A stretch of 64,000 nt of DNA from Rhizophagus irregularis (taxonomy: Eukaryota > Glomeromycota > Glomeromycetes > Glomerales > Glomeraceae), in assembly GCF_026210795.1 (NCBI RefSeq), contig NC_089433.1:4055001-4119000 (forward strand), in the 5' to 3' direction. Under the pieces are notes generated by a model, which was not told the DNA's origin, did not search any database, and saw nothing but the letters and a program-made list of their open reading frames with translations. The position numbers and the translations under genes are program-made. Positions 1-64,000 of this stretch are shown here, piece by piece. Each line of letters begins with the position of its first letter. Position 1 is the first letter of the stretch.

Positions 1-812
1 TTTACCGTTAATCAGTTCAATCCTAATAACAGGTTTAGATTTATAAAAAATTTTAAGATGGATGTTACGTGAACTATTCAAAATCAAGACGATCATCCCG
101 TCATAATATAAACCGACATCAATTTATAAGCCCAAAATTCAAAATATTATCTCAACATTCGACACTTATTATCCTTTTGAAAATTATATTGTAGATTAAT
201 TAGGTAGATTAAAAATAAATAAAAATTATATCTTTATGATACAAAAAACCGCATTTTTATTTAATAAAAAAATTATTTTTTTCTAACTAATAAACACTTA
301 TAAACATTAATAATAATAATAATTAATTTTTGAATTTTTAAAAATCTTTGCATATTAATAAAAATATTAATTATTAGGAAGTATTACAAAACATAACATC
401 TATAAAAAAGAGTAATAATTTAAAATTAAAGGAAAAAAATAATAAATGTCGGGATAATGAGTGCCGGGTTTTGAATTTTCAAGATTATTATTTGTCCCAG
501 ATGCCACATAAAAATATGCGTTCTTCATTCAGGGATTAAAAGAATTATCGGGATACTCGGATAATCGGGAAAATAGATTATTTTTTTGGATTACTTACTT
601 TTGCCGTGATAATCCTGATCAAACGATCGCAATTATGAAAAAAAAAGTATCACGTGAAATTTTGGAATTTTAATGCAAAAATTATGACGTAGATTACGTG
701 AAACATTGAAATAATCCCGTTACTAAATAAGTAATAAAATTTGTTTCACAATGGTTTTCATTTTACACTTTCTTTTTATTGTTGATTTTTTTTTTATTTT
801 AAAAAGAAAATT
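1..812. other. Gene-free flank upstream of first BTB-BACK-TLDc copy
   Basis: No convincing coding segment on either strand. The stretch is AT-rich with homopolymer runs. A slightly more GC-rich patch at about 445-620 carries several CGGG/CGGATA words and could be an old transposon end, but no matched inverted terminus was found. The last 130 bases hold a TGACGTA box and a T-rich run and are the presumed promoter of the gene starting at 813. Confidence 0.5.
685..691 (+). promoter_or_regulatory. TGACGTA box, bZIP/CRE-like
   Basis: TGACGTA lies about 125 bases upstream of the ATG at 813. The same heptamer, or its TGACGCA form, recurs 77-160 bases upstream of eight other copies of this family. 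Binding by a bZIP factor is inference from the motif alone. Confidence 0.3.
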
Positions 813-2332
813 ATGTCATCACAATTTCTTTCAAAGTTAAGTCAAAATTATATTGAATTATTAGAAGATAATGAATATTACGATATTACGATTGAAGCTG
901 GAGAGGATCCTAATGTAAAAATCCTTCGTGCTCATATGAATATTTTGTGTTACCGTTCTTCATATTTACGGCGAACTTTGACCTCATATAAAAAAAATAA
1001 GGATAATGTTTTAGCTCATATTAAATTACCAAACATATCGCCTGAAACCTTTCAGATTATTTTAAAGTAAGTTAATATACAATAAAAATTTTATATAATA
1101 CCATATCCTCAAATTTTCAAATATTCAAATTCGAAATTCAAATTTATTGTATAGGTATATTTATGGTGGTATTCTCTCATTGAATGAACAAGACACTTCA
1201 GAGATATACAAAATTTTATTAGCTGCGGATGAGCTGCTTCTTCAAGAGCCAATTGATTATTTGCAAAAATATTTCATTGAAAATAAATCTGAATGGATGG
1301 AACAACATTTTGAACTTATTCATAGAACAAGCTTTCAATCCAATTCTTTATTAGAGATTCAGCAATTTTGTACGGATTTTATGGCAAAATCTCCAGAGAA
1401 AATATTTAAATCACTTGACTTCACTTCGCTTCCTGAAAAATCTTTAGTTCAACTTATTAAAAGAGATGATTTACAAATGAAAGAAATTGATGTTTGGGAA
1501 CATGTGTTAAAATGGGGACTTGCACAAAATCCTACACTTCTTCCAGATCCTAATACTTGGTCAGATGATGATTTCAAAACAATGGAAAATACTCTACAAC
1601 ATTGTTTACCTTTAATCAGGTTTTTTAGTTTATCATCCAAAGAATTCTTAGAAAAAGTTCATCCTTTTAAAAACCTTTTAAACCGTCAGCTTTACAAAAA
1701 TTTATTAAATTCCCATTTGGATCCTGAGAGTGAACCAACCGATGATATTTCATTTCCTAGAATTATTAAAAATGATGGAATTATCGATTCAAAAATTGTT
1801 AATAATTTAAATATCATTTCAACAATTTCAAGAAGAATTGATAAAATGGTAATTAATAATAAATTTGATCATCTAAGAGGATTATATTTACCTTACGAAT
1901 TTCAATTATTATTAAGAGGAAGTCGAGATGGATTCACTCCTAAAAAATTTCATCAATTATGTGATGGTAAGCAATACTGTTACCTTTATTAAAGTAAAAG
2001 GAACAGAAGAAATTCTTGGTGGATACAATCCTGTGAAATGGGAATCTTCTGGATGGGGTAAAACTAAAGATAGTTTTATATTTTCTTATAAAAACAACTT
2101 TATTAAAGATATAATTATTAGTAGTATAGTAGATACAGAGTATGCATTTCAAAACCATACTATCCTTGGTCCATATTTTGGCAGTGATATTATTATTATG
2201 AATGCTAGTACTGAATCTGCAGATTATAATAATATTCGGTGCAGAAAATACTATTATGAAAAAAAGATAAGAGATACCGAAGAACAATTTTCAATAGAAG
2301 ATTATGAGGTGTATCAAATCACGAGGAGATAA
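813..2332 (+). pseudogene. BTB-BACK-TLDc gene, frameshifted in TLDc
   Basis: Exon 1 runs 813-1066 (BTB start; first residues MSSQFLSKLSQNYIELL), the intron is 1067-1154 (GTAAGT...TATAG) and exon 2 starts at 1155 with YIYGG. BTB and BACK domains read cleanly. Near 1973, inside the TLDc domain just after FHQLCDG, the sequence is two bases shorter than its paralogues, so the predicted protein stops at 1992. The lost remainder (FIKVKG, EEILGGYNP, ... EDYEVYQITRR) continues in another frame to 2332. The break removes most of the TLDc domain while leaving BTB and BACK, so a truncated adaptor-like protein is possible. I call it a recent pseudogene; an assembly error is the alternative. Its 3' flank resembles that of the copy at 11985 rather than that of its neighbour at 9644. 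Confidence 0.8.
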
Positions 2333-2770
2333 ATACAGTATATACATATAATATCTATAATTATTTGATTCGTATACATTTGAAACAAAAATAAAACTGA
2401 TCTCACAGAAATTAAAGAAAAAATGCATATATCCATTATATTTCGTCTGTTCAGTTATAAGTTATAGCTATTGCAACTAGTATAAAGATAATTCTTCCTA
2501 ACTTTTACGGTCTTTAACTTCCCGTTCAATTCTTTTATTTGCTTAATTTAGAATTTCATTGATATTAAAAGTTTATAATTTATCACCTCAAATAAAGAAT
2601 AAGAAATTTAAGTAAGTCAAATTTATCGTAATTCTTAAATACCATATACACTTACCATTAATGTTACATACTGTAAAAGACTTAACCTTGTAAAAAGACA
2701 TAAGGTTTAAAATAGAATTATTATTATGATTGTATTGAGGCTTCACGTCTTCAAGATTAATTATGTTCGA
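2333..2770. other. Intergenic flank shared with the 11985 gene
   Basis: No gene. Segments around 2500-2520 (TTCCTAACTTTTACGGTC) and 2690-2765 (TTGTAAAAAGACATAAGG; TCTTCAAGATTAATTATGTTC) match, with changes, the 3' flank of the 11985 gene near 13998-14260. This is evidence of segmental duplication. Confidence 0.5.
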
Positions 2771-3036
2771 TATTGTTTTAGCTCATATTAAATATCACCA
2801 GGAATAAGATATATACAACAAATCCATATGTAATACAGTAACCTCGAATTTTCAAATATTCAAATTCGAAATTCAAATTTTTTGTATAGGTATATCTATG
2901 GTGATATTCTTTCATTAAGTAGACAAAACACTTCAAACTATTACTAGTTGCGGATAAGCTGATTAATTGATTATTTACAAATATTTCATAAATAAAGCCA
3001 AATTGATGAAACAATGTTTTGAACTTATTCATGGAA
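2771..3036 (+). pseudogene. Relic of a BTB-BACK-TLDc gene (5' part)
   Basis: The segment begins with the end of exon 1 (GTTTTAGCTCATATTAAAT) and passes through a recognisable copy of the family intron ending TTTTTTGTATAG at about 2888. It continues into the start of exon 2 (YIYGDILSLS) and on to the EWMEQ-FELIH region. The donor site, the BTB start and everything after early BACK are missing, and the remaining frame is interrupted several times. It lies directly downstream of the 813 copy and marks an older family duplication here. Confidence 0.75.
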
Positions 3037-3039
3037 TTA

Positions 3040-4262
3040 GGAATTAGCTTATTAATTCTTTTTTCCATTTTCCGTCCGTACTTAATTTCAATATCATTTT
3101 CGACTTCGATGCCTTTCATAATTTGATTTATATTATCTTTCAATATGAAGGTATTTTTCTATTCTTCAGGAGGTGTAGAATTTAGAGCTCCTATAGTACA
3201 ACTATTAATTAAATTGTTTAGTTCTGCTTTTATTGCAATTAGAGTATTGGGTAAATTGTTACTTCTCTTTTCCAATGAGAATGTTGCTTTAAATTTTCAG
3301 TATCTGTTTCTGTATTTATACCATTTTAATATAATTTATCGTTTTATATATATTTTCAACTTTTTGGTTTTTCATAAATTTTAATGCTTTGCTTCATGAT
3401 TTTGTGAATTTTCTTTGACATCTTGTAATAAATTATTAATTCCTTCTTCTTTATCTGCTAATTCATGAAATGTTTCTGCAGATACTATTATCTTTCTGAT
3501 TGCTATAGTTGATAATTCATTTAATCTGTTAAATATTCATTAAATAAGCGAATTCAGTTATCTTGATCGGAGATATTTGTAAACAGCACTTTAACTTCAT
3601 GGCATTTTCAATTTATAATAATTTCAATATTTATAATTTCTTCTTCTATTCTAAATTTAAACTCTTAGATAACTCTTAAATCTTAATTTATCCAAATCAT
3701 AATTTGGTAACTGAATAAGTAAATTATGGATATATTTTTTTTGATTTTAAATCTGAATAATTGTTACTTGTTAGCTCCAATAATGATTTTTTCAGCTTCG
3801 GTTATTAGTTCTCTTACAAGAAAGTTTATTTTAAATAATTATATTTTAATACTATTAATATTCTTTTGTAATCATCTGAAATTTGAGATAGTAATGTAGA
3901 TATTTGATAACATTTATGCTTCGATTTTTTGATAACATTATAAAATATTTAGTTTTAATTAATAACATTTTCATAATGATCATCTGACTTTTGTCTATAT
4001 ATAAATGATCTTTTCAATCATAATTCTGAATTGTGAATTCTTTCTGCTAGATTTTTTATCAATTGTTTATTATTAAATAAATCTAAAATGAAGAATTTTT
4101 AATTATGTTTAGTGAACTTTTCTAATTTTGTAAGAAGCGTCTCAATATATTCTCCTTCAATAAATACAATTTTATCCTTTCCATCAAAAGAAATAATTCA
4201 TGGCGTTAGATTAAAAGAATTTTCTTCATGCATTTGTATTTACAATTTTCATTTTATTATGT
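3040..4262 (-). pseudogene. Decayed paralogue sharing a 5' end with the 7599 kinase gene
   Basis: Reading the minus strand from about 4260 gives coding-like pieces in shifting frames. First comes a start region resembling that of the kinase at 7599 (ENSFNLTP then ISFDG, against ENSFDPTP and FISFD). Later pieces include FIEGEYIETLLTKLEKF near 4130-4190, FLVRELITEAEKIIIGANK near 3775-3830, FKFRIEEEIINIEIIIN near 3600-3670 and LNELSTIAIRKIIVSAETF near 3470-3530. The helical, charged composition suggests a coiled-coil or helical-bundle region. No kinase motif survives. The upstream 60 bases also match the kinase promoter (see findings). It is broken many times. Confidence 0.5.
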
Positions 4263-5293
4263 TAGTTACTATGTTATAAACAAGTACCGATAAGATAATA
4301 AATTAACGTATATAGTATTTATTTATACATTATCAGGAGTTTGAACTTTATGTTGGTGATATGGAAAGTATAACGATAACGTGATTAATGCATTCGCTTT
4401 TATCATTTTACTTATTTAGTTGCGATGCATAAGAACAACCAGCCTTTTCAGTATGGGCTTGGCTGTTGCATAAGTACTATTACTTTTGGACTTAGCCATT
4501 TTGGTTACCAAAAAATTCTTTGTCCGTAGACTAAATTCAACATTGTTTTAGATGTTAACGTAATTATTAAACATTTCAGCATAAAAGATAATGATGGAAA
4601 ATATAAATTAACAAGAAAGAAATCGGAAAAAAAAAGAAGCCATTATTTATACAAAAATGAAAAATAAAAAATGACTTTACCATATTTGCTGTACTGATAA
4701 TTTTTTAATCCTGATCGTCACTATAATAATATTAGTACGCTAACTAATCCTAATGATAGTATAATATTTTATTAGAACGGGCCATATCGGTCTTCGACCG
4801 AGTTTAAGCTAGAAACAAGGATTATTATTCATAATATAGTTACTGTAAATAATAAAAAAAAGTAGACAATTTATTCATTAAAACGTATAATAAATGTTAT
4901 ATAATTATTATATTTGCAATCTCTAGTACATGTTACATTATTTTTATTTTTTGATAATGAAAAAAGTATGATAAATATTATTGAAAAACATATGCAGATA
5001 ACGAAATATTTTAATTATATAATTTTATATATAACTGGAACTAGTTTAAACTCGTTTTCCTACTTTTAACTATTTTTTAAATTTTAATTAAATAAATACA
5101 TATTAATGTAAATATTAAAACAAATAAAAAAACAAATAAAATAAAATAACATCAAGTACCATTATTATCATAAGTTTCAACATTTTCATTTCTTCTTTTT
5201 TTTAAAGTTGAAAAGTTTTGAATTGTAGAACTTTAAATTTTGTGATGAGAAAATTAATTGGAATTCAAACAATTATTATGTCATTTAAATCAT
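4263..5293. other. Intergenic region between the decayed paralogue and the kinase gene
   Basis: Positions 4263-4620 contain words also found upstream of the kinase gene at 7606-8070 (TACTATGTTATAAACAAGTA; ACTTATTTAGTTGCGATGCA; AAAGATAATGATGGAAA), so this is a duplicated promoter-side block. The patch at 4770-4820 with GGTCTTCGACCGAG is locally palindromic. The rest, to 5293, is AT-rich with no gene seen. Near 5210-5260 a weak echo of the last kinase exon (TCATCACAAAATTTAAAG on the minus strand) is visible. Confidence 0.45.
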
Positions 5294-7599
5294 TTATTTT
5301 AAATACCTTTCAGTGTCTATGTCAAGCTCTAATTCTTCTGATATATAATTAGAATCTAAAGCAATAGAATTTAAATTTTGTGATGATAAACTAAACGAAC
5401 AAATTAATAGATTCAAATAATTAGTTAGTTATTTAAAAGCAAAAAATCTTTTTTTTGCTATCTTAAATACCTTTTATTGTCTATGTCAAGCTCTAATTCT
5501 GCTGAGATATAATTAAAATCTAAAGGGTATAACATATATCTTATAAATCATATATATAATATTTTTAAACTCTTTTCATAATACTGTATCTTACCAAATA
5601 AATATGAATAGGTAGATGAACATTTAGAAATTAAAGCACTTAATGGCCTACTTATATAAATAGCTTCCGAGTGACATTTTTCAGCAAATTCAGGACCAAT
5701 CATCTTTGTTTCTATCAGTTTCTCTCTTTTTACTTCAGCTTGTTCAAATTCTGATTTGAACTCTAAATCATAATTATAACTTTTAATCATGTCTTTTAAA
5801 GACGGTCTTTTTTTTGGATCGGGATCCCAACAACGTTTCATAAAATTGGCATAACTTTCTGGTGTGTCTTCCGTAATTTTGGGTCGTTCTCCATCAAGAA
5901 TTTTATAAATAAGATTATGATCGTGTTTAGCATTTGCAAAAGGTTTACAACCTGTTGTAAGCTCCCACATAATCATACCCAAACTATAAATATCAGCTTC
6001 TTTTGAAAATGCAGACTTTTTAAATATTTCTGGTGCAATATAAGGTATAACTCCATATATTTCATTATTTGATGATCTATCATTTACAGCTTGTGATAAT
6101 CCTAGATCCCCAATTTTCCATAATGAAAATCTTAAATTTTCTAGTAATATATTTCCGGTATGGAAATCTCGATGTATAAATTCATTACTATGAATACTTT
6201 CAAGTCTAAATTAAAAAAAAAGTAAATAACTTAAATTTTAGAATATAATGAATACATTAAAAATATAAGTACCCTGTTAAAATCTCCTTTAAAATATTTA
6301 ATTTTTGAAACCACGTAATATTTGTAAAATTCTTTTGTAAATGCTTATGTAAATCTCCTCCTGACGCATATTCCATAACTAATATATAATTATTTGATTC
6401 AGAGTCTTTTGTAAAGCCATAAAAATTAATTATATAACCATAAGTTAAGCCATTGAAACAATGACGAATCGATTTTAACTATAAAATTTAAAGATTTTAA
6501 TTAAGGATTAAAGGTTAAATTGCCTAATTAAAATCTTAAAAATATTTACCTCATTTAAGAAATATTTAGAATTTTTAAATCTTTTTAAAATGACAATTTT
6601 ATTCTTAGGTAACCAAGTTGCTTTATATATAATACCATATCCACCTTTTGTCATTTTTTCTACACCTTCAAATTGAGAATATGGTATATACTTAAGACGA
6701 TAATTTGAACTAATCCGTGATAGTGCTAATGGATTAAAATATTTATCAATGGCATTTACACTATTTGCAATATTATCAAAAAGTGAGCTGTCGTATATAA
6801 TATCATTAAGAAAGAGATCATCATTATCTTCATTGCTCTTTACAATAAGTGATATTCTCTTACATTTTTTACATTGAGATTGACCTGTAAGTCCAAAAAT
6901 AATGTTTGTTGTTAAACAGTATCTGCATCCAGTATAAAATATAAGACAATTTGCACAATGCTTTTGACATTCTGACGTAAATATTAATTTTGAGCGACAA
7001 TTTGCACAATACGATTCATCTTCCCACAACGGTGAGTGAAAAATTAAAACTTGCTTTTTAAACAGAGTTGATTCTATCCATTCAAATGAAACCAGATAAC
7101 AATCTGAGCATAATTTAAATGTACTCATAATATCTTTAACTGTTCCTTGATATAGTGACTTTCCACATAATTTACAATTTTTTTCACTTTCAATCACTTT
7201 ATTGTATATCGATTTGTTGTGATTATCAAGATAATAAAGACAATATCTACCTATTTGTTTAAAACATAAAATTCTCACACAATTTTCACAGCATTCTTGA
7301 ATATTTTGTAGTACTTTTGTTTTACCTACTTCATGTTCATTACATTCCAAGTCTAATGTGCCATATATGTCCAGGCATATATTGTTATCTCTTATATCAG
7401 TAATATAGCGTGATAAACATTTTTTGCAATATTTTTGTGAACAAAAAAGCGCTCTAATATATTTTTCTCCACAATAAATACAATTTTTATAAAGCCTATC
7501 AAAAGAAATAAATTTAATCGGTATGTGACTAGATTTTAATCTTGGTGTTGGGTCAAAGGAATTTTCATCATTTATATTTATAACTTTTGCAAGCTGCAT
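5294..7599 (-). CDS. Protein kinase with Cys-rich N-terminus, five exons
   Basis: The model is 7599-6550, 6478-6273, 6205-5595, 5519-5471 and 5390-5294. All junctions have GT/AG borders, and the lengths sum to 2013 nt, an open frame of 670 residues. Residues about 30-270 hold repeated C-X2-C pairs (CIYCG, CKKC, CENC, CKLCG, CSDC, CANC, CRYC, CKKC), typical of zinc ribbons. The kinase domain starts near 305: Gly loop GGYG 319-322, Lys 339 in VILK, HRDFHTGN at 430-437, and DLG instead of DFG at 452-454. These are features common in Glomeromycotina tyrosine-kinase-like proteins. An APE motif and a PxxRPS C-lobe follow. The last two small exons both encode a DxNYIS-ELELDID tail. Likely a cytosolic signalling kinase; substrate unknown. 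The 5' exon is well supported and the last exon less certain. Confidence 0.8.
5303..5525 (-). repeat. Duplicated C-terminal mini-exon of the kinase
   Basis: Two imperfect copies, about 5303-5357 and 5464-5519, each encode an N-Y-I-S-(A/E)-E-L-E-L-D-I-D core followed by an exon end at GGTATTTAA. Both copies remain in frame in the gene model, so the tail motif appears twice in the protein. Confidence 0.7.
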
Positions 7600-8170
7600 T
7601 TTATTATATTAATTATTATACAGTACTATGTTATAAACAAGTATCGATAATGAATTTTAAAAATCTGAACGTATTTTATTTACAATTTTATTTATATCTG
7701 AATGATACAGTTTGTGATACAGAAAGTATTTCTAGATTTCTCATGGATTACGGAATGTTCATTTTAAACCTAGAAGTACTTTATCGAAGAGCAAATGCAT
7801 GATAGTAATACAATTAATTAATGCATCGTCGAATGATACAGTTTGAATAGAAATTTCTGTCAGTGATACAGAAAGTATTTCTAGATTTCTCATGGATCAT
7901 GGAATGTTCGTTTTAAATCTAGAAGTACTTTATCGAAGAGCAAATACATTATAATAGTACAATTAATGCATCGGCTTTATTATATTTACTTACTTAGTTG
8001 AGATGCACCAGCAGAAGTATATTTTAAGTATGGCGTAATTATTAGGTATTTCATCATAGAAGATAATGAAGGAAACAAAAATGTTACACAAATTAAGAAA
8101 GGAAATTAATAAAAAGTTAAGGAAATCAATGAACAATGATAATTTGAGTAATAATGAATATAAGAATTCT
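7600..8170. other. Upstream region of the kinase gene with an internal duplication
   Basis: This is the presumed promoter of the minus-strand kinase (start at 7599). It contains the two direct copies described separately and words shared with 4263-4620. No convincing gene; short open frames here are by-products of the repeat. Confidence 0.5.
7701..7976. repeat. Tandem direct duplication, about 110-130 bp unit
   Basis: The block GATACAGAAAGTATTTCTAG ... CTAGAAGTACTTTATCGAAG ... TTAATGCATCG occurs at about 7715-7822 and again at 7867-7962 with a few substitutions. The copies are separated by a short spacer that itself begins with GATACAGTTTG. Confidence 0.85.
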
Positions 8171-8176
8171 AAACGA

Positions 8177-8400
8177 CTAAAAAATTTTTTCATTCAAAAG
8201 CTCATCATAATAAATGATATTATAAATTGAATCAATTAAATACTCTAAATTTTCGTAAGTTAATACCGGAATTTCAGGATTTTCACTAAAGCAATAAATA
8301 TCATTTAAGGGTACCTCAAAATGACCAATATACTCATTATACTGTAGCAAAAAATTATTTGTAATACCAATTTTTATGCTACCGCTAATATACCTTTTTA
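8177..8400 (-). pseudogene. Coding-like fragment, unrecognised family
   Basis: The minus strand carries about 74 open codons ending at a TAG at 8177. They include ITNNFLLQYNEYIGHFEVP, LNDIYCFSENPEIPVLTYE and NLEYLIDSIYNIIYYDELL. There is no start codon and no obvious splice acceptor. The composition looks like real protein, mixed hydrophobic and acidic. It may be a 3' exon remnant of a lost gene. I do not recognise a domain. Confidence 0.35.
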
Positions 8401-8404
8401 ATAT

Positions 8405-9309
8405 TTAAACTAGTGGATTCTGATGTGTGGTGACTGTCAACAGTGTTTGTGTCCGGTTAGTATCCGGATAAAAAAAATTCCGCACCGTTAAGAATTTTCA
8501 TATCCGGTTATCTGATAAAATATTTTTTTGCAAAATAATCCGTGATCATCGCGGATGGCTAATGGTTTGTATCCGGATAAACCTAATATCCAAAATTGAG
8601 TACAGTAATTGAGAATAGTTTTTATTTTTTTTTTTATTATTTATTTTATTGACGAACGTTAACTAACATTCGTACTTCTTTTTTTTATATTGATGTTATA
8701 CGAGAAATATTATACGATTAACTATATTAACGATTCTGTAGGATACGAAAATGTTGTACAAATAATATTATAAAGTAACTGACGCGAAATAAAATATAAG
8801 ATTTTGACGTGAATACAAATATACTGTATATTGTTACCAATTGCTTTTTAGTAAAAATGTTTAGTATAAAGGCGAGAATATATTATAGGTTCATGCTATC
8901 TTTGTCAAGAGTGGTTACACTGTAATAAAAACTGCAGTACAAAAAAATGTAAATGCAAAAAAAACAGAACCACCAGAAATTAAAAAGGTGTTTCAAAGAA
9001 ATATTATACACGCAATTTTAATCCAAGTAATTTGCGTTGAATCAATAACCGAAAAGCGAACTTTTCTCGCAACAGCTCACCGATGCGCTCTTTTCTTTGT
9101 TCAGCAATCGCCCAATTATCTCTTCGTGCATCTGACTCATTACTTAAGGCGTAACCTCAACAAAAACCGTATAACTCTTGCCAATTAAATGAGTTAACAT
9201 GTAAAAATGAATATTATGGATCAAACATAAACTGAATTTAACTTTTCTTTGTGCCCTAAACGTCATATCAAATTTATACGCCTAGGTAAACAGTAAACAT
9301 ACTTTGCCT
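8405..9309. other. Gene-poor region with a hAT-like end and a Cys-rich scrap
   Basis: At 8440-8600 repeated TCCGGTTA/TATCCGGATA words start with CAGTGTTTGTGTCCGG. This resembles one end of a hAT element, but no partner end was found. Around 8893-8980 the plus strand can be read as YLCQEWLHCNKNCSTKKCKC, a Cys-rich stretch without context. A 66-codon open frame at 8988-9188 has no recognisable content and is not called. Confidence 0.35.
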
Positions 9310-9430
9310 AAAGGCTAAAACACAATTTATTAATGTATCAACTGCAGAAGATACAACGCCAACTGTTGATGAAGTACCGACTGTTGATGCGACACCAACT
9401 GCTGATGCGACACTAACTCAATTAGTATGA
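9310..9430 (+). pseudogene. Fragment with Pro/Thr/Val/Asp hexapeptide repeats
   Basis: A short open stretch ending at a TGA encodes TTPTVDEVPTVDATPTADAT. At DNA level this is about three and a half copies of an 18-base unit (CCAACTGTTGATGCGACA and variants) at 9359-9420. It looks like the low-complexity tail of a secreted or linker-rich protein whose body is missing. Confidence 0.4.
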
Positions 9431-9517
9431 TTGTATGAGAGAATGGAAGGAATATAATAATAATAAAAAAGTAGTCACAATTAAAAAAAGTAAATCATTA
9501 AATTCTAAGATTATCAA

Positions 9518-9524
9518 TGACGCA
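9518..9524 (+). promoter_or_regulatory. TGACGCA box, bZIP/AP-1-like
   Basis: TGACGCA lies 120 bases upstream of the ATG at 9644. It is followed within 40 bases by TATTGTGAAACGAG, a segment also found in the same relative place upstream of the 11985 and 15291 genes. Confidence 0.35.
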
Positions 9525-9643
9525 GTAAACTTAATTTTTATTGTGAAACGAGTTACAGAGCACAACATTTAAATGTATAACATTTAAATTGAAGCGATAA
9601 CCATTTAAAACTTAACTTTCTTTATTTTATCTAAAATAACTAA

Positions 9644-11167
9644 ATGTCTACTCAATTTTTTTCAAAATTAAGCAAAAATTATATTGAATTATTAGAAGAC
9701 GATGAATATTATGATATTACAATTGAAGTTGGAGAGGATCCTAATGTAAAAATCCTTCGTGCTCATATGAATATTTTGTGTTACCGTTCTCCATATTTAC
9801 GACGAACTTTGGCTTCTAATAAAAAAAATAAGGATAATGTTTTAGCTCATATTAAATTATCAAAAATATCACCTGAAATCTTTCAGATCATTTTAAAGTA
9901 AGAGTTTATATCAATAAATTTATATATGTAATACCATAACCTCAAATTTTCAAATATTCAAATTCGAAATTCAAATTTTTTGTATAGGTATATGTATGGT
10001 GGTATTCTTTCATTGAATGGACAAGACACTTTGGAAATTCTCAAACTATTATTAGCTGCGGATGAGCTGCTTCTTCAAGAATTAGTTGATTATTTACAAA
10101 AATATTTCATCGAAAATAAAACCGAATGGATGGAACTACATTTTGAACTTATTCATAGAACAAGCTTTCAATCAAATTCTTTATTAGAAATTCAACAATT
10201 TTGTACGGATTTTATGGTAAAATCTCCAGAGAAAATATTTAAATCACTTGACTTCACTTCGCTTCCTGAAAAATCTTTAGTTCAACTTATTAAAAGAGAT
10301 GATTTACAAATGAAAGAAATTGATGTTTGGGAACATGTAATAAAATGGGGTCTCGCACAAAATCATACGCTTCTTCCAGATCCTAATACTTGGTCGGACG
10401 ACGATTTCAAAGCAATGGAAAATACTTTACAACATTGTTTATCTTTAATTAGATTTTTTAGCTTATCATCTAAAGAATTCTTACAAAAAGTTCGCCCTCA
10501 TAAAAAACTCTTAAGACGTCAACTTTATGAGGATTTATTAAATTCTCATTTGGATCCTGATAGTGAACCAACAAACAATGTTACATTTCCTAGAAGTATT
10601 AGGTTTGATGGAATCGTTGAATTAAAAATTGTTAAAAATTTAAATATCATTTCAACCATTTCAAGACGAATTGATAAAATGATAATTAATAATAAATTTG
10701 ATCATTTAAGAGAATCATATTTGCCATACAAATTTCAATTATTGTTAAGAGGTAGTAGAGATGGATTTACCCCTAAAAAGTTTCATGAATTATGTAATGA
10801 TAAGCATGATACAATTACCTTTATTAAAGTAAAAGGAACGGATGAAATTTTTGGAGGATATAATCCGATAATATGGAATACTTCTGATTCGTGGGGAAAA
10901 ACTAAAGACAGTTTTATTTTTTCATTTAAAGATAATAATGTTAAAGATGCAATTATTAGTAATATAAGAAATACATCTTGTGCTGTGCATTATTACTATA
11001 CAAATGGTCCATGTTTTGGCAGTGACATTATTATAGGTGCTAGTAGTGAGTCTGTAAATTATAATACTATTAAGTGTAGGAAATTCTACTATGAAAAAAA
11101 AATAAGAGATACTGAAGATTCGTTTTTAATTGAAGATTATGAAGTACATCAAATCACAAAGGGATGA
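9644..11167 (+). CDS. BTB-BACK-TLDc protein, intact, 477 aa
   Basis: Reference copy for the family. Exon 1 is 9644-9897 and exon 2 is 9988-11167; the intron has GTAAGA/TATAG borders and splits the Lys codon before YMYGG (phase 2). Residues about 14-130 are a BTB/POZ domain (YYDITIEVGEDPNVKILRAH; RSPYLRRTL; YMYGG). Residues about 134-240 are a BACK domain (HFELIHRTSFQ, PEKIFKSLDFTSLPEKSL, DVWEHVIKWGLAQN). Residues about 334-477 are a TLDc domain (LLLRGSRDGFTPKKFHELC, ITFIKVKG, GGYNP, KDSFIFSF, EDYEVHQI). By family, BTB-BACK proteins are often substrate adaptors for CUL3 ubiquitin ligases, and TLDc domains of other proteins bind V-ATPase; neither has been shown for this protein. No signal peptide or membrane segment. 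The start is supported by alignment with all paralogues. Confidence 0.92.
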
Positions 11168-11890
11168 GTTTCTTCATATTGAAGTAACTATAATATTGAT
11201 TTCGTTTGAAAATGATAAATCTTTGCAGAAACCCATGATTTGCTACTATGCGGTTAAGTTTTCGTTATCAATTTGATTATCCAACATGTGACGACATGGT
11301 ATCAGCCGATGATCTCGTGAAACTATCGATGAAATGAAAGTTTTCTTATAATTTATGTGCGCAATTTATTGTTGGTGTTGGTAAAAAAAAAATATTATTT
11401 TAATAAAAAAACATTATTTTCTTCATAAGAATTTATCATTTGTAATTTTCTTATCATATAATCTAATCATACTATGGTTATAAGGAGTAGATCATATTGA
11501 CTACATATTACAAGCCACAATTAGCTAATTCATATTATTAGTTTATATAAATTAATGTAACAAATATGACCCATATGTGATCTTTATTTTTTTTCATAAT
11601 AAGACAACTGTCAAGGCACTTTAAATGTCGATATAATAAGTCCGATATTACGTTCCTTGTTTCACAATCCCACATTACATTCTGGTCGAATCAATTGATC
11701 ATCATCCAGAATTTTTTGATTTGTAATCATTTGTAATCATCCGGACCCATGACTTCTGCCGTTATTGCATGGAACCCGAGCTAATTTCACATCGGATTCA
11801 ATGGGAACCTGGGCGAAAATTAGTATAGTCTTCAGTGAAATGATAATTATCAAGAATTGACATTTTGGTTCAATTCTAAGTGATGATCAA

Positions 11891-11897
11891 TGACGTA
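11891..11897 (+). promoter_or_regulatory. TGACGTA box
   Basis: TGACGTA begins 94 bases upstream of the ATG at 11985, in the context AATGACGTAATAAA, followed by the TATTGTGAAACGAG segment shared with the 9644 and 15291 promoters. Confidence 0.35.
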
Positions 11898-11956
11898 ATA
11901 AATTTAAATTTTTATTGTGAAACGAGATACGAAGTACAATATTTAAACTGAAACGC

Positions 11957-11976
11957 TTTTTTTTTTAAAAAAAAAA
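11957..11976. promoter_or_regulatory. T10/A10 self-complementary tract before ATG
   Basis: Ten T followed by ten A end eight bases before the ATG at 11985. Similar tracts sit directly before the starts at 15291, 21993, 25303 and 51992. They could be nucleosome-excluding poly(dA:dT) elements or mark the transcription start. Confidence 0.4.
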
Positions 11977-11984
11977 GTCAATCA

Positions 11985-13499
11985 ATGCCTACCAATTTTT
12001 TTTCAAAATTGAGCCAAAACTATATCGAATTATTAGAAGATGATGAATATTACGATATTACAATTGAAGTTGGAGAGGATCCCAATGTAAAAATCTTTCG
12101 TGCTCATATGAATATTTTGTATTACCGGTCTTCATATTTACGACGAACTTTGGCTTCTAATAAAAAAAATAAGGATAATGTTTTAACTCACATTAAATTA
12201 TCGAACATATCACCTGAAATCTTTCAGACTATTTTAAAGTAAGTTTATATACATAATGTGAATACTATAATTTCGGTATATTCAGATATTTAAGTTCGAA
12301 ATTTAAATTTTTCGTATAGGTATATTTATGGAGGCGTTCTTTCATTAAGTGGACAAGACGCTTTGGACATTCTTAAACTATTATTAGCTGCGGAAGAGCT
12401 GTTTCTTCAAGAATTAATTGATTATTTACAAAAATATTTAATTGAAAATAAAACCGAATGGGTGGAACAACATTTTGAACTTGTTCATAGAAAAAGCTTT
12501 CAATCAAATTCTTTGTTGGAACTTCAACAATTTTGTACAGATTTTATGGCAAACTCTCCAGAGAAAATATTTAAATCTCTTGATTTCACATCACTTCCTG
12601 AAAAATCTTTAATTCAACTTATTAAAAGAGATGATTTACAAATGAAAGAAATCGACGTTTGGGAACATGTATTAAAATGGGGTCTCGTGCAAAATCCTAC
12701 ATTTCTTCCCGATCCTAATGACTGGACAGATGATGATTTCAAAACAATGGAAAATACTTTACAGCAGTGTTTACCTTTAATTAGATTTTTTAGTTTATCA
12801 TCCAAAGAATTCTTAGAAAAAGTTCATCCTTTTAAAAACCTTTTAAACCGTCAGCTTTACAAAAATTTATTGAGTTCTCATTTGGATCCCAATAGCGAAC
12901 CAACTGATGATATCCCATTTCCTAGAAACATCAAAAATGATGGGATTATCGATTCAAAAATTGTTAATAATTTGAATATTATTTCAACAATTTCAAGACG
13001 AATTGATAAAATGGTAATTAATAATAAATTTGATCATTTAAAAGAATTATATTTACCATATAAATTTCAATTATTGTTAAGAGGTAGTAGAGATGGATTT
13101 ACTCCGAAAAGATTTCATGAATTATGTGATGATAAGCATGATACAATTACCTTTATTAAAGTAAAAGGAACGGATGAAATTCTTGGAGGATATAATCCGA
13201 TAATATGGAATAATTCCAATTCGTGGGGAAGAACTAAAGACAGTTTTATTTTTTCTTTTAAAGATAATGATGTTAAAAATGCAATTATTAGTAATATAAG
13301 GAATACATCTTACGCTGTGCGTTATTACTATCAATTTGGTCCATATTTTGGCTATGACATTATTATAAGTGCTAGTAGAGAGTCTGTAAATTATGGTGAT
13401 ATTTGGTGTAGAAAACGCTATTATGAAAAAAAGATAAGAGACACTGAAGAACAGTTCTCAATGGAAGATTATGAAGTACATCAAATCACAAGGGAATGA
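11985..13499 (+). CDS. BTB-BACK-TLDc protein, intact, 477 aa
   Basis: Exons 11985-12238 and 12320-13499; the intron begins GTAAGT and ends CGTATAG. Exon 2 opens YIYGGVLSLSGQD. The middle of the protein (VHPFKNLLNRQLYKNLL, NIKNDGIIDSKIVNNLNII) is closest to the broken copy at 813, while the TLDc part (TDEILGGYNPIIWNNS, SNIRNTSYAVRYYY) is closest to the 9644 copy. The gene therefore looks like a mosaic of its two neighbours. BACK carries a small change, GLVQNPTFLPDPNDW. The variable TLDc loop reads YDIIISASRESVNYGDIWC. Confidence 0.92.
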
Positions 13500-15187
13500 G
13501 TATAGTATCTATATATTGGAATAATTTGATATTGATTTTGTTAAAATGTGTACATGGTTATAATTTTTTGGGCGCAATTCTTTATTATTAAATCTTATTA
13601 AATTAATGCAGCATATAATAAAAAGCAACGATTTAGAGCGTATTTAAAAAGAATTGTACAAAAATATTTTATATTAATCATATTGTTTCATAAAATGATC
13701 TTAAAAAATATTTCATATGACTGCATTTGTTTCCGTATTTCCTCTTAGTAATATTGACTTGAATTAACTTTTATATCACATTTTTTTTTATTTTGAATAC
13801 CTTATAATCATTTCAATAATTAAATTTCATAAGAAATAAATGATGCTTCTGAAATAACACTTTCATATTTATTTTACTATAAACTCTGAAAATTCGGAAT
13901 ATTTCGGTGTACAATCCACAATGGTTAATAATGTCATAATACCGGTCAAATTTCGTGATTTTTTTGTAGTTAACGCAGGGGAGGTTTGATAATTCCTAAC
14001 TTTTAACGGTCTTTTAATAACCACGTATAAAATTTATTTATCGATTTAATTAATATATATAAAGATTAAGAAATTTGTAAATATATTTCTTCTGTTACTG
14101 TATTTGTAAATATTTAAAAATAATCTTTGCCTTGCAAAAAGACGCAAGTTTTAAATAGGACTTTTATCGATACTGCATCTATTATATATTTTGTATTAAG
14201 GTTTCACTAACTAAATGAAATCGAAAAATATGATTCGCAATCTTCAAGATTAATCATGTTCATGTAAAATGCTTATTATTTTGTTTTTGGTAATAACAAG
14301 TAAATGTTGATATAGGTGATCATTCGTTTATAATATGCAACTTTATTTCATAAAGCTTGTAATTTAATCGGAAAAATTTAAAACGTATCCAAAATGGGAT
14401 TAGTTATTATTAATAATGATATTAAATTTTTAATTTTTAAAAAATTAAAAAATTAAATTTGGTCTCAATAATCGGTCGAAATATTATACTGTGAAATTAT
14501 TAATTTTGAGGCGCAGTATTATATTTACCACTTAAATGTACTGCGTCCGTAATGACGTAAAACTATTCTGGGGTTTTTATTGGTTATTTATATTTTATTA
14601 GGAGATCAAGTGATAAATTTAGGTTAAAAGTTTACCCTTGAAATGATCTACAGGCCCGTGATCAAGAATATTTAACGAATCATTTATATGACTTTAGAAT
14701 TTAGAAATTATTTATTTATTAATGTTCTACATACAATGGGATCTGATGATAAAAATAGAATTTAGAATTTTTGTTTGAAATTCTTGAGAATTAATTTACT
14801 TTCTTGAATTTTTCATTTTTATTATTAACTTTTATTTTTATTTTGAAACTCGGGAACTGTTATAATTTTTATCAAAGTTTATTTTGTAGTTTGTGGTGGC
14901 AAACGTCTTTATGACGGGAACAAGCTCTACAATACTATTGATTATCAACGGTTCCTAAGCGTTAAGAGTAAGATATTTCCATCAGAGCTCAAATCAGCTA
15001 TTTTTAATTAAATTCTTCAGACTTTCTAACAGCGCTTAGTTATTAGTTTTTGTAAAAATGTGTGATTAATAAAAACTTTATCTTTTCTAGTATTAAGAAT
15101 GGTTAACCAAGTTTTTATATTTGGTAATGTATAATAAAAAATGCAGTTAGAAAATTTATTCGACAAATTTTAAGCGATGATCATCAA

Positions 15188-15194
15188 TGACGCA
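15188..15194 (+). promoter_or_regulatory. TGACGCA box
   Basis: TGACGCA begins 103 bases upstream of the ATG at 15291 (context ATCAATGACGCAAG). TATTGTGAAACGAGATACG follows directly, as upstream of the 11985 gene. Confidence 0.35.
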
Positions 15195-15264
15195 AGTCTT
15201 ATTGTGAAACGAGATACGGATTACAAATTTAAATTGAAACGATTAATTTCCCACATTTGAAACA

Positions 15265-15284
15265 TTTTTTTTTTTAAAAAAAAA
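15265..15284. promoter_or_regulatory. T11/A9 self-complementary tract before ATG
   Basis: A T run followed directly by an A run, six bases before the ATG at 15291. The arrangement equals that before the 11985 start. Confidence 0.4.
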
Positions 15285-15290
15285 GACAAA

Positions 15291-16829
15291 ATGTCTACCC
15301 AATTTTTTTCAAAATTAAGTAAAAATTATATTGAATTATTAGATGATGATGAATATTACGATATAACAATTGAAGTTGGAGAGGATCCTAATGTAAAAAT
15401 CTTTCGTGCTCATAAGAATATTTTGTGTTACCGGTCTTCGTATTTACGACGAACTTTGGCTTCTAATAAAAAAAATAAGGAAAATGTTTTAATTCATATT
15501 AAATTATCAAACATATCACCTGAAATCTTTCAGATTATTTTAAAGTAAGGGTTTGTATACAATAAATTTATATGTAATAACATAATCTCAAATTTTTAAA
15601 TATTCAAATTATTTCAAATTCGAAATTCAAATTTTTTGTATAGGTATATTTATGGTGGTATTATTTCATTGAATGGACAAGACTCTTCGGAGATTCTCAA
15701 ACTATTATTAGCTGCGGATGAGCTGCTACTTCAAGAATTAGTTGTTTATTTACAAAAATATTTAATTGAAAATAAAACCGAATGGATGGAACAACATTTT
15801 GAGCTTGTTCATAGAACAAGCTTTCAATCAAATTCTTTATTAGAACTTCAACAATACTGTACGGATTTTATGGTAAAATCTCCAGAGAAAATATTTAAAT
15901 CACTTGATTTCACTTCGCTTCCTGAAAAATCTTTAGTTCAAGTTATTAAAAGTGATGATTTACAAATGAAAGAAATTGAGGTTTGGGAACATGTATTAAA
16001 ATGGGGACTTGCACAAAATCCTACACTTCTTCCAGATCCTAATACTTGGTCAGATGATGATTTCAAAGCAATGGAAAGTACTTTACAACATTGTTTATCT
16101 TTAATTAGATTTTTTAGTTTATCATCTAAAGAATTTTTAGAAAGAGTTCATCCTTACAAAAATCTTTTAAAACATCAACTTTATAAAAACTTATTAAATT
16201 CTCATTTGGATCCTGATAGTGAACCGACTGATGACATTTTATTCCCTAGAAGCATTAAAATTGATGGAATTATTAATTCAAAGATTGTTAATAATTTAAA
16301 TATTATTTCAACCATTTCAAGACGGATTGATAAAATGGTAATTAATAATAAATTTGATCATTTAAGAGAATTATATTTACCATATAAATTTCAATTATTA
16401 TTAAGAGGAAGTCGAAATGGATTTACACCTAAAAAATTTCATGATTTATGTGATGATAAATATAATACCATTTCCTTTATTAAAATAAAAGGAACAGAAG
16501 AAATTATTGGTGGATATAATCCGATAATATGGAGGTCTTCAGATACTTGGGGAGAAACAAAGCATAGTTTTATTTTTTCCTTTAAAGAAAAGGATGTTAA
16601 GAGTGCGATTATCAGTAATATAAAAAATACAGAATATGCATTGAATTATGGCACTTCTCGTGGTCCATGTTTTGGTTGTGACATTATTATAAAATCTACT
16701 ATAAGTGGGTCTGAAAATTATAACAATATTTACTGTAATAAAAATCATTATGAAAAAAATATAAGAGATACTGATTATAATTTTTCAATAGAAGACTATG
16801 AAGTATTTCAAATCAAGGAGAGGAAATAA
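15291..16829 (+). CDS. BTB-BACK-TLDc protein, intact, 479 aa
   Basis: Exons 15291-15544 and 15644-16829; the intron is slightly longer (99 nt) because of an extra AAATTATTTC-type repeat before its conserved 3' part. BTB: YYDITIEVGEDPNVKIFRAH. BACK has small private changes (QQYCTDF, VIKSDDL where others have LIKRDDL). TLDc: RGSRNGFTPKKFHDLC with Asn replacing the usual Asp, and the variable loop CDIIIKSTISGSENYNNIYC. The C-terminus is FQIKERK, differing from the usual FQITK. The larger number of private changes suggests an older paralogue than the 39-50 kb copies. Confidence 0.92.
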
Positions 16830-19800
16830 AATTAATTTTACGTGTAATTATAAAAAATCGCAAATATGCAAATATACTATTATGATTCTTGTAACTGATT
16901 CTTTATTTATCAAATTTTAAAAATCCCTGTTCTCTTTATTAATATATTTAAATTAATTTTTTTATATTCTTTCAGTAAACTATTTTTAAAGTTGAATAAT
17001 AAAGAAACATTTTAATGAGTTTTCTTCATATTCTTCAACAATATTAGCTTTAATTATCTTATATCTCACTTTTTTAGATGAGTTATTTCTGTTCTATTAA
17101 ATTTCACAAGCCATAATAACTATAAACTTTTTATTTGCTTAATTTGGAGTTTTCATTGATAATAATTTAATCAATACGTTCATTAAAATAATAGATAAGG
17201 AAATGTCGGCGAATACGTTTATCACTGATGTACGTTGTATTGTAAAAAATGGGTAAAGATCAGTTTATAATTGAACTATTAAAAATGATATATAAAATAT
17301 TAATGATACTCGTAATACTCGTTAAGTTATAAAGTATAGTCAATTATTTTTTTAATAGTTTAAAATTTTAAATGCTAAAATATTTAAATTGCACTTTTTA
17401 TGAGAAACAGTATTTTAAGTTAAGAATTTATAAATATAATTGTTGCAATAATATATATCTTGAAATGTATTTTGAAACACAATAAACAATGTCGCTCTTT
17501 TATGGCTTTATATCGGTATCTTAAATAGGAATGAAGGTTAAGATTTTGAATTATCAATACGTCGGTAAACTATTATGAATTTTCTAAAAAAAAATATATT
17601 GGAAAATTCTTTCTCCTTTATTTAATCTTGAAGAAAATTTAATAAATAATTTTTTTTTAAGTCAATAATTTTAAAATTTATAATTTTTATTTTGTCGATA
17701 ATTTGTATTTTAGCAATTATTTTATTTTATTTTATTGTATGAAGTAAAAATTTTTGCTTATCTTTGTCCATAACGAAAGAGATCTCTTAAGTCGAAACAA
17801 GTAAAAAAAAAATTTTTTTTTTTTTCGAAATTTTGTGTAAAAAACAGTCAGCTAGCTATTATAATAATTCCTGTTATCATTTATAAAAAAAAACAATTAG
17901 GAGGAAACTTCATTAGGCGTCCGTAATTAATGTATTTATTCCATGTCTTTATGTCTTTTCTGCATATTTATAACCTCAAATCATGGAATATTCAACTTTC
18001 GCGGATTTTTATAAATATAACGGAAATATTTAAAAAAATATTACGGAGGTTCATATTATAAACATTATTTTTATGGACATGTATTATAATTTATATTTCC
18101 TTGTTATAATGTATAAAAATATTTATTAAAATAAATATTTGTTACAAACTTTAAAAATAACGCAAACTATTTTTTTTTTATATAAAAAATCCATTTTTGC
18201 TCCAACGTACATCTATAGATTCATAGTGGCATATAAATAATTAAATGACTCATAAGAAGATGCATCGGAACCTAAAATTGTGATTATGATCAGTAAGCTA
18301 ATAATGACTTACATCAAATTTTCCCATGAAATATTCTATAAAAAGTCATTTTTTTTCTTATTTTTATTTACACTCGCACTCGAAATTTATTTTTTATTTA
18401 TTTCTGTACTTATACTCGTACTTATTAAGTTTATATTTGAATAAATAAAAATAAAAAATATATAAATATTCTTTCTTTATCGCATTTTTTAACTCCCTGT
18501 TCAGAAACACAAAAATATCTCTAGTCTTTCGGCCGCTCCTAGTCAAAAAAAGTTTCGTCGAAACTTCTCTATTTTCGTTAAAAATTTTCGCTAAAGAAAA
18601 CTTATAGTAAATAAACGACGAAAAACATACTAAAAATTTATTTAAAAATAGTTATGAACACTTATTCAATAATAGCCTTCCTTTTTTTTTTTTTTTCTAA
18701 AAACGAAAGCTTAACGTTAAAGAAAAAATTGGAATAAGCGTCAAACCTGAATAGACAATAATATTTTCTATTATTCTGGTAAGTGGAAATGACTAAGCTG
18801 GGATGTATAAGGGACTAGTGCACCTAGAGTGCTTTGGTTATCCTCCTCTTCTAGTAGTCTGGTTACCTTTAATGAGAAAATAATACTATATCAGTATGTC
18901 TCAAGCTATGTCGCAGACTTCTGTATGTGGGGCCCGTCCCTTTGGTGGTGGGTCTCATGTCTTATTATCAATGTGACAGTACCTCTGCACGAGTTTGATC
19001 ACTCACGATATACGTTAATGTCAGTTGATAGTAGGCATGGGGGCTTGAATTTGTCTTTTCTGCAAAGCTTACTTAGAGTACCCGAGTCTTCTAACCCGTT
19101 TTACTATATTTTATATTTTTTAGATTCCATTCATTCAGCTTTTTTAAATTACAGTGAGGATTGGTATTTTAGATTTTTGTTATTTGTTTTAATGTATAAC
19201 AAATTTTAAGTTCTAGTATTTGCAATAAAAGTCAGTTTTAAAATTTTTATTAATATTCCAACTTTTTATTATTATATAATGTTTGCTTACACTGTAAAAA
19301 AAAAAAAAATTGTGATAAAATAATCAATTGAAATTATATGTATTATTTATAAAATTTAACCATCTTTTATAATGAAATTGCGTTGTTTTTTTAGTTACTG
19401 CTGCCAATGTCTAGAAGGAGGTAGTGCAGCATTTGCCTGAGAATTCTATTTGTTGTAGATGGTGAAGACTAAAGTTTGGTATGGGAATTTGTAATATAGA
19501 AGCTTGCTCGTCATAAGAGTTGGCATTATTTTTTTTATTAACAATTCATTAATAAAATAAATTTTGTAGTTAATATAATTTTTATGATCAAAAAAATTCT
19601 CGTTTTACAATTTCTTATTTTTATTTATTTTTTAATTTATTGACTCATATGATATTCAGTGATATCAGTATATTAATATTACAACAAAAATATGGACCAG
19701 CTGTAAAACTGAACCGTAAAGCACAAACAATCCATATTTTCACATAACTCAAAATTGCACCTTTAAATTATTCTTGTTTTTAAAAGAAAATATAAAACTA

Positions 19801-19865
19801 TCTTTGGTTTTACCAATGATTAGAAGAGCCGATATTATCAGATTATATCAACCAATAACCTCTTC
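16830..19865. other. Long gene-poor interval
   Basis: Three kilobases without a gene I can support. 16900-17200 has weak similarity to the 3' flanks of the 813 and 11985 copies (TTTATTTGCTTAATTTGGAG). A/T homopolymer blocks occur at 17804-17828 and 18668-18690. 18780-19209 is less AT-rich and has a 126-codon plus-strand open frame (18829-19209) with hydrophobic, Trp- and Ser-rich content and no recognisable domain; I do not call it a gene. CACTGTAAAAAAA at 19289 resembles a Tc1/mariner-like end without a partner. Confidence 0.4.
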
Positions 19866-20468
19866 TGTTTCTTTTATTTTAAAAAATTTCAATGAATTAT
19901 CTGTTATGCGATAATAAACCTAATATTGTTACATTCATTAAGAGGCAAATCCATCAAATTTATATGGTAAATATGATTCATTAAAATTGTTATAATTAAT
20001 AACCACTTTATCTATTTATCTTGAAATAGTTGAAACAATACCAGAATCAACGACTCGCGAACAAATAACTTCATTAGTGATTTCAATATTTATCTTTCCT
20101 AGTAAGTTCAATGTCATGAGATGATACATTGTCAGGATCCAAATAAAAGTTTAATAATTCTTTATAGAGCTATTGATTTAAAAGTTTTTGATATGGATGA
20201 ACTTTTATGAAACTTTTCAGATGATATACGAAAAAAATCTAACCAAATGTAGAATACTTTTCATTGTTCAGACCAAGTTTCAAGATCTGGAATGAAGGTT
20301 ACGCTTTTTGTACAAGACTCTTATTTAATACATATTCCATACTTCAATCTAAATTTCTAAATACTCATCAAATTTTGGAAATTTTTAGCGTGATCTATGA
20401 TAAGAATGAACGAATGAAAAGAAATTACTTTCATAATTTACCAAATTTAGAAATTTGATGATTTTCAG
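19866..20468 (-). pseudogene. Inverted relic of a BTB-BACK-TLDc gene
   Basis: On the minus strand, from 20468 downward, pieces align with the family: a VTFIPDLETWS segment (BACK end, cf. PTLLPDPNTWS), FIKVHPYQKLLNQ, LYKELLNFYLDPDNVSSHDI and an ICLLMNVTILGLL-like end. Several frame breaks separate them. BTB and most of TLDc are absent. This is the only family copy seen in the opposite orientation. YLDPDNVSSHDI is closest to the divergent 51992 copy (YLDPEIVSTHKI), not to the abundant type. Confidence 0.7.
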
Positions 20469-20830
20469 GCTAAAGTAATTCTTATTTATTGTAACACGCA
20501 TCCATTTTACCCTCTTTAATTATATAATTTCATATCACGTATTATAAGTAACAGTAAATAAATTTAATATACAGTATATAAATTCTCAATATAATTAATT
20601 TATTTTTTTTTCTTTTTACAAAAGTAAAAGAAATTTATTTAAAGCAACCAAAAATTTCATTTATGAATTTATAATCATTTTTAATTTCTTAAAACAAATA
20701 ATTACATCATGACTTGACAAATAAATACAATAATCAATTCTAAATGCCGGCTCACAATTATTACATAATTCACTAGTAATTTTGTCGAATATTTTTAAAT
20801 TAATACTTAAAAACGTGGAATTCTTGATGA
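20469..20830. other. Intergenic, nothing recognised
   Basis: AT-rich spacer with homopolymer runs. No gene, repeat or terminus recognised. Confidence 0.5.
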
Positions 20831-21086
20831 AATTAGTTAGATGGAGATTTGTTTTTCGTCAAAATCGTTTAATTCTCCCTTTATTTATTCAACTTATTGT
20901 ATTAATTAGAATCGGATATACGAACGAATTTTGTTTTTGCTCTATTTCACGCTCTTACCTCTGAAGGCGCGTATCTTGATGAAACATTACCTTCTCAATT
21001 AAATCCCGACAGTTATAACGATATTAAAGATACTAGCAACGAAAATACAAATATAGAAGCAGGCCGGGCCTGGGCTGGCATTTGAT
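20831..21086 (+). pseudogene. Coding-like fragment, unrecognised
   Basis: Two plus-strand segments in different frames look coding. The first is hydrophobic (RLILPLFIQLIVLIRIGYT). The second reads FVFALFHALTSEGAYLDET followed by LPSQLNPDSYNDIKDTSNE and stops at about 21085. They overlap around 20930 and probably belonged to one gene with a membrane or hydrophobic region. No family recognised. GGCCGGGCCTGGGCTGGC at 21061-21078 lies at its end and resembles the GC-rich end of some hAT elements. Confidence 0.35.
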
Positions 21087-21992
21087 TTTCAAAATTTCCC
21101 GGAATCATGACGGGTTTTGTTTTCTAGTCTTAATTTTTCGTAATATTTTGCTTATCAAGTATTATCAAATTGCTCCGTCACAATTGATAAAAAATAGTAT
21201 TTCTTGAGCATTCCAGATTTCTTTTAATACATGTCAATAATTTTTTATTTTGTATCTGTTATACTGTATGTATTTTTACATTATTCCTCAATAATAATAT
21301 GCCATGCTGCTGTGCCAGTATAGTTTGACTGAAGTGATGAAATTATTCTATAAAAAAAAATTATATACGCGCACAATAAATTTTATTGTAAAAATAACTA
21401 TAACGCCATGAATATTTACTCAACCATCATGAAATTAATAAAAATCTCCATACCTACGGAACAACTTCACTTATTTAATAAAAGTTAGCTATATTTGATC
21501 AAAATGCTTAAATTACACCATAAATTATCTTTATAAATTACAAAAAATGATTATAGATTTTTAATGAGTAGTTCGATAATACCGAACTGCTTTACTTATT
21601 TGAATAGGTAAGCTTATTTTTATGTAAATCTGTACAAAAAAATCGTGTCCATCATAAAAAAAAAATAAGTTTTAATATGAAAAATATTCCCACAATAATT
21701 TAAAGTTCAAAAGGAACTAAAGATTCTCAACCACTGGATTAAAGATATTTTTAAGTAATAAAAAAGAAGAGAAAAGGAAGAGAGAAAAAGAGAGAAACAA
21801 AAATGTATTGCATATAACGATTATAACGTGACTGTAGTAACAAATTAAATCACGAGGCTAATAAAGATCTTAATAATATAGTACAAGCCGCAGATTGGCG
21901 TAATACTTGTACTACTGTGCATCAATATTTAATTTAGCTACATGTGATCTAGTTCAATTATACACTTTCCCATTTTTTTTTTAAAAAAAAAA
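21087..21992. other. Intergenic upstream of the 21993 copy
   Basis: No gene. A purine-rich run at 21765-21800 (AAGAAGAGAAAAGG, AGAGAAAAAGAGAG) and the T10/A10 tract at the right end are the only notable features. No TGACGYA box was found in the last 200 bases, unlike most other copies. Confidence 0.5.
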
Positions 21993-23504
21993 ATGACTGT
22001 TCAATTTTTTTCAAAATTAAGTGAAAATTACATTAGATTATTAGATGATGATCAATATTATGACGTTACCATTGAAGTTGGTGAAGATCCCAACGTAAAA
22101 ATATTTCGTGCTCACACGATTATTTTGTGTTATCGTTCTCCATATTTACAACGAACTTTGGCCTCTAAAAAAGCGAGTAAAGATAATGCTTTAGTACATA
22201 TTAATTTGCCAAATATATCACCGGAATTGTTTCAAAATATTTTAAAGTAAGTTTACACACTAATTTTTAATACTATAATATCAGAAATTCAAAATTAAAT
22301 TCGAAATTTAAAAATCTTACTTAGGTATATTTATGGAGGTATTCTTTCATTGAATGACCATGAAACTTCAGAGATTCTTAAACTGATATTGGCAGCGGAT
22401 GAGCTACTGCTTCAAGAATTAGTTGATTATTTGCAGAAATATTTAATTGAAAATAAATATGAATGGATGGAACAACATTTTGAACTTATTCATCGAACGA
22501 GCTTTTAATGCAATTCTTTATTAGAACTTCAACGATATTGTACTGATTTTATGGCAAATTCTCCAGAGAAAGTATTTAAATCACTCGATTTTACTTCACT
22601 TCCTGAAAAATCTTTAATTCAACTTATTAAAAGAGATGACTTACAAATGAAAGAAGTTGAAGTTTGGAAACATGTATTAAAATGGGGTCTAGCACAAAAT
22701 CCTACACTTCTTCCTGATCCTAATATTTGGTCGGATGATGATTTTAAAAAAATGGAAAATACTTTAAAGTATAGCTTATCTTTAATTAGATTTTTTAGTT
22801 TATCGTCCATAGATTTTTTACAAAGTGTTCATCCTTATAAAAAACTCTTAAAACATCAACTTTATGAAGATTTATTACAATCTCATTTGAATCCTAATAG
22901 TGAACAAAATGATAGCATTTTACTTCCTAGAAATATTAGAATTGAGGGAATTATTGATACAAAAATTGTTAGTTTAAAAATTGTTTCAATTATTTCGAAA
23001 TGGATTGATAAAACAATTATTAATAATAGCAAATTTGATCATTTAAGAGAATTATATTTACCCTACAAATTTCAATTATTATTAAGAGGAAGTCGAGATG
23101 GATTTACACCTAAAAGATTTCATGGATTATGTGATGGTTGGCATAATACTGTTACTTTTATTAAAGTAAAAGGAACAGATGAAATTCTTGGGGGATATAA
23201 TCCGTTAAAATGGGAATCTTCTGGTGGTTATAATAAGGCTAATGACAGTTTTATTTTTTCTTTCAAGAATAAACATGCTAATGATGCAATTATTAGTAAT
23301 ATAGAATATCTGAGTTGTGCACTTTATAATGGCTCTAAAGATGGTCCACATTTTGGAGAAGATCTTATAATATATTCATATCGGCGTGAATTTGAAGATT
23401 ATAGTCATAGATATTGTAGAAAGAATTATTATGAAAAAAAGATAAGAGATTCCGAAGATCTATTTTCTATAGAAGATTATGAAGTATTTCAAATCACAAA
23501 ATGA
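21993..23504 (+). pseudogene. BTB-BACK-TLDc gene with one nonsense codon
   Basis: Exons 21993-22246 and 22325-23504. A single TAA at 22506-22508 replaces the CAA of the BACK motif RTSFQ. Everything after it is open to the normal end (DYEVFQITK), including a complete TLDc domain with the loop GEDLIIYSYRREFEDYSHR. The ATG follows a T10/A10 tract directly. The copy is divergent in BTB (MTVQFFSKLSENYIRLLDD; KKASKDNALVHIN). The same nonsense change occurs in the 25303 copy. With only one disabling change the inactivation looks recent; read-through cannot be excluded. Its 3' flank is nearly identical to that of the 39325 gene. Confidence 0.8.
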
Positions 23505-25302
23505 TAAATATACGATATCTTTTACATCAGCAGATTAAGTGTATTAATTTTATTCGAAAATTGAAATATGAAATTTATAAATATTCAAGTTTAAAATATA
23601 TAAACGTTATTTTTGTGTGCAATTTCTAATTTGAAAATTTAAATGCGCCGCTTTATTTACAATATTAATACATTTATCGTATTTTATCCAATAAATTATT
23701 TTTAAAATTTTCAATTCATTAATTTATCTCAATCTATAATCTAATCATCTTACATAATAATTGTCATTTAATTTAAATAAGAATATTTAATGATTTATTT
23801 TTCATGTCATAATTCATAAATTTGAAGATTGTTAAAACACATGCCCTTGTTTCCATAGTATGCGGTAATAATTAAGAAAGGAAAGGCGTGGTACGCGTGA
23901 AAAATTTCCTATCCCTATAGTCCAAGGTTAGTAATAACTTTAGATTGGTTTTAGCCTTTTTTTTAATTTATCCTATCCTTTACATTATAGTGAATGTGCA
24001 GAACATTAATAAATATAGTTATTTCACAATTAAATTTCGTAAGACAATAACTTTTAAATTGTAAATACCTTAATCTAAAAATATATTTACAATAAAAACG
24101 AATGATTGAGATGAGCATTAGTTATTTATAAGTGATATTACGTAAAAAAAAATTTTTTTTCTACCGTTAATTAAAATTTATAGGACTAATATTGATATCA
24201 CTTATAATAAAAAGATTTATAATACAATAAATTTCCACTCGGCAGTAAAATGACTCGTCTTAAATTTTCGTTAATGGTGATCTTCTAGCTCATAAATTCC
24301 AAAATCTTTGTTTTAATGTTAAAAACCAATTGTTCTAGTTGTATTTTGTAAGGATTTTGAATATAATAAATCTTTTAAAGTTTAAGGCAAAGTACAAACC
24401 TAAATCCGGAAATAGCAACTTTATCTGAAATTTTATTAATGAAAAAATGTAGTAACATTTCCGTCTAACGGATCATCCATTATTACAGCAGTAAAAAACG
24501 TTCAGCGGCGTTATTAATTCAAATGGGTGCAGAATTGCAGATAAAAAAAAATCATATTATGTTCACATGTTATCTAAAGAAATAGACAATTTTAATCATT
24601 TTTTATTATTGTCAACTGCGCAACATGCCGTACTAATAACTCATGCAATAAATTTCTACGGTTACGCAAAAACTTGATTAGTTAGATTGTTTCATCTTTT
24701 TGTCCTAACGCCATTATTTTGATAATGCTTTAACGTAAAAACTGTTTAACCAACCATCAAAAAAGGAAAGTTTTTACTAATATACGAAACCTTTACTCAG
24801 TTCTAGTGTTAATAATACTACAGAACAAGTTGATATTAAAGGTGTTTTGTTATAACCTTTAAATAGTAAATAACAGGATAATTATACTCTTGGAATCGCG
24901 TATAGAACATCTTTCTTAAATAATTTGAGCACTTATTAAAAATCAATAATACAAAGTATTAGGAATTACTATTTACTTAAAAAATCCGATCAATCATTAA
25001 GTGAATAAGCAATTTGAAAATTGAGATGGAATCTAAAAATAATAGTGTTCTGATACCTACTCAAAAAAGTAAAGCTATTAAGTTATTAAAATACCAAATT
25101 ATAATGTAAAATATAAATCTTGTTTAAGGCATAACAAATATGATTATTCAATTTATTAATATATTAGATACTTATTTGTGAAATAACAAAATATATTTTA
25201 ACCGACTAACTAACCAGATTTTGCGAAGAACTTGCGCGTAGTACATCATGGTATATTCGATTGTACGTAATAACTACATTTTTTTTTTGATCAAAAAAAA
25301 AA
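23505..25302. other. Intergenic between two broken copies
   Basis: 23505-23710 matches the 3' flank of the 39325-47705 genes (ACGATATCTTTTACATCAGC; AATGCGCCGCTTTATTTAC). 24440-24650 matches their 5' flank module (AACGGATCATCC; TTATTATTGTCAACTGCGCA). So parts of the same duplication unit occur here around an older gene. No gene seen in between. Confidence 0.55.
25279..25302. promoter_or_regulatory. T10-GATC-A10 tract before ATG
   Basis: Ten T, GATC, then an A run leading straight into ATG at 25303. It is a perfect inverted repeat with a GATC centre, analogous to the tract before the 21993 start. Confidence 0.4.
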
Positions 25303-26803
25303 ATGTCCACTCAATTTTTTTTAAAATTAAGTGAAAATTATATTGAATTATTAGAAAACGATGAAATATTATGACGTTACTATTGAAGTTGGTGAAGACC
25401 CTAACGTAAAAATATTTCGGGCTCACAGGATTATTTTAAGTTACCGCTCTCAATATTTACGACGAACTTTGGCTTCTAAAAAAGCGAATAAAGATAATGT
25501 TCTAGTTCATATTATTAAATTTAACAAATATATCATCGGATTTCGGGAATTGTTTCAAATTATTTTAAAGTTTATATGCAATAAATTTCATAACCTTAGA
25601 CTTTCAGATATTCTAATTCGAAATTCAAATGTTTATAATATAGATAATGACGTATGTAGTACATATGGTAGACCATAGGTATATTTATGGTGGTATTCTT
25701 CCATTAAATGAACATGATACTTTAGAGATTCTTAAACTATTATTGGCTGCGAATGAGCTGCTTCTTCAAGAATTAGTTAATTATTTACAAAAATATTTAA
25801 TTGAAAATAAAGCCGAATGGATGGAACAATATTTTGAACTTATTCATTGAACAAGCTTTTAATACATTTCTTTATTAGAACTTCAATAATTTTGTACTGA
25901 TTTTATGGCAAATTTTCCAGAGAAAATATTTAAATCACTCGATTTTATTTCACTTCCTGAAAAATCTTTAATTCAACTTATTAAAAGAGATGATTTACAA
26001 ATGAAAGAAGTTGAAGTTTGGGAATATATATTAAAATGGGTCTTGCACCAAATCCAACACTTCTTCCTGATCCTAATATTTGGTCGATGATTATTTTAAA
26101 ACAATGGAAACATTCCTTATCCTTGATTAGATTTTTTAGTTTATCATCCAAAGATTTTTTACAAAGTGAAAATATTAACTCTATTAAAATCTCATTTGGA
26201 TCCTAATGGTGTCAACATTTTACCTCCTAGAAATATTAGAATTGAGAGCATTATCGATATAAAGATTGTTAATTTAGAAATTACATCAACTATTTCGAAA
26301 TGGATTGATAAAATAGTTATTATTATTAATAGCAAATTCGATCATTTAAGAGAATTATATTTACCATATAAATTTCAATTATTATTAAGAGGAAGTCGAG
26401 ATGGATTTACAACTAAAAAATTTCATGAATTATGTGATGGTAAGAATAATAATATTACTTTTATTAAAGTAAGTGGAACGGAAGAAATTCTTGGTGGGAA
26501 TAATCCTTTAAAATGGTAATCATCTGGTGATTGGAGTAAAACTAAAAGATAGTTTTATTTTTTCTTTCAAGAATAATAATGCTAATGATGCAATTATTAG
26601 TTATATAGTAAATACAGATAATGCATTATTTTATAACCGACATCATGGTCCAAATTTTGGCAGAGATACTATTACTATATGTTCTCAGAATGATGAGTTT
26701 ACTATAGTTATTGTGGAAAGTATCATTATGAAAAAATGATAAGATATGAAGATCAATTTTCTATAGAAGATTATGAAGTATTTCAAATCAAAAAAGATAA
26801 ATA
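25303..26803 (+). pseudogene. BTB-BACK-TLDc gene, multiply broken
   Basis: The copy is recognisable along its whole length but has an extra A early in exon 1 near 25362. The GTAAGT donor has been lost at about 25570 (AAAGTTTATATG). Stops occur at 25848-25850 and 25860-25862, one G is missing at 26038-26040, and further small deletions lie in BACK and TLDc. The acceptor-like ATAG before TATATTTATGG at about 25679 survives. Surviving motifs: YYDVTIEVGEDPNVKIFRAH, SLPEKSLIQLIKRDD, FQLLLRGSRDGFTTKKFHEL. It is clearly a sister of the 21993 pseudogene, with which it shares the TAA in BACK. Confidence 0.88.
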
Positions 26804-28235
26804 TACAATATCGGATGAAGTAATTTTATTCAAAATATGATATTTAATTTATAAATTTTTAAGTTCAAAATATATACACGTTATTTTGTGCAGTTACTAA
26901 TTTCTTTAATAAGTAAATTTAAATGCATCTCAAATTGCTGTTTTACAAATTCAGGAATTTATTACGATATTTAACTATGATCTTATCATCTATATCTATT
27001 GCTTCTAAATATTTAACATTTGATGAAAATATTATCTAATTCTTTCAGAGTTTTATCTCTATTTAAAAATACTGCTACATGTCTTAGATTTAAACAACAT
27101 TTATTGCCTAATTATATTCTTTTGCTTGATCACAACTAGGAAATCTAATTTTAATTTTTAAGATTTCCATTATTATTTTGAACAATATCAATTACAATAT
27201 GAAGTGATATTTTATATAACTCAAGTATTTGAAGATAGTGTTGTGGGCGAAACCTATGAGTTTTGCCAGAGGCGATTCCAAATTTGGCGAAACTATTTTT
27301 GCAAGATTACCAAATTTCCGAAACCTCCAAAATTTCCAAAACATGCCAATAGAAACTTATCGAAATTAACAAAACCTATCAACTTCTTATTGGCTAATTA
27401 TTTAATAAAATCAATTGTACAAAGTTTTACTAGTATAATGACATTAAAAATCTTCTTATCAAAAGAACTTGGCAACATTCAACAAATTCAACTCCCAAAT
27501 GGACATATTCGGGGTCACAACGATAATTTTTCAAAAATTTTATACTTAACAAAAATGATCTGAATTATTCGATTCGTTTATTATATCACGTACGGTATGG
27601 ACTAGGGCCGACTCAGGCAAATTACCAAGCTTTGAAATGATTTTTTAAAAAAAATTTTATTTAACAAATTTTATTTTCATGCATTTTTTAGGTAGGTTAC
27701 TTATCGGTATTAAGTGATAAAGTTCTACCGAAGTCAGAAATAAAAACGTGAAACCTAGTGTCAGTCCGACTGATTGGTTGGCATCGTTCCCAAGCAAATT
27801 GCAGATGATTTTTTAAAAAAGAATTATTAATAATATTTGTTCTCAGACCATTTTTAGGGTTTGGCCTTCTACATTATAATATAATTCATATAGATTTTGA
27901 AAAAGAAATATTTGCTTCTGGATATTGAAATATTGGATAATATATCATATTTGAACTTAAACATTTATAAAACATACATTAATAAAAAGTTTATAAGTTC
28001 CTTTCTTCAATCTTGTATTATTTGGGAAAAAACCTTATTAATACCATTAAGATATTTCCAAAATTTAATATAGTTGAATGAAAGTTTTTGTCACATGAAA
28101 TTCGCTTTGGTAATATATTCATTTTTTAAAAGTTTTATTGAATTATCTAATAAATGTGAAATGAAAAATAATTCTTTTTACAAGCATATTTATAAAGATA
28201 ACTCCATGAAATTGGAATCATACATTCATACAAAG
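26804..28235. other. Gene-poor interval with weak decayed fragments
   Basis: 26804-26950 continues the family 3' flank. On the minus strand at about 27050-27195, NGNLK, IRFPSCDQAKEYN-like and similar pieces suggest an old exon, heavily decayed. 27230-27370 is a Lys/Pro/Asn-rich open stretch built from CAAATTTCCGAAACC-like repeats. 27605-27680 and 27765-27860 share a diverged repeat (AAATGATTTTTTAAAAAAAA / AGATGATTTTTTAAAAAAGA). No gene called. Confidence 0.35.
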
Positions 28236-29520
28236 TCAATAAACAATAAATAAAGATTTTTTATATGTCATGTTGTTTTTTAAATTCATATTAGTAGAAT
28301 TTACTCTCAACTCCATTGTTTGGTTTTCTGTCATCAGGAAGAGAAATATCGGCTGACTTTTTTCATTTTCTGTCCAGCTGCTCGTCATATGTTTTTGAAA
28401 CCAGTTCTTCGTGTTTAGGAGCTTGCTGCAACAATAACCAATTTCCAAGAGGACCCATGATTTTTGTAAGCGCTTGTTTTGTGAGTTTCCAATCATCCGG
28501 AAACTGTGTATTTTTGAGAGGGGGACTTAATCTCTTGTAAATTTTCAAAACTGAAATTTTTATGAAATGTGAAATTGCTAATATGTTACAGCCCTTACAA
28601 ACTATTAAATTCTTCATATGTTAAACTAAACTTTCTAAGATATTTTCTAGTTATTTGTTACTACCTTAGGGTTTTTGTATCATTCAACTCTTTAGAGTAT
28701 TTATAATTTTTGTCCAATCATTTATCTCTTTATTAACTTTGTTTATTTCTTCTGATCTGTGTTTATATATTTTATTTGTGAAATGTATTATTTTCATGGA
28801 ATTTTGTAGCCTTGAATCTCATCTCTCTAATATGATGTAAAGCCATCTCTGCTGATTTTGATTCTACCAGAAGTTAGTTTTTAATGTAAATAAAACTTAA
28901 CATGGCCTGAGAAGGACTTAATTCATGTTTATGTTTAGAGGATCAATGAGATAATTAATTTATTTATTGTTTTAATTTTTAAGGGAATAGCCCTCATATT
29001 TATAAATTTTGATGTTACACTAATTCCTATTGTATTACCATATCACATGGCTTACTATTGGGGCTTCTAACTTGTAACTATAAATGTAAATACAACTCAA
29101 TTAAATACATAGTAATATATAAAACCCTAACTAATTATTATTAATAATTATATCCTAATATGCTACTTTCCAATGCTACAACAGATATCCATGAGTGCAT
29201 CATTTTCACTGAATTTTTACATAAGCAGAAATAATGAGATAATTACTGTAGATAAAATTTTTTATAGGACTTCTGTAAGTACTTAATATATCAAGTTTTC
29301 TTAATTTGGTTGAAAGGTTTTCAACTTGTTTCTTTAATACCTTTATTTTTCCACCTTTTTTTTTAATTCCACTTTAAGCTGCTTTATCTCTCTATCTTTT
29401 CTTTTAATTCCACTTTAAGCTGGTCTATCATTGATTTTGCATAATCGAACAATATGAAGAGCTTGCCTTAATCAGAGTGTTTTTTGTTGTAATTTTATTG
29501 CTTGAAGAATCTAAAAAAAC
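28236..29520 (-). pseudogene. Decayed or spliced coiled-coil gene, unrecognised
   Basis: The minus strand has several coding-like segments. At 29360-29460 there are heptad-rich pieces (SMIDQLKVELKEKIE, then a second LKVELKKK unit), encoded by two copies of a 40-50 base repeat (TTAATTCCACTTTAAGCTG on the plus strand). At 28750-28870 lies a basic helical piece (EINKVNKEINDWTKI). At 28363-28617 a longer open segment carries PPLKNTQFPDDWKLTKQALT and MGPLGNWLLLQQAPKHEELV. Frames do not join without introns or breaks that I cannot place. No domain recognised. Confidence 0.35.
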
Positions 29521-30259
29521 ATGAGTAAAATAATAGAACCGGTTAAATTTTAATATTTTCTGCAGAACCAATTGTTAGTGAATTTATGTAACATACTTTT
29601 GGTAGATAATTCTTTTGTAATTACCAATTCTATTGATAAAAATATTTTAAAGCAAATGTATGGGAATTTTTTATGATTTTTTTTTATTTTACCAAATTTT
29701 CGCTTAGGCATCTTTATTACTATTTTATAGAAATTGGATATTAACGTGAAATAAAAAGTTTGTAAAAAAAAAAATATTAATAAAATAAAATAAAAAATAA
29801 AAAATTGTCAGCCAAAAATGATTAAAATTTTCTTCTAAAAAAAGGCTTGCATCATTCAATTATCTCCTTAATTGTTAATATTTCCTAATATAGGGATCAA
29901 AGATTTTTTATTAATCTATTTATGTGTTCTGATGCAATTGCAATATGAATTAATAAAGTTAGTTCAATTATATAACAATTAACAGTATTGATCCGTTTAT
30001 ACATAAAAATTTATTGACGTAATATTAATATAATCTAATAAAGTTAGTTTTTTATTTAATACTGCTTTTTTCACATTTATTTATATAATCGGCTTTCTTT
30101 TTATTTTTAAATAATTATAATTAATAATAATTGTAATACAAGTTTAAAAAAGCCTATAATAGTCTATTTGATATAATAAAGTATCACAATTCACAAAACT
30201 GTTGATTGTATGTAATTTATTTCATAATAATAGTAATTAATTTTAGATTTTTACTTCAA
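29521..30259. other. Intergenic, nothing recognised
   Basis: Very AT-rich sequence with long A and T runs (29680-29800). No coding segment or repeat that I can support. Confidence 0.5.
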
Positions 30260-30377
30260 ATCACCGGGGGTGATCATCACCGTTGGCCAGAATTATCAAT
30301 TTTTACCGGCACTATATTTTTTTAATGCTGGTCGATTATCATAATTTCAGTCACCGGTGATCACCACCCCCGGTGAT
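30260..30377. mobile_element. Short inverted-repeat element (MITE-like), 118 bp
   Basis: The left end ATCACCGGGGGTGATCATCA and the inverse of the right end ATCACCGGGGGTGGTGATCA match at 18 of 20 positions, the first 13 perfectly. The GC-rich termini stand out sharply from the flanks. No target-site duplication was found, so it may be a MITE, a foldback element or the palindromic remainder of one. Confidence 0.55.
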
Positions 30378-30432
30378 AGTTAGAAAAATTCTTAATTTTA
30401 TATTATTGTTTAATTATAATATATTTTTACAG

Positions 30433-30591
30433 ATGAAGATGATGTATATAATAATCCAAATTTTCATTCAGAAGAACAAGATACATTTGAACTTCCTGAT
30501 GGTAAGAATTTTTTTTTTTTGTAGATATTAAATTTTTTAAATAGTTCTTAAATTACTAAATTATTTTTGTGCTTTTTTCCTAGATATTTAA
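30433..30591 (+). CDS. Last two exons of an unidentified gene, acidic C-terminus
   Basis: The acceptor TTTTTACAG ends at 30432. Exon 30433-30501 encodes DEDDVYNNPNFHSEEQDTF and ELPD, with donor GTAAGAA. The next acceptor TTTTTTCCTAG ends at 30583, and the exon 30584-30591 completes D-I-stop in phase. Both splice borders and the phase fit, which is unlikely by chance. I could not find the upstream exons; the 118-bp inverted-repeat element lies just upstream, perhaps in an intron. The gene may be an orphaned 3' end. Confidence 0.4.
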
Positions 30592-30853
30592 ATATAGCGG
30601 ATGACGAGATGAATTTATAAATATTAAATATTATACTATTATTATACTTATTATTTATTATTATTATTTTAAAGTTTTATATTAAATATTATTTAAACAC
30701 TAAGACAAGAGTACGTAAGATTAGTCATCTTTCAAAATTCTTAGTTTGTAATTTAAATCATATTAATAAATTATTATATAAAATTATTTCATGAACATAC
30801 TGTCCGTATATTTAACGAGTGTAATTTGATAAAATTAATCAAATTGTTGATTT
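30592..30853. other. Intergenic spacer
   Basis: AT-rich spacer, nothing recognised. Confidence 0.5.
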
Positions 30854-30861
30854 TTTGAAAT

Positions 30862-31075
30862 TAGTGTTTCGATCCGGATAAAACCTCAAATATTTTAACG
30901 TGGGATTATGATTAAAAAAGGTTACAAATTTCGGCTTTGAGTGGACTATAATTTCGGCCAGAATTAAAATAATATTATTCCATAAATTTTTATTAATTTT
31001 GGTGGTCCCAGCCCAAATTAACCGAGTCGGTATCCGGATAAAAACCGGATAAAACCGCTACGGATCGAAACTCTA
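30862..31075. mobile_element. Non-autonomous hAT-type MITE, 214 bp
   Basis: The left terminus TAGTGTTTCGATCCG and the inverse of the right terminus TAGAGTTTCGATCCG differ at one base in 15. The element is flanked on both sides by TTTGAAAT (30854-30861 and 31076-31083). An 8-bp target duplication is the hallmark of hAT transposons. The interior carries repeated CCGGATAAAACC words near both ends and no coding sequence. The intact duplication suggests a fairly recent insertion. Confidence 0.85.
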
Positions 31076-31083
31076 TTTGAAAT

Positions 31084-33166
31084 AATGAGTCAAATGACTT
31101 GCAATACTTTTTCGTTCGAATCTGTCGCAATTTTCATCTTTCAATATGCATTATTTGTTAAATCCAAACCTATATTTTATTTTCTTAGGATAATGGCATA
31201 ATTTTGCTACAAAAAAAAAAAACTTTGAAAAATTTGCTGATTTCATTATAATGCAACTGTATTCAGTTTCAATTTTATCCGCGCTTTTATTGAGTTACCA
31301 CATTTGCCATTTTGTCGCTTAATTTGATCAGTTAAATAGTTAAACCTTCATCTTTCCCTTATTCCGTTATTCGGACGAAAAGTCCTTTTTTAGGCAAAAC
31401 TAATGAGTGAGGTAGAAAGCAAATAAAGACTCGCTATAATTATTATTATTATGATTTTACAAATTTTGATTTTTATTTTAAAAAGAGTGATAAAAAAAAT
31501 TTTTTATTTTTAAATTTTGTTCAAATCGTTTAAATTAGAAATTATGTAATATCATTAGAAAATTTTTAAAATATGAGTAATCTTGATTTTACTCGTGCTA
31601 TATGATATATCTGTTATCATATAATAACTGACGTCAGATATCGTGTCAGAAAATCCTGACAGTCAAATCTCGAAGTTTTTTTTTTAAAAAAAAAGAATAA
31701 TTTTTTAAATTAAGCGTATTAAAATGATGTATTATATTCGGCCATTTGAATCGCTAATAAAATTACTATCATAAAATATACAAAATATTTAAATTAACAC
31801 AAAAATGTATTTTTAAAACAATATGTAGTTTGCGAACTTGTTATAATGATAATATAAGTATTTTAATTCTCTCAAAAAATTCGAGAGAATAAAATAATAT
31901 ACATCAGACAGATGGTGAATCTTTTAAGAAGAAACTATTATAATTCTTTAGGAATTCTTGAACTTTGTAATCGCAACTACTTAAATTATTTGCAATTTCA
32001 AATTTATTAATTTAACAGAATTGAAAGTTTGCATTCATAGTTTTAATTATACGATGATGATGATGCTAATGATAATAATTTAAGAGGTGATATTTTCCTT
32101 TATATATTTTAGAGAAAAGGATTTAATATTTATTTCTAAATAAATAGAAACCACAATGTAAAATTCAAGTGGCAACAAATAATACAAAATATACAAGTGA
32201 TACAACATTGTTATTATGAAATACATCTCCATAATTTCCATAATCATCGTCAATCGAATTATATATATCTTCACAATTAAAATAACATTTTCAAATATTG
32301 AAATTTTACCGGTGTGGTTAGGGTCGACATCTTTGAAAATTTAATGAAAATCTTGTTCATAACGCAAAAAAATTTATCATTCATGTCACATGATATTTTA
32401 ACCAAAATAATTTTGTATTTATTGGTTATAAAATCGTCATCCCCTTTGAATTAATTTTTATTTAATTTAGAACTAGAAAGTTTTTTTAATTTATGGAAAG
32501 AAATGAAAACTTTGGAATTTTTTTCAAAAAATACTAACACTTATATTAAATCAAAATATATACTAATAAATCTCCAATATGTTGTTAATAACGTCAACAT
32601 TATAGATAATAAAAAAATTTGATTTTTATCAAGAGAGTTGTATATATCTCTGTAAATAATTATAAACATAATGTTTTTTTTTCAATTTTCTTGATGGCGT
32701 CAAAATTACTGCGTACTGCGATACCAAAGTGATCAATTTAACCGGTTAAAAATTGTTTTTTAACCGGTTAACAAATGTTTTTACCGGTTAACCGTTTTAA
32801 CCAGTTAATTAACCGGTTAAGCTCAACCTCTATAATTATAAATTAATAATAATAAAAAAATAAAATAGGTAGAGAAGTTAGTTGCAATAAACTATATAAG
32901 TGATTCGTTAAAAAAATATCGAATGAGCACAATATACACTTTTAGAAATGATCAGTGCAAATCACGTGAACGTTACCTTATTTCTGCGGTGATACTGGGA
33001 AAGTTTGCTGCATGCTGAAGATCAGTAAAATTTCGACATAGAAATGTCCGGTGTCACTATTTTTATTATAAATAGTTTTACAATATATATATATATATAT
33101 TTTTTCAATTTAAAAACGTAAAATTAAATTCTGCTGCAAAATTTAAAAATTTTTGTATATCCAACA
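31084..33166. other. Long intergenic region upstream of the kinase-Sel1 gene
   Basis: No gene supported. 31675-31694 has a T/A tract (T run then A run) like those before BTB-BACK-TLDc starts, but no such gene follows. 32745-32830 has repeated AACCGGTTAA words ending GGTTAAGCTCAACCTCTA, which resembles one end of a hAT element; no opposite end found. A (TA)n microsatellite lies at 33083-33100, about 70 bases before the kinase start. Confidence 0.4.
33083..33100. repeat. (TA)9 microsatellite in a promoter
   Basis: An uninterrupted alternating TA run ends 67 bases before the ATG of the kinase-Sel1 gene. It could act as a TATA region; slippage may change its length. Confidence 0.8.
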
Positions 33167-35593
33167 ATGTCTAATAACGCTAAACTTACTAAAAATTCAA
33201 ATGAGTATAATATGATTGAAGATGCAATTTCTAAAAAACTTATTAAATATTATGAATTTGAACAATTCAGCGATCTGCAAGAAATTGGTTTCGGAGGTTT
33301 TGGAAAAGTTTATCGTACAAGTTGGAAGAATTATTACAAACAATGTGCACTAAAATCATTTTTTAATTTCAACGACTCTACAGTTAAAGAAATTGTCCGT
33401 GAGGTAATTTTAATATCGAACATATTTCAATTTATATATGTACATTTCTATTATTAACAAACTTCTATTCATTACTTAGATTCAACTTCAGCGCGAAGTT
33501 GATTTTCATAATAACATTATCCGTTTTTATGGTGTCACAGCTTCCAGTAAAGGTATCAAAAGTTCTAGTAATAATATTTTTTTTTTTTATATTAAACTGT
33601 AATTAATTAACTAATTTGTAAAATTTTTTCTTTTTTAAAAGAAAACCAAAGAAAAAAGTATATGCTAGTAATGGAATATGCCGACAATGGTACTCTCCGA
33701 AAATATTTGAATGAAAATCTTGAAAATATGTCTTGGAATGACAAATATAATCTTGCATTCCAACTTGTTTGTGCAGTATCATGTTTACATGGCGAAGGGA
33801 TCGTGCATTGTGATTTGGTAATTAATTTACATCTTATTATGATTGCGTAGTGTATTTTAACAATTAGTTTGTCTTAATTTAATTATTTTAATTTAATGTA
33901 ATTGAATAGCACTCCAATAATATCTTAGTACATCAGAATACTGTCAAGCTAGCAGATTTTGGCCTATCAAAAAGAATTGAAGAAACATCCAACCCTCAAT
34001 CAAAAACATTTGGATTAATTCCATATGCTGATCCAAAAAGTTTTAATAGAAGTACAGAATTATATGTATTAAGTAAAAAAAGTGATGTTTATAGCATTGG
34101 CGTATTGCTATGGGAAATATCCAGTTGCCAGCCTCCCTTTCATGGTAAACAATATGATGTTGGTTTAGCTTTAGATATTTTACAAGGCCTTAGAGAAAAA
34201 CCCACTCATGATACACCTGAAGAATATATTAAAATTTATATTGGTATGTATAAAATTATATTTATATGATCTAAATCATATAATTTTAATTAATTGAAGA
34301 TGATTTTCTGTAGATTGTTGGAATATTGAACCTGATAATCGTCCAACTATTGATCAAGTAGTTGAAGAACTAAAAGTACTCATAACGAAAGAAAACATAA
34401 TTATCAAAGATTTTCACTTATATAATAATACCAATAATTCTCTGTCATCAAATAACCATCAACTTTCTGATTCAACTGTTAAAATTTCTGAGAGTACTAG
34501 TTCAATACACGTAGATTTACCTCAAGTTATTCAAAATTTTGATATGATAAATATAAAAGAACTAGAACCAACATTATCATCAATTAGCCAATTTAAGGAT
34601 AACTTTGATATATTGGTTAATATTATGTTCAATTTTTTTAATGATACTGATGAAATAGGGAAGCAAAAGATCTTAAGTTATCTTAATGAACAAAATATAA
34701 CTTTGCTAGAGATTAATAATTTATTATTAGATAATCAAAATAACTCGCATTCTATTTACTTACTTGGAAAATTTAATCATTTAGGAATTGGAATCAGCAT
34801 TGATAATCAAAAAGCATTCGAGTTATATCAAGAAGCAGCAGATTTAGGAAATTCATCTGGAATAAATGATTTAGGATATTATTATTTAAATTTAAATGGA
34901 ATTGAAACTGATAATAATAAGAAAATGGCATTTGAGTTATATCAAAAGGCAGCAGAATTAGGAAATTCATCTGGAATAAATAGTTTAGGATATTGTTATC
35001 GAAATGGAATTGGAACTAATATTAATAATAAAAAAGCATTTGAATTATATCAAAAGGCTGCAGATTTAGGAAATTCGTCTGGAATTAGTAATTTAGGAGT
35101 ATGTTATGAAAATGGAATTGAAATTAATATTGATTATCAAAAAGCATTTAAATTATATCAAAAGGCAGCAGATTTAGGAAATGCATCTGGAATAAATAAT
35201 TTAGGATATTGCTATGAAAATGGAGTTGGTACTATTGTTGATAATAAAAAAGCATTTGAATTATATCAAAAGGCAACAGATTTAGGAAATTCATTTGGAA
35301 TATGTAATTTAGGACAATGCTATGAAAATGGAATTGGAACTGATATTGATAATAAAAAAGCATTTAAATTATATCAAAAAGCAGCAGATTTAGGAAATGA
35401 ATATGGAATAAATAATTTAGGATATTGTTATGAAAAAGGAATTGGTACTGATATTGATTGTCAAAAAGCATATGAATTATATCAAATGGGAGCAGATATA
35501 GGAAATTCATTTGGAATTCATGATTTAAAACTATGTTATAAAAATGGAAATGATGTTTATTATCAAAAGCCATTTAAATGGCAGCAGATTTAG
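33167..35593 (+). CDS. Protein kinase-Sel1 repeat fusion, five exons, 699 aa
   Basis: Exons 33167-33403, 33480-33552, 33642-33817, 33910-34243 and 34314-35593, all GT/AG, total 2100 nt in one frame. Kinase domain: Gly loop GFGGFG 41-46, Lys 63 (CALK), catalytic loop HCDLHSNN with Cys in place of Arg at 160, ADFG 177-180, and a SDVYSIGVLLWE helix. After a linker, about seven Sel1-like repeats (KAFELYQKAADLGN, then NLGYCYENGIGT) run from about residue 415. Kinase-Sel1 fusions are a known expanded class in Glomeromycotina; Sel1 repeats form helical scaffolds for protein partners. The last repeat ends abnormally in KPFKWQQI because about 10 bases are missing near 35579 relative to the other repeats. 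Sel1 coding continues beyond the stop. Confidence 0.88.
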
Positions 35594-35729
35594 GAAATGC
35601 ATTTGGAATAAATAATCTAGGATATTGTTATAAAAATGGATTTGGTACTAATATTGATAATAAAAAAGCATTTGAATTATATTAAAAAGCAGCAGAATTA
35701 AGAAATTCAACTGGAATAAATAATTTAGC
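34760..35729 (+). repeat. Sel1-encoding tandem repeats, about 108-bp unit
   Basis: Eight to ten copies of a 105-117 base unit (AAAAAGCATTTGAATTATAT ... GCAGCAGATTTAGGAAAT ... TTAGGATATTGTTATGAAAA). The first seven and a half are in frame with the kinase. The last two, from 35580, are out of frame and the final one also contains a stop. Confidence 0.9.
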
Positions 35730-37496
35730 CCCGTAAAAAAATTTTCCCATTTTTAGTTCTATTTATTAATACAAATGGAGTAAAAACGGGAGTTTCCATA
35801 TTTTTTCTGTATTATCAGAATTAATATGGAAATATTACTTAAACAAAATGATATATATGTTTAAATCGTTCAATCAATAAACTGATAACAAACTGATAAA
35901 TAATTGAGAATTCATCAATTAATAAAACAAAATGGATAAGTTTCAGATAAGTCACTAAAAGATTACTGAATTGTTTAAATAATAAAATGGATAAAATACT
36001 GAAAATTTAACATGATAAAATGAATAAAGCAATTAAAATTTATTGAATATTTAAATGAATAAAATTCGGATAAAATTCTGAAAATTTACTAAATAATTAA
36101 ACACTAACTTTAGTATACAATTACTGATAAATTTTAATTAAGCAACAGTTACACTATATAACTCCAACTCTACTGTTTAGATTTCTTGCTGGATCTTGTT
36201 CCATGTGAAGTTTCTATTGGTTTATATTGGAAGGTTTCTTTTATTCCCTTTTATCTTTCCTTTTTTTACCTGTAAATTAACCAAATAATGTATTATAATA
36301 AAATTTATTGAAAAAACAATATATTTTGCCAAAATACCAGGAGTTTCTATAGCAATTTCAGTTGCAGCTGGAGTATTGACTTCAGAAGTAGTAAATGATA
36401 AATTACTATATATTTTGTAACTAGGGATGGCAACGGTCAGTCACGGTTGGTTATTGGTCGGTCATAACCGGTTATGGGTCTTTGACCGACCGACCATTTT
36501 TGCTATTAAAATTGCCGAAATGCCAAAATTATAACTAATTTTATCCAATATTTCAGCATAATTTAGATAATAGTTTAATATAGATTCGGCATAGTTTCAC
36601 AATTTTAATTATAATCAATTATTATGGGAAAATCCTTTTTCAATTATTTCTTGTAAAAATTTTTATTCCATTGAATATATATAAAATTTGTTTTATTGAA
36701 ACCTATTGGTTGATTTAAATGATGATGATAAAATAAAATTAAATGAATACGGAATTAATCTTCTTTCGAATATATTGTTTAATTATCCCAGTTTTATAAA
36801 ACATTTATTCTATTGAAAAATGAGTTGCATCTATTAAAAAAAATGAAAAGCCTTCATTCACTTTTATTTATAATAAACAAAATTTAGATTTATAAATTTA
36901 TTTATAAGTCATTAATTAAGATATTCACTTAAAATGATGCAATTTTACATACTTTTGATGTTACTCGTCATCGTAATTATTTGATATTATTGATTTAGTT
37001 TTACATCGTTCAAATTTCATTAATAATATCAGACAATTTAATATTGAACTTTGCTCATATGATGAAACAATTAGTAATATAACCCTTTTATTAAAATTTT
37101 TAAATTCTAATTGTAATTCGATTTCATTCCTTGGAAGAAAATATGGACTGAAAATTCATAAAAAATACTGTACTTGCATCAAGTAGAAGTATAAATAATG
37201 TTCAATAAAAGCTAAAAAATTGTACTTTGAAGGTGAAATTAATATATTATATACTGCATGTATATTTCTGGAAAATAGTTTTGTCAAATCGGTAACAGAT
37301 TTTTTTTTTAACGAACTGCAGCTTGTCATGTGATTTGGCGGAGCTGTGAAACGTTTTCATGATTTTTCTTTATTATTTAATAAATATTTTCTGACCAAAT
37401 ATATCATGGAATTAGAAAAATTCAAAAGCGAGACGAGTAATAGGAGAAAGACAAATTATAAAAACTATACATTATTGCGTTATTAAAGTTTTTATA
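35730..37496. other. Intergenic with transposon-end-like sequences
   Basis: 35730 begins CCCCGTAAAAAAATTTTCCC, resembling the terminus of the 60123 MITE and abutting the broken Sel1 repeats; no partner end found. 36424-36500 begins TAGGGATGGCAACGG followed by repeated GGTCGGTCA/GACCGACCGACC, typical of a hAT terminal region; no partner end found. The rest, to 37496, is AT-rich with no gene. Confidence 0.4.
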
Positions 37497-37500
37497 TTAA

Positions 37501-37782
37501 ACAATATTAGAAAAGAAATTACAAGTCACTTTTATCCACGATGAATTTGAAGACATATCAGAATTTAACGTCAAGATTGAAGGAATGAAGATAGACATCG
37601 GGATTATCTGGAATAAAATGTTTGTTGATGAATTTAATTTATGTTGGAATAATTTTATAATTGAAGTTGCTATAGAAAATGGGCCAAAGAGCTTAGTTAT
37701 CTTAACAAAAAAAGCAGAAATTATGTTATTAAAACAATTAGAACAATTATTCACTATTAACATAAGTTTTAATATTAATTGA
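37501..37782 (+). pseudogene. Coding-like fragment, unrecognised
   Basis: An open segment without a start codon encodes VTFIHDEFEDISEFNVKIEG, IWNKMFVDEFNLCWNNFI and ILTKKAEIMLLKQLEQLF. The composition is protein-like. It lies just upstream of a LINE 3' fragment and may be part of the same dead element or of an unrelated gene. No domain recognised. Confidence 0.3.
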
Positions 37783-37814
37783 CTGATTTGTTCATGATTA
37801 TACGTAACAAAATT

Positions 37815-38064
37815 AGTGTATCAAAATCAACAACTAATGCATTGGATACTCAAACTAGAGCTTTTAGAATCAAAAATTTTATTACCAACTTATGAAGTTT
37901 TATATCAAAGAAAAGTTTATGAAACTTCTTCAGAAAAATGTGTAAGATGTAATGAAGAAACAGAAGCATGGGATCATATACGGAAGTGCATGAAAAACAA
38001 GTTCATTTTATTTGATTTATGGAAAGATGTAGTTAACGCATTAATAGAAGAAAAGGACAAATGA
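37815..38064 (+). mobile_element. 3' fragment of a non-LTR retrotransposon (LINE) ORF
   Basis: The plus strand encodes LLPTYEVLYQRKVYETSSEK followed by CVRCNEETEAWDHIRKC. The order LPT-x-L-x-R-K then C-x2-C-x7-H-x3-C matches the segment after the RNase H region of many LINE-type reverse transcriptase proteins in fungi. Part of the upstream coding sequence (RAFRIKNF) is in another frame near 37850. No reverse transcriptase domain remains. It is a truncated relic. Confidence 0.55.
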
Positions 38065-39324
38065 AAGAAATACTACGATTTGGTTGTGTCAAATCAAGAC
38101 TATTCCTATTAGAAAATTTATTATATGAATAATGCATGGAATTATTAATTTTAAGATTTGGAAATATAACCATTTTAAGGTAGAGTATACGTGGGCATTA
38201 AAAACTTGATATATATATAACACTTATTTATACCAAAATATGGAAACCGAGATATGATGAAGCAGTAAATTTACAAGGTATCAGTAAATTGTAGTGATGG
38301 TGCCGCAATTGATTGATATTGCAGATGTTGGAGTTGAATTGCGGTTAGTGATCCGAAATCCGCAATTTACTTGATTTTTTGAAGTAATTCTATCTAATTA
38401 AAAAATTTTGCGTCCGACCTTCCTGACTACGATAACCTTTAAACTACTAATACATTTCCAGTTAATTGAAATTTTAACTGGATTTTTTTTTTATTCTGAT
38501 GAATTAATACTAACTATAATTTTTTCTTATTAATTGCATTTTATTTGCAGTCATTTCCGCTCTCTTAATTACCACGACTAATCATTTCTATAATAATATT
38601 TTTTTTATATTTTTCGGTTTTTACCGTAAAGACCAAAACTACCTTTTTAGTCTTTTTTTTTATTAATAATTTTTATCCCTGATAAAAATTTGGATAAATC
38701 TGGAATAAACATCAGATTTATCCATTAAGTAGCAACGTTTCTAATGATTAATCTATTCGTCAGTTCGAGGAGTGAAATTCCAAAATGGTTTGTTTAAGCA
38801 TTATTATATCAAATGGATACAATATATAGAGCAAATCACATTAGTATTAGACTACTATCAAAAGGCAAAAATCTTTTTATTATTGTCAACTGCGCAGTAT
38901 CATTGCGGCGGATTTATGAAATTTGGCAAAAACCCTGCTGCGCCTTCGGGAATTAAAATTGACTTACAGAAACATTAAGCTTTTTCCTAGAAAATGTCAA
39001 ATAATGACGCGCCTATAACACTGGAAAAATTGGTCAGATAATGGGAAAATTGGTTAGACGCAAGATTTCACTAATAAATTTGGGACTTAAATAGACTCAA
39101 ATATTTATTTAATTTGACATGACGGACAAATTTTGGGGTATTTCATAAATCCGCCATGATGTGTTGCACTAATCAACTATGACCAATGAAATTCCACAAA
39201 GTATAGCGTGGTAAAATTTTTATTTTAATTTGGAAAGAATCTGCGTCAGTCAGACATAAATAAATTCAAAATGGTTTAAACACTCTTTCTCCCACATTAA
39301 GTGTATTTTTTCTTTGCCTAAAAT
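38065..39324. other. Intergenic; right half is the 5' module of the tandem array
   Basis: 38282-38373 has a short inverted pair (CAGTAAATTG / CAATTTACTTG) around GC-richer sequence, possibly a tiny MITE. 38720-39324 is the upstream module shared by the next copies: CATTCGTCAGTTCGAG-type, TTATTATTGTCAACTGCGCA, AAGAATCTGCGTCAGTC, CTCTTTCTCCCACATTAA. In this first copy a segment at 38905-39160 (containing GGCGGATTTATGAAATTTGG) is inserted relative to the others. Confidence 0.5.
39242..39248 (-). promoter_or_regulatory. TGCGTCA box (inverse of TGACGCA)
   Basis: This lies in GGAAAGAATCTGCGTCAGTC, 83 bases before the ATG at 39325. It is conserved at the same spot before the 43113, 46196 and 49248 genes. 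Confidence 0.4.
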
Positions 39325-40798
39325 ATGTCAACACAATTTCTTTCAAAATTAAGTAAAAACTATATTGAGTTATTAGATGACGATGAATATTATGATATTA
39401 CTATTGAAGTCGGCGAAGATCCTATAGTAAAAATCTTTCGTGCACACATGATCATTTTATGTTACCGTTCTCCATACTTGCGAAGAATTTTGGCTTCTAA
39501 TAAAAATCAAAATAAGGAGAATACATTATCTCATATTAAATTACCAAAGATATCGCCCGAAGTTTTCCAAATTATCTTAAAGTAAGTTTACATACAATAA
39601 ATTAAATACGAAATATCATAGCCTCAAATGTTCAAATTCGAACTTTAAACTTTCGTATTATAGGTATATCTACGGTGGTACTCTTTTATTGAATGAGCAA
39701 GACACTTTAGAAATTTTCGAAATTTTAATCGCTGCGGAAGAGTTGTTTCTTCAAGAATTAGTTGATTATTTACAAAAATATTTTATAGAGAATAAATCTG
39801 AATGGATGGAACAACATTTTGAACTTATTCATAGAACAAGTTTTCAATCAAATTCTTTATTAGAACTTCAACAATTTTGTACGAATTTTATGGCAAACTC
39901 TCCAGAGAAAATATTTAAATCATTTGATTTCACGTCGCTTCCTGAAAAATCCTTAGTACAACTTATTAAAAGAGATGATTTACAAATGAAAGAAATTGAA
40001 GTTTGGGAATATGTATTAAAATGGGGACTTGCACAGAACCCCACACTTCACCCAAATCCTAATACTTGGTCAGATGATAATTTCAAAACAATGGAAAATA
40101 CTTTACGGCATTTTTTATCTTTAATTAGATTTTTTAGTTTATCATCCAAAGAATTTTTGGAAAAAGTTCGTCCCTATAAAAGTCTCCTAAAACGTCAATT
40201 TTATGAAGATTTATTAAATTCTCATTTGGATCCTAATAGTGAACCAAATGACAATATTTTACCTCCTAGAAATATTAGAATTGAGAGCATTATTGATTCA
40301 AAAATTGTTAATAACTTGAATATCATTACAATTATTTCAAGATGGATTGATAAATTGGATGCTAAAAATAATTTTGCTTATTTAAAAGAACCATGCAGGT
40401 TTCAACTATTGTTAAGAGGGAGTCGAGATGGATTTACACCTGATAAATTTCATGAATTATGTGATGATAAATATAATACCATTACCTTTATTAAGGTAAA
40501 AGGAACGGAAGAAATTCTTGGTGGATATAATCCTTTAAAATGGGAATCCTCTGGTGCTTGGGGTGAAACTAAAGATAGTTTTATTTTTTCTTTTAAGATT
40601 AATAATATTAAAGATGCAATTATTAGTAATATAGAAAATACGGAATATGCATTTTATAATGGCTCTGATACTGGACCATATTTTGGAGAAGACCTTAATC
40701 TTAAATATTATAGAAGGTACTATTATGAAAAAAAGATAAGAGAAGCCGAAGGTATATTTTCTCTAGAAGATTATGAAGTATTTCAAATCACAAAATGA
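39325..40798 (+). CDS. BTB-BACK-TLDc protein, intact, 463 aa
   Basis: Exons 39325-39581 and 39664-40798. This is the shortest open copy: the variable TLDc loop is reduced to GEDLNLKYYRRYYYEKK, about 13 residues fewer than in the 43113 gene, although the following YEKKIR and DYEVFQITK motifs are intact. BTB has PIVKIFRAH where others have PNVKIFRAH. BACK differs slightly (LHPNPNTWSDDNFK). It begins the run of four copies that share whole flanking regions. The 3' flank, from the stop for about 200 bases, is almost the same as that of the 21993 pseudogene. Confidence 0.9.
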
Positions 40799-41989
40799 CA
40801 AATATACGATATCTTTTACATCAGCAGATTAAGTGTATTAATTTTATTCGAAAATTAAAATATAAAGTTTATAAATATTCAAGTTTAAAATATATACACG
40901 TTATTTTTGTTTGCAATTTCTAATTTGAAAATTTAAATGCGCCGCTTTATTTACAATATTAATACATTTATTAATCATTATTGTATTTTATCCAATAAAT
41001 TATTTTTAAAATTTTCAATTCATTTAATTTATCTCTAGTCGTCTTGCAATATAAAAGTATTTTAATGATTTTTTTTATATGTTTTTTAGCAAAATTAAAT
41101 TTCGTAAAACATAACTATTGTAATTATCTTAATATTTCTAATATATATTTCATGATCTCTAAAATTTACATACAAATTCCTTAAATGCTTAATCTAAAGT
41201 AAGTTATCATTGATTCTAAAAGCTGATTTATTGTCCGAATCATAGCATAGGATCGTTTACTTCTAGGCATTTCAGTTGCAATGTCGTTCTATCCCGCATG
41301 CTTATTATCGACCAATGGATTTTGTATTTAATTTACGTTTTCATATAGTACATGTCACGATGTAAATAAATTGATTATGCTTCGGACCTGAACGGTTTGC
41401 GTTCCCTAGTTTAAATATTTACAATAAAAGCCAAAATTAGTTATTTATAAATTTTAATAAATACTATATGTATTATATTTAACTGATATTACGCAAAGGA
41501 AATAATTAATTCGCAATCCATACAAGAATCGGTACAATGATGCTAAGGGCAAATCACTGTTAATTTTTCATTAATAAGTGGAAAACCGAAATGCTACTAA
41601 TAAATTCACTTTATCTTCTACTACTATCTCTAATTAAAAGAAAATTATTTTAAAAAGGAATATGAACACTATTATCATCAACTATAATTGATTTTAATAT
41701 TTCATTTTATTATGATATAAATTATGTTTTTATTATAAGAAATATTAGATACAAAATTGTGAAAATTATCATATTATACATATATCCCTTGATTTTATTA
41801 ATAATAAAACTGTCCGAATTTTTAAGCGGATTACTAATTAATTTTTTTTACTAGAACTACTAGTATTGATACAATTAGTAATAATAAAAAGGCCTACGAT
41901 ACATATTAAATTTTTCACTAGTTAATGATCATAATTTTTATTTTTAATATTACATATATCCAAATTACAGTATATAAAAAATATATATA

Positions 41990-42400
41990 CCCGAATTTAT
42001 TAAATTTATTTATTAAAAAACATTATATGAGTTTATTTATTAAAAAAAAAAGCATTATACAAATTTAGTAATCATTAAAAAACATTATACAAATTTAATT
42101 ATTAAAAAAAATTATATGAATTTACTTATTAAAATATATATTACATGAATTGATTTATTAAGAAAAATTATATACCCAAATTTATTAAATTTATTTATTA
42201 TAAAAATATTTGTTAGTAAAAAATTATAATTAAAAAACATAATACAAATTTAATTATTTAAAACATTATATGAATTTAATTATTAAAAAAAAAATTATAT
42301 GAATTTACTTATTAAAATATATATTAAATGAATTGATTTATTAAAAAAAAGTTATATATTACACAAATTGATTTATTAAAAACATATGTGAACATAAAAT
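41990..42400. repeat. AT-rich minisatellite, irregular 25-35 bp unit
   Basis: About a dozen imperfect copies of AAAAACATTATATGAATTTA-TTATTA type, with alternating variants (TTATATGAATTTACTTATT; TTATACAAATTTAATTATT). It explains why this tandem unit is about 700 bases longer than the next ones. Confidence 0.75.
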
Positions 42401-43029
42401 CGTCCAAATTTGATTTGAAATATCCTACAATATTAAGTTTTTAATCATGTGAAATAATTTTTATTGAATTATTTTATTTTGGTTAGAAACGAAAAAATTT
42501 TTTTAAAAAAATTGTTTTTTAGAAATTCTTCTTTTAAGGCCAATTACAAGATTATTAAATCAAAATGTAAAAAACAAATTAAAATATTTTAGATGAAAAA
42601 AAAAATAAAATAAATTATTTATTTATTTCAAACAAAGTTTAAATTATATCTTATCAATACTTTTGTTTCTGCAAATAAGTGTTAAAATTTATGGTATATA
42701 TCATACTCTTAGAAAGGGCAGGTCACCGGCCCTAGGGTATGACTCTAGTTTAAATATAATAAATCTTCTAAAGTACAAAACTAAATACCAAACTTAAGGT
42801 AAGAAAGTGTAACTTTATCCGAAATTTAATTAATTAAGAGTGTAGTAGCGCTTCAGTGACAATCCATAATGGTTCGGTCAGACGTTATTACATCAAATGG
42901 GGAGCAAATCGAGTACTATCAAATGACAAAAATCTTTTTGTTATTGTCAACTGCGCAATATGTCGCACTAGCCAATGAAAATCGCAAAGTATAGCGTGGT
43001 AAAATTTTTATTTTAATTTGGAAAGAATC

Positions 43030-43036
43030 TGCGTCA
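43030..43036 (-). promoter_or_regulatory. TGCGTCA box
   Basis: It lies in GGAAAGAATCTGCGTCAGTC, 83 bases before the ATG at 43113. Spacing is identical to that of the 39325 gene. Confidence 0.4.
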
Positions 43037-43112
43037 GTCAGACATAAATAAATTCAAAATGGTTTAAACACTCTTTTTCCCACATTAAGTTTATTTTTTC
43101 TTTGTCTAAAAT

Positions 43113-44623
43113 ATGCCAACACAATTTCTTTCAAAATTAAGTAAAAACTATATTGAGTTATTAATAGATGACGATGAATATTATGATATCACTATTGAAG
43201 TTGGCGAAGATCCTAATGTAAAAATCTTTCGTGCACACATGAGCATTTTGTGTTACCGTTCTCCATACTTGCGAAAAATTTTGGCTTCTAATAAAAATCG
43301 AAATAAGGAGAATATATCTCATATTAAATTATCAAAGATATCGCCCGAAGTTTTCCAAATTATCTTAAAGTAAGTTTACATACAATAAATTAAATACGAA
43401 ATATCAGTCTAAAATATTCAAATTCGAACTTTAAATTTTCGTATTACAGGTATATCTATGGTGGTACTCTTTCATTAAGTGGACAAGACGCTTTGGAAAT
43501 TCTTAAACTATTAATAGCTGCGGAAGAGATGCTTCTTCAAGAATTAGTTGATTATTTACAAAAATATTTTATTAAGAATAAATCTGAATGGATGGAACAA
43601 CATTTTGAACTTATTCATAGAACAAGTTTTCAATCAAATTCTTTGTTGGAACTTCAACAATTTTGTATGAATTTTATGGCAAATTCTCCAGAGAAAATAT
43701 TTAAATCATTTGATTTCACGTCGCTTCCTGAAAAATCTTTAGTAAAACTTATTAAAAGAGATGATTTACAAATGAAAGAAATTGAAGTTTGGGAACATGT
43801 ATTAAAATGGGGACTTGCACAAAACCCCACACTACTTCCAGATCCTGATACTTGGTCAGATGATGATTTTAAAAAAATGGAAAATACTTTACAACATTGT
43901 TTATCTTTAATTAGATTTTTTAGTTTATCATCCAAAGAATTTTTGGAAAAAGTTCGTCCCTATAAAAGTCTCTTAAAACGTCAATTTTATGAAGATTTAT
44001 TAAATTCTCATTTAAATCCTAATAGTGAACCAAATGACAACATTTTACCTCCTAGAAATATTAGAATTGAGAGCATTATTGATTCAAAAATTGTTAAAAA
44101 CTTGAATATTATTATAACTATCTCAAGATGGATTGATAAATTGGATATTAGAAATAATTTTACTATTTTTAAAGAACCATACAAGTTTCAACTATTGTTA
44201 AGAGGGAGCCGAGATGGATTTACACCTAAAAAATTTCATGAATTATGTGATGATAGATATAATACATTTACCTTTATTAAGGTAAAAGGAACGGAAGAAA
44301 TTCTTGGTGGATATAATCCTTTAAAATGGAAATCCTCTGGTGTTGTTCGGGGTGAAACTAAAGATAGTTTTATTTTTTCTTTTAAGATTAATAATATTAA
44401 AGATGCAATTATTAGTTATATAGAAAATCCAGAATATGCATTTTATAATGGCTCTAATAATGGACCATATTTTGGAGAAGACCTTACTATATTTTCAAGT
44501 AATGGTGAATTGAAAGATTATAATCATAGTTATTGTAGAAAGTACTATTATGAAAAAAAGATAAGAGATGCCGAAGGTATATTTTCTCTGGAAGATTATG
44601 AAGTATTTCAAATCACGAAATGA
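43113..44623 (+). CDS. BTB-BACK-TLDc protein, intact, 476 aa
   Basis: Exons 43113-43369 and 43450-44623 (acceptor TTACAG rather than the usual TATAG). Exon 1 has an added Ile codon (ELLIDDDEYYD) and lacks one residue later (NKENISHIK). Exon 2 opens YIYGGTLSLSGQDALEIL. TLDc: FTFIKVKGTEEILGGYNPLKW with an SSGVVRGETKDS insertion-type loop and a full-length variable loop GEDLTIFSSNGELKDYNHS. Most of exon 2 is near-identical to the 39325 and 46196 genes. Confidence 0.92.
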
Positions 44624-45050
44624 TAAATATACGAGATCTTTTACATCAGCAGATTAAGTGTATTGATTTTATCCGAAATTTGAAATATAAAATTTATAAA
44701 TATTCAAGTTTAAAATATATAAACGTTATTTCTGTTATTTCTGTGCGCAATTTCTAATTTGAGTATTTAAATACGCCGCTTTGTTTGCAATATTAATACA
44801 TTTATTAATCTTATTGTATTTTATCCAATTAATTATTTTTAAAATTTTCAATTCATTAATTTAGTATCTCAATCAATAATAAAATTTACATATAAATAAA
44901 TTCCCTAAATGCTTAATCTAAACTTTTCATTGATTCTAAAATATGACTTCTATCCCGCATGTTCATCGACCAATAGATTTTGTATTTAGTTTACGTTTTC
45001 GAATGTACGTGTCACATGAGTTAAATAAATTGATTATACTTTGGACCTGA
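44624..45050. other. 3' module of the tandem unit
   Basis: Matches the sequence after the 39325 and 46196 genes (ACATCAGCAGATTAAGTGTA; AATACGCCGCTTTGTTTGC). It contains no gene and ends where the gag-like patch begins. Confidence 0.6.
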
Positions 45051-45054
45051 ACAG

Positions 45055-45278
45055 TTTGCTAATAACTTTTTCTCTATCCTCTTCGTACCAATCTCGGGCA
45101 GCTTCCTTAAGAAATCCAGCGGCTAAAGCAATTTTTCGATTATCTGGCCATCCATTAGCCGCAAAGGCAGCTTCAAAGAGTCGACACCATTCGTATGGAT
45201 CTTCATCATCACGTCCATAGAAAAAGGGAACATCTACAACTTTAGATGTTGTACGATTTTGGTTGGCAGTTGCCAGAA
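45055..45278 (-). mobile_element. LTR-retrotransposon gag-like fossil fragment
   Basis: The minus strand encodes a gag/capsid-type segment (motifs FYGRDDEDPYEWCRLFEAA and WPDNRKIALAAGFL) of the kind found in Ty3-like LTR retrotransposons of fungi. Only a piece of the capsid region is present: no protease, reverse transcriptase, integrase or LTR was seen. It interrupts flanking sequence that is continuous in the neighbouring tandem unit, so it entered after, or during, that duplication. It is a dead fragment. Confidence 0.65.
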
Positions 45279-46195
45279 ATACTATATATATAATATATTT
45301 GTAACTGATATTACGCAAAGAAAAATAATTAATTCGCAATCCATACAAGAATCGCTGAAATACTAAGGGCCAATCACTGTTAATTTTTTATTAATAAATG
45401 GAAAACAAAAGTGCATAATAAATTTGCGAAATGAAACATTAAAAGAAAATTATATTAAAAAGAAGATGGACACTATATTTATCAACTATAATTGCTAATT
45501 TTACTATTACAATTTATTATATAAATGATGCCTTTATTAGAGGAAATATTAGATACAAAATTTTGAAAATTATCATATTATACATATATCCCTTGATTTC
45601 ATTAATAATAAAACTGTCCGATTTTTTATGCGGATTACTAATTAATTTTTTTACTAGAACTAGTATCAATACAACAAATAATAAAAAGGCCTACGATACA
45701 TGTTAAATTTTTCACTAAATTGTAGTAAAAACGATTCCTCGTTAATGATCCTAAATTTCCATAATTTTTAATTTTAATATTACATTTTAAATATAATAAA
45801 TCTTCTAAAGTCCAAGCTAAATACCAAACTTAAGGCCGGAAAGTGTAACTTATCTGAAATTTAATTAATTAAGAGTGTAGTAACGTTCCTAATGGTTCAT
45901 CCATTCGTCAGTTCGAGAAGTGACACTCAATAATGGTTCGGTCGGGAGTTATTTTATCAAATGGATATAATGTACAGAGTCGAGTACTATCAAAAGGAAA
46001 AAACATTTTTATTTTATTATTGTTAACTGCGCAGTATGTCGCACTAATCAACTAAATTCCACAAAGTATGGCGTTTATTTTAATTTGGAAAGAATCTGCG
46101 TCAGTCAACCATAAATAAATTCAAAATGGTTTAAACTTTAAACATAGTTTTATACTCTTTCTCCCACATTAAATTTATTTTTCTTTGCCTAAAAT
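45279..46195. other. Middle and 5' modules of the tandem unit
   Basis: Repeats of sequence seen at 41480-41960 and 42760-43112 (AAGGCCTACGATACATG; AAACTTAAGGCCGGAAAGTG; CATTCGTCAGTTCGAG). No gene. Confidence 0.6.
46097..46103 (-). promoter_or_regulatory. TGCGTCA box
   Basis: It lies in GGAAAGAATCTGCGTCAGTC, 99 bases before the ATG at 46196. The spacing is longer than in the two upstream units because of an inserted TTTAAACATAGTTTTATA-type segment. Confidence 0.4.
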
Positions 46196-47705
46196 ATGTC
46201 AACGCAATTTCTTTCAAATTTAAGTAAAAACTATATTGAGTTATTAGATGACGATGAATATTATGATATCACTATTGAAGTCTGCGAAGATCCTAATGTA
46301 AAAATCTTTCGTGCGCACATGAGCATTTTGTGTTACCGTTCTCCATACTTGCGAAGAATTTTGGCTTCTAATAAAAATCGAAATAAGGAGAATATATTAT
46401 CTCATATTAAATTATCAAAAATATCGCCCGAAGTTTTCCAAATTATCTTAAAGTAAGTTTGCATACAATAAATTAAATACGAAATATTATAGTCTCAAAT
46501 GTTCAAATTTGAACTTCAAATTTTCGTATTATAGGTATATCTATGGTGGTACTCTTTCATTGAATGAACAAGACACTTTAGTAATTCTCAAAATTTTAAT
46601 CGCTGCGGAAGAATTGCTTCTTCAAGAATTAGTTGATTATTTACAAAAATATTTTGTTGAGAATAAATCCGAATGGATGGAACAACATTTTGAACTTATT
46701 CATAGAACAAGTTTTCAATCAAATTCTTTGTTAGAACTTCAACAATTTTGTACGAAGTTTATGGCAAACTCTCCAGAGAAAATATTTAAATCACTTGATT
46801 TCACGTCACTTCCTGAAAAATCTTTGGTACAACTTATTAAAAGAGATGATTTACAAATGGAAGAAGTTGACGTTTGGGAACATGTATTAAAATGGGGACT
46901 TGCACAAAACCCCACACTTCTTCCAGATCCTAATACTTGGTCAGATGATGATTTTAAAAAAATGGAAAATACTTTACAGCATTGTTTATCTTTAATTAGA
47001 TTTTTTAGTTTATCATCCAAAGAATTTTTGGAAAAAGTTCGTCCCTATAAAAGTCTCTTAAAACGTCAATTTTATGAAGATTTATTAAATTCTCATTTGG
47101 ATCCTAATAGTAAACCAAATGACAACATTTTACCTCCTAGAAATATTAGAATTGAAAGCATTATTGATTCAAAAATTGTTAATAACTTAAATATCATTGT
47201 AACTATTTCAAGATGGATTGATAAATTGGATGCTAGAAATAATTTTGCTTATTTAAAAGAACCATATAAGTTTCAACTATTGTTAAGAGGGAGCCGAGAT
47301 GGATTTACACCTAAAATATTTCATGAATTATGTGATGGTAAATATAATACCATTACCTTTATTAAGGTAAAAGGAACGGAAGAAATTCTTGGTGGATATA
47401 ATCCTTTAAAATGGGAATCTTCTGATGGTTATGGTAAGGCTAATGATAGTTTTATTTTTTCTTTTAAAAATAATATTGCTAAAGATGCAATCATTAGTAA
47501 TATAGAAAATCCAGAATATGCACTTTATAATGGCTCTAATATTGGCCCATATTTTGGAAGTGACCTTATTATATATTCAACTCATGATGAATTTAAAGAT
47601 TATAATAAAAGATATTGTAGAAAGCGCTATAATGAAAAAAAGATAAGAGATGCCGAAGGTATATTTTCTCTAGAAGATTATGAAGTATTTCAAATCACCA
47701 AATGA
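46196..47705 (+). CDS. BTB-BACK-TLDc protein, intact, 475 aa
   Basis: Exons 46196-46452 and 46535-47705. BTB: YYDITIEVCEDPNVKIFRAH with Cys replacing the otherwise constant Gly. BACK: LQMEEVDVWEHVLKWGLAQN. The first half of TLDc is like that of the 43113 gene. The second half switches to a type seen in the 21993 and 55658 copies (SSDGYGKANDSFIFSFKNN), with the loop GSDLIIYSTHDEFKDYNKR. This patchwork is consistent with gene conversion. Confidence 0.92.
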
Positions 47706-49247
47706 TAAATATACGATATCTTTTTACATCAGATTAAGTGTATTAATTTTATTCGAAAATTGTAGTATAAATTCAAGTTTAAAGTATATAAATGTTATTT
47801 TTTTGTGCAATTTCTAATATACTATTTATTAACCATTGAGTTATTATATTTTATCCAATAAATTATTTTTAAAATTTTCAATTCATTAATTTATCTCAAT
47901 CCATAATCTAATCGTCCTACATAACATTTGTCAATTAACTTCATATAAAAGTATGTTTTAGCAAAATTAATTTCGTAAAACATAACTATTGTAATTATCT
48001 TAATATTTTTAATTGAATATATATACCATGATCTCTATAATTTACATATAAATTCCTTAATTGCTTAATCTAAAGTTTTCATTGATTCTAAAGGCTGATT
48101 TATTGTCCGAAACGTAGCGTAGGACCGTTTACTTCTAAACATTTCAGATGCAATGTGCATGATTATCGACTAATAGATTTGTATTTAGTTTACGTTTTCA
48201 ATGTACTGTACATGTTACATGATGTAAATAATAAATTGATTATGCTTCGGACCTGCGTTCACTAGTCTAAAATATTTACAATAATTGAATAATTGAGAGA
48301 ATTAGTTATTCATATATGTAGTATATTTATAACTAATATTACCTGTTACGCAAAGAAAATAATTAATTCACAATTCATACAAGAATCGGTGAAATACTAA
48401 GGGCGAATCAGTCAAATCACTGTTAATTTTTTATTAGTAAGTAGAAAACCAGAGCGCATACTAATAAATTCACGAAGTGAAACTTTATCTTCTACTATCT
48501 CTAATTAAAAGAAAAATTATATTAAAAAGGAAGATGAACACTATATTTTTTAACCATAATTGCTAATTTTAATATTAAATTTTATTATATAAATGATGTC
48601 TTTATTAGAAGGAATATTAAATACAAATATCATATGATACATATATTTTTTGATTTTCATTAATAAAACTGTCCGATTTTTTATGCGGATTACTAATTAA
48701 TTTTTTTACTAGAACTAGTATCGATACAACTAATAATAAAAAAGGCCTACGATACATATTAAAATTTACACTAAATAATAAAAACGATTCCTCGTTAATG
48801 ATCCTAAATTACCATAATTTTTAATTTTAATATTACATTTTAAATATAATAAATCTTCTAAAGTCCAAGCTAAATACCAAACTTAAGGCCGGAAAGTGTA
48901 ACTTATCTGAAATTTAATTAATTAAAAGAGTGTAATAACATTCTTAATGGTCCATCCATTCGTCAGTTCGAGGCATAATGGTTCGGTCAGGCACTAGTAT
49001 TATATCAAATGGATACAATATACAGAGCAAATTTCATTAGTATTCGAGTACTATCAAAAGGAAAAATTCTTTTTATTATTGTCAACTGCGCAGTATGTCG
49101 CACTAATCAACTAAATTCCACAAAGTATGGCGTTTATTTTAATTTGGAAAGAATCTGCGTCAGTCAACCATAAATAAATTCAAAATGGTTTAAACATAAT
49201 TTTATACTCTTTCTCCCACATTAAATTTATTTTTTCTTTACCAAAAT
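47706..49247. other. Intergenic part of the tandem unit
   Basis: Same order of modules as in the two preceding units: 3' flank to about 48290, middle module near 48660-48830, 5' module from about 48840. No gene seen. Confidence 0.6.
49156..49162 (-). promoter_or_regulatory. TGCGTCA box
   Basis: It lies in GGAAAGAATCTGCGTCAGTC, 92 bases before the ATG at 49248. Confidence 0.4.
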
Positions 49248-50753
49248 ATGTCAACACAATTTCTTTCAAAATTAAGTCAAAACTATATTGAGTTATTAGA
49301 TGACGATGAATATTATGATATCACTATTGAAGTCGGCGAAGATCCTAATGTAAAAATCCTTCGTGCACATATGAGCATTTTGTGTTACCGTTCTCCATAC
49401 TTGCGAAGAATTTTGGCTTCTAATAAAAATCGAAATAAGGAGAATATATTATCTCATATTAAATTATCAAAAATATCGCCCGAAGTTTTCCAAATTATCT
49501 TGAAGTAAGTTTGCATACAATAAATTAAATGCGAAATATTATAGTCTCAAATGTTCAAATTCGAACTTTAAATTTTCGTATTATAGGTATATTTATGGTG
49601 GTACTCTTTCATTGAATGAACAAGACACTTTAGAAATTCTCAAAATTTTAATCGCTGCGGAAGAATTGCTTCTTCAAGAATTAGTTGATTATTTACAAAA
49701 ATATTTTATTGAGAATAAATCCGAATGGATGGAACAACATTTTGAACTTATTCATAGAACAAGTTTTCAATCAAATTCATTGTTAGAACTTCAACAATTT
49801 TGTACGAATTTTATGGCAAACTCTCCGGAGAAAATATTTAAATCACTTGATTTCACGTCGCTTCCTGAAAAATCCTTAGTACAACTTATTAAAAGAGATG
49901 ATTTACAAATGAAAGAAATCGAAGTTTGGGAACATGTATTAAAATGGGGACTTGCACAAAATCCCACAATTCTTCCAGATCCTAATACTTGGTCAGATGA
50001 TGATTTTAAAAAAATGGAAAATACTTTACAACATTGTTTATCTTTAATTAGATTTTTTAGTTTATCATCCAAAGATTTTTTACAAAGTATTCGTCCTTAT
50101 AAAAAACTCTTAAAACGTCAACTTTATGAAGATTTATTAAATTCTCATTTGGATCCTGATAGTAAACCAAGCGATAATATTTCACTTCCTAGAAATATTA
50201 AAATTGACACAATTATTAATTCGAAAATAGTTAATAATTTAAATATTATTTTAACTATTTCAAGACAAATTGATAAATTGGATATTAAAAATAATTTCGC
50301 TCGTTTAAAAGAACCATATAACTTTCGATTATTATTAAGAGGGAGCCGAGATGGATTTACACCTAAAAAATTTCATGAATTATGTGATGATATACCCCAT
50401 ACTGTTACATTTATTAAAGTAAAAGGAAAAGACGAAATACTTGGTGGATATAATCCGATAATATGGAAATCTTTTGGTGGTTGTGGAAAAACTATGGATA
50501 GTTTTATTTTTTCTTTTAAAAATGATAATGTCGAAGATGGAATAATTAGTTATGTGAAACATACAGATTATGCAATACGTTATAACTTTAGCATTGGTCC
50601 ATTTTTTGGTTATGACATTATTACATGTGCTCGAAATGGATCTGAAGTTTTCAATGATATTCGTTATAGTAAGAATTATTACGAAAAAAAGATGAGATAC
50701 CGAAGGTCAATTTTCTATGGAAGATTTTGAAGTATTTCAAGTTATAAAGAGAT
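49248..50753 (+). pseudogene. BTB-BACK-TLDc gene with a late frameshift
   Basis: Exons 49248-49504 and 49587 onward. The frame is open for 466 codons to 50730, but about two bases are missing near 50693 relative to paralogues (GATGAGATACC where others have GATAAGAGATACC). The protein therefore ends KKMRYRRSIFYGRF. The family ending (EDFEVFQVIKR) sits in another frame and stops at about 50753. Up to that point all domains read normally; the loop is GYDIITCARNGSEVFNDIR. Only the last TLDc strand is altered, so a partly functional protein is conceivable. The 5' two thirds is nearly identical to the 46196 gene, while the TLDc half is divergent. Confidence 0.75.
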
Positions 50754-51991
50754 AGATATATGAAATATTCTTACTAAAGAAACAAAAATATTGTTGTTGA
50801 TAAATTATCATGAGAGATCCCTTTTTAAGTAATTATGGCAATTATAGGCGTATTTAAAGATTCAATATTTTTGACTTTTTATATTTAATCTAGATTGAGT
50901 ACTATAAAATGATGATTTTTAACTTTCACAATTTTTAAAAAATCAAATAAGTATAGAAAGTTAAAAGTTTTCATCTATTTAAGTGTTGAGTTTGTAATTT
51001 GATCAAAAAGAAAAAACAATATTGTTTATAGAATACAAAACATAATCAATTTCTTTTATTGTGAAATTTCAATACTGCACTCTGGTTTGGAAATAAAATC
51101 AGTATATTTTATAAATATATTAAATCAAAATTATTTTTATGCTTCATCTTTTAGCTCATCGTTTTGTTTACATTTAAAATCCGTGATAATAATCTAAAGG
51201 TTAGGTTTGAGTTTGCGTGCAACCAAGCCAAAAAAAATCATGCAAAAATTCTTTTAATACCAGGTGACAGGTGGAAAGCTATTACAATAAATTTTTGGAC
51301 GCTGACTGAAATTATGATTCCAACCTCGAAAAAATGAATGCGTTTTACTAAATGGTTTTGACCACCTCAGAACTTTTATATATATTTTGGGTTGTCAATC
51401 CGTGTTTTATTTATATTTCATGTTTTTCCCGTAAATATTGAAATTTATAATATCCAACATGAAAATTATTCGGCTTGTAGCAGGTACACGTAATATTTAT
51501 AGATAAACAGAGTGTAACGTCTTTCTTATTCAAAAAAGACCATTCACATTTAAATCCTTTGGATACTTTTAATAATTAAAATCTTTTCTCGTGTTCTTTT
51601 TTTCAAAATAGCAAGGCATTAGTACTATATTAATTATTACGTTTAAATTTTTATTGAATTTAGGGTTTAGGGCTTTTAGTTAATGCAAGCTAGCTATACA
51701 CTAATTCTTAATCGCAATTCACAAAAAAAAAATAAAATAAATGAGTTATTTATGAAAGCAATCAGTATAAACCTTAATTAATATAAAAATTATCGTTAAA
51801 AAATTATTTTTAATTTTAGTACGTGAAAAATATTATATTGGAGTATACCAAACATTTCAAGCATTTCAGTAATACAAGCCACGCGCAAGATACTAATTTT
51901 GGCTATCTGGATCAATTATAAATCATGCGGAACTTCCATTTTTATAAAAATTTCAAATTTCTTTCCTTCTCTTTTTTTTTAAAAAAAAAAA
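50754..51991. other. Intergenic; tandem-unit flank absent
   Basis: The 3' module found after the preceding genes does not continue here, so the duplication ends inside or just after the 49248 copy. No gene seen. The T9/A12 tract at 51972-51992 precedes the next start. Confidence 0.5.
51972..51991. promoter_or_regulatory. T/A self-complementary tract abutting ATG
   Basis: Nine T followed directly by an A run that merges with the ATG at 51992. It is the same arrangement as before the 21993 start. Confidence 0.4.
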
Positions 51992-53502
51992 ATGTCTGTT
52001 CAATTTTTTTCAAAATTAAGCCAAAACTATATTGGATTATTAAAAGACGATGAATATTATGACATAACGATTGAAGTGGGTAAAGATCCTAACGTAAAAA
52101 TATTTCGTGCTCATATGAATATTTTGTGTTACCGATCTCCATACTTGCGAAGAATTCTGGCTTCTAACAAAAATCGAAATAAGGAGAATATATTATCTCA
52201 TATTAAATTTTCAAATATATCATCGGAAAATTTTCAAATTATTTTAGAGTAAGTTATATATTTAAAATTTAGTATATTATAAATATTTATTTATTAAATT
52301 TTATAATCATATAGGTATATTTATGGTGGTATTCTTTCGTTGAATGGACAAGAAATTTTAGACATTATGAATATCTTGGTAGCTGCAGATGTGCTCCATC
52401 TTCAAGAACTTGTTGATTATTTACAAACATATTTAGTTGAAAATAATCCTGAGTGGATAGAACAACATTTCGGGTTTACTCAACAAATTGCTTCACGTTC
52501 TAATAATTTACTAGAACTCAAAGAATTTTGTACAAGATTAATGGCTAAATCTCCTGAAAAAATACTCAAATCAATCGATTTTACTTCACTTTCTGAAAAA
52601 TCTTTGATTTCACTTATTAAAAGAGATGATTTACAAATGAGAGAGGTTGAAGTATGGAAATATATATTAAAATGGGTCTCGCACAAAACCCCACACTTCT
52701 TCCTGATCCTAATATTTGGTCGTATGATGATTTTAAAACAATGAAGAATATTTTACAAAATTGTTTACCTTTGGTCAGATTTTTTAGTCTATCATCTAAA
52801 GAATTCTCACGTAAAGTCCGACCATATCAAAAGCTCTTAGACCATCAGCTCTATGAAAATTTGTTGAGTTATTATTTGGATCCTGAAATTGTTTCAACTC
52901 ACAAAATTTTACGTCCCAGAAAAACAGTCCTATTAGATAATGACACTCAGATTATTGAATCTCGAATTATTGATCTTAATATTGCTTCAACTATTTCAAA
53001 GTGGATTGATAAAATTGTTATTAATGATGATAATTTTAGAGAATTTTATTTACCATACAAATTTGAATTATTGTTGAGAGGTAGTAGAGATGGATTTACA
53101 CCTAAAAAATTTCACAAATTATGTGATAATGAATATAATACCATTACCTTTATTAAAGTAAAAGGAACAGAAGAAATTCTTGGTGGGTATAATCCATTAA
53201 AATGGGAATCTTCTAATTCTTGGGGTATAACTAAAGATAGCTTTATTTTTTCTTTTAAAAATAAGAATATTAAAGATGCAATTATTAGTAATGTAAATAA
53301 TATAAATCGTGCATTAAATTATGATCCTAGTCGAGGACCACAATTTGGCGTTGATATTGTATGTGGCACCTCCGATATGTCTACGTCTAAAGATTACAAT
53401 CACACTTACTGTAAAAAGAATTTTTATGAAAAAGCAATAAGAGATACTTCAGGTTATTTTACTATAGAAGATTACGAAGTATTTCAAATAATGAAGAGTT
53501 AG
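51992..53502 (+). pseudogene. Divergent BTB-BACK-TLDc gene, one-base frameshift in BACK
   Basis: Exons 51992-52248 and 52315-53502. The reading frame changes at a G run (52674-52676, GGG where intact paralogues have GGGG), giving a stop at 52744. Beyond it the frame is open to the end (DYEVFQIMKS). Apart from this base, all domains are complete. It is the most diverged near-full copy: BACK reads HFGFTQQIASRSNNLLELKEF, and a linker has HKILRPRKTVLLDNDTQIIES. A single homopolymer change in an otherwise clean gene could be an assembly error; the alternative is very recent loss. Confidence 0.65.
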
Positions 53503-53829
53503 ATGTATTTTAAAGTATTGCTAGATTAAGTCTTTATAATAAATACATTTACATATATTTTACAATAAAATAAACTTCAGTTAACCATTATCAGTTATTT
53601 AACAGCTCATTAATGAATTTTCATAAAGTTTGTAATAAAGTTTGTGCTTTTAAAAACGTTGTACTAAATCTGACTAGTGCGAAAGTAAAATTGTTCTATA
53701 ATCTAGTAGTGTCTTAGCGACCTTGCATTATTCTTTTGATAAACTTTTGAAAGTGACTATATAAAGCTTTAATTAATAACTAACGATACAAGTTCTATTT
53801 TTTTTTGACAACCAACTATTCTTAAGTAA
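53503..53829. other. Intergenic, nothing recognised
   Basis: AT-rich spacer between the 51992 copy and the relic; no feature supported. Confidence 0.5.
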
Positions 53830-54145
53830 GACAATTTATATATTATCGTTCTCCATACTATTTACGATAGGCCTTGGTTTTAATAAAAAGGATAAGTAAC
53901 GTTATAACATGTATCAGGAGTTTTTCAAATTATTTTTAAGTACTGAAGAAATTCTTATCATCGAATATTCAGTAATTATAAAAATGAGAGTCATTTAATT
54001 CTTGAGTATAAATAAAAATGATTTTATTTTCTCTTTCAAAAATTAAAGATGTGATTTTATTATAAAAAAAAAAAAAGATGAGAGATATGATACTATTGAA
54101 TAATTTCGATAAAAATTATGAAGGTATTTAAATAAATATTCTAAA
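53830..54145 (+). pseudogene. Collapsed relic of a BTB-BACK-TLDc gene
   Basis: Ordered scraps of the family compressed into about 300 bases: TATCGTTCTCCATAC-TATTTACGA (BTB, YRSPYLR), CAGGAGTTTTTCAAATTATTTT (end of exon 1), GAAGAAATTCTT (EEIL of TLDc), GATTTTATTTTCTCTTTCAA (FIFSF), then a GATGAGAGATATGATAC...GAAGGTATTT end. Exon 2 between BTB and TLDc is gone. It is an old, internally deleted copy in the same orientation as its neighbours. Confidence 0.65.
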
Positions 54146-54283
54146 TCTTTTGTTTGATAAATAAAAACAACTTAATTAAAAGAATAATCAAATTTTATAT
54201 CGACTTACTTTTTATAAATCTGAAATCTCTTTTTTAATCAACTAAAAATTTTATCATTGAAGTTTATCTAATTAATTATTATT
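54146..54283. other. Short spacer
   Basis: Nothing recognised. Confidence 0.5.
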
Positions 54284-54285
54284 TA

Positions 54286-54456
54286 CACTGGAAGTCTCGA
54301 TAACCGGAACTTCAATAAACCGGAACCTTCAAAGTTGAGCCGGGAACGGATTATCATAGTACAATAGATATATCGGATTAGTAATTTATTTTCGATATAT
54401 CGGATTTCTTGATATGTCGGATTTTTCTAAGGATTAGTTTATCGAGACTGTCTGTG
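54286..54456. mobile_element. Pogo/Tc1-mariner-type MITE, 171 bp
   Basis: The termini CACTGGAAGTCTCGATAA (left) and CACAGACAGTCTCGATAA (right, inverted) match at 14 of 18 positions, with a perfect AGTCTCGATAA core. A TA dinucleotide flanks each end (54284-54285 and 54457-54458), the target duplication of this superfamily. CTCGATAACCGGAA is the style of end known from pogo/Tigger-like elements. Internal TATATCGGATT words repeat three times. No transposase coding. Confidence 0.8.
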
Positions 54457-54458
54457 TA

Positions 54459-55657
54459 AAATAATTTATTATTGTAATCTATGTAATCCCTTGCTTCATA
54501 AATTTAAACAATTTATATTATTTGCATTATTTACATTATAGTAGAATTATTGTCTATTTTACGTGTCAACTTTCTTTTTTCGAAAATAAAAAAAATATAA
54601 TATATATTCAGGTTTCAAATAAGCCTTTTGATAATAAAAAATTTCTCTAGTATTCTCAAAAAAAAAGTGAGTTATTAAATTAATTTGAACTTTTAATATT
54701 GTTTGAATATTAATATAAAGAATTTTTCAGCGGTAAAGTATGAAAAAATTTTATCATATAAAAGATGTACAAGGGTATTTCAATTTATGAAATAATCGGT
54801 ATTAATACTTTAATAAAGATCTATGATAAACTTTTCCAGCTAAACGAAAAAAGGAAATATTGCTTGTCCCTTCATTAGTTCATTTTTGCTAAAGATTATT
54901 TTTTCATATTATAGATATATTTATAATTAACATTAAGATTACGAAAAAATGGTTTATAAAAACAAAAAAAATTGACATCTTTGTGTAAAAAATTTTATTT
55001 GTTTAATTATAGGTTTACATTTATATAAGATTATCATTTTTTTTTTAAAAAAAACAATGAATTTATATGATACAAAAAAATATTTTTAAATACTGAGCTG
55101 TTATCTTGGATTAAATAACTCAATAAGAAATTTCCCTACTTCCAAAGACGACCATTTTATTTAATTCATTATTTAGTATATTTGATAGTATTTTAAATCT
55201 ATTATATATAGTATAATCCATTTTGTATAATTATGTAATCTTTTTCTAGACTTAAATAATTAATAAAATGCTTTACTAATTTAAAAATATATGTATATAT
55301 ATAGTATAATCTTTTTAACTAATTCCATTAGTCTCCGTTAACGTTTACTTTGTTATTAATATCCATAAATAGTATACGAAATTGAAAGTTTAATTTAGTA
55401 TATATTGATATATATTTTTTCATTTAAGTTAAATGACGAAGCTTGAAAAAAATTCATGCGGTTATTTATAAATGATTAGCAACAATATGTGTTACGTCGT
55501 ATTTAAAAACTTAATTTTATTTTGGAAAGAATTTACATCAATGTTTTTCATATTGGTCACGATTGAATAGCTGTGTTACATGAGTAAAATATATAAATTT
55601 ACCCAATGATTAATGATTAATTGTATTTCTCTCCGGCATAAACTTGCATTTTAAGTT
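54459..55657. other. Intergenic with possible 5' scraps of the family
   Basis: No gene. Two echoes of the BTB-BACK-TLDc gene structure are visible: CATATTATAGATATATTTAT at 54906-54925 (like the intron end and exon 2 start) and a T/A tract followed by ATG at 55037-55058, after which no family sequence follows. TATATA-rich runs lie at 55290-55310. The right end has GGAAAGAATTTACATCAATG (55523-55542), a degenerate version of the array promoter module. Confidence 0.4.
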
Positions 55658-57171
55658 ATGTCAACACAATTTCTTTCAAAACTAAGCCAAAATTATATTG
55701 AAATATTGGCAGATGATGAATATTATGACGTCACAATTGAAATTGGCGAAGATCCTAATGTGAAAATTCTTCGTGCTCATATGAATATTTTGTGTTACCG
55801 TTCTCCATATTTACGACGAACTTTAGCGTCTAATAAAAAAAATAAAGCCAATATTTTGTCTCATATTAAATTACCAAATATATCACCTGAGGTCTTTCAA
55901 ATTATTTTAAAGTAAGTTTATAGGCAATAAATTAATATGTAATACCATAAATTTTCAAATATTCAAATAAGAAATTTAAATTTTTGTATAGGTATATTTA
56001 TGGTGGTATTCTCTCATTGAATGATCATGACACTTCAGAAAATTTCAAAATTTTATTGGCTGCGGATGAGCTGCTTCTTCAAGAGGTAGTTGATTATTTA
56101 CAGAAATATTTTATTGAGAATAAGTCTGAATGGATGGAACAACATTTTGAACTTGTTCATAGAACAAGCTTTCAATCAAATTCTTTGTTAGAACTTCAAC
56201 AATTTTGTACGAATTTTATGGCAAACTCTCCAGAGAAAATATTTAAGTCACTTGATTTCACATCACTTCCTGAAAAATCTTTAGTACAACTTATTAAAAG
56301 AGATGATTTACAAATGAAAGAAATTGAGGTTTGGGAACATATATTAAAATGGGGCCTTACACAAAACCCCACACTCCTTCCAGATCCTAATACTTGGTCG
56401 GACGATGATTTCAAAACAATGGAAAATACTTTACATAATTGTTTATCTTTAATCAGACTTTTTAGTTTATCATCTAAAGAGTTCTTGCAAAAAGTTCGTC
56501 CTTATAAAAAACTCTTAAAAGGTCAACTTTATGAAGATTTATTAAATTCTCATTTGGATCCTGATAGTGAACCAACCAATAATATTTCATTTCCTAGAAA
56601 TATTAAAAATGATAAAAGTATTGATTCAAAAATTATTAATAATTTAAATATTATTTCAACAATTTCAAGACGAATTGATAAAATGGTAATTAATAGCAAA
56701 TTTGATCATTTAAGAGATTTATATTTACCATATAAATTTCAATTATTGTTAAGAGGAAGTCGAGATGGATTTACTCCTAAAAAGTTTCATCAATTATGTA
56801 ATAATATACTTTATACTGTTACATTTATTAAAGTAAAAGGAACGGAAGAAATTCTTGGTGGATATAATCCTTTGAAATGGGAATCTTCTGGTGGTTATAA
56901 TAAGGCTAAAGATAGTTTTATTTTTTCTTTTAAGAATAATAATACTAAAGATGTAATTATTAGTAATATAGAAAATACAGAATATGCATTTTTTAATGAC
57001 CCTATTATTGGTCCATATTTTGGAGAAGACCTTATTATACATTCATATCAAGAATCTAAAGGTTATAGTCAAATATGTTGTAAAAAGAGTCATTATGAAA
57101 AAAAGATAAGAGATACCGAGGATCAATTTTCTATAGATGATTATGAAGTATTTCAGATCACAAAAAGATAA
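55658..57171 (+). CDS. BTB-BACK-TLDc protein, intact, 477 aa
   Basis: Exons 55658-55911 and 55992-57171. BTB: YYDVTIEIGEDPNVKILRAH, SNKKNKANILSHIKL. Exon 2 opens YIYGGILSLNDHDTSENF. BACK: EVWEHILKWGLTQNPTLLPD, and LIRLFSLSSKEF with Leu replacing the usual Phe. The linker RRIDKMVINSKFDHLRDLYL is of the 813/9644 type, not the WIDKLDARNNF type of the 39-47 kb array. The TLDc loop is GEDLIIHSYQESKGYSQIC. The gene thus combines left-cluster and array-type segments. Confidence 0.92.
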
Positions 57172-58311
57172 AAAAAAATAAATATACAATATTTATTTTA
57201 CTTGAAATGTATAGTTTAATTTAGAAATATTCAAATTTTAGGATTTATACACGTTATTCTCATACAAATTCTTCAATAAAATTTTGAATATTACCTAAGT
57301 TGTTGTTTTATTTATGTTTTTATAAATTTAATTATTTTCGATAAATTAGTATTTAATTATTTTCAAATTTCATTTCATTAATTTTATCCCAGATCCTTAG
57401 TTTAATACGACATAATACGTACAATTTAGCTTCAAATAAATGTATTTTAATTATATTTTAATTTATTGTATTGCTAATCACCTCTCTGTTCCGGTACAAA
57501 TGAAGAATGGGAGAGCGTAACAGCATGACAAATTTTATTCTCCAATGCAACGATTAACATTAACTTTGAGTAACTTTTCTTTCAATCACCTAATCCTTTA
57601 CATTTAGGAAATGCGTGAAATACCAATAATTGTTCAATACAACTAAACTTAATAAGCCATAGTACTAACTATTGTATCAATTTTAATATCTCCTTCTAAT
57701 GAGTAAAAAATAAATTTCACAAACTTTATTAGCCTTACGTATAAATTCTTTAGTTGCTTAAAGTTTTCATCGATTTTAAAAAGCTAGTTTATATGCATCA
57801 AATAAAAACAAAATATCGAGAATGAGCATTAGTAACTTACAAATTTTAGTGAATACTCCATATAAACATATTTATTACTAAAAAATGATCGAATGATCAA
57901 ACCGTTAACTAAGACTAGTATCGATGCTACCGATAATATTAAAAATCTACGATATTAAGCAGTTATTAAATTTTTACTCATTTGACAAAAACCGAAAATA
58001 TGACTCTTCTTTTTTATTATTGATTCTCATGGCTTAATACTGTTAATAAATGTTGTTTATTTGTTTATTTTTTTATATTAGTGAAGATTTTGATTTTTTT
58101 TTATTGTCTATTGCATAGTGTATCATAATAATAAATGATTATCGACAAACTATGACGTAATGAAAACTTAAAATTTTAATTTGGAAACAATCTGCATCAA
58201 TATTTATATTTGAAATAAATTAAATAAATTAAAATAAATTATTTAAACTTTAAACTTTTGTAGTTTTATGCACTTTCTCCCACATTAAACTAATTTTTTT
58301 TTTACTAAAAT
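57172..58311. other. Intergenic; contains the empty site of the 60123 MITE
   Basis: No gene. 57480-57560 (CTCCAATGCAACGATTAACATTAACTTTG) is paralogous to 60100-60345, where the MITE is inserted. 57830-58020 is likewise paralogous to 60590-60790. The right end is the promoter of the 58312 gene. Confidence 0.6.
58153..58159 (+). promoter_or_regulatory. TGACGTA box
   Basis: TGACGTA lies 159 bases before the ATG at 58312 (context CTATGACGTAATG). A degenerate array-type site, GGAAACAATCTGCATCAATA, sits about 27 bases further downstream. Confidence 0.3.
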
Positions 58312-59836
58312 ATGTCAACGCAATTTCTTTCAAAGTTAAGTCAAAACTATATTGAATTATTAGATGATGATGAATATTATGATATTACAATTGAAGTTGG
58401 CGAAGATCCTAATGTAAAAATCTTTCGTGCGCACACGAGCATTTTGTGTTACCGATCTCCATACTTACGAAGAATTTTAGCTTCTAACAAAAATCGAAAT
58501 AAGCCGGAGAATATTTTAGCTCATATTGAATTATCAAATATTTCGCCCGAAGTCTTTCAAATTATTTTAAAGTAAGTTTATATACAATTAACCTTTTATG
58601 AAATATCATAGACTCAAAATTTTTAAATTCGAACTTTAAATTTTTTTGTATAGGTATATTTATGGTGGTATTCTTTCATTAAATGATCAAGACACTTCAG
58701 AGATTTTCAATACTTTATTGGCTGCGAGTGAGCTTCTTTTTCAAGAGATAGTTGATTATTTGCAGAAATATTTTATTGAGAGTAAATCTGAATGGATGGA
58801 ACAACATTTTGAACTTGTTCATAGAACAAGCTTTCAATCAAATTCTTTGTTGGAACTTCAACAATTTTGTACGAATTTTATGGCAAACTCTCCAGAAAAT
58901 ATATTTAAATCACTTGATTTCACATCACTTCCTGAAAAATCTTTAGTACAACTTATTAAAAACGATGATTTACAAATGAAAGAAATCGAAGTTTGGGAGC
59001 ATGTGTTAAAATGGGGTCTTGCCCAAAATCCCACGATTCTTCCAGATCCTAATACTTGGTCAGATGACGATTTCAAAACAATGGAAAATACTTTACAACA
59101 TTGTTTACCCTTGGTTAGATTTTTTAGTTTATCATCAAAAGAGTTCTTACAAAAAGTTCGTCCTTATAAAAAACTCTTAAAAGGTCAACTTTATGAAGAT
59201 TTATTAAATTCTCATTTGAATCCTGATAGTGAACCAATCAATAATATTTCACTTCCTAGAAATATTAAAAATGATGAAATCATTGATTCAAAAATTGTTA
59301 ATAATTTAAGTATTATCTCAACAATTTCAAGACGGATTGATAAAATGGTAATTAATAATAAATTTGATCATTTAAGAGAATTATATTTACCATATAAATT
59401 TCAATTATTGTTAAGAGGAAGTCGAGATGGATTTACTCCTAATAAGTTTCATGAATTATGTAATGATATACTTTATACTGTTACATTTATTAAAGTGAAA
59501 GAAACAGAAGAAATTCTTGGCGGATATAATCCTTTAAAATGGGAATCTTCTGGTGGTTGGTGTAAAACTAAGGATAGTTTTATTTTTTCTTTTAAGATTG
59601 ATAATATTAAAGATTCAATTATTAGTAATATAGAAAATACAGAATATGCATTTTATAATGGTTCTTATGTTGGTCCTTATTTTGGAAAAGACCTTATTAT
59701 ATATTCAAGTTCTAGTGATTTTGAAGATTATAGTCATAGATATTGTAGAAAGAATTATTATGAAAAAATAATAAGAGATACCGAAGATCTATTTTCTATA
59801 GAAGATTATGAAGTATTTCAAATCACAAAAATTTAA
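58312..59836 (+). CDS. BTB-BACK-TLDc protein, intact, 480 aa
   Basis: Exons 58312-58571 and 58654-59836. Exon 1 is one codon longer than in the array genes (NRNKPENILAHIEL). BACK: SPENIFKSLDFTSLPEKSL (Asn for Lys), LIKNDDLQMKE. TLDc: FIKVKETEEILGGYNPLKW (Glu for the usual Gly), loop GKDLIIYSSSSDFEDYSHR, ending DYEVFQITKI. The promoter ends TTTCTCCCACATTAAACTAA as in the array. The gene is a close paralogue of the 55658 copy, and their 3' flanks are homologous for over 600 bases. Confidence 0.92.
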
Positions 59837-60122
59837 ACATACAATATCTTTATTACATTGGATGAAATGTATTAATTTTATTTGAAACATAATATTTTAG
59901 AAATATTCAAAATACTAAGATCATATATTATTTTCATTTCATTAATTTTATCTCAGTTCCTTAGTCTAATTGTCTCTCATAATACAAGCTATTTAACTTC
60001 AAATAAAAGTATTTTAGTGATTTTCTTATATACTTTAATTTAAAGTATTGCCAGCTCACCTCTCTGTCATTGTATATATATGAAGAACGGGAGGGCGTGG
60101 CAGCGGGGCTCTCCAACACAAC
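59837..60122. other. 3' flank of the 58312 gene
   Basis: Homologous to the flank after the 55658 gene (CACCTCTCTGT; GAAGAACGGGAGGGCGTGGCAG). No gene. Confidence 0.6.
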
Positions 60123-60321
60123 CCCTATAAAAAATTTTTATCCGAATATTTCCATTATTTCTCCGTGTCTTCCGTAAAAATTCCGTGAAAATGATACATT
60201 CACGGATATCCGTGTTAGCGAGATGAAAATTTCCATAATTTAAGGCTATAAATTCCATTAAAATGATACATTCACGGAAAAAATATGGAAAGATAAAACA
60301 CGGATCAGATTTTTTACAGGG
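60123..60321. mobile_element. MITE with CCCTRTAAAAAA termini, 199 bp
   Basis: The left end CCCTATAAAAAATTTTTATC and the inverse of the right end CCCTGTAAAAAATCTGATCC form inverted repeats. AAC flanks both sides (60120-60122 and 60322-60324). The paralogous region at 57539-57570 lacks exactly this segment and has a single AAC, which fixes the borders and the 3-bp duplication. Internal ATGATACATTCACGG occurs twice. No coding sequence. Superfamily not assigned. Confidence 0.8.
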
Positions 60322-60324
60322 AAC

Positions 60325-62125
60325 GGTCAACATAACTTTGGGTTGACTATAACCTTTTGCTTTATATTTATTCAGTTCTTTATTTTTTAGTGTATGCTTT
60401 GAATATCAATAATTGTTAAACACAATTAAATTTAATAAGCCATGACTGGGAATAATGTTCACTAAATTTCACAAACTTTTGGCTTTACGTATAAATTTCT
60501 TAGTCACTTAAAGTTTTTCATCGATTTTAAGAAGTTAGTTTATAAAATAATAAATATATTTAATAAAACCAAAATATCGAGAATAAACATTAGTAACTTG
60601 GAAATTACTTTATATATAAAGCATATTTATCACTAAAAAATGATCGATGATCAAATATTTTTCCACTGGTAACTAAATAACTAGTCATCTAATATAGAAG
60701 ACTAATATCGATACTATCGATAATATTAAGATTTATGATAACTATTAGACAGTTATTAAATTTGATAAAAACTGAAAATATGACTCTTCTTCTTAATACC
60801 GCTTATAAAAAAAATAAATCATAAAAAGTTGTTTATTTTTTAATATTAGAAAGGATTTTGAATTTTAATTTTTTTTTTTTTGAGGAAACTTAACCTAGAC
60901 GTTAGTTAACCTGAACAGAACCCTGAACCATACTAATATAGGTGATATCCAGCAAAAAAAATTAATATTAGCTGTACGCAACTATGGTAAGTACGCATTT
61001 ATAACTCCTTATTCCTAAAATTTTTATAAAATATGCATTTTTAATCCTCTAACTTTAAATTAATTTAAAATTTAATCGATTATTTATTCATTACTTTCAT
61101 TAACAACCTGTATTGTATACATCTCATCTAAACTCTCAATATTTTCTTTCGTAGCTGGCTTGAAAAAACTTCATATTTGCGATTTAATTTAATGTTTTTT
61201 CCACATATACAGTACATACTATTTTTTGCATGAACAACATGGGCAACATATTTTCTTAGAATATTTTCAACGAAACATTTTGTAGAATTTTTCAAAAAAA
61301 AAAAAGATTTATTTTTTTTGATTATCGTGGTATGCGTAACAGACTTCCATTTCTAAAAAAGGAAATTTATCTCCAAAAAATATATAAAATGAGCAAACCC
61401 AATATTTTACTATTAAAATTATGCAAAGTTAAAATCTAACTAGTATATTGAAATTTTTAACCAATTATACGCATTTTTAAATTCTAACTAAATAAAGGCT
61501 ACTAAGGTTGCGACGCCCACCCATATCAGTATAGTTCGGAGTCCTATAAAGACCTTGTGTAGAACTATTATAAAATTTTTGACCTTTCTTGTTACCTATA
61601 AATGTTCCTGGTTTTATCCCCAAAAAGACTTCAAGGATAGATCAAACGAATACAAGATCCGAAACTAGCTATTTATAAAGCATATGATACCATTTTAGGA
61701 TTTGATCGTCATGGACTTGTTTGCATAAAAACTTTGTATTCCGGGTGTGTTTCAAAACATGCATGTGCCGTAAATTATTTTCTAAACAATGAGTAACTTT
61801 GATACATGCATTATATTGTGTACCAAAAGTAAACTTTCTATTTGGATTTTAACGAGAACAATTAATAACATAATGCATAATGCACTTGCCACTGTAGTTT
61901 TTTGGAAATTATAGCGAGAACAATCAACAAAGTACGTAAAAGAATCGAATTAACTTAGATAATATTGATAAATGATGGGTTTTGAGTTCCTTATAAATTA
62001 ACCATAAAAAATTAATGCAACAGGAAGAAATAAAATATCAAAAAAAAGACAAAAATATACTCTCTATTCTTGTTTCACACAACCTAGAAGTATAAAAATA
62101 TTAGTAAAAAACTAAAAAATATAAT
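60325..62125. other. Intergenic region
   Basis: 60325-60800 is paralogous to 57556-58020. After that no similarity to the gene family was noticed. At about 61650-61760 a plus-strand stretch reads PKLAIYKAYDTILGFDRHG and VCIKTLYSGCVSKHACA, possibly an old exon; too short to call. No other gene. Confidence 0.4.
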
Positions 62126-63317
62126 ATGGATCATAAATTGTATGAGATTTTCAATGGCATACCCGGCTTGTTCGCTATCGCTGTGTAACTATCATAATTC
62201 TTATATTCATCGTACGAATTTTTCAATTTCCACACCTCCGCCGACAAATTTTCGTCGCTGACAATACTCTAAGCGCCCACACAAGAATATTTAAGATAAT
62301 CGTTTTCTTGCTTCTAACTGCTGGCTTGATAGGAGTTATAGTATATAATATCTATAAAATGATCCATGATCCTCCCAAGTTTTCTTTGACGGTAGAATTG
62401 AACAAAAGTCCACCATCTATACTTGTCTGTTTAATACATAATGGACCAACACTTGTTACGGCCAAATATTATACCAATTTTAATAACTATATTAATAAAG
62501 TTGAGCTACCTGATGATTTAGTTGGTGACTTTAGTGATCTTATAGGGAGTAATGGCAAGTGCAGGTTTTTTAACGGTACATCATCTTCATCGTCAAAGCT
62601 GAGGGGTAACGCTGGAGGATTTTATGTCTTAGGTTTTGGTCAAGATGAAAATGCTAGTGGCATAAGCAGTATAGTTGGTGATAGTGATCGTGGTGCTTTT
62701 GTCTTCATTGGTGACACCAACAATGAAATGGACTGGACCCAACCTATATTCCTCAGGGAAACAAATTTAGTAATATAGGATTTCTATTTTTCAATGGTGT
62801 GGGTGGCTTATTCCAATATGCAGAAACTCACCATAAAGCTTTGAATGGAAGCTCTTATCGAAATTTTCAGCTATCTTCCGTAGGAACATTTGGTTTCATA
62901 GATTACTCTCGACCGGCAGCAGCATATGATGTCGGGATCATCGCACCCGAGAACATTGTAGCGCAGGTTGAAAATCCATCCCTCACTATAGCTGTCCTTC
63001 TTACTAATATCGGCGGTTATCTTGGTATTTGGGGAATTTTCGGCTTTCTCTTTGGTGAAAAAAAGGTGGATCCATTCGGGTTCATGTCACGTTTTATATT
63101 CATAAAGCAGGATAGGAAGAAACTTTTTGAGGAATTGGAGAAAATTAATGGTGAAAGAAGCACAAAGTTAAATATCTCGAAAGAAGAAGAAAAGGGTAGT
63201 GATAGTGTTACTAAAACGAGTAAAATAAGCAATCAAACTGAATTCAAGAACTTACTTGCAAAATACTATGTAGAAACGGATTTCTACGAACATGCTGTCG
63301 AGACGCCTGACGTGTAA
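62126..63317 (+). pseudogene. Membrane protein gene with two frame breaks
   Basis: ATG at 62126 begins MDHKLYEIFNGIPGLFAIAV. The frame then shifts at about 62187 into a segment with a hydrophobic IIILIFIV stretch, RRQIFVADNTLSAHTR and a second membrane segment (IIVFLLLTAGLIGVIVY). A soluble, Ser/Gly-rich region follows to 62778, where a second shift at about 62746 leads into GFLFFNGVGGLFQYAE. A third membrane segment (LTIAVLLTNIGGYLGIWGIFG) and a charged Lys/Glu/Ser-rich tail end at 63317. Both shifts look like two extra bases (TA/AT). Nearly four hundred codons are otherwise clean. The family is not one I can name. Either a young pseudogene or assembly errors at short AT repeats. Confidence 0.55.
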
Positions 63318-63807
63318 TTATATGTTGATATAACACTAAGGTATAATAGATGCTTTTTAATTATTTAATATATCAAGCTTGTAATAATATATTACTATAA
63401 ATAATCATGTAAAATAAAACGTAACGCATACGATCGATAATAAAATAATAGGACAAACTTTTTAACGGTTCAAATCATTCTCATGTTATCTGCTGTTTTT
63501 ATCTATTATATCCTCTCCTATTGTTTCTTGTTTTCATTAACATAAAAGTATGGATAATTTTCGGGTGAATTCATAATTTATATGATAGAATCTGTAAGTG
63601 ATAAGTGATATATGAGTTGTTCGTTCCACTAATCATATGAAATTTCGCTAAATATCCTCAGTATCATCAATCAACAAACTTCTTCTTCCATGTGACCTTG
63701 GCGTACCGTTTTTTGGCTTATGTTTACATTGATATATATTACATTATTTTGTAATATATACAGTACATTTTACATCATTCGTTCCGGAAAGAAATTTTTT
63801 CCTCAAA
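63318..63807. other. Intergenic
   Basis: AT-rich, nothing recognised. The right end may be the promoter of the next possible gene. Confidence 0.5.
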
Positions 63808-64000
63808 ATGACTTGTTTTCTTTGCAATCAAAAGAACGGAAAATATGATATTAGTGAGTAGTAACTAGTATGTAAATTTACTATATAAGACAAAATACGA
63901 TTTTATTATTTGCCAATAATTAAAAAACTGTTACACTTGTAATGGTTGTATTGAAATTACTATTTTTGAATTCATTGGCCTCTTCTTCAAGACCGGATCT
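63808..64000 (+). CDS. Possible start of a Cys-rich gene, cut by the window end
   Basis: ATG at 63808 opens MTCFLCNQKNGKYDI, followed by a plausible donor GTGAGT. At 63926-64000 an open segment reads NCYTCNGCIEITIFEFIG and runs off the window. The CxxC pairs resemble the N-terminal zinc-ribbon parts of the kinase family seen at 5294-7599. I could not find an acceptor that joins both parts in frame, so this may be a relic or a longer gene with another intron. Confidence 0.25.

Follow-up and report, generated by a model that had tools for sequence, protein, structure and literature searches.

The BTB/POZ, kinase and Sel1 families of Rhizophagus irregularis occur in high copy number and at times in tandem (Dallaire et al. 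2021, PMC8647823), and the same paper links MULE-type transposons to other expanded families. Where BTB and signalling families have expanded in mycorrhizal fungi, they are mostly listed as unexplained repeats. In C. elegans, the MATH-BTB and F-box adaptors undergo birth and death, with positive selection described on their substrate side and not on their cullin side (PMC4334554). The TLDc domain is known above all for binding the V-ATPase: mEAK-7, OXR1, NCOA7, TLDC2, TBC1D24 and yeast Oxr1p are all reported to interact with it (PMC9263379, PMC11094088).

The window, a 64,000-nucleotide stretch of R. irregularis DNA, carries, at positions 813-59836, an array of 13 near-full BTB-BACK-TLDc copies, of which eight are intact and five broken, together with two relics. 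An uninterrupted spliced frame of 463-480 aa was found in 8 of the 13, which is the number of intact copies given in the initial annotation. The uniform orientation described there also held: all 13 near-full copies are on the plus strand and one relic, at 20350-19668, is on the minus strand. Its count of 13 near-full copies and three relics was right for the copies and for two of the relics; nhmmer did not find a third, the next match (53839-53942) reaching only E 0.001 and 9.4 bits. In the following list the first coordinate of each near-full copy is that of its start codon.

813-2329, + strand: c813, broken; exons 813-1066 and 1155-2329; 2-nt loss near 1972
2769-3040, + strand: relic with the intron and the first part of exon 2; nhmmer E 5.1e-37
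9644-11167, + strand: c9644, intact, 477 aa; exons 9644-9897 and 9988-11167; BTB Pfam match
11985-13499, + strand: c11985, intact, 477 aa; exons 11985-12238 and 12320-13499; BTB Pfam match
15291-16829, + strand: c15291, intact, 479 aa; exons 15291-15544 and 15644-16829; BTB Pfam match
19668-20350, - strand: inverted relic, end of the BACK region, linker and TLDc; nhmmer E 3.7e-76
21993-23504, + strand: c21993, broken; single in-frame TAA at reference codon 148, also in c25303
25303-26798, + strand: c25303, degenerate; seven aligned in-frame stops, frameshifts, donor GTTTAT
39325-40798, + strand: c39325, intact, 463 aa; exons 39325-39581 and 39664-40798; short deletion within the variable TLDc stretch
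43113-44623, + strand: c43113, intact, 476 aa; exons 43113-43369 and 43450-44623
46196-47705, + strand: c46196, intact, 475 aa; exons 46196-46452 and 46535-47705
49248-50752, + strand: c49248, broken; 2-nt loss near the 3' end
51992-53502, + strand: c51992, broken, the most divergent copy (75-77% identity); one nucleotide missing from a run of four G
55658-57171, + strand: c55658, intact, 477 aa; exons 55658-55911 and 55992-57171
58312-59836, + strand: c58312, intact, 480 aa; exons 58312-58571 and 58654-59836
39162-50774, + strand: four tandem units (self-blastn), 84-91% alike where aligned

The starts of the four tandem units (c39325, c43113, c46196, c49248) are 3.0-3.8 kb apart and their homology extends into the flanks; outside this block the flanks are mostly unlike by self-blastn. 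The copies match one another far beyond chance, with tblastn E-values as low as 0. Could the array be an artefact of assembly or sequencing, in which contigs or alleles were duplicated and the frameshifts are false? Single-base losses in base runs are a known type of long-read error, and the defect in c51992 is a one-base loss within a G run. However, two of the other defects are 2-nt losses outside long single-base runs and another is a substitution to a stop. Assembly duplication was rejected because pairwise coding identity between the copies is only 75-94% (a divergence of 6-25%), and the mostly unlike flanks also argue against it, making an artefact very improbable indeed.

Kinase and Sel1 genes lie near the BTB genes in the same window, where the DNA is AT-rich and the genes bear introns, a combination that by itself points to a probable arbuscular mycorrhizal host. 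No tRNA, Rfam match or inverted repeat of at least 150 bases was found in the window, and no relatives were confirmed in IMG/VR viral contigs or GTDB prokaryote contigs, as expected for a eukaryotic family.

All 13 near-full copies carry one intron at an identical position (exon AA, intron GT...AG, exon G), in phase 2 of a Lys or Glu codon, just as had been read from the letters. The donor is GTAAG[TAG] in 12 of the 13. In c25303, where it had been called lost, the extended consensus has gone (GTTTAT) but the GT itself is kept. What was described as a 'frozen intron' is the plain inheritance of a single intron by duplicates.

The proposed domain set was confirmed by Pfam. The spliced protein of c58312 has BTB at residues 15-130 (66.2 bits; curated cut-off 20.5), followed by BACK at 151-208 (36.7 bits; cut-off 20.9) and TLD at 331-477 (55.3 bits; cut-off 24.5), and the same scan found no Kelch, MATH or F-box domain. 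Most exon pieces from the copies agree: BTB matched in 10 of the 10 exon-1 pieces submitted from the 13 copies, and TLD and BACK each in 11 of 12 exon-2 pieces, some of them shortened by defects. A search of PDB sequences gave 12 matches at E up to 0.001, with KBTBD2 the sole molecule whose best match ran across both BTB and BACK. Two AlphaFold models were both poor (pLDDT 38 and 44).

Within this architecture, BTB and BACK are held constant while a stretch of the TLDc diversifies under positive selection. For the eight intact copies the mean dN/dS was 0.31 overall, with 0.18 for BTB, 0.18 for BACK, 0.26 for the linker and 0.54 for TLDc. It reached 1.57 in one 30-codon TLDc window, a ratio that results partly from low dS (0.26 versus 0.38 overall). 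Site models were fitted with a custom codon script in which M0 branch lengths were scaled, not refitted. For codons 312-483 of the eight intact copies on their own tree, 2dL was 28.3 for M8 versus M8a and 24.8 for M2a versus M1a; for codons 1-311 both comparisons gave 0, and codons 1-308 across all 13 copies showed no positive selection either (2dL 1.20). Forty null simulations of the 172-codon part gave a maximum of 5.45, with 2/40 above 3.84.

Variants of the test probed how robust the TLDc signal is. Codons 340-483 alone gave 2dL of 25.4 with their own tree and 22.5 with the tree of the N-terminal part, the TLDc part across all 13 copies gave 19.8, and columns more than 3 codons away from any gap gave 24.7. 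When one of the eight copies was dropped at a time (codons 340-483), values ranged over 7.4-29.9, and the statistic fell to 7.4 without c11985 and to 9.5 without c9644. Multi-nucleotide mutations inflate site-model tests, and multi-hit codons were common here, with 52 in columns 406-470 over seven close pairs. Counting only single-nucleotide codon differences, in three independent pairs, N:S was 37:10 in columns 406-470 versus 121:129 elsewhere (Fisher p 1.1e-4); 15/65 of these columns have at least 4 residues, versus 8/418 elsewhere. Gene conversion reached global p <0.05 only for runs at codons 312-339 and 307-322 (among the best ten pairs), and the signal persisted when conversion-like runs (codons 307-339) were excluded. 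M8 posteriors place the diversifying codons of c58312 as follows.

59558-59791, + strand: diversifying TLDc span in c58312; codons starting at 59558, 59666, 59669, 59687, 59711, 59753 and 59789, with weaker ones at 59660 and 59735

The array had been suggested to reflect selection for copy number or 'variant supply', and the second of these ideas gains direct support because positive selection was found for the TLDc part and none for codons 1-311.

The initial annotation also pictured a family actively gaining and losing members, and this fits both the tandem units and the broken copies. Tandem duplication has added copies, and most losses came about through single hits. Four of the five broken copies (c813, c21993, c49248, c51992) have a single coding defect, one more than the three first counted, and c25303 has many. 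The losses look recent, because purifying selection shows on the own branch of every broken copy: dN/dS there is 0.12-0.37 (0.15 for c51992) and in every case significantly lower than 1. Pooling the five tips showed no relaxation (0.199 versus 0.210); against one ratio, c25303 alone was nominally raised (0.37, 2dL 4.64) and c813 nominally lowered (0.12, 2dL 5.34). A TAA stop is common to c21993 and c25303, and a base loss to c25303 and c51992; common descent, conversion and parallel mutation are candidate causes of each.

A repeat-rich genome that duplicates genes fast might produce such an array by neutral drift, its copies having no distinct roles and its TLDc being merely relaxed. The 5 broken copies out of 13 are consistent with this, as is the description of such families in arbuscular mycorrhizal fungi as high-copy-number and sometimes tandem (PMC8647823). 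It is nonetheless unlikely, as the intact copies stand at 0.31 overall, their eight tips jointly reject dN/dS=1 (2dL 177), and an omega=1 class (M8a) is insufficient for the TLDc.

It seems about an even chance (roughly 0.5) that the array is a birth-and-death family, arranged in tandem, of cytosolic proteins resembling CUL3 adaptors, in which the scaffold end is conserved and the TLDc end, the one that would recognise targets, diversifies. The BTB-BACK end would plug into a CUL3 ubiquitin ligase and the TLDc end would grip targets, every new copy offering another opportunity to catch a novel or altered one. The target would most likely be something that itself changes, such as a parasite, virus, endobacterium, mobile element or non-self partner, and not a fixed house-keeping protein. 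Against this, TLDc is better known for binding the V-ATPase than as a substrate receptor.

Perhaps, then, all the TLDc modules regulate the V-ATPase, the copies tuning how the proton pump is assembled or where it is placed, and BTB and BACK serving dimerisation or turnover. The TLD match above the Pfam cut-off and the V-ATPase binding of known TLDc proteins (PMC9263379, PMC11094088) agree with this. With one conserved partner, however, the loops that bind it would be expected to stay conserved and not to diversify. When the eight intact copies were tentatively aligned by MAFFT with two solved TLDc fragments, they did not show the glycine-rich loop of OXR1 and NCOA7, and the fastest columns, 427-428, fell at or beside its position. 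The family's TLDc profile also matched no TLDc chain among PDB sequences at E up to 10, and we consider this explanation rather doubtful.

For the adaptor reading, positive selection in a single domain points to a function, the recognition of a changing partner, and names the residues. It suggests TLDc as a target-recognition module alongside its V-ATPase role. A bolder and quite improbable extension would make the array a heritable recognition repertoire in an arbuscular mycorrhizal (AM) fungus, its ubiquitin-ligase adaptors having TLDc loops locked in an arms race with a partner that keeps changing (perhaps a mycovirus, endobacterium, mobile element or non-self nucleus), amounting to intracellular immunity or allorecognition built from TLDc.

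Tandem BTB families of AM fungi have already been reported; what is new is the constrained BTB/BACK part set against the diversifying TLDc part, and in the open-access library searched we recognised no paper that had already described selection on BTB-TLDc genes of these fungi. The R. irregularis families of PMC8647823 are likewise multi-copy tandem BTB genes with kinase and Sel1 genes nearby, but 'TLD' occurs 0 times in the main text of that paper, and we found no selection analysis there. KLHL/KBTBD-type proteins share the order BTB then BACK, with their Kelch replaced here by TLDc. OXR1, NCOA7 and mEAK7 share the C-terminal TLDc, and the array copies have the tail F-x-[IVLM]-x-D-x-E-[VI] in common with OXR1 and NCOA7; unlike them, the copies show variable loops, BTB-BACK in front and, in the tentative alignment, no visible glycine-rich loop. 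The C. elegans adaptors (PMC4334554) use MATH and other substrate domains where TLDc stands here, in animals and not fungi, and cullin binding by the fungal proteins is a prediction. In both, genes are born and die, and selection falls on the putative substrate side and is absent from the cullin side, so that on the best reading the array would parallel the nematode MATH-BTB and F-box adaptors.

Genes of this family are constrained at their BTB-BACK end and diversify at their TLDc end, in a set that is gaining and losing members. Searches of the whole window with tblastn and nhmmer detected 13 near-full copies, named here by start-codon position, and two relics. The initial annotation had counted the same 13 copies but three relics, and nhmmer did not find the third in the window. 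All 13 near-full copies lie on the + strand and, as had been described, one relic is inverted:

20350-19668, - strand, inverted relic (nhmmer)

The shared intron also proved real, being identically placed in 13/13 copies (AA|GT...AG|G), with the donor GTAAG[TAG] in 12. As the first copy begins at 813, near the left edge of the window, the array may extend past that edge. Pfam found the proposed domain set complete in the c58312 protein (BTB 66.2 bits, BACK 36.7, TLD 55.3, all exceeding Pfam cut-offs). BTB was found in 10/10 exon-1 pieces given, and TLD and BACK each in 11/12 exon-2 pieces, two of which (c21993 and c51992) start within the BACK region while that of c813 ends within TLDc.

Across the eight intact copies, mean dN/dS was 0.18 in BTB, 0.18 in BACK, 0.26 in the linker and 0.54 in TLDc, and one 30-codon window reached 1.57 (dN 0.41, dS 0.26). 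We fitted site models with our own GY94 code, scaling branch lengths from M0. Over the full length, 2dL was 33.0 for M8 against M8a and 25.5 for M2a against M1a, and the seven M8 sites with posterior >0.9 all fell within columns 391-468 of the 483-column codon alignment. Codons 312-483 on their own tree gave 28.3 and 24.8; codons 1-311 gave no positive selection (2dL 0 in both comparisons). Using all 13 copies, 2dL was 19.8 for the TLDc part and 1.20 for the N part. Null simulations (n=40) gave a maximum of 5.45, with two above 3.84.

Gene conversion is a caution for such codon tests. Among the intact copies, c15291 and c58312 share an excess identity run at codons 312-339 (global p 0.002), as do c11985 and c55658 at codons 307-322 (p 0.02), and the two half-length trees disagree over the placement of c11985. 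Codons 340-483 were therefore also tested alone, giving 2dL 25.4 with their own tree, 22.5 with the N-part tree and 7.4-29.9 when each of the eight copies was dropped in turn. A separate check, with columns near gaps removed, gave 24.7. To limit multi-nucleotide artefact, we counted only codons differing by one base, in three independent pairs. Replacement to silent differences were 37:10 in columns 406-470, where 19 multi-hit codons were excluded, and 121:129 elsewhere (p 1.1e-4). In a tentative alignment, the fastest columns, 427 and 428, are at or adjoining the glycine-rich loop of OXR1 and NCOA7.

An artefact origin of the array was ruled out, the copies being 75-94% identical in coding DNA. 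In the block 39325-50752, homology at 84-91% continues into the flanks; its reach past the genes varies with pair and side, from about 20 bases to 1.1 kb. Outside it, homology in most cases extends no more than about 280 bp from the coding sequence, apart from a few separate patches: one 3' of c55658 and c58312 (57368-58098 against 59932-60866, 69-74%) and one upstream of c25303 (24354-24481). The latter lies about 0.8-0.95 kb upstream of that copy, matches the DNA 5' of c43113, c46196 and c49248 at 76-80%, and is possibly a remnant of an older shared unit. Adjacent copies tend towards kinship (n=13, Mantel rho 0.25, p 0.022). Together, flank homology and the kinship of neighbours are consistent with tandem duplication at different times. 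Within the block lies an ORF (45034-45387, - strand) that we take to resemble a retrotransposon gag fragment; it had no Pfam match at E 0.05.

The spliced frame is open in eight of the 13 copies. Three of the five broken copies had been credited with a single defect; we found one coding defect in four. In branch models, own-tip dN/dS was 0.12 (c813), 0.29 (c21993), 0.37 (c25303), 0.25 (c49248) and 0.15 (c51992), all five significantly below 1, with the c25303 tip nominally exceeding the rest (2dL 4.64). These ratios suggest that four broken copies stayed functional through most of the time since their divergence, and c25303 through some of it. The sisters c21993 and c25303 (bootstrap 100), the latter degenerate, carry the same TAA, yet both tips show constraint. 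Apart from this premature stop, the frame of c21993 (21993-23504) is open and constrained; possibly it starts at a downstream ATG (22551), or the stop is tolerated. A one-base loss in a G run is common to c25303 (25303-26798) and c51992 (51992-53502) and absent from c21993, the closest relative of c25303; c51992 groups with that pair at 60% support only. Identity between c25303 and c51992 peaks at the block holding this loss (88/99, top of 16 blocks), which may reflect general conservation of that block.

The DNA is AT-rich (GC 0.22-0.33) and introns are short. Two overlapping open frames at 62146-63317 (+ strand), with no Pfam match at E 0.05, appear by eye to form a single gene whose N-terminus carries a membrane segment. 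Pfam matched two other gene classes:

5548-6478, - strand, kinase matches
33128-34269, + strand, kinase matches
34304-35590, Sel1 repeats

The first belongs to a protein kinase gene split into several pieces (5548-7608, - strand), whose N-terminal part (6508-7596) has many Cys pairs and no Pfam match. At 33128-35593 (+ strand), kinase pieces precede a frame in which Sel1 matched seven times; the whole is apparently a single intron-containing kinase-Sel1 gene. Kinase, Sel1 and BTB genes occur together here, and the sections consulted of PMC8647823 name all three as high-copy-number classes of Rhizophagus irregularis. With the AT-rich DNA and short introns, they suggest a Glomeromycotina genome. 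The same sections also describe expanded families, BTB included, in tandem arrays in these fungi. Neither BTB nor TLD turned up (0 occurrences) in a term search of two further genome papers on R. irregularis, PMC6123716 and PMC10234402, and we found no earlier report, in the open-access literature searched, of BTB-BACK-TLDc genes with TLDc-confined selection.

By analogy with BTB-BACK families, the BTB-BACK end would serve as a CUL3 adaptor, and the selection pattern suggests that the TLDc end would meet a changing partner. Other TLDc proteins bind V-ATPase (excerpts of PMC9263379 and PMC11094088), and an interferon-induced NCOA7 isoform stops viral entry (PMC9263379), which is a precedent for TLDc in defence. 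The MATH-BTB and F-box adaptors of C. elegans offer a parallel in being selected on one end and not on the other: according to the portion consulted of PMC4334554, their substrate-binding domains are positively selected and their cullin-binding ones are not.
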